Shown here piece after piece: positions 1 to 33,731 of a stretch of 33,731 nt of DNA; position 1 is the first letter of the stretch; every line of letters starts with the position of its first letter. A model generated the notes under the pieces. It made no database searches, had not been told where the DNA came from, and saw only the letters and a list, made by a program, of their open reading frames with translations. The position numbers were made by a program, and so were the translations under genes. This DNA is from an uncultured Erysipelotrichaceae bacterium (lineage in GTDB: Bacteria > Bacillota_I > Bacilli_A > RFN20 > CAG-826): contig CAMVEL010000021.1 of assembly GCA_947166565.1 (NCBI GenBank), positions 1 to 33,731 of the forward strand, in the 5' to 3' direction.

Positions 1-420
1 CTAGCTTCAATTAAATATATGGAAGAAACTGGTGGAGAAGTAGATGTTGCTTTTATCACACCATTAAATCTATTAATCCTTTGTGATTTTTCTAAAGAAA
101 CACCTAAAGGTAGAAGAAGTCTTTGTTATGATGAGACGGCTAGATTAAGTAGAAAGAAAAACGCTCCTATATCTAGTGCGATGGAAGAAGCGAACAAAAA
201 CGGCATTTTGTTAATGGATTTAGATATTTATAGTTTTTTACAAAATATCGAAGAATTTGATTTGGCAACATCAAGTTGGATAAAAACCCCGGAGAGTATT
301 AGAAGCAAAGGCGGTGCTTTATTTTGTGAAAAAAGATATGGCCACATCTTCTATTTTCATAATAGCGCGGATTCATATTATTCAGTCCGTGGCTTTAGAG
401 GATATATCCTTTTAAACTAA
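1..420 (+). CDS. DUF4256 family protein, C-terminal part (5' end outside window)
   Basis: The reading frame is open from base 1 and stops at 418-420, so the start lies upstream of the window. The ATG at 19 falls inside the conserved METGGE-like stretch and is not the likely start. The protein matches my recollection of DUF4256: ETPKGRRSLCYD near the middle, then SSWIKTPESIR, GGALFCEKRYG and a C-terminal SADSYYSVRGFRG. The family is soluble, usually near 190 residues, and has no established function. About 139 residues are visible. A rho-independent terminator follows at 489. The family call is by motif recall and fairly sure; the function is unknown. Confidence 0.85.
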   Translation, partial: LASIKYMEETGGEVDVAFITPLNLLILCDFSKETPKGRRSLCYDETARLSRKKNAPISSAMEEANKNGILLMDLDIYSFLQNIEEFDLATSSWIKTPESIRSKGGALFCEKRYGHIFYFHNSADSYYSVRGFRGYILLN

Positions 421-488
421 TAAATAATAGATAAAAACATATAAAAGAAACTTGATAATGCTATGATGCATTTTTATTCAGAAAAAGA

Positions 489-513
489 GCCGGGTGTAAA
501 AACTCGGTTTTTC
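489..513 (+). terminator. Rho-independent terminator (CCGAG/CTCGG family)
   Basis: CCGGGT (490-495) pairs with ACTCGG (502-507), with one G-T pair and a 6-nt loop, followed by TTTTTCTT. It ends the DUF4256 transcript. Near-identical hairpins recur at 1519, 2418 and 22224. Confidence 0.8.
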
Positions 514-550
514 TTGTTCGCTCAAACTTGAAAACACGACATAATTGCGA

Positions 551-655
551 TAGGTAGATTCAGACAAAACAGAATGGATTGACTTAGACAACTACACTTT
601 GTCGTTGTCCAAAGTCACTTATCCAGAATGGACAAAATGACTTATCCAGCATAGA
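551..655 (+). repeat. GGACAA-rich intergenic repeat, copy A
   Basis: First of three related repeats of about 105-114 bp; the others are at 1551 and 2450. Shared blocks are a GGATTG stretch, an inverted pair ending in TTGTCGTTGTCC (599-610), and CTTATCCAG...GGACAAAATGACTTATCC. Each copy lies just downstream of a CCGAG/CTCGG terminator. No convincing reading frame crosses it. This copy is the most diverged at its left end. Confidence 0.65.
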
Positions 656-682
656 TTAGGCCTCTTTGGGGGTCTATTTTCT

Positions 683-722
683 TTGTGGCATTTCTGTGAC
701 AAATGATGTGATAGGGTATTAT
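683..722 (+). promoter_or_regulatory. GTGRC direct-repeat promoter element for the gene at 743
   Basis: GTGGC (685-689) and GTGAC (696-700) are 11 bp apart. GATAGG (710-715) sits at the usual family distance and TATTAT lies at 717-722. A T-rich tract and a small hairpin (TAGGCC...GGTCTA) lie immediately 5'. Confidence 0.6.
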
Positions 723-742
723 TGTCAAAGGAGAAACCTAAT

Positions 743-1018
743 ATGGAACATGAATCGTTAAAAGGATTAAATGAAGAACAAATTGCGAAAGTCAAAGCTT
801 GCAAAAACAGTGATGAACTTTTGGCATTAGCTAAAAAAGAAGGTATTGAACTTACCGATGAACAATTAGCATCGATTAATGGCGGCGCTTGTATTTCGTT
901 CTCATCAATTCATTGTCCAAAATGTGGCTCTACAAATCACAAACTAGTTACATATTACCAACTTCTAAATGAATGCAGTTACTTTGTGTGCGAAGACTGC
1001 GGTTGGGAGTGGGAATAA
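743..1018 (+). CDS. Nif11-like leader / zinc-ribbon small peptide (copy 1)
   Basis: 91 residues. The ATG at 743 is chosen because AAAGGAG at 727-733 is correctly spaced; the in-frame TTG at 722 lies upstream of that site. Residues 1-48 are a charged helical leader (LKGLNEEQIAKVKAC, then ALAKKEGIELTDEQLASINGG) ending in a double-glycine-type motif. The tail resembles Nif11-type RiPP precursor leaders. The core begins with Ala-Cys and carries CPKC, 21 residues, CEDC, then GWEWE: a zinc-ribbon pattern with aromatic residues after the last pair. There are no membrane segments. It is the first gene of a pair with 1050. Whether the leader is cleaved, and the function, are not known from the sequence. 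Confidence 0.85.
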   Translation: MEHESLKGLNEEQIAKVKACKNSDELLALAKKEGIELTDEQLASINGGACISFSSIHCPKCGSTNHKLVTYYQLLNECSYFVCEDCGWEWE

Positions 1019-1049
1019 TTAATAAAACTAACAAAGGATAAATCTGATT

Positions 1050-1328
1050 GTGAAACAAGAATTATTAAAAGGGTTATCTGAAGAACAGATCGCTAAAGTC
1101 AAAGCTTGTAAGGACCAAGAAGAACTTTTGAAACTCGCTAAAAAAGAAGGCATTGAACTTACCGATGAGCAATTAGAAGCTGTTAGCGGCGGATGTTTCA
1201 CCGATTCTAAACCCGCTGTATGCCCAAAATGCGGCGCCGTCAATGATTATACTGTGTATGTGGCCCCCAATGGACGAGGAGCCGGGCAAAGAATGTGCAA
1301 TAAATGCGGCTACATAGGCGATTTCTAA
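1050..1328 (+). CDS. Nif11-like leader / zinc-ribbon small peptide (copy 2)
   Basis: 92 residues starting at a GTG preceded by AAAGGA at 1033-1038. It lies 31 bp after copy 1 without its own GTGRC element, so the two are probably co-transcribed. The leader has LKGLSEEQIAKVKACKD and ends in LEAVSGG at residues 47-48. The core opens with CF and has CPKC, 21 residues, CNKC, then GYIGDF. The spacer is Gly/Arg-rich (NGRGAGQR), unlike its neighbours. The leader is very close to copy 7 (21914) and copy 9 (24524), while the cores differ: conserved leader, variable cargo. No terminator follows directly; the nearest is at 1519. Confidence 0.85.
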   Translation: MKQELLKGLSEEQIAKVKACKDQEELLKLAKKEGIELTDEQLEAVSGGCFTDSKPAVCPKCGAVNDYTVYVAPNGRGAGQRMCNKCGYIGDF

Positions 1329-1518
1329 ATAAGTGTTCAAAACCTAGATATTTTGGATAAGGATTTTAGGGCAAACACGTGAGTTTATCCTAAAAGCCAT
1401 TTACCGATTTGTTGCGGTGCGGATAAAGTTTTGTTTGGAAAGAGCCGCGATCGTGCTACGCTTTTTTATAGGTCTCTTTAATATAAGAAATCAATTAGTG
1501 GGTTAATCCATTTAGGAA
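1329..1518. other. Intergenic stretch without a recognisable gene
   Basis: No supported reading frame was found. A 7-bp inverted repeat, TTTTAGG (1364-1370) with CCTAAAA (1389-1395), encloses an 18-nt loop. It lacks a T-tract, so it is not a standard terminator. GGATAA/TTATCC words, also seen in the GGACAA-rich repeats, occur around it. Confidence 0.4.
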
Positions 1519-1545
1519 GCCGAGTGGAATATCTCGGTTTTTCTT
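1519..1545 (+). terminator. Rho-independent terminator (CCGAG/CTCGG family)
   Basis: CCGAG (1520-1524) pairs with CTCGG (1533-1537), followed by TTTTTCTTTC. It is directly followed by repeat copy B. Confidence 0.8.
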
Positions 1546-1550
1546 TCGCT

Positions 1551-1664
1551 TTCAAAGGACGAAGGATTTTGGACAACTCAGGACGGATTGGTTTGGATAA
1601 CGACACCTTGTCGTCGTCCAAGGCCACTTATCCAGAATTGGACAAAACGACTTATCCGAGATAG
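1551..1664 (+). repeat. GGACAA-rich intergenic repeat, copy B
   Basis: Closely matches copy C at 2450: TTCAAAGGACGAAGG, TTTTGGACA, CTCAGGACGGATTGG. It then has a hairpin built from GGATAACGAC (1595-1604) and TCGTCGTCC (1611-1619), and CTTATCCAGAATTGGACAA. GGACAA and its complement occur several times, which suggests a protein-binding array or a structured transcript. Confidence 0.65.
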
Positions 1665-1691
1665 AACCGCGTGATAGCGGCCTTTCTTTTT

Positions 1692-1724
1692 GTGACACTG
1701 TTGTGACAAGCCATTGTATATAAT
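1692..1724 (+). promoter_or_regulatory. GTGRC direct-repeat promoter element for the gene at 1751
   Basis: GTGAC (1692-1696) and GTGAC (1703-1707) are 11 bp apart, with a perfect TATAAT at 1719-1724. A poly-T run precedes it. No good -35 hexamer is present apart from the repeat itself. Confidence 0.65.
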
Positions 1725-1750
1725 GGATTAAATTAAAGGGGTAACCGAAC

Positions 1751-2050
1751 ATGAGGCAAGAACTACTCAAGGGCCTGACCGAGGAGCAGGTCGCCAAAAT
1801 AAAGGCGTGCAAGAGCCAAGAAGAAATGCTCGCGCTCGCCAAAGAAGAAGGCGTTGAGCTTACCGAAGAGCAACTCGAAGCCGTCAGCGGTGGCTGTGGC
1901 ACTGGAAATCATCCGCCATGCCCATATTGCGGTGGAACGGAAACTGAACCTCAGAGATATAACGAAGTCTGGGGATACACGTCTTATAGATGTTATAGAT
2001 GCAATCATATTTTCACCGACCAACACGAGCAACAGGCAAATAAACAATAG
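1751..2050 (+). CDS. Nif11-like leader / zinc-ribbon small peptide (copy 3)
   Basis: 99 residues. ATG at 1751 follows AAAGGGG at 1736-1742. The leader has LKGLTEEQVAKIKACKS and ends in LEAVSGG. The core opens with CGTGNHPP and has CPYC, 20 residues, CYRC, then NHIF. It is the only copy with two Tyr inside its CxxC motifs, and it has a polar, Gln-rich tail. Codons are richer in G/C at third positions (CTCGCGCTCGCC, GCCGTCAGC) than in copies 1 and 2, which suggests a different origin or age. Same family, function unknown. Confidence 0.85.
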   Translation: MRQELLKGLTEEQVAKIKACKSQEEMLALAKEEGVELTEEQLEAVSGGCGTGNHPPCPYCGGTETEPQRYNEVWGYTSYRCYRCNHIFTDQHEQQANKQ

Positions 2051-2074
2051 AGTGATTTGCACCATGCTTTTTGC

Positions 2075-2090
2075 GTGACGCTTCTGCGGC
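2075..2090 (+). promoter_or_regulatory. Diverged GTGRC direct-repeat element for the gene at 2122
   Basis: GTGAC (2075-2079) and GCGGC (2086-2090) keep the 11-bp phasing, with a T-tract 5'. The following bases (AGATTACTAAC) give only a weak -10. It lies just after the stop of copy 3, so copy 4 may also be read through from upstream. Confidence 0.5.
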
Positions 2091-2121
2091 AGATTACTAA
2101 CAAATTAGGAGACATCAGTAT

Positions 2122-2400
2122 ATGAGAGAAGAGCTATTAAAAGGTTTAACCGAGGAACAAATCGCCAAGGTCAAAGCTTGTAAGAATCATGAAGAACTAT
2201 TGGCGTTGGCTAAGGCCGAGGGAATCCAACTCACCGATGAACAACTTCAAACTATTTCAAGCGGTGGCTTATGTGTGAGCACCCCAACCTTTACTTGCCC
2301 AAAATGCGGGTCCACGAACGTTTCCGCTTATGACCTAACCGGTCCGGCGAGAGTCTGGTTTTGCACTTGTAAAGATTGCAAATATGAGTGGCATAAATAA
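2122..2400 (+). CDS. Nif11-like leader / zinc-ribbon small peptide (copy 4)
   Basis: 92 residues. ATG at 2122 follows TAGGAGA at 2106-2112. The leader LKGLTEEQIAKVKACKN ends in LQTISSGG, with an extra Ser before the Gly pair compared with other copies. The core opens with LC and has CPKC, 20 residues including a Phe-Cys-Thr, CKDC, then KYEWHK. The CTCKDC arrangement recurs in copies 5 and 9, so these three form a core subgroup. A strong terminator follows at 2418. Confidence 0.85.
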   Translation: MREELLKGLTEEQIAKVKACKNHEELLALAKAEGIQLTDEQLQTISSGGLCVSTPTFTCPKCGSTNVSAYDLTGPARVWFCTCKDCKYEWHK

Positions 2401-2417
2401 TAACTAAGTAGATTATG

Positions 2418-2447
2418 ACCGAGCGAGATATCTCGGTTTTTCTTTTG
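2418..2447 (+). terminator. Rho-independent terminator (CCGAG/CTCGG family)
   Basis: CCGAG (2419-2423) pairs with CTCGG (2432-2436), followed by TTTTTCTTTT. The hairpin also contains the perfect 12-bp palindrome CGAGATATCTCG (2424-2435), an alternative stem. Confidence 0.8.
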
Positions 2448-2449
2448 CC

Positions 2450-2560
2450 TTCAAAGGACGAAGGGTTTTGGACAGCTCAGGACGGATTGGTTTGGACAAC
2501 GGCATCCTTTTTGTCGTTGACCAAAGTCACTTATCCAAAATTGGACAAACTGGCCTATTA
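2450..2560 (+). repeat. GGACAA-rich intergenic repeat, copy C
   Basis: Shares TTCAAAGGACGAAGG, TTTTGGACAG, CTCAGGACGGATTGG, TGTCGTTG and CTTATCC...TTGGACAA with copies A and B. Unlike those, it runs directly into the upstream region of a helix-turn-helix gene. Confidence 0.65.
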
Positions 2561-2633
2561 ATATATTTCATAGGACAAAATGGCCATATATTATTTACAA
2601 TATAGGACAATTAGGATACTTATTTTTGGATAA
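2470..2633 (+). promoter_or_regulatory. Array of GGACAA/GGATAA words upstream of the MntA-like gene
   Basis: Forward words start at 2470 (GGACAG), 2480 (GGACGG), 2494, 2543, 2573 and 2605 (GGACAA), 2614 (GGATAC) and 2628 (GGATAA). An inverted TTATCC is at 2531. This density directly in front of a helix-turn-helix protein gene suggests an operator array, possibly for autoregulation. That binding is inference. Confidence 0.45.
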
Positions 2634-2638
2634 AGAAT

Positions 2639-3118
2639 ATGAAATTAAAAGAATTAAGAAATGAATACAACTTATCGCAGCTAGAAGCAGCCAATATTTT
2701 GGGCATTCCTGAAAGAACATATCGTAGATATGAAACTGACGATAATTATGGAAGTTTAATAAAACGTAAAATGTTTATTAATATGTTAAATGAACACTGC
2801 GAAATAACTGAAGAGAAGGGTTTGCTTAGTGTTCAATTAATTAAAGAAAAAGTATCTGCTTTGTTTGATAACGAATATGATGGACAAATTGATTTTTGTT
2901 ATTTGTTTGGCAGTTACGCAAAAGGATTAGCTAATGAAAAAAGCGATGTAGATTTATATGTTTCATCATCCTTGACCGGCTTACGTTTTGTTGGACTTAT
3001 TGAAAGATTAAGACAAACACTTCATAAGAAAGTTGACCTTATCCGAAGTAGCGAACTCAATAATAACATAGACTTGGTAAATGAAATATTGAAAAGTGGC
3101 ATTAAGATATATGGCTGA
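2639..3118 (+). CDS. HTH-fused MNT-type nucleotidyltransferase antitoxin (MntA-like)
   Basis: 159 residues. Residues 1-50 look like an XRE-type helix-turn-helix (LSQLEAANILGIPERTYRRYE). Residues 65-159 are a minimal nucleotidyltransferase with the signature GSYAKG (91-96) and SDVDLYV, whose two Asp (103, 105) bind metal. Known MntA antitoxins AMPylate the HEPN toxin HepT and are encoded next to it; a HepT fragment overlaps the 3' end here. The HTH fusion suggests it also represses its own promoter through the GGACAA array upstream. The Shine-Dalgarno is weak (GGATAAAG). The region is AT-rich, consistent with horizontal gain. The catalytic motif looks intact. Confidence 0.85.
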   Translation: MKLKELRNEYNLSQLEAANILGIPERTYRRYETDDNYGSLIKRKMFINMLNEHCEITEEKGLLSVQLIKEKVSALFDNEYDGQIDFCYLFGSYAKGLANEKSDVDLYVSSSLTGLRFVGLIERLRQTLHKKVDLIRSSELNNNIDLVNEILKSGIKIYG

Positions 3119-3233
3119 TAAAAACGATGCTTATTATATGAAAAAAGCACTTGTTGAAATTGAAATAATTATTAGATACACAAAAAGCCTTTCATACGAA
3201 GAGTTCATGAGTGACGGCTGGACATCATTGTAA
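3111..3233 (+). pseudogene. Truncated HepT-like HEPN toxin (N-terminal fragment)
   Basis: A 40-residue frame starts at ATG 3111, overlapping the last 8 bases of the MntA-like gene, which is the usual arrangement of such pairs. Its sequence (YYMKKALVEIEIIIRYTKS, then LSYEEFM) matches the first helix of HepT/DUF86 proteins. It stops at 3231-3233, far short of the roughly 110-140 residues of the family. The catalytic R-x4-6-H motif lies beyond the break and is absent. The toxin is therefore probably dead. The assignment rests on N-terminal resemblance and gene order. Confidence 0.6.
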
Positions 3234-3359
3234 TAAGACATGGCCAGGAGGATCTAGAAAGATGGAACGTGATAACGACCTACAATTGCGACAAAAGATA
3301 CCGATTTGCTTTGAAAAGTGTTATTATGTGAGATATTTCTGAAGGAGAAGTTCAATATC

Positions 3360-5765
3360 ATGAATAAGGCACGCAATATTATCATCGCAACCGCAGGCGC
3401 TGTTTTGCTTATGGGAACAGTCCTGGTCGCCTCTGCCGCAATTCGTGCGGGGGGTGGTATTACACCCACAGTATTTGCTGACGGCGAACAAAAGTCATTG
3501 ACGTCGATAACGTTGGATCGTAATAACGCTCCAACAATCACAGACGGAAGCGGAACCCTTCAATATAACCAATACGCTTCATTCGCTTATACCGAAGCGT
3601 CTGCCCTTGCAAATGGACATGTTGCCTTAGGCGCAGGCGGAACAATCGTCAAAAACGAAGAATCGAATGAACTTACCTCCTTCACAGTAAATTTCACTGG
3701 CGGCCTCACTTTGACGACTGGGTATGAAAACTCAGACGATGTCTGTTATAGCTATGTGCTTGAAAGCGGCACTCCCCAAACAGTTCATGGGAATTATTTT
3801 AAGTTGAAGGCTGACGAAGAGACCAATATCACCTCAATCCAAATAAACTTTGGATGCCTTGAGGAAGAAACTGAATTGCACACGTGGTCAGACGAATGGT
3901 CGCATGACGCAGACTATCATTGGCATGCATGCGAAGACCTAAATTGCGTTAAAGTGGATTCTAAAGCTGCGCATGATCCTGAAGCCACCGCTCAAGTAGA
4001 TCCAACTGAAACACAGACAGGCTTGACCGCTGGAACAATTTGCTCAGTGTGTGGCAGAACTTTATCTGGCAGAGAGGTTCTTCCCGTTTTAGACAAAGAG
4101 GGAATCAATTACGAGTTTGAAAATCGTACAACTAAAGTAGATGATGTAGTTGCGGACTTTGAGCAATATACTTGGAAAGAAGATGATTCTGTAGTGATCT
4201 ACGCCAATCCAGGCGAACCTCTTACGGAATATATCCACGCCGGCAGTTCCTATTATTCCATCGAAACATGGAACGACATGTTCGAAAATCAAGAAGCTGC
4301 GGTTTCGGGAACTGGGGACAGCAGGACTTTGACCATAACTTTAAATGGTGATACTACAGTGCTCGCAGAGGATCGTGTAAGTGACCTTGATGGAACATTT
4401 GATTTAACGCTTTATAAAAACGTTATTATTGACGGCAGCGGGACATTGAATATCGCTTATACCGAGAATCAAGACGGTATTAAATGCCATAATTTGACTA
4501 TTGGAGAAAATGTAACTCTTAATTTGTCTGGTAATGATGCCACTGTGATGACTGGTGTGAGTTTCGCTGGCAAGCTTCAAATTGATGGCACATATCAAGT
4601 CACGAATTTTGGAAATGGCATAGGCATCAATACTGATATTAATGCTTCTGCGACCGACAATATTCTAGTTAACGGCGCACTTAGAATTACCAATTGCAAG
4701 GATGGCATCCACGCTTGGACTACCCCCAGCGGCGGCGCTAGCATTAATGTTAATGGCGTACTCCTTATGGAAAACATCAGGGATCAAGGCATGGACCTTG
4801 CGAGCGCCGTTACCATTAACTTTAACGCTGGCTGTGAAGCTAATATTGCTGCAGGAATAAATGCAATTTTAAGAAACTCTAGCGGAGTTATTAATTTCGA
4901 AGGTGGTGAAGTTAATCTTACTGCCACTGGTAAGTCGAGTGATTCAACCGCCATTGGTAGCTTAACTAATGTAGCATTAGAAACAAATAATGCTGCTTCA
5001 ATTAATTTTAATGATGGTATTGTCAATATTACATCTGGCGATATTGGTATTAAAACCTCTGCGGATATGGGCTTTGTTTTTGATAACGATGTTGTTGTTA
5101 ATATTACCGCTGACAAAGTCGGCATTTATGCAGCCCTTGGTAATGATTCTGATAAAAGTAAAATGACTATGAATCAAAGCTCAAAGCTGACCATAGTTTC
5201 AGAAAATGGTACTGGCATTTATTGCAATAATGTCGGGACATTTACCATTTTGGATAATTCAAAATTAGATATAACGGCGGCTTCTAGTGGCATATATAAT
5301 TTCAAACAGTTCCGCGCATATAATGGCGGTAAGACTGCTACCACTATGAATACAGCCTCAGTTATTATTAAAACCTACGGCGTTACCGGAACTACGGGGT
5401 GGAAAACTTCTACTGTATATGGAATTCACGCTAGGGAAGATAGTGATCATAAATTTACAGACATTGGATTTAGAACGACAGGAAAGGTTTTAATTGAAAA
5501 TCTAGGTACACAGTCCGGAGTTGGTTTTCATGCTGGTCTACCATCAAGTGGCAACGGGAACATTGTCATAGCAGGTTGCACCGATTTCACAATTAAAAAT
5601 TTCTCTACCGCTATGTCAGTCAATAGTGGTTCCACAGGCATGAACACAAAAACCTATAACTACGATAATAATGCAAAAATTAAAGTAAGAGGCTGTGCTA
5701 CTCCTTCTTCAGGCGCTTCTTGGTTTACGAACATTTTTAAATCAGCATCGCTTGATATTCAGTAG
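3360..5765 (+). CDS. Secreted beta-helix-like surface protein
   Basis: 801 residues from ATG 3360, preceded by AAGGAGAAG at 3342-3350; the in-frame GTG at 3318 has no ribosome binding site. Residues 7-27 form a hydrophobic signal segment. Around residues 180-245 a HTWSDEWSHD...YHWHAC...CxxC segment resembles the small metal-ligand-like modules common in Gram-positive surface proteins. Residues about 290-801 are a repetitive beta-helix-like region (NWT-type strands such as GSGTLNIAY, NLTIGENVTLNL). It is homologous to the C-terminal parts of the proteins at 5830 and 10960. There is no sortase motif or C-terminal membrane anchor, so it is released or held non-covalently. Base composition is clearly more AT-rich than the operon that follows. 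Catalytic activity is not evident; glycan binding is a guess. Confidence 0.7.
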   Translation: MNKARNIIIATAGAVLLMGTVLVASAAIRAGGGITPTVFADGEQKSLTSITLDRNNAPTITDGSGTLQYNQYASFAYTEASALANGHVALGAGGTIVKNEESNELTSFTVNFTGGLTLTTGYENSDDVCYSYVLESGTPQTVHGNYFKLKADEETNITSIQINFGCLEEETELHTWSDEWSHDADYHWHACEDLNCVKVDSKAAHDPEATAQVDPTETQTGLTAGTICSVCGRTLSGREVLPVLDKEGINYEFENRTTKVDDVVADFEQYTWKEDDSVVIYANPGEPLTEYIHAGSSYYSIETWNDMFENQEAAVSGTGDSRTLTITLNGDTTVLAEDRVSDLDGTFDLTLYKNVIIDGSGTLNIAYTENQDGIKCHNLTIGENVTLNLSGNDATVMTGVSFAGKLQIDGTYQVTNFGNGIGINTDINASATDNILVNGALRITNCKDGIHAWTTPSGGASINVNGVLLMENIRDQGMDLASAVTINFNAGCEANIAAGINAILRNSSGVINFEGGEVNLTATGKSSDSTAIGSLTNVALETNNAASINFNDGIVNITSGDIGIKTSADMGFVFDNDVVVNITADKVGIYAALGNDSDKSKMTMNQSSKLTIVSENGTGIYCNNVGTFTILDNSKLDITAASSGIYNFKQFRAYNGGKTATTMNTASVIIKTYGVTGTTGWKTSTVYGIHAREDSDHKFTDIGFRTTGKVLIENLGTQSGVGFHAGLPSSGNGNIVIAGCTDFTIKNFSTAMSVNSGSTGMNTKTYNYDNNAKIKVRGCATPSSGASWFTNIFKSASLDIQ

Positions 5766-5829
5766 ATTTCAAAGTTACTTTGAATAGATTTAGCCGTCGC
5801 TGATCGTAATCGAAACGAAAGGGAGCCGT

Positions 5830-7398
5830 ATGAGAAAAACATCACTCGCTTTGTCCATAACAACGTTATGCCTCTTCTCGACGTCTTGCTCTAGCCTTTC
5901 TGACCGCTCATTCCCAAGTGATGGGTCTAATGAATCTGATACCATCTCCTCTAAAGAAGATGCAATTAACGTAGTGGTGAAGCTCACCCTTACGAAGACC
6001 CCATCCAAAACAACCTATTATGTAGGCGAGGTTTTCGACCCATCGGGCCTAGTCGCGGAAGCGACATGGGACGATGGATTCGTCGAGACACTAGACGGTG
6101 AATCGCTCTCCTTTCCGACCACGCCTTTGACCGCTGCAGATAAAGAAGTCATCGGAACTTACGAAGGATTAACCTTAAGCGTTCCTATCACGGTTATCGA
6201 CGAGCAACCCTATTACATATACGCAGGGTCTGTTACATATAGCTTATCCAAATGGAATGAGCTATTCCCTAATCAATCCGCGACCGGAAGAAAAGAAAAC
6301 GGGGCGGATCACCTCTCCATCGCATTAAAGGAAGGAACGACGACGACCATTACTCTAGATGATGGGCAATCCTTATTAGATGGCACGCTCGATTGGACGA
6401 ACTTCAAGTCGGTCACCATTTCTGGAAATGGTACGCTTAACGTTAACATGGCCGCAGTAAGCGATGCCATCAACGCGAATAACCTGATCATCGAAGAGGG
6501 GGCAACGGTCAATCTAGAAGGTGCATCAACCTCTGATAAATCAGGCATAAAGGTTTTAGAATCCATGCAAATCAATGGTAAACTCGCCATCCATAACTTC
6601 GCCTATGGCCAAGCTGTCGCCCAGCGCGGAGATGGCTTAGATGCCTATGCCATCCAAATCAGCGTCGGCCAAAACGGTCTCTATGAAATCAATGGCTGCA
6701 AATTCGGGATCTACGGCTGGAAGTCGTTGGAAAAGACCCCAACCATTCAGGCTTCAGGCAAACTCAATATCAATACAACCGACACCGCGATCAGGTTCGA
6801 AGATGGCCTAAAAGCCCAAATCATATTCGATAATGAATGCACGTCCTCGATATCTTCCTCAACAGGCCGCTGCATTTGGAACACTAGCGGCGCAGTCTAT
6901 TTAAGGGATAGCGCTAAGCTAACCCTAACTAGCCCGATCGCCACCGTGACGGGCATCGATGCGTTTATCATCGGCAATGGCGAGGATGGAAATATCCAAA
7001 ATGGCGCATCCCTAACCGCTACCAGCATCGGCACCGGCAACCTAATCGAATCCTATAGTGGTTCCCGCGCGCGCACCAATAAGCTCGTTTTCAATACAAC
7101 GGGCAACGTGGTTTTGAATTCCGCTGGCGGCAACGGCATATCATTTGGCAATCCCGGAAATTCCAGTTCCTTCTTCAAGCTTTCCTGCGCCTCCTTCGTA
7201 GGAGAGAACCTAAACTATCTATTCACGACCACCCGTTCCCTCGACCAAGCCATTGGGGTTACCTATTCTTACATTGCCCCCAACAATAAGGTGACCATTA
7301 GGAATTGCGCAGGGATATTCGATTCGTCTAACCAAGCACTATCTGGACTTCTTGGCGAAGCATTCACTTCCTCGACCGTAAACTTGGAGAACGCCTAG
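5830..7398 (+). CDS. Lipoprotein with bacterial Ig-like (Big_3) and beta-helix-like domains
   Basis: 522 residues. ATG 5830 follows AAAGGGAG (5818-5825). A signal peptide ends at Cys20 (LFSTSC, a loose lipobox). After a Ser-rich linker, residues about 50-125 form a Big_3 domain with the hallmark YYVGEVFDPSGLVAEATWDDG. Residues about 128-522 form the shared beta-helix-like module: KWNELFPNQ, LDGTLDW, VTISGNGTLNV, GATVNLEG. It is the first gene of a five-gene run; the next start lies 8 bp after its stop. It probably sits on the outer membrane-face and presents the helix as a binding surface. No active-site motif is recognised. Confidence 0.7.
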   Translation: MRKTSLALSITTLCLFSTSCSSLSDRSFPSDGSNESDTISSKEDAINVVVKLTLTKTPSKTTYYVGEVFDPSGLVAEATWDDGFVETLDGESLSFPTTPLTAADKEVIGTYEGLTLSVPITVIDEQPYYIYAGSVTYSLSKWNELFPNQSATGRKENGADHLSIALKEGTTTTITLDDGQSLLDGTLDWTNFKSVTISGNGTLNVNMAAVSDAINANNLIIEEGATVNLEGASTSDKSGIKVLESMQINGKLAIHNFAYGQAVAQRGDGLDAYAIQISVGQNGLYEINGCKFGIYGWKSLEKTPTIQASGKLNINTTDTAIRFEDGLKAQIIFDNECTSSISSSTGRCIWNTSGAVYLRDSAKLTLTSPIATVTGIDAFIIGNGEDGNIQNGASLTATSIGTGNLIESYSGSRARTNKLVFNTTGNVVLNSAGGNGISFGNPGNSSSFFKLSCASFVGENLNYLFTTTRSLDQAIGVTYSYIAPNNKVTIRNCAGIFDSSNQALSGLLGEAFTSSTVNLENA

Positions 7399-7406
7399 GC
7401 CTTTTT

Positions 7407-10400
7407 ATGAAGCGCATTAGGAAAGCGAGCAAATGGATATTCTTGGGGGCAAGCGCGTTAGTGCTTGCTTCTCTTATTGTTGGCACCAAAATCGAATCCG
7501 ATTATGACCCGATCATCGCGGGCGCCTTAAATTCCTATGCATCGGAAGATACGGTATCCTCTTCCTCTACCAAAGAGCAAAAGGCAAGCTTAGGGAGCGA
7601 GCTATGCACCCAAATCATTGAAGAAGGGGCGGTATTGCTGAAAAACGCCTCTCTTGATAATGGCACTAAATCGCTACCTTTAAACGCAAGGGAAAAGCGA
7701 GTCAATATCTTTGGCTATGGCGCCACAAATGAAGGATGGCTCCAATATGGCATTGGCAGTGGGTCCACTAAACCCCAAGAGCGAAAATCATATACCCTCC
7801 TCGATTCTTTCGACGCATCGCGCTATTCCTATAACAAAGACATCATCTCTGCATATTCGAGCTTAAATTGGGTAAAACGCGCGGAAGGCAAAAGGGAAGA
7901 CACCAAAAAGTCTTATGTCTATAACCTGCGCGAGGCTTCTAGAAGTTGGTATGAAAGCCAGCCTGAATTATTGGAGAACGCTAGGAGCTATAGCGATACC
8001 GCAATATTCGTGATCTCGCGCATTTCGGGCGAGAACACTCGTACCGATAGCGTCGCAAAAGAATCCGTCCCTGCCGAGCAATACCTATTGACCAATGGAT
8101 CGGAGACGAAAGAAGTCATAACCGATAAGACATATTTGGAGACGACCTATGTCGAAGAAGGCGTCATCGATATGCTTGCGGAGAATTTCAAGAACGTCAT
8201 TGTCTTGATCAATTCCACCAACGCAATGTTCTTGCCTTCCATCGCGGATGCGGATGAGCGGGTGAAATCGATTTTGTATTGTGGCGTCACCGGCGAAAGC
8301 GGCACGAAAGCCATCCCCGATTTGCTTTGGGGCAACGTTTCGCCTTCTGGCCACCTTGCAGACACTTTCCCGATGCATCCAATCGCTGACCCAGCGTTTG
8401 CGAATCGCAATGACTATGTCTCAGCTGTATTCCAAGAAGGGATCTATTTTGGCTACAAATGGTATGAGACGGCAGACGCCTCAAAATTCTGGGAATCCTC
8501 TTTCTCCAAGACGAATCTAGGGATATCCAAATACGAGGAAGCGGTGTTCCGTCCCTTCGGATATGGCTTGTCGTACACTTCTTTCTCTTGGGAGATCAAA
8601 TCCATTAAGACAGGCGAAAGCGAATACACGGGTGGTCCGATTTCCGAAAACGAAGAATTCGAAGTGATTGTAAAAGTCACCAACACGGGAGACAAAGCGG
8701 GCAAAGAAGTAGTGCAGCTTTATTACACCCCACCTTACGTAAGCGGAGGGATAGAAAAAGCGAGCGTCAACCTGCTTGATTTCGAAAAGACCATATCCTT
8801 AGAGCCAAATCAATCCATGGATTTGACATTATCCTTCTCCGCCTACGATATGGCCTCATTCGATAGCTACGATGCAAACCATAATGGCTTTGCTGGATAC
8901 GAATTAGAGGGGGGCTTGTATGCGTTAACGCTAAGAAGCGACGCCCATACCATCAAAGATGAATTGTCTTTCGATATCGAAGTTGCTTCTACGGGGATCC
9001 AGTTCAATAATGACCCCATAACCCATCATAAGGTCGAGCCCCTTTTCAGCGGTCCTAATGCTTACGCTGGGCTAAGCATCGATGGCCAAGGTTTTTTAGG
9101 CAACAATGGATCTGGCATCACTTATCTATCTAGAAATAATTTCGCATCGACCTATCCGCTATCGAAAGCCGATGGAACCATAAAAGCCAATCTCGACAAA
9201 GCGAACTCCGCTTTCGATTTCGATGCGACCTCTACCTATAATTTTGCCTCTATGCCAGCTAATGGCGTGGAGAAGAATCTTCGCCTCGTCATCAGAAGCG
9301 ACGGAAGCAATGCGACCATGGCCGATTTGAAGGGCGAAACATCGGCTTCCCTCAAATTGAACGAACCCCTTATCAAAAAACTAAGCGATTTCTCTGCCTC
9401 GGAGTGGGAGGACTTGCTTTCGGAGATGAGCCTAAACGACTACATCGAGCTCATCTGCTTTGCTGGTTTCAAAACCTCAGGAATCGCTTCTATCGGCAAA
9501 CCTCAAACACGCGATATCGATGGTCCTGCTGGGTTCAATGGGGTCTATTCCATCGTCCCGGCCGTCGATCCAAAATGGACCGCATTCCCTAGCCAATCTA
9601 TCTTAGCCTGCTCTTTCTCTAAGCGCCTTGCCTATAATCTTGGCTGTTTGCTAGGCATGGAAGCCCAATCGGAAATCACCCCCTGCAATGGCATCTACGG
9701 TCCAGGCGCCAATTTGCACCGCTCGCCATTTGGAAGTCGGAATTATGAATATTATTCCGAGGACCGTTACCTAAGCGGGATCCTAGCAAGCAATGAGATC
9801 AGAGGTGCCAAAACCAATGGCCTATATATGTTCATGAAGCACTTCATCGCCGACGAGCAAGGGTATAACCCTCGCGGAACCTACACCTGGATGAGCGAGC
9901 AAGTCCTGCGTGAAGAATATTGCCGTCCGTTTGAGATCGCCGTGAAGCAAGGCGAAGCCAACGCGATCATGACTTCCTTCAATTGCCTTGGCAACATCTA
10001 TGTTGGCCATAATAAAGCATTGTGCACCACATTGCTTCGCGAGGAATGGGGATTCCAAGGCATGGTCCTTACCGATTATTATGTCGCCTCCGATTCAAGC
10101 AAAGACGGCACCATGCGCGCGCCAAAGTGCATCGCAGCGGGCAATGACGCCATCTTGAATCCCAGCGCCACTTCCTATGGCTATAAGCCCAATACCAGTA
10201 ACGTCGCCTCGATGAATCTTGCTAGGGCGGCTGCCAAAAACATCATATTCACCTATGTCGATACCCATTATTACGCGTTGACCCATGAAGTGGAGGACGT
10301 CATTTACAATATCGATATCGAGATCAAAGCGGCTCAGCTCACTTCATCCATCCTCCCATCCTTCCTTTTGGGCTTGACTATCGCGCTGGGTGTAATACTT

Positions 10401-10970
10401 GCCGTAATTAACGCTTGGAACTTCCTCCGTCCCAAAGTCAAAGAGGATGGCGTCATGTATTTAACGCCGCAAGAAGAGGCCGTCCATAAGCAAATCAGAA
10501 TCTATTTGCCTCTAGGCTTAGTGGTTACGAGCCTAGTGCTCTCGTTAGTCGCTAGAGCAGCGGTGGAAAAATCGTTCTTCGCGAATTTCGCATCCGGCTT
10601 ATTTAGCGATATCGGCACGGCGTTTACGAAGTTTGGCTTCGGAATATTGATGAACGTCTTCGTTTATTTTGGCCTGATTGCCATCATCGCGACCGCGGTT
10701 CTATTCATCCTCAAGTTCATCAAGGACAAAAAGCTAGTGACCGTCATCGCCTTCTCGTCCTTATTGCTTTCGATCGTCGCGACTATCTCATTCGTAGGCG
10801 TGTTGCTATTCGCTTTGTCGAGCGGGGCATTCCTAAAGAACATCGCCGACGTCATATTCATGGCGGGCGTCGGCATAAGCGCCTTGCTCGCTTTCGGGTT
10901 ATCCCTAAGGAACGTGATTTCCTTATATATCGGCAAAAACATTAAGGAGGAAGCTTCTAATGAAGAATAA
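7407..10970 (+). CDS. Membrane-anchored glycoside hydrolase family 3 with permuted domain order
   Basis: 1187 residues. An N-terminal membrane segment (about 10-30) is followed by the GH3 alpha/beta sandwich domain (about 55-385, ending FRPFGYGLSYTSF). Next comes a fibronectin-III-like domain (about 395-520, VKVTNTGDKAGKEVVQLYY), then the TIM-barrel domain (about 665-950). The barrel carries DGPAGFN, NLHRSPFGSRNYEYYSED, KHFIAD and GMVLTDYY. Asp890 in LTDYY is at the nucleophile position of the usual SDW motif. Domain order is the reverse of classical GH3, as reported for some rumen beta-glucosidases. About five transmembrane helices end the protein (residues 975-1180), which is unusual. The likely role is removing beta-linked sugars outside the membrane; the substrate is unknown. 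No good ribosome site is visible, so translational coupling to the upstream gene is likely. Confidence 0.85.
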   Translation: MKRIRKASKWIFLGASALVLASLIVGTKIESDYDPIIAGALNSYASEDTVSSSSTKEQKASLGSELCTQIIEEGAVLLKNASLDNGTKSLPLNAREKRVNIFGYGATNEGWLQYGIGSGSTKPQERKSYTLLDSFDASRYSYNKDIISAYSSLNWVKRAEGKREDTKKSYVYNLREASRSWYESQPELLENARSYSDTAIFVISRISGENTRTDSVAKESVPAEQYLLTNGSETKEVITDKTYLETTYVEEGVIDMLAENFKNVIVLINSTNAMFLPSIADADERVKSILYCGVTGESGTKAIPDLLWGNVSPSGHLADTFPMHPIADPAFANRNDYVSAVFQEGIYFGYKWYETADASKFWESSFSKTNLGISKYEEAVFRPFGYGLSYTSFSWEIKSIKTGESEYTGGPISENEEFEVIVKVTNTGDKAGKEVVQLYYTPPYVSGGIEKASVNLLDFEKTISLEPNQSMDLTLSFSAYDMASFDSYDANHNGFAGYELEGGLYALTLRSDAHTIKDELSFDIEVASTGIQFNNDPITHHKVEPLFSGPNAYAGLSIDGQGFLGNNGSGITYLSRNNFASTYPLSKADGTIKANLDKANSAFDFDATSTYNFASMPANGVEKNLRLVIRSDGSNATMADLKGETSASLKLNEPLIKKLSDFSASEWEDLLSEMSLNDYIELICFAGFKTSGIASIGKPQTRDIDGPAGFNGVYSIVPAVDPKWTAFPSQSILACSFSKRLAYNLGCLLGMEAQSEITPCNGIYGPGANLHRSPFGSRNYEYYSEDRYLSGILASNEIRGAKTNGLYMFMKHFIADEQGYNPRGTYTWMSEQVLREEYCRPFEIAVKQGEANAIMTSFNCLGNIYVGHNKALCTTLLREEWGFQGMVLTDYYVASDSSKDGTMRAPKCIAAGNDAILNPSATSYGYKPNTSNVASMNLARAAAKNIIFTYVDTHYYALTHEVEDVIYNIDIEIKAAQLTSSILPSFLLGLTIALGVILAVINAWNFLRPKVKEDGVMYLTPQEEAVHKQIRIYLPLGLVVTSLVLSLVARAAVEKSFFANFASGLFSDIGTAFTKFGFGILMNVFVYFGLIAIIATAVLFILKFIKDKKLVTVIAFSSLLLSIVATISFVGVLLFALSSGAFLKNIADVIFMAGVGISALLAFGLSLRNVISLYIGKNIKEEASNEE

Positions 10971-13900
10971 CGTGAGAAAGATATTTGCTTTGATATCCTC
11001 GGCGTTTCTTTTATCTAGCTGCGGGCCCGGAGAAGCTAGTAGCCAAGTTCCATCGGAGACTAGCGCACCTGCATCTATAATGGAGTCTTCGCCGATCGAG
11101 AATAGTTCGACTTCGGCTGCGTCCTCTTCCTCTCCCACCTCGGAATTCCCATCCACGTCCCCATCGGAATCCTCCTCGGAGCCCTCTTCGTCATACCCGT
11201 CTGAGACTTCGTCATCCCCAATGGAGTCTTCCTCCGAGCTCCCGCCGGAATCATCTTCGGAATCCTCTAGTTCTTCTTCAATCGATCCTAACGCTCCTCG
11301 CCCCATCAGCGATTTCACCCTTTCCTATGTGAAGGATGATCTTCTTGCTAGGACGGCTGCCTTTGATCTCCAAAAAGCGCTTGGTCCGCATCTTCCGATC
11401 GAAGAAGTGGAAGAGCTAGATGAAAACGCCTCCCGCATCTACCTTTCTAGCGAGCCTACCGCGGATTCCTATCAACTCTCTAGATATGGCGCGTCTTTGT
11501 TATTGAACGCCTCGAATATCGATGGCTTCGTCGCCTCTAGTCGCGTCCTCCTTGGAGACCTAGAGGGTGCTTCCTATATTGTGCAACCCTCCTTATATCA
11601 AACCCCCGTTGCAGGCCAAGTTGACCTAGAAGCGAAAGAAAAGCTATCCGTCATGACCTTCAATATCAGGGTAGGGGACGACACCCTAGGGAATGGGGAT
11701 ACCGGGACGATGGCTGCCCGCTCGCCCAGGATTGCGAATTGCATCAAAGCCTGGATGCCAGATACCGTCGGCATCCAAGAGGCAAGCGACTACCTCGTCG
11801 AAAGGCTGAAGAACTATCTGAACCCCCAATACGAGGTCATTGGCCAAGGCAGGGAATCCAATTGCTCCGGCGAGTCCAGCAGTATCCTATATAACCGCGA
11901 TGCGGTGACCCTATTGGAAGGGGGGACCAAATGGCTAAGTGATACTCCCGATGTCCCGGGGTCCCGCTTCGCCGATGCCGGCAACTACAACCGCATCTTC
12001 ACCTATGGCATCTTCAAGCGCCATAGCGATAGCCTCGTCTACATGCACATCAACACCCATCTTGACCTAACGGATCCCGCCAACAAAAAGGACGGACAAG
12101 TCATCGATGCATTCGCCTCGCCCTATAAGGGCAAGATGCCCATATTGCTCACGGGCGATTTCAATTGCACCGAGGAAGATGACCAGAAGGCCTATCGCTA
12201 CTTGACTCTTGAAGCAGGATACATGGATTCGATGTATGAGGCCGAGGACTGCTACCAATACCATACCTACCCGCAAGATGGCTATAAGCAAGGCGAGGTC
12301 GATCCCCAAGTCATCGATTTTTGCCTTAAGGCCAACTCAGGGTTGCTTTTCACCAAATACCATGTCGATACGTCTCCTTATCCTGGCGCGGAAGGGGAGA
12401 GAGCGCAGCTCACAAGTGACCATTACCCCATCTATCTAGAAGCCACCCCCTATGAGCCAATCGTGCCATTTAATTATGAAAAGCCTGCAAATCCAGCCTC
12501 AATCGACAATGGATTTGCCATGCATGACCATAATTTCAACTTGGTCCGCAACGAGTCTGGATATCGGAATTTCGCCACGGTGCTCGGCTATCAATCGGAG
12601 ACCAATGGAACCTATGTCGATGGACTATTCAACCGCACGCAGCATTTCTCCGTCGAACGCCTTGGCAAAGAGGGCGGATACCTGAGCTATCGCTTCGAAA
12701 GCGATGCCGAAGCCTTGGGCGACCTGAATCTCGTCATGGCCAACAATAACTATGTTTATGAAGGCACGTCCTCGCTAAGTGAGCTCATCACCATCACGCT
12801 TAACGATGAGCCAATCGACCTGGAGGGAGTGGGGCTTCCTTGCTTTGACGTGAGACAGAAATACGAATGGCAGAACCTCGTTCTCCGCGATCTTACTTTC
12901 CAAAAGGGCGAGAATATCCTAACCATCTCTTCCAAGGGTTCAGAGTGCCCTGACCAATTGTTGCTAGAGGCATTCTCTGACGCGAATCTAACTGGCGTCG
13001 ACTATACCGAAAGCGAGAACTTCAATTACATCAACCTCGGCAGCGAGCAAGTGACGCTTAACCAATTGAACCGCCTCTATCCGAATCAGCGTTCCGTCTC
13101 TAGCGAAACCGAAGATGGCGTTGACCTCACCATCACCCTTCTTAATGGCGAAGAGACCTGCCTTAAAGCCGGGGACGGCGTAAGCGACCTAGACGGGACG
13201 GTGGACTTTGCAAACTACCGCCATGTGACGATTGAAGGAAGCGGGGCGCTTACGATCGCCTATACGAGCCAGCAAGATGGGATCTTCGCGAACAATTTGA
13301 CCATCAAAGATGGGGCGACGGTGAATCTCACTGGATTCAATAACGCGAAAAAGTCCGGAATCAAGGTCTATGGGACATTGACCGTAGAAGGCGAGCTCAA
13401 TATCGCGACATTCGGCTATGGGATCGCCGTGACGAACGAAGGCGTCGAACGAGGCTATTCCCGCAATACGACTACCATCGCTTCGACGGGCAAAGTGAAT
13501 ATCTTCGATTGCGCGAATGGGATCTACGGGTGGGAGTATTCCTCGTTCTATCCGGTTTTGAATATCGAAGGCGAACTTGACATCGCAGTAAGCCAATATG
13601 GCATATACCTATGCCGAGGCGGCATCTATATCCGCGGCTATGCCGATGTGAGTATCTCCTCCGTCAAATCTTCCATCACGCGATTCTATAAGCTCTATGT
13701 CGGCGATGGCGAGGATGGACTGACGACGAATCACGCAAATCTCACCTGCGTCTGCTCCAACGATAACGTTATCTATTCCTATGATGGGAGCAAGACGACC
13801 CTCCAGATGTCGCTTGCGTTCAATACGCTTGGGAAAGTCTTGATCGAATCGACCGCGGGCAAGAAGAAATGCGGGATTCAATTCGCGACGAAAGGCAACG

Positions 13901-14127
13901 ACGGCGACCGCTTTCTCGTCCAATGCGCCGATATGACGATCAAGGGGTGCGCGGACGCCATGGGCTCTTGGCTTTCCGGCAAGAAGCAAACCGTGACCTA
14001 TTCGTATACGGGCAATTTCAATAAGCTCACCGTCGAGAATTGCAATTCGATCTATAATGCCTCGGGGAACTATGGCAACGCCAGCTTCTTCGGCGCCTTC
14101 ACCGCCAACACGGTCAATGTCATATAG
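10960..14127 (+). CDS. Lipoprotein with endonuclease/exonuclease/phosphatase, CBM-like and beta-helix-like domains
   Basis: 1055 residues. ATG 10960 overlaps the GH3 gene by 11 bp and has a strong AAGGAGG (10944-10950). A lipobox (LLSSC, Cys21) is followed by a long Ser/Pro/Glu linker to about residue 110. The EEP domain (about 225-500) keeps all key residues: N235 (TFNIR), E274 (GIQEA), H367 (NTHLD), D400/N402 (TGDFN), D487/H488 (SDHYPI). It is thus probably an active metal-dependent phosphodiesterase or phosphatase. The family covers nucleases, sphingomyelinases and inositol phosphatases, so the substrate is open. Residues about 517-677 form a beta-sandwich similar to modules in the 17189 protein. 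Residues about 688-1055 are the shared beta-helix-like module. Co-expression with two GH3 enzymes suggests attack on a phosphate-containing glycoconjugate. Confidence 0.8.
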   Translation: MKNNVRKIFALISSAFLLSSCGPGEASSQVPSETSAPASIMESSPIENSSTSAASSSSPTSEFPSTSPSESSSEPSSSYPSETSSSPMESSSELPPESSSESSSSSSIDPNAPRPISDFTLSYVKDDLLARTAAFDLQKALGPHLPIEEVEELDENASRIYLSSEPTADSYQLSRYGASLLLNASNIDGFVASSRVLLGDLEGASYIVQPSLYQTPVAGQVDLEAKEKLSVMTFNIRVGDDTLGNGDTGTMAARSPRIANCIKAWMPDTVGIQEASDYLVERLKNYLNPQYEVIGQGRESNCSGESSSILYNRDAVTLLEGGTKWLSDTPDVPGSRFADAGNYNRIFTYGIFKRHSDSLVYMHINTHLDLTDPANKKDGQVIDAFASPYKGKMPILLTGDFNCTEEDDQKAYRYLTLEAGYMDSMYEAEDCYQYHTYPQDGYKQGEVDPQVIDFCLKANSGLLFTKYHVDTSPYPGAEGERAQLTSDHYPIYLEATPYEPIVPFNYEKPANPASIDNGFAMHDHNFNLVRNESGYRNFATVLGYQSETNGTYVDGLFNRTQHFSVERLGKEGGYLSYRFESDAEALGDLNLVMANNNYVYEGTSSLSELITITLNDEPIDLEGVGLPCFDVRQKYEWQNLVLRDLTFQKGENILTISSKGSECPDQLLLEAFSDANLTGVDYTESENFNYINLGSEQVTLNQLNRLYPNQRSVSSETEDGVDLTITLLNGEETCLKAGDGVSDLDGTVDFANYRHVTIEGSGALTIAYTSQQDGIFANNLTIKDGATVNLTGFNNAKKSGIKVYGTLTVEGELNIATFGYGIAVTNEGVERGYSRNTTTIASTGKVNIFDCANGIYGWEYSSFYPVLNIEGELDIAVSQYGIYLCRGGIYIRGYADVSISSVKSSITRFYKLYVGDGEDGLTTNHANLTCVCSNDNVIYSYDGSKTTLQMSLAFNTLGKVLIESTAGKKKCGIQFATKGNDGDRFLVQCADMTIKGCADAMGSWLSGKKQTVTYSYTGNFNKLTVENCNSIYNASGNYGNASFFGAFTANTVNVI

Positions 14128-14138
14128 AGGGATCAGCA

Positions 14139-17100
14139 ATGTATTTCAGCAAGAAAAGAATCATCGCGATGGCCATATCGCTTCCCTTCATGGTCGCTTC
14201 CGTCATCGGAATCTCCATCGGGCATCAAGAACTCTATGTTCGCGAAGGGACGATCACCTCATTCCTTTGCCCGCCGATCAAGATCGAAACGATCTCGGGA
14301 GCCGCTGCCGCGGAAGGCTTTGAGTTATCGAAGCAAATCGTCCAAGAAGGCAGCGTTTTGGTGAAAAACGATGCAGAAACCCTTCCTTTTGATAAATCCA
14401 ATAAGAATCTTGCCGTCTTCGGGCATGGCGCGGTCGATTGGATCATCGGGGGCTCAGGCTCAGGGCAAGTCATCAAAGAGAAAGGCATCGACAACATCCT
14501 TTTCCTCGACGCCTTAGACCATTATGGGGTTTCTTATTATTCCCCTCTCATCCAAGCTTACCGCGATTGGTATAGCCCTTTGGGGAACGTCGATTCCCTC
14601 AATCAATTCTATGAGGACTATTACCGCCTCTATGAGCCTAGGCTCAGCGATGCTTCGGTCTATTCGAATTCCCTGAAAAGCGAAGTCGAAGGCTTTTCCG
14701 ATACTGCCGTCGTCGTAATATCTAGAAGAGCCGGCGAAACCGAAGACCCCCCTAGGCACCAAAACAAAGTGAAGCCCGATGCGGTGGATAGCAGTCGCGA
14801 TTATCTACAGATCTCAACCGAAGAAGAGGAGCTCCTTACCTATGTCGGCTCGAAATTCGAGCACGTCTGCGTCATTATCAATTCCACCAATACGATGGAG
14901 CTTGGCTTCTTGGACACGATCCCTGGGCTAGACGCATGCTTGATCGTCGGGGCGACGGGAACTCGCGGGGCCGAGGAAATCCCATATCTTCTTTATGGCG
15001 ACCATTGCCCATCAGGCAGGACCGTGGATACCTATCCCTATGACTTTGCCTATAACGTCAATTATGGCTATTCGGGATTGGAGAATATCCATCACTTCAC
15101 GGGCGCGAATCACCTTTATCCTAGCCCCTCTAGCCCCTCGAAGCCCAAGAAAGACCGCAACGCCGGCGTCCCAACGACCCAATCCCCATCCTACGTCGAT
15201 TACGCGGAAGGGATTTATGTCGGCTACAAATGGTTCGAGACCGCCGATGCGGAAGGCTATTGGGACAAAGCCCCTTATCAAGGCTATGACAAGGTCGTCC
15301 AATTCCCGTTCGGATACGGCTTATCCTACACTTCGTTCGATTGGGAAGTCACTGAGGTGAGTCCCGCTTTGGGAAGCCCCATCACCAATATGGACGAAAT
15401 CTCCATCAAGGTGATGGTGAAAAATACCGGAGAGGTCGCCGGGAAAGACGTGATCGAAGCCTATGTGACCCCGCCTTATGTCGAAAATGGCATCGAAAAA
15501 TCATCGGTGAACTTAGTCGCCATCGCCAAAACCCCTCTTATCAAGCCCGGGGAAGAAAGCGAAGTCGAACTCAAGATCCCCGTCAAGGATTTTGAATCCT
15601 ATGATTGCTATGACAAAAATGGCAATGGACATGCGGGATACGAGCTTGAGCAAGGCGACTATGAAGTAACGTTACGCCAGGACGCCCACCGCGTGAAAAA
15701 GGTCAAAATGAATGGCGAAGATGAAACCGACGCCCGCTTATCGTATTCCGTTGCTTCCACGATCAATATCGATAATGACGAAGTGACGGGAAATAAGGTG
15801 GAGAATCGCTTTACTGGCGCTAATGCAGAAGGCGGCATCTCCATCGATGGCAGCGATTCAGGCGCCAATATCCCTTATATCAGCCGCGCCTCGTTCCCCG
15901 CATTATCGAGCTTTGTTGCCCCTAGCGATAGGCCATTAGGCGGGAACCTAGAAGCGTGGAACATCTATTCGCCTAGCCAAGCCCAAGAATGGGACAATAA
16001 AGTGGGAAAGGATTTCCTAGGGAGAGACATTCCTTCTTCTGGCCCCACCTGGGGCGCGAATACCGGCGCTTATCCTTTGTTTGCTAGCGGCGGCAAAATC
16101 ACCGAATTAGGGTATGAACTTGGAACGGATTACGCTAACCCAAGCTGGGATAAGGTCCTAGACTCCGTCCCGATGAATCAAGCCGTGGCGCTGATGAATA
16201 GCGGCGCTTTTGGCTCAGCGGTCCTAGACGCGGTGAAAAAGCCGGTCTCCGTCGATCACGATGGACCTTCGCAGATCTGCTCGTTCAATGCAGGCGACGA
16301 TCCCGGCACGGGCTTCCCCTGCGCAAGCGTCCTCACCCAGACTTTCTCGCCGATCCTCGCCTATCAATTCGGCATCAATTACGGCAAAGAGATGTCCGCG
16401 AAAGGCCAAGATGGCGCCTATGCATTTGGCTGCAATATCCATCGTTCGCCATTCCAGGGACGCAATTACGAATATATGTCAGAAGATGGTAGCTTAACCG
16501 CGATCATCCTCTCTAACGTCATCCGCGGGCTCAAAAACACCGGGAAATATTCCTTCTTGAAGCATCTTGTCGTCGCCGAAAGCGAATACGAACGCGAATC
16601 GATGTACACCTTCTTGACCGAGCAGGCATTGCGCGAAATCTATCTGAAACCCTTCCAAAAGGTCATCCAAGACGCAGGATGCGTTGGCATCATGTCCTCT
16701 TACAACAGGATCGGCGGCATTTGGACGGGCGGCAGCGAGCACCTGATCGAGGGGATCGTCCGTTATGAATGGGGATTCCATGGGGCCATCGTCACCGACT
16801 ATGCCGATAATCCCCAATTCATGAATGGCGCCCAATCTGGCAGAGCCGGCGGAAACCTCGGCTTAGAGACCAGCTTCAATAAGGTAAGCGGCTTCGCTAA
16901 TCCTGATACCTCCTCTTCGCCGCGTCTCCAATGGAGGGTCCGCGAAGCCACGAAGCAAACGTTATTCATGATTTTGTCTTGCCGTTACCAAAATCGCGTC
17001 TATAACCAATCTAGCGACGCGGGAGGCCAAGTCGTATCCTATTCCTCGCTTGCCTCTTGGGAGTGGTGGAAACCCGTCCTCACCTCGGTTGAGGTGATGC

Positions 17101-17192
17101 TAGGGGTGGGGATCGCCATCGGGCTATATTTCATCTTCAAACCCTGGAAAGGGAAAGACCCTTTGAAGAAAAACGGGGGTGACGAACAATGA
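14139..17192 (+). CDS. Second membrane-anchored glycoside hydrolase family 3 with permuted domain order
   Basis: 1017 residues. ATG 14139 follows AGAGGGA (14126-14132). An N-terminal membrane segment (about 8-28) precedes the alpha/beta sandwich (about 60-400, FPFGYGLSYTSFDWEV). A fibronectin-III-like domain (about 410-535) and then the TIM barrel (about 670-950) follow. The barrel has VDHDGPSQ, NIHRSPFQGRNYEYMSEDG, KHLVVAESEYERES and GAIVTDYADN. Asp887 is the predicted nucleophile. One C-terminal transmembrane helix (about 977-1000) and a basic tail follow, in place of the five helices of the first GH3. A Pro/Ser/Lys-rich insertion (about 325-350) lies in the sandwich domain. The two enzymes are diverged paralogues, perhaps acting on different linkages or on successive sugars of one substrate. 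Confidence 0.85.
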   Translation: MYFSKKRIIAMAISLPFMVASVIGISIGHQELYVREGTITSFLCPPIKIETISGAAAAEGFELSKQIVQEGSVLVKNDAETLPFDKSNKNLAVFGHGAVDWIIGGSGSGQVIKEKGIDNILFLDALDHYGVSYYSPLIQAYRDWYSPLGNVDSLNQFYEDYYRLYEPRLSDASVYSNSLKSEVEGFSDTAVVVISRRAGETEDPPRHQNKVKPDAVDSSRDYLQISTEEEELLTYVGSKFEHVCVIINSTNTMELGFLDTIPGLDACLIVGATGTRGAEEIPYLLYGDHCPSGRTVDTYPYDFAYNVNYGYSGLENIHHFTGANHLYPSPSSPSKPKKDRNAGVPTTQSPSYVDYAEGIYVGYKWFETADAEGYWDKAPYQGYDKVVQFPFGYGLSYTSFDWEVTEVSPALGSPITNMDEISIKVMVKNTGEVAGKDVIEAYVTPPYVENGIEKSSVNLVAIAKTPLIKPGEESEVELKIPVKDFESYDCYDKNGNGHAGYELEQGDYEVTLRQDAHRVKKVKMNGEDETDARLSYSVASTINIDNDEVTGNKVENRFTGANAEGGISIDGSDSGANIPYISRASFPALSSFVAPSDRPLGGNLEAWNIYSPSQAQEWDNKVGKDFLGRDIPSSGPTWGANTGAYPLFASGGKITELGYELGTDYANPSWDKVLDSVPMNQAVALMNSGAFGSAVLDAVKKPVSVDHDGPSQICSFNAGDDPGTGFPCASVLTQTFSPILAYQFGINYGKEMSAKGQDGAYAFGCNIHRSPFQGRNYEYMSEDGSLTAIILSNVIRGLKNTGKYSFLKHLVVAESEYERESMYTFLTEQALREIYLKPFQKVIQDAGCVGIMSSYNRIGGIWTGGSEHLIEGIVRYEWGFHGAIVTDYADNPQFMNGAQSGRAGGNLGLETSFNKVSGFANPDTSSSPRLQWRVREATKQTLFMILSCRYQNRVYNQSSDAGGQVVSYSSLASWEWWKPVLTSVEVMLGVGIAIGLYFIFKPWKGKDPLKKNGGDEQ

Positions 17193-19408
17193 AAAAGCGT
17201 TTGATCGACATTCTTGTTTTAAGCGCGATCCTTTTGACGGGACTAGGGATTTCAGGTGGGACGTTGTTGTCGTCTTATTTGAATTACCAAGAGTATTACA
17301 AAGAGAACTATCCTGAAATCGACCCCACGGACTACGCAAAGCTCATCGATTACAAAGTCTCGCTCAAAGAAGGCGTCTCCTATTATGCGAACCATCGGGC
17401 AAAACCCGTTGCCTCTGATTTCGTCTTGCTCGGCACCTTCCAGCCCAATAACGAAGAAGAGCCCCTCTTTGAAGCGGTCATCAATCCCGAAAAGCGGCCT
17501 ATCGCCATTTCATCACCCTCCACTTTCTCGGTGAAAGGAGGCGAAGTGAATATCACCTGCGATTCGATCACGAAGACCATGAACTTCGCTTTGGAGAAGG
17601 TGCGCCTAGATTCATTGAAAGTGACCGCTAGGCCCTACAAAATCAAATATGCGGTCGGCGAAAAATTCGATCCTAGTGGCATGGAGGTATACGCCGTTTA
17701 TAACGACGGCAGTTCCAAACGACTGACCAAGCAAGACTATACCGTCAAGGAATCCGCAGGCCTAACGAAGCAAAATACCTCGATCACAATCACCTATGAA
17801 GAAGGCGGCAATTACGCCCATATCGAAGAACCCATCGAAGTGGTGGACACTCTAAATGACGGCTCCATCGTCTCTTTGATGCCACTAAAAAGCACCTATG
17901 AAATCGAAGATGGGCAAAAGGTGAAAAACGTCGAGGCGGAAATCCTTGGCGTCTATGAATCCGGCAACCGCAAGCTATTGGCCCAAAGCGACCTCTTGCT
18001 TATGGCGCCTAGCGAAACGGCAAGGCTAGGAAAAGCGTATTCATTGACCTACGCCATACGGAATAACCACCGGATCAAAGTGGAGGTTCCCGTCACGGTA
18101 AAGCGCCACTTCGAGGGAGAAGATTGCATCATTAGCGGTGGCGAAACCAATACGGAACCTGAATACCGTTATGTCGACGGGGCGCTAGTAAAAGGCGAAG
18201 AAGTCACCTTTGCCGGCGGATTTGCGAAAGCGGTGGAAAAAGGGAAAGACGGGTCGATTAAGTTCACATTCGTTTCCTATGGCGAAGCGTTTGGGCGGCT
18301 TAATCTTCGCTGTGCGAATTCATATCTCGAGCAAATCGATGAGCAGTATTACATGGCTCCATTGCAGATCAACACCATCGCTGAATTGCTAGTGAACAAC
18401 AAGGCGATCAATATCCCCGATAGCGTCATGCTTTCTGGCTGCGGCCCTTTGACAGAATATGAGCCTTTATATAACGTCTATAGCGATTTCTCTTTCCTTG
18501 ATTTGCCTTTGATCCCAGGCGACAACACGATTGCCATCCGCTTCAAGAAATCAAGCGAAGGGGCATTGAACTATTGGAATGAGAGTCCCTCAACGATGAA
18601 CATCGATTCGCTTGAGCTTAGCAGCATGGGTAACCCCATTGAAGAAGGCGATGAGGTGACTAGCCTTTCCTTCCAAAATAACTTCGCCCTCCATTATGGC
18701 GATGACCTTGACGCCATTTCGCTTCCCATCATCGCCGAATATGCTTCTGGCAAGCATATCCTCATGACCGAAGAAGAGCTTTCGATTGATAGGCCAACTG
18801 GAAAAGTTGGGCTAGGAGAAGTTGAAATTTCAGCTGCCCTACGGTCAAAACCCGATATTTCCGTCAGCAAGACCTTCCATATTGGTGACGTCATCTTGCA
18901 AGCCGAAAGCGCGAAGAAATCCGGCTCCTCGAAAGTGACTTCCGCCACCGAGGCCGAATATTCTTACGAAGATCAAAGCGAAACCAATGTCGCCACCGTC
19001 ATCAAGGGGATGGACAATTCCGCAACGAATTATAGTGGCGAGACATCTTTGTCTTTCTCCTTCGCTGGCGTTGCAGGAAAGACGGGACTAATCGTGCGCT
19101 GCGACAATGCCTATTTCTTCGATTCGCCATATCGCACGGAAGCGATCAACCTGGAGCAATGCGTCGATATTCAAGTCAATGGTGTTCCATTATCCTTCGG
19201 CGTGGCTTTGCCTTCGATTGCTAGCGCGACTAACCCCGACGTCTGCTGGATGACCTTATTCGAGCTCCGTTTGCCGGATATCAACTTGCGGGACGGCGAG
19301 AACGTCATCAAGATCATCGCGAAGAAAGACGCTCCAAGAAATAAGTGGAACGAATGCTCCATCCCGCGGTTTGACTACATCAAATTGACTTTGCCTCTTG
19401 GCGAATAG
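17189..19408 (+). CDS. Membrane-anchored Ig-like / carbohydrate-binding-like protein
   Basis: 739 residues. Start and previous stop overlap as ATGA (17189-17192), a coupling signature. An N-terminal signal anchor (about 5-27) is followed by Ig-like domains. The first (about 138-215) has the Big_3 hallmark YAVGEKFDPSGMEVYAVYNDG; weaker relatives occur at about 217-305 and 491-568. Two beta-sandwich modules (about 308-481 and 570-739) begin FEGED and LQAES and contain LRCANSYL / VRCDNAYFF. They resemble CBM6/35-type modules and the module in the 10960 protein. No catalytic motif is seen. It is the last gene of the operon and probably holds the substrate near the GH3 and EEP enzymes. Domain assignments are by pattern, not by search. 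Confidence 0.65.
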   Translation: MKKRLIDILVLSAILLTGLGISGGTLLSSYLNYQEYYKENYPEIDPTDYAKLIDYKVSLKEGVSYYANHRAKPVASDFVLLGTFQPNNEEEPLFEAVINPEKRPIAISSPSTFSVKGGEVNITCDSITKTMNFALEKVRLDSLKVTARPYKIKYAVGEKFDPSGMEVYAVYNDGSSKRLTKQDYTVKESAGLTKQNTSITITYEEGGNYAHIEEPIEVVDTLNDGSIVSLMPLKSTYEIEDGQKVKNVEAEILGVYESGNRKLLAQSDLLLMAPSETARLGKAYSLTYAIRNNHRIKVEVPVTVKRHFEGEDCIISGGETNTEPEYRYVDGALVKGEEVTFAGGFAKAVEKGKDGSIKFTFVSYGEAFGRLNLRCANSYLEQIDEQYYMAPLQINTIAELLVNNKAINIPDSVMLSGCGPLTEYEPLYNVYSDFSFLDLPLIPGDNTIAIRFKKSSEGALNYWNESPSTMNIDSLELSSMGNPIEEGDEVTSLSFQNNFALHYGDDLDAISLPIIAEYASGKHILMTEEELSIDRPTGKVGLGEVEISAALRSKPDISVSKTFHIGDVILQAESAKKSGSSKVTSATEAEYSYEDQSETNVATVIKGMDNSATNYSGETSLSFSFAGVAGKTGLIVRCDNAYFFDSPYRTEAINLEQCVDIQVNGVPLSFGVALPSIASATNPDVCWMTLFELRLPDINLRDGENVIKIIAKKDAPRNKWNECSIPRFDYIKLTLPLGE

Positions 19409-19659
19409 CTGCTAAAAACCCTGCAATTGCCCAATGGTTTCAGCGGTTTGCTTGCGCAAATCAGTAAAAGCCCGCTCATATAGTCATGCCAAAAAGCAGG
19501 AGTGCTTAATGCTTCAAATGCATGGTGATTTACCTCCAACCATTGGGAATGATCCATACTTTTCGTTACAATATATAAATATTTAGAAACGATGATAGGT
19601 AACTGGACCGCAACGCTTCTTTTAACAGGCATTTGTAGGGGGCTTCATGGCAAATAAAA
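19409..19659. other. Intergenic stretch after the envelope operon, no gene recognised
   Basis: No supported coding sequence was found. An imperfect hairpin (GCTG..AAACC with GGTTTCAGC, about 19409-19439) follows the operon stop but has no T-tract, so the operon terminator is not clear. Composition is more AT-rich and irregular than the operon, as in a junction or decayed region. Confidence 0.4.
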
Positions 19660-19686
19660 GGGGGCTGTTGAAAAACCTATTGGTTG
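19660..19686 (+). repeat. Left copy of a 27-bp inverted repeat flanking the HAD gene
   Basis: Reads GGGGGCTGTTG-AAAAACC-TATTGGTTG. The reverse complement of 21032-21058 matches at 25 of 27 positions. The GGGGC here can also pair with GCCCC (19693-19697) to form a local hairpin upstream of the HAD promoter. Confidence 0.65.
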
Positions 19687-19719
19687 TTCAGTGCCCCGTT
19701 TGCCAGACTGAGCTTTCTT

Positions 19720-19750
19720 GTGGCGCTTTTTTGACAAATATTGTGATAAC
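19720..19750 (+). promoter_or_regulatory. GTGRC-type promoter element for the HAD lipoprotein gene
   Basis: GTGGC (19720-19724) and TTGAC (19731-19735) are 11 bp apart, with GATAAC at 19745-19750. The segment CTTGTGGCGCTTTT is identical to those in front of two peptide genes (21373 minus, 21618). Confidence 0.6.
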
Positions 19751-19775
19751 ATCTAATTAACAAAGGAGAACTCAA

Positions 19776-20840
19776 ATGAAATCCAAATTATTAATCCTAA
19801 GCCTTACCTTATTGGCCTCTCTTGCCTCTTGCGGGCAAGGCGGAAGCTCTTCCAGCGAACCCGAGAAAAAGATGCTCTCTTCCTGGAACGAAACCAGCAC
19901 CTCAAGCCCCGTTGCCGTCTTAAAGCAATTCGTCAACAATGCCACGGACGAGAAATCGGACAAATTCATCCCCGTCTCCAAGCGCGTCGCCGTCTTCGAT
20001 ATGGACGGCACCTTGTACGGCGAGCTATTCCCGACCTACTTGGAATACCTCATGTTCATCCATCGCGCGAAATACGATGAGACGTACCACGCCGATAGCG
20101 AAACCCTAGCCTTAGCTGACGAACTGGAATCCCTCGCCGATAGCCATTCCTATCCTTCCGGAACCGATATGCGCCACGCCCTCGCCGCCGCCAAAGCCTA
20201 TGCGGGCATGACCCTTAAGGAATTCAATGACTATTGCGTCTCCTTCTTCAAGAACACCCCTGATGGCTTTGAAAATATGACCTATGGCACCGCCTTCTAC
20301 CAGCCGATGGCGGAAGTGGTGGATTACCTGCAGGTCAATGACTTCCAAGTCTACGTCGTCTCGGGCTCGGACCGTTTCATCTGCCGCGCCTTATGCTGCG
20401 ACTATCTTCATATCCCCGAAAATCACATCATCGGCATGGACGTGCGCCTCGCCGCCACGGACCAAGGCGATACCGAAGGGGTCAACTACACTTTGAAGGA
20501 CACCGACAAGATCTTCCGCACCGAAGACCTCCTCATCAAAAACCTTAAGTTCAACAAGGTCGCTCAAATCATCAAAGAGATTGGCATCCAGCCTGTGTTA
20601 AGCTTCGGCAATTCCGGCGGCGATACCGCGATGCACGTCTACACCAAGACCAACAACCCATGCCCCGCGGAGGCTTTCATGCTCGTCGCCGACGACGACG
20701 TCCGCGACTATGGCGTGCCCGAAAAGGCCGCAAAACTCGCTGCGGATTGGCAGGAAAAAGGCTTCCAAGTCGTCTCGATGAAGAACGAATTCAAGACGAT
20801 TTACTCTCCGGAAGTTCGCCGCACCTCCCGCACGAAATAG
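19776..20840 (+). CDS. Lipoprotein HAD-family phosphatase
   Basis: 354 residues. ATG 19776 follows AAAGGAG (19762-19768). A lipobox LASC (Cys19) and Ser/Gly linker predict an extracytoplasmic lipoprotein. The HAD fold shows motif I FDMDGTLYG (Asp75 nucleophile, Asp77), motif II VVSGSDR and the acidic motif GNSGGDTAM. These fit the phosphoserine-phosphatase-like branch with a helical cap between motifs I and II. It probably dephosphorylates a small molecule outside the membrane; the substrate cannot be read from the sequence. It is monocistronic: its own promoter of the peptide-gene type lies upstream and a strong terminator follows at 20879. The gene is G/C-rich compared with its flanks and sits between inverted repeats, which hints at separate acquisition. 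Confidence 0.85.
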   Translation: MKSKLLILSLTLLASLASCGQGGSSSSEPEKKMLSSWNETSTSSPVAVLKQFVNNATDEKSDKFIPVSKRVAVFDMDGTLYGELFPTYLEYLMFIHRAKYDETYHADSETLALADELESLADSHSYPSGTDMRHALAAAKAYAGMTLKEFNDYCVSFFKNTPDGFENMTYGTAFYQPMAEVVDYLQVNDFQVYVVSGSDRFICRALCCDYLHIPENHIIGMDVRLAATDQGDTEGVNYTLKDTDKIFRTEDLLIKNLKFNKVAQIIKEIGIQPVLSFGNSGGDTAMHVYTKTNNPCPAEAFMLVADDDVRDYGVPEKAAKLAADWQEKGFQVVSMKNEFKTIYSPEVRRTSRTK

Positions 20841-20878
20841 AATCCCCTCCTAGGGGTGTTGAAAAACTCCTCTGAATT

Positions 20879-20914
20879 AAAAGCGTCAGATACGCGATGA
20901 ACTGACGCTTTTTT
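20879..20914 (+). terminator. Rho-independent terminator of the HAD gene
   Basis: AAAAGCGTCAG pairs with CTGACGCTTTTTT (stem 20883-20889 / 20902-20908). A smaller CCCCT/AGGGG hairpin (20844-20856) lies just after the stop codon and is followed by TGTTGAAAAACT, a partial copy of the inverted-repeat core. Confidence 0.85.
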
Positions 20915-20986
20915 GATTCGACGATAATGTCATGGGCATTATCTATGGCCTTCCTTCGCTAGATCGATGAAGGAACATGCAAAGCA

Positions 20987-21058
20987 TGTTGAAAAACCTA
21001 AGGTTGGTGAATGAAAAAAGAGGCTGCTGATCAACCACTAGGTTTTTCAACAGCCCCT
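20987..21058 (+). repeat. Right inverted-repeat structure with two opposed copies of the TGTTGAAAAACCTA core
   Basis: TGTTGAAAAACCTA (20987-21000) faces its complement TAGGTTTTTCAACA (21039-21052), giving a long hairpin. The outer part, 21032-21058, is the inverted partner of 19660-19686. The T-rich arm could also act as a terminator for either direction. Confidence 0.65.
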
Positions 21059-21079
21059 ATTTACTTATTAATTCGATTA

Positions 21080-21373
21080 TTATTCAGCATCCCATTTATA
21101 ACTGCAGTCTTTGCATTTGCACTGGTAATACCAATCGGAAAAAGACATTTCATGCTTACGACTTTCGAAACGAATATTTGTGGAATTGCATCTTGGACAA
21201 TGAGTTGGTTCGTCTGCAGAGTTACATCCGCCACCATTGACAGCTTGTAATTGCTCTTCGGTAAGTTGAATGCCTTCTTGTTTTGCTATTGTTACTATTT
21301 CTTCTAAGCTCTTGCATTCTTTAACTTTCTCAATCTGCTCTTCGGTTAAGCCTTGTAGTAGTTCTTTTTTCAT
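21080..21373 (-). CDS. Nif11-like leader / zinc-ribbon small peptide (copy 5, minus strand)
   Basis: 97 residues, the only intact copy on the minus strand. The start at 21373 is preceded by AAGGGAGAC on the coding strand. The leader has LQGLTEEQIEKVKECKS and ends in LQAVNGG. The core starts GCNSADEP and has CPRC, 24 residues, CKDC, then SYKWDAE. An extra Cys two before the last pair gives CKCKDC, like copies 4 and 9. The spacer is long and charged (ESRKHEMSFSDWYY), the closest of all copies to the general plan of a TFIIS/RPB9-type ribbon. It diverges from copy 6 across a shared intergenic region. Confidence 0.85.
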   Translation of the reverse strand: MKKELLQGLTEEQIEKVKECKSLEEIVTIAKQEGIQLTEEQLQAVNGGGCNSADEPTHCPRCNSTNIRFESRKHEMSFSDWYYQCKCKDCSYKWDAE

Positions 21374-21398
21374 AAATGATGTCTCCCTTGTCGTTATT

Positions 21399-21431
21399 AC
21401 AATAACAAATTAGTTGTCACAAAAGCGCCAC
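21399..21431 (-). promoter_or_regulatory. GTGRC direct-repeat promoter element for copy 5
   Basis: On the minus strand GTGGC (21431-21427) and GTGAC (21420-21416) are 11 bp apart, with a TATTGT/TGTAAT -10 region near 21404-21396. It directly abuts the tRNA-like fragment at 21435. Confidence 0.6.
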
Positions 21432-21434
21432 AAG

Positions 21435-21463
21435 AGTTCTCCCCGGCTGAGCTAAGTCCCTCC
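21435..21463 (-). other. tRNA 5'-half-like fragment
   Basis: The minus strand reads GGAGGGACTTAGCTCAGC followed by CGGGGAGAACT. It has the arrangement of a tRNA acceptor strand, T8-A9 and D-arm (TAGCTCAG...GGGGAGAAC). One D-stem pair is broken and no anticodon arm or 3' half follows, so it is a fragment and not a gene. Confidence 0.4.
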
Positions 21464-21558
21464 AGGAGCGACCTTTTGAGTTTCTATAAATTGCGTAATA
21501 GCGGTTTTTAAATGACAAAAGAAAAGAATTAGCCTTGTATAAAAACTCGGTTTTTCTT

Positions 21559-21592
21559 GTGGCGCTTTTGTGACAACGATTATGGTAGGATA
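21559..21592 (+). promoter_or_regulatory. GTGRC direct-repeat promoter element for the gene at 21618
   Basis: GTGGC (21559-21563) and GTGAC (21570-21574) are 11 bp apart, with GGATAT at 21588-21593 as a possible -10. A decayed CCGAG/CTCGG terminator (ACTCGGTTTTTC, 21544-21556) abuts it on the 5' side. Confidence 0.6.
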
Positions 21593-21617
21593 TGGTTGAT
21601 AAAGGAGACCCTTGAAC

Positions 21618-21905
21618 ATGAAACAAGAATTATTAAAAGGTTTAACCGAAGAACAAATTGCCAAAGTCAAAGCATGTAAAAACAGTGATGAACTATTAAC
21701 ACTGGCTAAAGCAGAAGGAATTGAACTCACTGACGAACAACTCACCGCTATTAATGGTGGCGGTGCCTGCACCGTTGCTTCGAATGTCGGGGATTTTATC
21801 AATCCGTTCGATTGCCCGGAATGCGGATGCAACGATGTTAAGGCGGTGAAAGGCAAAGGCAATCTATTCCAATGCCAAGGATGCGGATTTAAATGGAGGG
21901 AGTAA
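21618..21905 (+). CDS. Nif11-like leader / zinc-ribbon small peptide (copy 6)
   Basis: 95 residues. ATG 21618 is preferred over the in-frame TTG at 21612 because AAAGGAG (21601-21607) is better spaced to it. The leader LKGLTEEQIAKVKACKN ends in LTAINGGG. The core opens with ACTVASNVGDFINPFD and has CPEC, 16 residues, CQGC, then GFKWRE. The segment between the GG and the first CxxC is longer than in most copies. It matches copy 7 (ACSAISDLGDKINPWD), so the two neighbours are tandem duplicates. Copy 7 starts 8 bp after this stop. Confidence 0.85.
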   Translation: MKQELLKGLTEEQIAKVKACKNSDELLTLAKAEGIELTDEQLTAINGGGACTVASNVGDFINPFDCPECGCNDVKAVKGKGNLFQCQGCGFKWRE

Positions 21906-21913
21906 GAAGTTAT

Positions 21914-22210
21914 ATGAAACAAGAATTATTTAAAGGATTAACCGAAGAACAGATCGCAAAAGTCAAAGCCTGTAAGGACCAAGAAGAACTTTTGAAACTC
22001 GCTAAAAAAGAAGGCATAGAATTAACCGACGAACAACTCGCCGCTATTAACGGCGGCGGCGCTTGTAGTGCCATTTCTGATTTGGGCGATAAAATCAATC
22101 CATGGGATTGCCCAAAATGCGGTGCGAACAGACCTGTAAAAGATGGCAACACGTACACTTGCGAGAAGTGTGGCTACAAATGGACAGATAATAGTTCCCC
22201 AGCACATTAA
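21914..22210 (+). CDS. Nif11-like leader / zinc-ribbon small peptide (copy 7)
   Basis: 98 residues. ATG 21914 follows GGAGGG (21895-21900), which lies inside the end of copy 6. The frame extends upstream to 21893, but that start would overlap copy 6. The leader FKGLTEEQIAKVKACKD ends in LAAINGGG. The core has CPKC, only 13 residues, CEKC, then GYKWTDN: the most compact ribbon of the set. It has no GTGRC element of its own and is co-transcribed with copy 6. A perfect family terminator follows at 22224. Confidence 0.85.
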   Translation: MKQELFKGLTEEQIAKVKACKDQEELLKLAKKEGIELTDEQLAAINGGGACSAISDLGDKINPWDCPKCGANRPVKDGNTYTCEKCGYKWTDNSSPAH

Positions 22211-22223
22211 CAATTCTATTGTG

Positions 22224-22249
22224 ACCGAGTGTAAAAACTCGGTTTTTCT
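22224..22249 (+). terminator. Rho-independent terminator (CCGAG/CTCGG family)
   Basis: ACCGAGT (22224-22230) pairs perfectly with ACTCGGT (22237-22243), followed by TTTTCTTTT. It ends the copy 6-copy 7 transcript. Confidence 0.85.
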
Positions 22250-22290
22250 TTTCCGTGAACAGAAACAAAACGCTGCAACATTGTTAGATT

Positions 22291-22324
22291 GATAAAAAAG
22301 AACCGAAAACCGGTCCTTCTTATC
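22291..22324 (-). terminator. Long hairpin, possible minus-strand terminator of a lost gene
   Basis: GATAAAAAAGAACCG (22291-22305) faces CGGTCCTTCTTATC (22311-22324) across an AAAAC loop. On the minus strand it places CGGTTCTTTTTT directly after the stop of the fragment at 22320, as a terminator would. Confidence 0.4.
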
Positions 22325-22415
22325 TTTCAAGTAGCTTAAATTGCCAAGGGACGCCCGGAAGGAATTCGTTAAAGGTCTCTGATTTGCCGCCTAGGCCTAT
22401 TCTAAACGATTTGGC
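22320..22415 (-). pseudogene. Possible 3' remnant of a minus-strand gene
   Basis: A 31-residue open stretch on the minus strand reads AKSFRIGLGGKSETF then NEFLPGVPWQFKLLER and a stop. Its composition is protein-like, it has no start, and it ends in the hairpin at 22291. FRIGLG is loosely reminiscent of aminotransferase C-termini, but that is too weak to name it. It is probably debris of a gene displaced by peptide-gene expansion. Confidence 0.3.
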
Positions 22416-22514
22416 TTAACGAAGAAAATCCTTGATTGGCTATAAGGCTATCAAATGGCTATTTATGCGACAAAATCGCGGAGAAAGTATTCAGAAAAAG
22501 GAACTTTTCCTTTT

Positions 22515-22545
22515 GTGGCGCATCTGTGACAATCGCAATGATAAT
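22515..22545 (+). promoter_or_regulatory. GTGRC direct-repeat promoter element for the gene at 22571
   Basis: GTGGC (22515-22519) and GTGAC (22526-22530) are 11 bp apart, with GATAAT at 22540-22545. An AAAAGGAA/TTCCTTTT inverted repeat lies immediately 5'. Confidence 0.65.
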
Positions 22546-22570
22546 ATGGAATAAACATTGGAGAATTTCG

Positions 22571-22864
22571 ATGATAAAAAAAGAATTATTAGAAGGCTTG
22601 ACCGAAGAACAAATCGCCAAGGTCAAGGCGTGCAAGAACCATGATGAATTGTTGGCGTTTGCAAAAGAAAAAGGCATTGAACTAACCGAGGAACAATTAT
22701 CCGCGGTTAGTGGCGGATGCGGGACCTATACGGTTAGATGCCCAAAATGCGGCAGCAACATCATCGTTGAAGATTGCGTAGGCAAAAAAGACTATTATTG
22801 CAATTCCTGCGGACACGAATTCAACGATAACCTTTGGGAAGATATTAAAAACTTAGTTAACTAA
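22571..22864 (+). CDS. Nif11-like leader / zinc-ribbon small peptide (copy 8)
   Basis: 97 residues. ATG 22571 follows TTGGAG (GGAG at 22560-22563); the frame is open further upstream but crosses the promoter element. The leader MIKKELLEGLTEEQIAKVK, with Cys21, has one extra N-terminal residue and ends in LSAVSGG. The core opens CGTYTVR and has CPKC, 16 residues with an extra Cys (VEDCVG), CNSC, then GHEFND. Its tail is longer than usual (NLWEDIKNLVN). It lies 120 bp upstream of the CobW-type GTPase with no strong terminator between them, so partial co-transcription is possible. Confidence 0.85.
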   Translation: MIKKELLEGLTEEQIAKVKACKNHDELLAFAKEKGIELTEEQLSAVSGGCGTYTVRCPKCGSNIIVEDCVGKKDYYCNSCGHEFNDNLWEDIKNLVN

Positions 22865-22931
22865 TTGGGTAAAACCCATAACAATTGGTTAACGAGAAGA
22901 AGAATAGAAGACTGCAATAGCTATGCCTACT

Positions 22932-22960
22932 TTGTAGAAGCAGGAATAAAGTGGTATAAA
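22932..22960 (+). promoter_or_regulatory. Probable vegetative promoter of the CobW-type gene
   Basis: TTGTAG (22932-22937), a 17-bp spacer and TATAAA (22955-22960) lie 24 bp ahead of the start codon. The -10 is good and the -35 only fair. Confidence 0.5.
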
Positions 22961-22984
22961 TTCTATTTGAAGAAGGATTTTTTC

Positions 22985-24217
22985 ATGATGAAATTTAAAA
23001 CGGTACCTATCACCTTAATCACAGGTTACCTCGGAAGTGGGAAAACCACATTAATCAACCACATTTTAAAGAATGCGAAAAACCATAAAATCGCGGTCAT
23101 CGTCAACGATATCGGCGAAGTCAATATCGACGCGGATTTAATCGCTAGCGGAGGCATCGTCTCCGGAAAAGACGATTCTTTGGTGGCCCTTTCTAACGGA
23201 TGCATTTGCTGCACGTTAAAAGAAGACTTAACCAAGCAATTGGCGGATTTGGTCAATTCCAGGAACTTCGATTACATCCTAATCGAGGCTTCCGGCATTT
23301 GCGAACCCGTCCCCATCGCTCAGACCATTACCTATATGGAAGAGGAATTCGATAGGCAAAAATTGCCCAAATTCTATACACTGGATTCCATTATTTCCGT
23401 CACCGATGCCTTAAGGCTAACCGATGAATTCGGCTGCGGAGAAGCGTTAAAAGAGACGGAAAGAGAAGAAGAAAACCTCGAAAACCTCGTTATCCAGCAA
23501 CTGGAATTCTGCGACATCGTTTTGCTAAACAAAGTCAGTGAGATTTCCGAAGAAGAACTAAAGAAGGTGAAGATAGCGATTAAAGGCATCCAACCCGAAG
23601 CGAAGATCATCGAATGCGATTATTGCAATGTCGATATCGATGAACTCGTTGACAACCATCTATTTGACTTCAACAAAGCCGCGGGAAGCGCCGCCTGGAT
23701 TCGCGAATTTGAAGATTGGGATAACGAAGTCGATCACAGTAAGGAAGAACACCATCATGACGATGACGACGATGACGACGAACATGAGCACCATGAACAC
23801 GGTCATCACCATCACCATCACGGCATCGAAAACGAAGAAGAAGGCACTGCTTTGGAATATGACATCAACACCTTCGTCTATTATCGGAGAAAGCCCTTTG
23901 ACAAAGAGCGGTTCAAGAAATGGGTAGAGGAATCCCCAAAGCATAAAATCATTCGAGCGAAGGGCGTCTGCTATTTTTCCGATGACGAGAAAAACCTCTA
24001 TATCTATGAAAGCGCAGGCAGGCAAAGGACGTTGAGTTGCCATGGAAAGTGGCTATCTGACCGCATCAGCAAACAACAGATTAAAAACCTTCTAAAAACC
24101 GATAAAAACTTCGCGCATGATTGGGATGACCAATATAAGGAAAAACTAATCAAGCTTGTCTTTATCGGACAAAACCTAGACGAAAAGGCAATTAGAAACG
24201 AATTAGATCAAATCTAA
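22985..24217 (+). CDS. CobW/G3E family metal-chaperone GTPase
   Basis: 410 residues. ATG 22985 (or the adjacent ATG at 22988) follows AAGGA (22973-22977). The frame is open for 40 more codons upstream, but these are not protein-like. The G1 loop GYLGSGKTT is at about residues 14-22, the metal-binding CxCC (NGCICC, Cys73-76) follows, and IEASGICEP and LLNKVSE fit G3 and G4. A His/Asp-rich stretch (HHHDDDDDDDEHEHH, then HHHHHH) lies near residues 258-278, before the C-terminal CobW domain. The family delivers zinc or other metals to client proteins using GTP. Its position among many zinc-ribbon peptide genes makes a zinc role plausible. The specific metal and client are not determined. Confidence 0.9.
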   Translation: MMKFKTVPITLITGYLGSGKTTLINHILKNAKNHKIAVIVNDIGEVNIDADLIASGGIVSGKDDSLVALSNGCICCTLKEDLTKQLADLVNSRNFDYILIEASGICEPVPIAQTITYMEEEFDRQKLPKFYTLDSIISVTDALRLTDEFGCGEALKETEREEENLENLVIQQLEFCDIVLLNKVSEISEEELKKVKIAIKGIQPEAKIIECDYCNVDIDELVDNHLFDFNKAAGSAAWIREFEDWDNEVDHSKEEHHHDDDDDDDEHEHHEHGHHHHHHGIENEEEGTALEYDINTFVYYRRKPFDKERFKKWVEESPKHKIIRAKGVCYFSDDEKNLYIYESAGRQRTLSCHGKWLSDRISKQQIKNLLKTDKNFAHDWDDQYKEKLIKLVFIGQNLDEKAIRNELDQI

Positions 24218-24238
24218 TCGCAAATCGCATTATTGTTA

Positions 24239-24274
24239 GGCCGCCTCTACCGATATATCTGGCGGCCTTTTTTT
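24239..24274 (+). terminator. Rho-independent terminator of the CobW-type gene
   Basis: GGCCGCC (24239-24245) pairs perfectly with GGCGGCC (24261-24267), followed by TTTTTTTT. It runs straight into an orphan GTGRC element. Confidence 0.9.
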
Positions 24275-24275
24275 C

Positions 24276-24291
24276 GTGGCGCATTTGTGAC
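24276..24291 (+). promoter_or_regulatory. Orphan GTGRC direct-repeat element
   Basis: GTGGC (24276-24280) and GTGAC (24287-24291) match the best copies (GTGGCGCATTTGTGAC, identical to the one at 32340). No peptide gene follows: the next start is at 24524, which has its own element. It may be the remnant of a deleted family member. Confidence 0.5.
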
Positions 24292-24374
24292 GTATATCGG
24301 AGTTTTGCATGTATTTTTCGGATGATTAAATTGCTATTAAGGACTCTGAAACTAGGCGACACGTGGCAAAATAG

Positions 24375-24390
24375 TTGATACATGTATCAA
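24375..24390. promoter_or_regulatory. Perfect 16-bp palindrome
   Basis: TTGATACATGTATCAA is fully self-complementary and lies in a gene-free stretch between the CobW-type gene and copy 9. It has the form of a dimeric regulator site; no regulator is identified. Confidence 0.4.
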
Positions 24391-24464
24391 AAACGGTGGA
24401 TTGGTGATTTTTATAACTATACGAAATACTGTTATTAAGAGAGGCATGCCGCAATTTTTTATTT

Positions 24465-24495
24465 GTGACACATCTGTGGCATCCCAAGCGATAAC
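24465..24495 (+). promoter_or_regulatory. GTGRC element, reversed half-site order, for the gene at 24524
   Basis: GTGAC (24465-24469) comes first and GTGGC (24476-24480) second, still 11 bp apart, with GATAAC (24490-24495). Copies 4 and 10 show the same order with GCGGC as the second site. Confidence 0.6.
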
Positions 24496-24523
24496 ATATA
24501 ATTAACCAACGGGAACTTTGTAT

Positions 24524-24823
24524 ATGAAAAATGAATTACTAAAGGGATTAAGCGAAGAACAAATCGCCAAAGTTAAAGCTTGTAAGAACCAAGAAGAACT
24601 TTTGAAACTCGCTAAAAAAGAAGGCATTGAACTTACCGATGAACAATTGGAAGGTGTCAGCGGCGGAATGTGTACCTCCACTCCTAATGAACCATGCCGT
24701 TCATGCGGATCATGGAATGTTAAATGGGAAAAAGAGATGACTGACGTTTCGTTCCATCACTCATTTACATGCACATGCAAAGATTGCGGAGCGATCTGGC
24801 ACATCGATAGTCCAAATCTTTAA
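24524..24823 (+). CDS. Nif11-like leader / zinc-ribbon small peptide (copy 9)
   Basis: 99 residues. ATG 24524 has a modest GGGAA (24511-24515); an in-frame TTG at 24518 is less likely. The leader LKGLSEEQIAKVKACKN ends in LEGVSGG. The core opens MCTSTPNEP and has CRSC, the only first pair without Pro, then 23 residues including CT, CKDC and GAIWHIDS. It belongs with copies 4 and 5 in the CTCKDC subgroup. A weak CGAG/CTCG inverted pair (24826-24840) follows the stop and looks like a decayed family terminator, so read-through to copy 10 is possible. Confidence 0.85.
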   Translation: MKNELLKGLSEEQIAKVKACKNQEELLKLAKKEGIELTDEQLEGVSGGMCTSTPNEPCRSCGSWNVKWEKEMTDVSFHHSFTCTCKDCGAIWHIDSPNL

Positions 24824-24857
24824 GTCGAGTGAGGCATCTCGTTTATTAATGTTTTTT

Positions 24858-24890
24858 GTGACACAACCGCGGCATTCCAAACGGTAACAT
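24858..24890 (+). promoter_or_regulatory. GTGRC-type promoter element for the gene at 24916
   Basis: GTGAC (24858-24862) and GCGGC (24869-24873) are 11 bp apart, with GGTAACAT (24883-24890) as the -10 region. Confidence 0.55.
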
Positions 24891-24915
24891 AGAACTAACA
24901 AAGGGGACTTTGAAT

Positions 24916-25188
24916 ATGGAAAAAGATTTATTTCAAGGCTTAACCGGAGAGCAAATCGAAAAAGCCAAAGTCTGTCAAAACAATGAAGAGTTGTTGGCAT
25001 TAGCCAAAGAAGAAGGCATCGAACTCACCAAGGAACAATTAGAAGCCGTCAATGGTGGGTACAGCGGATGCCTATCAACCCCATCCATGCCATGCCCAAG
25101 ATGCAAAAGCATGAACATCCACCGCTATCACGGGGCCACCCGTTGGTTTAACGAATGCCTCGATTGTGGCCGCGAATGGATGTGCTAA
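24916..25188 (+). CDS. Nif11-like leader / zinc-ribbon small peptide (copy 10)
   Basis: 90 residues. ATG 24916 follows AAAGGGG (24900-24906). The leader is the most diverged at its start (MEKDLFQGLTGEQIEKAKVC) and ends in LEAVNGG. The core opens YSGCLSTPSMP and has CPRC, 17 residues, CLDC, then GREWMC, with a Cys as the last residue. From the leader's middle to the terminator it is nearly identical to copy 11 (27563), including the following hairpin, so the two share a recent common origin. Confidence 0.85.
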   Translation: MEKDLFQGLTGEQIEKAKVCQNNEELLALAKEEGIELTKEQLEAVNGGYSGCLSTPSMPCPRCKSMNIHRYHGATRWFNECLDCGREWMC

Positions 25189-25213
25189 TCCATTAGTATT
25201 CACCAAACCGATT

Positions 25214-25240
25214 AGCTACCAAGAAGGTAGCTTTTCTTTT
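25214..25240 (+). terminator. Rho-independent terminator (AGCTACC/GGTAGCT)
   Basis: AGCTACC (25214-25220) pairs with GGTAGCT (25226-25232) across AAGAA, followed by TTTCTTTTT. The same hairpin recurs after copy 11 at 27860. Confidence 0.85.
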
Positions 25241-25291
25241 TAACACAATGTAATTGAGCAAAGGAACATCAGCCGCGATGGCGAAACGGGC

Positions 25292-25320
25292 TTCAGGCAG
25301 AAAAAACGAGCCCTTATAAT
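25292..25320 (+). promoter_or_regulatory. Promoter of the YhhN-family gene
   Basis: A perfect TATAAT (25315-25320) lies 17 bp after TTCAGG (25292-25297). It ends only 8 bp before the start codon, so the transcript would have almost no leader. Confidence 0.55.
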
Positions 25321-25328
25321 ATACATGT

Positions 25329-26036
25329 ATGACAATTGCCATTATCTTGCTTTGCTTAGGGGCATTGACTTCGACTGTTTTCATCGTTAGCAAAGTCATT
25401 AATTATTCTCCGAAAACCATTGTCTTTAAAACGATTGCTTCTTTGGTTTTCGTTGCGTTAGGCATTTATGGCGCTGTGGTTACACCTGGTCCGACCCCAA
25501 TTAAGGTATTTATCGTATTGGGCTTATTCTTTGGGACGCTCGGCGATTTGTTGTTGGGCTTTAAATATGTGGTCACAAAGAATAAAAACATCTGGATTTT
25601 GGCGGGGATGTTTGCTTTTGCCTTTGGTCACGTTTTTTACGTAATCGCCTTATTCGTAGGCTATTATGTTCCCGGAAATCCGTGGTTTATCGCCCTTCCC
25701 TTCCTAACCGCTGTCGTCATCTCCTCTTTGTATATGGTCATTTCGCGTAAGGCAGGCGTTCGTTTTGGCAAACTCTTGCCGTTTGGCTTATTCTATCTTT
25801 TCTGTTTGACCTCGATGGTGTCGTCATCGCTTTATATGAATGTCCTGCACGGATTCACCCTCACCAACCTCGTGATGTTCTTCGCGGGGGCTGTGTGTTT
25901 TTCCGTCAGCGACTGCATGTTGACAGGCGCCTATTTCAAAGCCGGGAAACGGTCGAATACCTATATGGCGACTTATTCGGCGTTCTATTATGTGGCGCAG
26001 TTCGTTATCGCGTTCTCGTTGATGTTTTTGGGATAA
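25329..26036 (+). CDS. YhhN/TMEM86-family integral membrane protein
   Basis: 235 residues with about eight predicted transmembrane helices. Family-like features are FGTLGDLLLG (about residues 74-83), AFGHVFYVIALF (about 98-110), and a C-terminal SVSDCMLTGAYF followed by FYYVAQFVIAF. These are the conserved Asp/His positions of YhhN proteins. Animal TMEM86 members are lysoplasmalogenases; the bacterial role is usually inferred to be in ether-lipid or lysolipid metabolism, which fits an anaerobe but is not shown here. No Shine-Dalgarno precedes the ATG and the -10 hexamer is 8 bp upstream, so a leaderless mRNA is likely. A terminator follows at 26117. Confidence 0.8.
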   Translation: MTIAIILLCLGALTSTVFIVSKVINYSPKTIVFKTIASLVFVALGIYGAVVTPGPTPIKVFIVLGLFFGTLGDLLLGFKYVVTKNKNIWILAGMFAFAFGHVFYVIALFVGYYVPGNPWFIALPFLTAVVISSLYMVISRKAGVRFGKLLPFGLFYLFCLTSMVSSSLYMNVLHGFTLTNLVMFFAGAVCFSVSDCMLTGAYFKAGKRSNTYMATYSAFYYVAQFVIAFSLMFLG

Positions 26037-26116
26037 AGGAGTAGGCGCCAAATTGGGTTATTCGTATAAAGCAACAGAAAATAGCGCACCCATGTAATTA
26101 AAATTGACTATATAAG

Positions 26117-26140
26117 CCGAACTTAAATGTTTGGTTTTTT
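26117..26140 (+). terminator. Rho-independent terminator of the YhhN-family gene
   Basis: CCGAAC (26117-26122) pairs with GTTTGG (26129-26134), with one G-T pair, followed by TTTTTT. It lies between convergent genes and works only in the plus direction. Confidence 0.7.
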
Positions 26141-26158
26141 ATTCACAAAGAAGAATAA

Positions 26159-27352
26159 TTATTTGGCGATCGCAGGTATAACCTGATCGATAACCTGTTC
26201 GATGAATTCTTTGGGATCGGTAAATTCCGTAGGATCTTCGGACATAGAGATTTCGCCTTCTGGTTTACCGTGACGGGAATAACCCTCGCCTATGAATTCC
26301 ATGCTTGCCGTGTGGACATAATTCGTACTATAGTCGGTTTCTTCCTCAAAATCGAAGAGCCTATATTCGAAACTATCGAGTGCCTTGGTTTCTTTATCCA
26401 AATGCAATGTTCCTTTAATGATTCCCGGAATAACATCGTTTTCGCTTAAGTATTCGATGTATTTCTCTTCTTTCAGTTCAAAAGATAAATCGAAGTAATA
26501 GTTGGATTCAGTATATTCAATATTATTATTGATGATGAACTCGCTGATTTCCTCATCGCTGCATTCCAATAAAGAAAGGCAAATCTGATAATACAAGGCA
26601 TCAATGGCTTCGGCGTACCCTGGGCCATCATAGATGTTTATCCTATCAAAAATATCGGTCAAGGCCTTGGTTGTATATGAACCAAACAGGATATCTTTGC
26701 TGATGATTCCGTTGAATAAACGCATATCCTTATTGTCATCATCGTTGAAATCGGAAAAGAAATACCAGTTTTCGATCTGAAGGTTCAAATCATCAAAAAG
26801 CGCTTGCACCTGTTGCATGTAGGTATAACGGTTATTCTTTTGTATTTCTTCTTCATCAAAGTTGTCGTTCAAAAATGAATTTATCGTGGCGTATTGAACC
26901 AAAGAATAATACCCTAACCCTTGGCACATGATGTCAAATGTATTGTAGTCTTTATTCTTTATGACTTCCTCGTAGCTTTCTGCATCTACGTTGTAATAAT
27001 AACCGGTGGAGCCACTCCCATTATAATTAAAGAATTCGATGCTTTTGCCGTTGTCGTTGATGCTATTGGAATAGACGCTAAAATTCTGCTGAAAAATTGT
27101 GAAAAAGGATTTTTCGGTGAACGGCGATAAATCTTGTTTCGCCAATAATGATTTGAGATTATCGACAGCTTCCTGATGGTCGATGGTTCCTTCGGAAGAG
27201 CTGCCTTCGGTCGTAGTTTCGGAAGACGTATCATCACTAGTGGCTTCAGAAGTAGTGTCATCGCTCGTCGACTTGCTTTCTTCTTTTCTTCCGCATGATG
27301 CGATGGAAACCACTAACGGGAATATGAATATAGGTAATAGTTTTTTCTTCAT
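26159..27352 (-). CDS. Lipoprotein of unknown function
   Basis: 397 residues from the ATG at 27352, chosen because AGGAGG (27366-27361) lies 8 nt from it. The ATG at 27358 would be only 2 nt from that site. The signal peptide ends in SIASC (Cys20 from the chosen start), followed by a Ser/Thr/Asp/Glu linker of about 35 residues (TSDDTTSEATSDDTSSE). The rest is an acidic, Tyr/Phe/Asn-rich domain without cysteines in recognisable motifs, transmembrane helices or known signatures. It is convergent with the YhhN gene and unlinked in direction to the peptide genes around it. Related in style only to the partial lipoprotein at 33025. I do not recognise the family. Confidence 0.7.
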   Translation of the reverse strand: MKKKLLPIFIFPLVVSIASCGRKEESKSTSDDTTSEATSDDTSSETTTEGSSSEGTIDHQEAVDNLKSLLAKQDLSPFTEKSFFTIFQQNFSVYSNSINDNGKSIEFFNYNGSGSTGYYYNVDAESYEEVIKNKDYNTFDIMCQGLGYYSLVQYATINSFLNDNFDEEEIQKNNRYTYMQQVQALFDDLNLQIENWYFFSDFNDDDNKDMRLFNGIISKDILFGSYTTKALTDIFDRINIYDGPGYAEAIDALYYQICLSLLECSDEEISEFIINNNIEYTESNYYFDLSFELKEEKYIEYLSENDVIPGIIKGTLHLDKETKALDSFEYRLFDFEEETDYSTNYVHTASMEFIGEGYSRHGKPEGEISMSEDPTEFTDPKEFIEQVIDQVIPAIAK

Positions 27353-27504
27353 CTTCATTACCTCCTAATGTACCCAATATTCGCAGTGGTGATAAGGTCT
27401 TTTCGAGCTTGGCTTTTCTACAAATATTTTATTTTTTATTTGCCGGCATAAATAGCCCCATCTTTATATCTATGCTTTCTAGGGTTTGATGGTGGAAGGT
27501 CTTT

Positions 27505-27536
27505 GTGGCGCATCTGTGACGATGGCAGGATATAAT
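27505..27536 (+). promoter_or_regulatory. GTGRC direct-repeat promoter element for the gene at 27563
   Basis: GTGGC (27505-27509) and GTGAC (27516-27520) are 11 bp apart, with a perfect TATAAT at 27531-27536. From TATAAT through the ribosome site it is identical to the element of copy 12. Confidence 0.65.
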
Positions 27537-27562
27537 GAAAACAAATCAAGGAGACGCCAGCC

Positions 27563-27835
27563 ATGAAAGAAGAACTTTTGAAAGGTTTAACCAAAGAGCA
27601 GATCGCCAAAGCCAAAGCCTGTCAAAACAATGAAGAGTTGTTGGCATTAGCTAAACAGGAAGGCATCGAACTCACCAAGGAGCAATTAGAAGCCGTCAAT
27701 GGTGGGTACAGCGGATGCCTATCAACCCCATCCATGCCATGCCCAAGATGTAATAGCACGAACATCTACCGCTATGACGGAGCTAACCGTTGGTTCAACG
27801 AATGCCTCGATTGTGGCCGCAAATGGAAGTGCTAA
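27563..27835 (+). CDS. Nif11-like leader / zinc-ribbon small peptide (copy 11)
   Basis: 90 residues. ATG 27563 follows CAAGGAG (27547-27553). The leader LKGLTKEQIAKAKACQNN ends in LEAVNGG. The core YSGCLSTPSMP, CPRC, 17 residues, CLDC, GRKWKC differs from copy 10 at only a few positions (NST for KSM, Tyr for His, Asp for His, Asn for Thr). The changes remove two His and alter the tail. The 5' untranslated region instead matches copy 12, so the gene looks like a recombinant of the two neighbours' halves. Confidence 0.85.
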   Translation: MKEELLKGLTKEQIAKAKACQNNEELLALAKQEGIELTKEQLEAVNGGYSGCLSTPSMPCPRCNSTNIYRYDGANRWFNECLDCGRKWKC

Positions 27836-27859
27836 TCCATTAATAATCACAAACCGATT

Positions 27860-27884
27860 AGCTACCAAGAAGGTAGCTTTTCTT
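27860..27884 (+). terminator. Rho-independent terminator (AGCTACC/GGTAGCT)
   Basis: AGCTACC (27860-27866) pairs with GGTAGCT (27872-27878) across AAGAA, followed by TTTCTTATTT. It is a duplicate of the hairpin at 25214. Confidence 0.85.
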
Positions 27885-27930
27885 ATTTGGCTTGGGCCAA
27901 ACAACCAGCCTATTCCATATGAACTATGCT

Positions 27931-27962
27931 GTTGCACTTTTGTGATGGATGATTGTTATAAT
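27931..27962 (+). promoter_or_regulatory. Degenerate GTGRC element for the gene at 27989
   Basis: GTTGC (27931-27935) and GTGAT (27942-27946) keep the 11-bp phasing, with a perfect TATAAT at 27957-27962. Both half-sites have drifted, which may weaken control. Confidence 0.5.
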
Positions 27963-27988
27963 GAAAACAAATCAAGGAGACGCTAACC

Positions 27989-28261
27989 ATGAGAGAAGAA
28001 CTACTTAAAGGTTTAACCGAACAACAGGTTTCCAAATTAAAAGGATGCAAGAACCAGGAAGACGTTTTGAAAATCGCCAAAGAGGAAGGCCTAGAACTCA
28101 CCGATGAGCAATTGGAAGCCATTTCCGGTGGTAGCATTTGCGCGCCGGCCTGTCCAAATTGCGGAACAAAGGAACACGTTTATAAAAGTTGGGAAGAAGG
28201 AACGGAGGATAAATACGTCTGCAAAAAATGCGGCGCCATCGTCGGTGATTTCGGACTGTAA
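27989..28261 (+). CDS. Nif11-like leader / zinc-ribbon small peptide (copy 12)
   Basis: 90 residues. ATG 27989 follows CAAGGAG (27973-27979). The leader LKGLTEQQVSKLKGCKNQ ends in LEAISGG. The core opens SICAPA and has CPNC, 19 residues, CKKC, then GAIVGDF. The spacer is acidic (WEEGTEDKY). The final GAIVGDF replaces the usual aromatic GYxW pattern and resembles the end of copy 2 (GYIGDF). A decayed copy of a family gene follows 33 bp downstream. Confidence 0.85.
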   Translation: MREELLKGLTEQQVSKLKGCKNQEDVLKIAKEEGLELTDEQLEAISGGSICAPACPNCGTKEHVYKSWEEGTEDKYVCKKCGAIVGDFGL

Positions 28262-28294
28262 TTTAATTTAAACCATAACATTGAAAGAATAACG

Positions 28295-28449
28295 ATTAGG
28301 AAAGAAGAACTACTTAAAGGTTTGACTGAAGCGCAGGTCGCTAAGTTCGAATAGTGCAATAGCCAAGAGGAAATATAAAGGTCGCCAAAGAGGAAGGCAT
28401 CGAGCTAACCGATGAGCAGCTAAAAATCAAAACAATGCGATTTGCCTAA
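28295..28449 (+). pseudogene. Decayed Nif11-like leader peptide gene
   Basis: The frame from 28295 reads KEELLKGLTEAQVAKF, then Glu and a TAG (28352-28354) followed by a preserved Cys codon and NSQEEI, then TAA (28376-28378). After a frameshift it continues VAKEEGIELTDEQL (from 28381). The start codon is ATT, there is no GTGRC element, and the GG site and zinc-ribbon core are gone. It is closest to copy 12 in its first codons. This is direct evidence for gene loss in the family. Confidence 0.8.
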
Positions 28450-28576
28450 TTTCATAAAGAAATTGTTTGTGCTTAAATATTGCCATGATGTCGCCAAACG
28501 TTTTTAGTAAAACCATTTCAAATGGAGTGCTTTAGCCATTGGTTTAAGGCCCATTTTCTCTTATGGTTTGGCTTCA

Positions 28577-28627
28577 GCCTCCTAACCAATGCCTAGCCTT
28601 TCCGCGGGATTGGTCATTACAGGAGGC
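28577..28627 (+). other. Candidate structured RNA leader of the ABC exporter operon
   Basis: GCCTCCT (28577-28583) pairs with AGGAGGC (28621-28627). Inside it ACCAAT (28585-28590) pairs with ATTGGT (28609-28614), leaving a CATTAC bulge and an 18-nt loop. The AGGAGGC arm is a Shine-Dalgarno-like sequence that the stem would hide. It lies 66 bp ahead of the start codon. No known riboswitch class is recognised. From 28450 to 28692 no gene was found. Confidence 0.4.
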
Positions 28628-28692
28628 ATTAACTCTGTTCTCGCTTCGGATTTCCGGGGCTTCACATAAAATCACAAAAGAAAGGAAAACAC

Positions 28693-30477
28693 ATGGGTTA
28701 TTTATTCAAAAAATTCACCGTGCGGAACTGGATTGCGATCATCGTCATCCTTCTCCTTACCGTCGTGCAGGTCTACTTCACGATGGCGGTCGTCGGCTGT
28801 GTTAATGAGTTGATGAATGTAGTCCAGCGCAAAGATGTCGATGAAATCTGGAAAAACGGTTTCTGGATGATTCTCTCGGCCTTGTTGCTGGCAGCCGCTC
28901 AGACGGTCATCTCGATCATCGCCTCCGCGACCGCGAGTTCCATTGCGACCAGAACTCGTAAGGAACTCTATGAGAAGATCAACGCGTTATCCCTTGCCGA
29001 CATGGCTGGATTCTCCACCGAATCCCTCATCACCAGAACCACCAACGACATCCAGAACGTCCACTTGGCGTTCCTTACCGCTTTGCGTACGGTCTTCGTC
29101 GCTCCGATCACGATGGTTTGGTCCATCATCATGCTCGTCCAAACCGGTATCGCGCAATTGACGGTTGGCACTATCATCTGGTTGGTCTTGCTTGTCGTTG
29201 CCGTTATCTTCTTGATTCTATTGGTCATCCCGAAATACAAAGCCGTTCAGCGTTTGACCGACGCCCTCAACGTCGCAAGCCGTGAAAACCTCACCGGTAT
29301 CCGCGTCGTCCGCGCCTTCAACGCCGAAAAATATCAGGAAGAGAAATTCGAAAAGGTCAACATCGACTTCACCAAGAAGCAGATCTTCGTCGCCAAGGCC
29401 TTGGCCTTCTTCACCCCGTTCGTCATGTTCGTCATGATGGGTCTCACCTTGACGATCCTCTGGATTGCCTGTCTTATCATCCATGGCAATTTCAACATGG
29501 AGCAAGCCACGGTCGGATTTGCCGCGACGAACTCCTTCGTCATGCTCGCTTCCCAGATCGTCATGGGCTTCATCTTACTTATCTCCATCATCCTCCTTTG
29601 GCCCCGTGCCACCGTCTCCGCAAGACGTATTCGTGAGGTTCTCGTCCACACCGAATCCATCATCGATCCAGAGAGCCCCGTCGAATTTAAGGAAAAGGGT
29701 ACCATCGAATTCCGCAACGTCGGATATGCTTATCCAGGCGCGGACAAGGAATCGATTTCCCATGTTAGCTTCAAAGTAAACAAAGGCGAGACCATCGCCT
29801 TCATCGGTGCGACGGGCTCAGGCAAAACGACCATCATTAACATGATTCCACGTTTTGCCGATGCCACTAGTGGCGAAGTCTTCGTCGATGGCGTCAACGT
29901 CAAGGACGTCCGTCAGGAAGATTTGCGCAAGAAGATCGGTTATACCCCACAACGCGGCTTCCTTTTCAAAGGAAACATCCGCGAAAACATTGCTTTCTCC
30001 AATCCTGAGATGACCATGCAGGATGTCAAGAAAGCGGCCGAAATCGCCTGCGCCGCCGAATTCGTCGAAGGAAAGCGCGAGCAATACGATTCCGAGGTTG
30101 CCCAAGGCGGAACCAACTTCTCCGGCGGCCAGAAGCAGCGTCTTTGCATCGCTCGTTCCGTCGCGAAATTCCCGGAAATCCTCATTTTCGATGACTCTTT
30201 CTCCGCCCTTGACTACCGCACCGACAAAGTCGTGCGCAAAAACATCAAGGACTCCATGCCCGGCGTTACCCGCGTTATCGTCGCCCAACGCGTCGGTACC
30301 ATTATGGATGCGGATCAAATCGTCGTTCTCGATAAAGGCGAAGTGGTTGGCTTAGGCAAACACGAAGACCTCGTGCGCAACTGCCCGGTTTACCAGGAAA
30401 TCGCCCTTTCCCAGCTTAGCAAAGAAGAACTCGGCCTTGCCCCAAAGCAAGCCGCCGCTGCTAAAGGAGGTAACTAA
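28693..30477 (+). CDS. ABC exporter subunit with degenerate catalytic site (heterodimer half 1)
   Basis: 594 residues. ATG 28693 follows AAAGGA (28681-28686). Six transmembrane helices (about residues 12-310) precede the ATPase domain. Walker A GATGSGKTT is at about 372-380, the signature FSGGQKQRL follows, and Walker B ILIFDDSFSALD has Asp501 where Glu is normal. An Asp here is typical of the degenerate-site subunit of heterodimeric exporters such as TM287/288 and LmrCD. There is no N-terminal C39 peptidase domain, so it would not itself cut double-glycine leaders. It is followed 2 bp later by the partner subunit. Substrates of such pumps range from drugs to peptides and lipids. Codon use is G/C-rich and housekeeping-like. 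Confidence 0.9.
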   Translation: MGYLFKKFTVRNWIAIIVILLLTVVQVYFTMAVVGCVNELMNVVQRKDVDEIWKNGFWMILSALLLAAAQTVISIIASATASSIATRTRKELYEKINALSLADMAGFSTESLITRTTNDIQNVHLAFLTALRTVFVAPITMVWSIIMLVQTGIAQLTVGTIIWLVLLVVAVIFLILLVIPKYKAVQRLTDALNVASRENLTGIRVVRAFNAEKYQEEKFEKVNIDFTKKQIFVAKALAFFTPFVMFVMMGLTLTILWIACLIIHGNFNMEQATVGFAATNSFVMLASQIVMGFILLISIILLWPRATVSARRIREVLVHTESIIDPESPVEFKEKGTIEFRNVGYAYPGADKESISHVSFKVNKGETIAFIGATGSGKTTIINMIPRFADATSGEVFVDGVNVKDVRQEDLRKKIGYTPQRGFLFKGNIRENIAFSNPEMTMQDVKKAAEIACAAEFVEGKREQYDSEVAQGGTNFSGGQKQRLCIARSVAKFPEILIFDDSFSALDYRTDKVVRKNIKDSMPGVTRVIVAQRVGTIMDADQIVVLDKGEVVGLGKHEDLVRNCPVYQEIALSQLSKEELGLAPKQAAAAKGGN

Positions 30478-30479
30478 AG

Positions 30480-32276
30480 ATGGCAAAAGCAACTACCGCG
30501 CAAAAAAATAACAATTTTGCCCGTTTGAAAGACCTCTTCAAATACGCCCGCAGATACTATGTTCCGATGATGATTTCCATCATCTTGCTCATCGCTTCCG
30601 CGGTCCTCTCCATCCTCTCGCCGCGTTACGTGCAAACGCTAACGAACCTCATTTCTCCAGCGGAATTGACCGAAGGCGCTGGCGGCATGGTCCAGGTCAA
30701 GATGGATCTCTTCGTCCAAAACGCCGTCACCTTGCTCGCCTTCATCGTCCTGAGCTTCGTGCTTTCGACGATCTCTGGCATGATCTTCAACGTTGCGGTC
30801 CAAAAACTCAGCCGTGACATCCGTACCTCCATCAGTGAGAAGACGAACAGGATGCCATTAAATTACTTCGACACCAAACAAATCGGTGACATCCTCTCGG
30901 TCATCACTAACGACGTCGATGCTCTTTCCACTTCCTTACAAAACTCCATTACCTTGGCGGTTCAGGCGGTGGTAACCCTTGTCGGCGTCATCATCGCGAT
31001 GTTCATCTCCGAGTGGCATATGGCCCTTGTCGTCCTTATCTCGCTCCCAATCATCCTCATCGCGATCTTCGTCATCTTCCATTTCGCCACCCCGTTATTC
31101 GGCAAGAACCAAAACCTCTTGGGCGAAGTCAACGCCGAAGTCGAAGAAAGCTTCACCGGTCAGATCGTCATCAAGGCGTTCGGTGCCGAAAAGCGTAAGA
31201 ACGCTCAATTCGGGGTCAAAAACGGTGCCCTTGGCAAGACGTTATATTCCTCTCAGGCCCTTGGTGGAATCATCGAACCGGTCATGAGCGTCCTCTCCTA
31301 CCTCACCTATGCAGCCGTCATGATCGTTGGCGGTCTCCTCTATACCCAAGACTCAATCCAACTTGGCCTCATCACCGGGTTCCTTGTTTACGTCTCCTTA
31401 TTCCAGCAGCCGCTTTCCGAAATCGGGCAAATCGGTTCCACCGTCCAGCTCGGTATCGCCGCGGCGGGTCGTGTCTTCAACTTCCTTGCCGAAGAAGAAC
31501 TACCAGACGAATCCGAAAAGAAGACCGGTCTTCTCGACCACGACCACATCCGTGGCGAAGTCGAATTCCGCAACGTGGCCTTCGGCTATGATCCCGCCAA
31601 GCTCACCATCAAGAACTTCAATCAGAAGATTCAACCTGGCATGAAGGTCGCCATCATCGGTCCTACGGGCGCCGGCAAGACCACTTTGGTCAACTTGCTC
31701 ATGCGTTTCTATGAGACCACCAAAGGCGATATCTTGGTCGATGGAGTTTCCATCCACGATATGAAACGTGAAGAGCTCCGCGACGTGTTCGGCATGATTT
31801 TGCAGGAAACCTGGGTCATTAACGGTACCCTCCGCGAGAACATCGTCTATAACCTCAAGGATGTCAGTGAGGAAAGACTCAACGAGATTTTGAAGGAAAC
31901 CTCCTTGGACCACTTCGTCTCCACCTTGCCACAAGGCATCGACACCGTTATCCAAAAGGATTCCGCCCTCTCGGCTGGACAGAAGCAGCTCGTCACCATC
32001 GCCCGTGCGATGGCCGAGAATTCGCCGATGCTCATCCTCGATGAAGCGACCAGTAACGTCGATACCCGTACCGAAATCCTCATCCAGAGCGCGATGGATT
32101 CGTTGACCAAAGGACGCACTTCCTTCGTCATCGCCCACCGTCTCTCCACCATCAAGAACGCTGACCTCATCATCGTTATGAAGGCCGGCGACGTCGTCGA
32201 GACTGGAACCCATGACAGCCTCATGGCCCTTGGTGGACTCTACAGCGAGATCTACAACTCACAGTTCAATAACTAA
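30480..32276 (+). CDS. ABC exporter subunit with canonical catalytic site (heterodimer half 2)
   Basis: 598 residues. ATG 30480 follows AAAGGAGG (30463-30470), which lies in the end of the first subunit gene. Six transmembrane helices (about residues 18-335) precede the ATPase domain: Walker A GPTGAGKTT (about 394-402), signature LSAGQKQ, Walker B MLILDEATSNVD with catalytic Glu522, and the H-loop AHRLST. Together with the first half this forms one degenerate and one active ATP site. There is no peptidase domain. A strong terminator follows at 32305, and a peptide gene of the Nif11-like family starts 121 bp downstream from its own promoter. Confidence 0.9.
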   Translation: MAKATTAQKNNNFARLKDLFKYARRYYVPMMISIILLIASAVLSILSPRYVQTLTNLISPAELTEGAGGMVQVKMDLFVQNAVTLLAFIVLSFVLSTISGMIFNVAVQKLSRDIRTSISEKTNRMPLNYFDTKQIGDILSVITNDVDALSTSLQNSITLAVQAVVTLVGVIIAMFISEWHMALVVLISLPIILIAIFVIFHFATPLFGKNQNLLGEVNAEVEESFTGQIVIKAFGAEKRKNAQFGVKNGALGKTLYSSQALGGIIEPVMSVLSYLTYAAVMIVGGLLYTQDSIQLGLITGFLVYVSLFQQPLSEIGQIGSTVQLGIAAAGRVFNFLAEEELPDESEKKTGLLDHDHIRGEVEFRNVAFGYDPAKLTIKNFNQKIQPGMKVAIIGPTGAGKTTLVNLLMRFYETTKGDILVDGVSIHDMKREELRDVFGMILQETWVINGTLRENIVYNLKDVSEERLNEILKETSLDHFVSTLPQGIDTVIQKDSALSAGQKQLVTIARAMAENSPMLILDEATSNVDTRTEILIQSAMDSLTKGRTSFVIAHRLSTIKNADLIIVMKAGDVVETGTHDSLMALGGLYSEIYNSQFNN

Positions 32277-32304
32277 TTCCGTTTCGGAATAAACGTTAAC
32301 GAAT

Positions 32305-32340
32305 AAGCCGACTACTCAGGCAAGTCGGCTTTTCCTTTTG
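32305..32340 (+). terminator. Rho-independent terminator of the ABC exporter operon
   Basis: AAGCCGACT (32305-32313) pairs perfectly with AGTCGGCTT (32323-32331), followed by TTTCCTTTT. Its T-tract abuts the next GTGRC element. Confidence 0.9.
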
Positions 32341-32372
32341 TGGCGCATTTGTGACAAACGACGTGTTAACAT
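32340..32372 (+). promoter_or_regulatory. GTGRC direct-repeat promoter element for the gene at 32398
   Basis: GTGGC (32340-32344) and GTGAC (32351-32355) are 11 bp apart, with TTAACAT (32366-32372) as the -10 region. Confidence 0.6.
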
Positions 32373-32397
32373 AAGGCCACAAAGGAATTTGTTAATC

Positions 32398-32685
32398 ATG
32401 AAAGAAGAACTATTAAAAGGCCTAACAGAAGAACAGATCGCCAAGGTCAAGGAATGCAAAAGCCAAGATGAACTATTGGCCCTTGCCAAAAAAGAAGGCG
32501 TTGAATTAACTGAAGAACAACTTAACGCGATTAATGGTGGATGTGGCAAATCAAAAGAATGGTACGAAATCGATAACATGCAATGTCCTGAATGCCTTAA
32601 TAGCCACTGCATGGAAAAAGTTAGTGACGCTTGGTATAGATGCAAATGGTGCAACAAGATCACCATTAACAAAAACCTCCAATAA
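32398..32685 (+). CDS. Nif11-like leader / zinc-ribbon small peptide (copy 13)
   Basis: 95 residues. ATG 32398 follows AAAGGAA (32381-32387). The frame is open upstream to 32338, but that part spans the promoter element. The leader LKGLTEEQIAKVKECKSQ ends in LNAINGG. The core opens CGKSKEWYEIDNMQ and has CPEC, 15 residues with an extra Cys (NSHCME), CKWC, then NKITINKNLQ. The tail is basic and polar without the usual Gly-aromatic pattern. It is the copy closest to the ABC exporter genes, but it is transcribed separately. Confidence 0.85.
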   Translation: MKEELLKGLTEEQIAKVKECKSQDELLALAKKEGVELTEEQLNAINGGCGKSKEWYEIDNMQCPECLNSHCMEKVSDAWYRCKWCNKITINKNLQ

Positions 32686-32712
32686 ATTAATAACCGTATT
32701 AAAGCGATTGAC

Positions 32713-32750
32713 ATACCCCGGATCCTCTATATCAGGAGAAGGGGTATTTT
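32713..32750 (+). terminator. Rho-independent terminator of copy 13
   Basis: ATACCCC (32713-32719) pairs with GGGGTAT (32741-32747), with an inner TCCT/AGGA pair, followed by TTTTCC. The T-tract is short. Confidence 0.7.
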
Positions 32751-32836
32751 CCATTTGCCTTTGCGGCTATTCAATCCGTTTAAGACCCGCCCATTTTTTC
32801 GTCATTGCAAACATAGACGCCTTTTTGTCGCACATA

Positions 32837-32866
32837 TTGAAATCCGCTGGGGGTGGGGATTATAAT
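32837..32866 (+). promoter_or_regulatory. Probable vegetative promoter upstream of the lipoprotein gene at 33025
   Basis: TTGAAA (32837-32842) and TATAAT (32861-32866) with an 18-bp spacer. It implies a 5' untranslated leader of about 150 nt. Confidence 0.55.
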
Positions 32867-32882
32867 TTTCGTAGTCGCCTAA

Positions 32883-32912
32883 GAATGAAATATGCGAAGG
32901 TCAATTTCATTC
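32883..32912 (+). other. Hairpin in the 5' leader of the gene at 33025
   Basis: GAATGAAAT (32883-32891) pairs perfectly with ATTTCATTC (32904-32912) across a 12-nt loop. There is no T-tract after it, so it is a leader structure or inverted-repeat site, not a terminator. Confidence 0.4.
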
Positions 32913-33024
32913 ACAACAACATATCATCAAATTCGTTTTAATTGTCTCTGACACTCGGGTTTATGACCCTTAAGAACAATTATTGGTTCTCGGTCGTTTA
33001 TCTATGTAAAAGGAGATGGAATTC

Positions 33025-33731
33025 ATGAAAAAACATAGACTGTTTGTCGCCGCATCGCTATGCTTGTCTTTTCTTGTTGGCTGCGGACAAGGTTCCGGTG
33101 GGGGATTGCCTGGAAGCAAATACGAAAAAGTGCAATATGCCTTAAACGGGGTTGAGAAATCCTTAAAGAATCAAAAAGTCGCGAACAGGAACGCGTTAGG
33201 CTTATTGCCAAGAGAAAAAAGAAGTGAGGGGGAGGCAATAGAGGCCATCTATAGCCTTTTCCAAGACGGGGTCGCCAGTGAGCCCGACTTCAAATACGAA
33301 GAGCCCCCGATGATCCAATTCCAATATATTAAGAAGACTTTGGAGAAGATCGGAAGCGGCTTTAGCTTTGGCATTAAATACCAAGAAACCATCACCGGCG
33401 AAATCTATTATGATTTCTCGACCGGCAAAGACACCCAAAGCCCCCAGTTCAAACAGAACTATTCGCTCGACTTTTCGCTTTACATCAATATCGATGATAA
33501 CGACTTGATCAATTGCAAGACGTTGTTCGATGTCAATTACACTCACGAAAACGACGTCCATCACCAGTCCATGTACGCGGAGATGTTCCTCGATTACGAC
33601 ATGAAGAAAACCGACGCGAACTATAAGCTGAAACTTTTCGCTTTGGACGATTGCTCGGATTTCAGAATCCCCGAAGAAAAATTAGATAAGCCTTGTCAAT
33701 TGAAAGTCGTAGAGAGTGCCATCAATGCTTC
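33025..33731 (+). CDS. Lipoprotein of unknown function (3' end outside window)
   Basis: The frame from ATG 33025 is open to the last base, giving 235 residues so far. AAAGGAG (33009-33015) is well placed. The signal peptide has a good lipobox, LVGC (Cys19), and a Gly/Ser linker. The visible part is mixed alpha/beta, rich in Lys, Asp, Tyr and Phe. An amphipathic stretch after the linker (KVQYALNGVEKSLKNQK) is followed by alternating polar/hydrophobic strands. No signature is recognised. It is not obviously related in sequence to the lipoprotein at 26159. Confidence 0.75.
   Translation, partial: MKKHRLFVAASLCLSFLVGCGQGSGGGLPGSKYEKVQYALNGVEKSLKNQKVANRNALGLLPREKRSEGEAIEAIYSLFQDGVASEPDFKYEEPPMIQFQYIKKTLEKIGSGFSFGIKYQETITGEIYYDFSTGKDTQSPQFKQNYSLDFSLYINIDDNDLINCKTLFDVNYTHENDVHHQSMYAEMFLDYDMKKTDANYKLKLFALDDCSDFRIPEEKLDKPCQLKVVESAINA

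Follow-up and report, generated by a model that had tools for sequence, protein, structure and literature searches.

Why should a single stretch of bacterial DNA carry thirteen small genes in which one conserved leader precedes one zinc-ribbon core after another, and where would their products go? The stretch analysed here (the window, 33,731 nucleotides) comes from an uncultured Erysipelotrichaceae bacterium, a relative of cow-rumen species, whose genome is referred to as G000.

A dispersed gene family

The first-pass annotation had described thirteen intact genes of 90–99 aa. An open reading frame check found all 13, but they are the window's part of a larger set. Five of them, at 743..1018 (91 aa), 24524..24823 (99 aa), 24916..25188 (90 aa), 27563..27835 (90 aa) and, on the minus strand, 21080..21373 (97 aa), rest on reading frame, alignment and profile. 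The others, equally supported and all on the plus strand, lie at 1050..1328 (92 aa), 1751..2050 (99 aa), 2122..2400 (92 aa), 21618..21905 (95 aa, similar to the commonest core type), 21914..22210 (98 aa), 22571..22864 (97 aa), 27989..28261 (90 aa) and 32398..32685 (95 aa). Only the gene at 1050 starts with GTG, the other 12 with ATG, and a decayed extra copy, a leader remnant with stops, lies at about 28301..28428 (plus strand). The alignment of the 13 proteins has 20 invariant columns, including Cys20 of the leader, Gly48 of the double glycine, Cys50 directly after it and the four core cysteines.

G000 as a whole holds 30 full-length copies on 12 contigs and one short relative on a 13th. A profile of the window proteins retrieved 17 further full-length copies at 100.7–121.3 bits, so the grouping cannot be put down to chance; the proteins from the window, on which the profile was built, score 111–138 bits. 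A survey of related genomes, as the first-pass annotation had suggested, found the peptides in 17 of 61 genomes (44 without) and, in a second set of 20, in 3 (17 without).

The leader and its processing motif

The idea that a Nif11-type leader with a GG site is fused to zinc-ribbon cores in a RiPP-like precursor family is supported by the leader itself, with some reserve as to the model scores. All 10 window proteins scanned (of 13) match the Nif11 leader model TIGR03798, but at 19.6–23.6 bits, under the cut-off of 32.3, and the best score in G000 is 26.8 bits. For the Nif11 domain PF07862 (gathering threshold 23.8), two of the 10, those at 1751 and 27989, lie above the threshold with 26.0 and 25.3 bits, and the rest score 17.0–22.0; the double-glycine signature TIGR01847 is passed by one of the 10 (21914; 16.8 against 15.7).

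Substrates of C39 peptidases carry Leu at −12, Leu at −7, Val or Ile at −4 and a double glycine ahead of the cleavage site. Among 270 leaders, these positions are occupied by Leu in 269, Leu in 260 and Val/Ile in 261, and the leader ends in GG, as first proposed, in 269. Cys20 of the leader is kept in 254 of 257 copies, and a fifth core-side cysteine follows 0–4 residues past the GG in 256 of 257. In a literature search we found no published description of a Nif11, double-glycine, NHLP or NHLM system paired with a zinc ribbon.

The zinc-ribbon cores

A four-cysteine site made of two CxxC knuckles is present in 257 of 281 distinct proteins, and most of the remainder are cut, decayed or short operon peptides. 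Comparison with known zinc-ribbon families gave a divided result: no family exceeded its own cut-off among the matches listed for 10 window proteins, but a profile of 107 copies matched the RPC10, RPB9 and TFIIS zinc ribbons in PDB sequences with E values of 4e-5 to 0.07. The top PDB match of that profile (2.8e-8) is an engineered C2H2 protein that matches through its repeats. In a structure model of the peptide encoded at 2122, the core has pLDDT values of 79–90 and three strands (67–72, 78–83 and 89–91). Helix dominates the leader, the residues following the GG are disordered, and the whole-peptide pTM is poor at 0.36. A Foldseek search with this model returned TFIIS first and RPA12 at 1.7 Å over 41 columns, all weak matches and none with E ≤ 0.001. 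The cores thus resemble TFIIS/RPB9 zinc ribbons in their predicted fold.

The cores had been called hypervariable, which holds among paralogues but not between genomes, where core types reappear nearly unchanged in another genus. They sort into about 98 types, 25 of which occur in at least three genome labels. The cores of 22571 and 32398 are near-identical to cores in genome G119, and the core of 1050 shares 41 of 44 residues with that of locus L130 in G025, with a leader identical at 38 of 48 positions and 20 synonymous differences.

An exporter and a radical SAM operon on other contigs

The first-pass annotation saw no modification enzyme nearby. This is correct for the window, but other contigs of the genome hold a C39/NHLM-like exporter and a radical SAM/SPASM protein. 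The C39-peptidase ABC exporter adjoins two peptide copies, and its closest family is NHLM among the models listed (TIGR03796, 834.8 bits against a cut-off of 853.3; next model 354); in relatives the best TIGR03796 score is 852.6, with none of 61 genomes above 853.3. A second ABC protein scores best with TIGR03797 among the models listed (667 bits; cut-off 709.4), and an HlyD-like protein of about 130 aa reaches 22 bits with TIGR03794 (cut-off 156.2). The C39 catalytic motifs are intact in all 18 exporters scanned, and zinc-ribbon genes lie inside the examined stretch at 6 of 19 exporter loci.

The exporter is present in 14 of 17 peptide-positive genomes against 1 of 44 others (14/3/1/43, Fisher p 4e-10) and, within the genus, in a 13/3/1/14 distribution (p 3e-5), although these values overstate independence because the genomes are related. 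In the second set it occurs in 3 of 3 against 0 of 17. The peptide-positive genomes lacking it are G001 (one decayed copy), G024 (61% completeness, 19 matches) and G026 (one match), and a single genome, G012, has an exporter and no peptides.

The radical SAM/SPASM protein, encoded next to a short Nif11-leader peptide that lacks the ribbon, matches PF04055 (75.5 bits) and PF13186 (34.2 bits) above cut-off, and its nearest PDB sequence is SkfB (3.8e-10). No named NCBIfam equivalog was above cut-off among the matches listed for five proteins. Its distribution follows the peptides (15/2/1/43, p 3e-11; within the genus 14/2/1/14, p 6e-6; independence again overstated by relatedness), with 2 of 3 against 0 of 17 in the second set. 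The operon also carries histidine kinase, response regulator, SpoIIE/STAS and HipA-like genes. In G000, which is 92% complete, neither a LanC-like protein (PF05147) nor a YcaO protein (PF02624) was matched.

A common promoter repeat

Besides the recurring core types, a point that goes beyond the first-pass annotation is a common promoter repeat. The direct repeat TGTGRC-N5-TGTGRC stands upstream of 26 of the 31 genes in G000 (≤3 mismatches), ending 30–43 bp before the start codon. In the window, it is perfect at 684..701 (before 743), 1691..1708 (before 1751), 21558..21575 (before 21618), 22514..22531 (before 22571), 24464..24481 (before 24524), 32339..32356 (before 32398) and, on the minus strand, 21415..21432 (before the gene at 21373). 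It has one mismatch at 27504..27521 (before 27563), two at 2074..2091 (before 2122) and 24857..24874 (before 24916), and three at 27930..27947 (before 27989), the last falling outside the window scan at ≤2 mismatches, which gave 13 matches against 0.64 expected. The genes at 1050 and 21914, each second in a tandem, lack a repeat of their own. Another plus-strand repeat, with one mismatch (19719..19736), precedes a HAD-family lipoprotein gene (19776–20840; PF12710, 29.2 bits), a candidate for a further regulon member.

Across G000 there are 24 sites with ≤1 mismatch, 16 of them before peptide genes, against two for the reversed pattern. In relatives, the repeat (≤2 mismatches) precedes 161 of 275 genes, compared with 0 of 275 shuffled sequences and 17 of 464 control ORFs; some of the 114 genes without it are second genes of tandems. 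It also precedes 10 of 12 short-peptide genes. The DNA-binding domain of the radical SAM operon's response regulator is weakly recognised (Trans_reg_C, 13.2 bits; cut-off 26.2).

Proposed mechanism and alternatives

Judging from sequence, we think it probable, with some room for doubt, that these genes encode zinc-ribbon mini-proteins that are cleaved after GG, exported and co-induced in one regulon. The dispersed genes would be switched on as a set when a regulator binds the direct repeat, which lies immediately 5′ of the −10 region; the simplest candidate for this regulator is the response regulator whose gene neighbours that of the radical SAM protein. The helical leader, ending L(−12)...L(−7)..V/I(−4).GG, would be recognised by the C39 domain of the NHLM-like exporter, cut after GG and the product exported, as the leader motif, the intact catalytic motifs, the co-occurrence and the neighbourhood suggest. 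The product would have about 40–50 residues, a cysteine close to the N terminus that cleavage creates, and a predicted TFIIS/RPB9-like ribbon whose four cysteines presumably bind zinc. For the radical SAM/SPASM enzyme, the most plausible substrate is the short operon peptide, which might also be the inducing signal sensed by the histidine kinase. The weakest step is what follows outside the cell, where the ribbons would most likely be bacteriocin-like or social effectors directed at other cells or at surfaces; inspection revealed no immunity gene beside the copies, which counts against a classical bacteriocin role. A bolder version, which we regard as unlikely in full, makes these mini-proteins a new exported class guided by their leaders: one Nif11 leader would serve a shared stock of some 100 conserved core types in changing combinations, a peptide pheromone modified by the radical SAM enzyme would induce them through the kinase and regulator, and they would be directed at other cells, perhaps at targets of TFIIS/RPB9-like ribbons such as RNA polymerase.

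The radical SAM enzyme could instead serve the whole family in trans, as in prochlorosin logic, modifying every leader peptide, for example at the post-GG cysteine, so that the ribbons would be modified natural products. This is a serious possibility, though we would not expect it to prevail. The enzyme is found in 15 of 17 genomes with the peptides against 1 of 44 without them, and the leader family and the post-GG cysteine are common to short peptides (12/12) and ribbons (256/257). Of the 16 loci whose radical SAM gene is uncut, 6 have no short peptide directly upstream, and at one of these, L190, the operon ends with a ribbon gene. Yet the short peptide does lie directly upstream in 10 of the 16 and may thus be the sole substrate, short and ribbon leaders differ (61% identity against 71–72% within each group), searches of Pfam and of PDB sequences with the N-terminal 90 residues of the enzyme yielded no PqqD/RRE domain, and G137 has an exporter and six peptides with no radical SAM match, its exporter stopping at a contig edge.

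The link to the exporter bears directly on the proposal that the ribbons stay in the cytosol as adaptors, the Nif11-like helix docking to a protein and the ribbon binding nucleic acid or RNA polymerase. The similarity to TFIIS/RPB9 domains, the four free thiols, which the cytosol favours, and the mostly helical leader model would suit such a role, which had been considered from the start. It fits poorly, however, with a C39-substrate motif nearly invariant up to the GG, a disordered post-GG stretch, co-occurrence with a C39 exporter and a leader that also occurs on the export operon's short peptides, which have no ribbon, and we consider it very improbable. Export for zinc capture or buffering, with the peptides not being effectors, strikes us as improbable too. 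CobW-type GTPases are a family often tied to zinc handling, and one such gene (22865–24217) lies between copies, a neighbourhood examined in this window; the four-cysteine site (257 of 281) is likewise what metal binding would call for. But metal capture needs no such number of distinct conserved core types, and the few repeat-bearing genes examined included none recognisable as serving zinc uptake.

Regulated export of the ribbons, the reading we prefer, looks like a route, seemingly undescribed, by which a cell could secrete small zinc-binding proteins. Lanthionine or azole chemistry is what Nif11/NHLM peptides have chiefly been associated with; if our reading is true, Nif11 leader logic delivers a folded domain that binds metal, encoded up to about 30 times in a genome and accompanied by a recognisable regulon motif and a defined exporter, and GG-leader export extends to zinc-ribbon proteins. 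Substrates, exporter, enzyme and promoter are now testable for a little-known rumen lineage, and the repeat offers a handle on further members without sequence similarity.

Comparison with known systems

In the pheromone-controlled class II bacteriocin regulons of streptococci and lactobacilli, a kinase and response regulator control dispersed genes for GG-leader peptides through a common promoter repeat, and one C39 exporter serves them. The system described here shares all of these elements: histidine kinase and response regulator, GG leaders, C39 exporter, dispersed genes and promoter repeat. It differs in its Nif11 leader, zinc-ribbon cores, radical SAM enzyme and SpoIIE/STAS and HipA-like operon genes, and in that no immunity genes were recognised by inspection.

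SARP-type activators, as outlined in a review (PMC10972967), bind heptameric direct repeats with short spacers (4 nt for PimR) near the −35 region. Our repeat can be read as heptamers, TGTGRCR-N4-TGTGRCA; the likeness is one of repeat layout, the response regulator itself scoring 13.2 bits with Trans_reg_C (cut-off 26.2).

Haft et al. 2010 (PMC2887384) described Nif11-derived peptides (N11P, TIGR03798) with NHLM transporters (TIGR03794/03796/03797). Against that description, the likeness lies in the long Nif11-type leader ending in GG, the large paralogous families per genome and the associated C39-ABC, second ABC and HlyD-like proteins. The differences are the zinc-ribbon cores, the lack of a LanC-like or YcaO match in G000, scores under the curated cut-offs and an HlyD-like protein of only about 130 aa (22 bits against 156.2). 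Prochlorosins, as presented in PMC10783134, similarly combine Nif11-family precursors, dispersed genes and one enzyme in trans; their lanthionine chemistry depends on ProcM-type enzymes, whereas here a radical SAM/SPASM protein is found and no LanC-like protein. Type II pamtide precursors (PMC10787088) are likewise RiPP precursors with a zinc-ribbon motif, characterised in that account by DnaJ-type CxxCxGxG repeats, a central Asp and an O-methyltransferase partner; the family reported here has a Nif11 leader ahead of CPxC/CxxC ribbons, together with an export system.

Peptide family and its distribution

We lean towards reading the peptides as co-induced, exported zinc-ribbon mini-proteins that an NHLM-like exporter processes after the double glycine, and we hold this reading, as a whole and up to the export step, to be rather probable; any role outside the cell is a guess. 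The first-pass annotation had described 13 genes in the window, each encoding a Nif11-type leader that ends in GG and a four-cysteine zinc-ribbon core, and both their existence and that description were borne out, with 20 invariant columns common to the alignment. A profile built from the 13 recovered 30 full-length copies on 12 contigs of the source assembly (1.85 Mb, completeness rating 92%, with the window as contig C21). It also picked up fragments, and a 13th contig holds a single short relative. Among 395 sampled genomes of the class, the family was present in five, all within the window's own taxonomic family. The named relatives carrying it are all metagenome assemblies, under the labels Erysipelotrichaceae, Bacilli or Lachnospiraceae, and many come from the ruminant gut; RUG in their titles presumably stands for rumen. 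Carriage by phages or plasmids was considered and rejected, as viral contigs gave no relative and one peptide searched against plasmids gave no match.

The window also encodes two large GH3-type proteins (7407-10970 and 14139-17192) flanking a lipoprotein with an endonuclease/exonuclease/phosphatase domain, a CobW-type GTPase with a His/Asp-rich stretch that sits between peptide genes (22865-24217), and an HTH and polymerase-beta-type nucleotidyltransferase gene (2639-3118) with a GC content of 30% against 46% for the window. No RNA family or tRNA was found in the window, and PADLOC matched neither of the two peptides scanned.

Leader and core

TIGR03798 matched all ten window proteins scanned, in each case below its cut-off, and PF07862 was passed by two of the ten. 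Across 270 zinc-ribbon copies, the leader carries Leu at -12 (269 copies), Leu at -7 (260), Val or Ile at -4 (261) and a terminal GG (269), and this combination is the pattern of C39 substrates. After the leader, CxxC-CxxC is present in 257 of the 281 distinct proteins from the fetched loci, the remaining 24 being mostly decayed, short peptides that lack the ribbon, or truncated at contig ends, and an extra cysteine lies 0-4 residues past GG in 256 of the 257. A profile of 107 copies matched the zinc ribbons of RPC10, RPB9 and TFIIS. In the structural model of the peptide starting at 2122, the leader is helical with low confidence, the stretch 36-53 around GG is disordered and the core is three-stranded with pLDDT 79-90, the overall pTM being just 0.36. 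Foldseek with this model gave no match at E of 0.001 or below; TFIIS ranked top at 6.5e-3, and RPA12 aligned at 1.7 Å over 41 columns.

Exporter and radical SAM loci

The earlier remark that no modification enzyme lies nearby does not extend to the genome, which has a C39 exporter on one contig (C39, 3920-6091) and a radical SAM/SPASM protein on another (C3). The C39-peptidase ABC exporter, with two peptide genes 3 kb away, scores 835 bits to TIGR03796 (cut-off 853.3); a second ABC protein reaches 667 bits with TIGR03797 (cut-off 709.4). The HlyD-like protein at the exporter is 132 aa long and scores 22 bits to TIGR03794. A SpoIIE-type phosphatase, a HipA-like protein and a STAS protein are encoded in the same operon. 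The C39 catalytic motifs are intact in all 18 exporters scanned, a set that omits the exporter of the relative G025, which is split in two frames. These two frames of the G025 gene overlap (L200:3006-5140); the gene is either broken or misassembled. The window's own pair of ABC genes (28693-30477 and 30480-32276) was rejected as the exporter, since neither encodes a C39 domain and their TIGR03796 scores reach just 232 and 274 bits; two other C39-domain genes of the genome, a 409-aa frame on contig C2 and a 265-aa frame on contig C37, are not full exporters.

On contig C3, a short Nif11-leader peptide gene precedes the radical SAM/SPASM gene, and the locus also has a histidine kinase, a response regulator, a second HipA-like protein, a STAS protein and an RsbW-type ATPase. 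In relatives, the genes of the exporter and radical SAM loci are often joined in one operon, and in 6 of 19 exporter loci the stretch fetched includes zinc-ribbon genes. PADLOC matched the radical SAM protein to pVip (66 bits) and the HipA-like protein to PDC-M03A (36 bits), which we read as general radical SAM and kinase fold similarity. The operon HipA-like proteins (L153:2215-3420 and L166:8623-9825) have no Pfam family, and the model has pLDDT 85.9; their sole structural lead is a sequence match to the nearest solved protein, the kinase CtkA (E 6.8e-4).

The peptides were found in 17 of 61 genomes. An exporter was scored as present from 638 bits upwards; the remaining listed matches, at about 340-350 bits, belong to ordinary ABC proteins. 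By this measure the exporter occurs in 14 of the 17 peptide-positive genomes vs 1 of the other 44, and the radical SAM gene in 15 of 17 vs 1 of 44; within the genus the counts are 13/16 vs 1/15 and 14/16 vs 1/15, respectively, and, the genomes being related, these co-occurrences are not independent events. Four genomes depart from the pattern: G001 has a single, decayed copy, G024 is 61% complete, G026 has a single copy, and G012 has the exporter but no peptides. In a second set, made up of all 20 previously unexamined genomes of the window's taxonomic family that were listed from the 395-genome sample, the exporter was present in all three peptide-positive and none of the 17 negative genomes, and the radical SAM gene in two of three and none of 17; it went unmatched in G137, but the exporter there sits at a contig edge.

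Such a distribution might suggest that all the peptides are substrates of the radical SAM enzyme, which we regard as doubtful. Of the 16 loci in which the radical SAM gene is uncut, 10 carry the short peptide immediately before it. A C-terminal pattern, picked post hoc, is shared by 9 of 12 short peptides, a set without that of locus L101, which falls outside the leader pattern used.

A shared promoter repeat

The direct repeat TGTGRC-N5-TGTGRC lies upstream of the copies; allowing up to three mismatches, 26 of 31 genes of the window's genome have it. It ends 30-43 bp before the start codon (38-43 bp in 23 of the 26), and an exact TATAAT follows in 11 of the 26. Three of the five genes lacking it are directly behind another copy (1050, 21914 and the second gene on contig C39). 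At one mismatch or fewer, the genome has 24 sites vs 2 for the reversed pattern, and 16 of the 24 precede peptide genes; the window has 13 matches vs 0.64 expected. In relatives, the repeat with at most two mismatches precedes 161 of 275 peptide genes and is missing before 114, vs none of 275 simple shuffles and 17 of 464 control ORFs. Among these 17 are HipA-like genes, secreted proteins, a class 3 lipase and an AbiEii-like protein, which are probably further regulon members. The repeat also precedes 10 of 12 short-peptide genes.

Within the window, a repeat with one mismatch is followed, 39 bp on, by a HAD-family lipoprotein gene, a candidate non-peptide member (repeat and gene together, 19719-20840), and another with two mismatches (24275-24292) has no recognisable gene behind it. 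In a relative, an AbiEii-like nucleotidyltransferase gene follows the repeat (L147:5234-5944), with similar repeat-bearing proteins in L055 and L140.

Core types and their evolution

No positive selection on the cores was found in dN/dS bins of paralogue and orthologue pairs, with values of about 0.17-0.29 for the leader and 0.38-0.71 for the core. In nine orthologue pairs, a tenth of low core identity being left out, core dN was 0.028 vs dS 0.110. On these comparisons, leader and core are both under purifying selection on average, weaker on the core. Cores are more identical than leaders in 352 of 474 pairs, a count biased by the picking of pairs by core identity. The core of copy 1050 is identical to that of a G025 copy at 41 of 44 positions with zero synonymous differences, whereas their leaders differ at 20 synonymous sites; an exchange of leader and core has taken place.

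Grouping the 270 copies at 60% identity gives 98 core types, of which 53 are single and 25 occur in at least three genome labels, these labels being hand-assigned so that a few may name one assembly twice. G119, which belongs to another genus, carries close counterparts of the cores of 21618, 21914, 22571 and 32398. Because core types recur across genomes in this way, the first-pass description of the core as hypervariable fits paralogues but not orthologues.

Comparison with known systems

The literature searched, which covered few subscription papers, yielded no account of a zinc ribbon behind a Nif11 leader. The spacing of the peptide-gene repeat resembles that of the heptamer repeats of SARP activators (PMC10972967), whereas the response regulator here has a DNA-binding domain that is recognised weakly (13.2 bits). 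Of 15 other exporter loci, 7 have a homologue of this regulator. For pamtides, a zinc-ribbon precursor has been described that is of a different kind from the Nif11-leader ribbons (PMC10787088). Judged by profile scores, the system falls narrowly short of the cut-offs set for the named families nearest to it.
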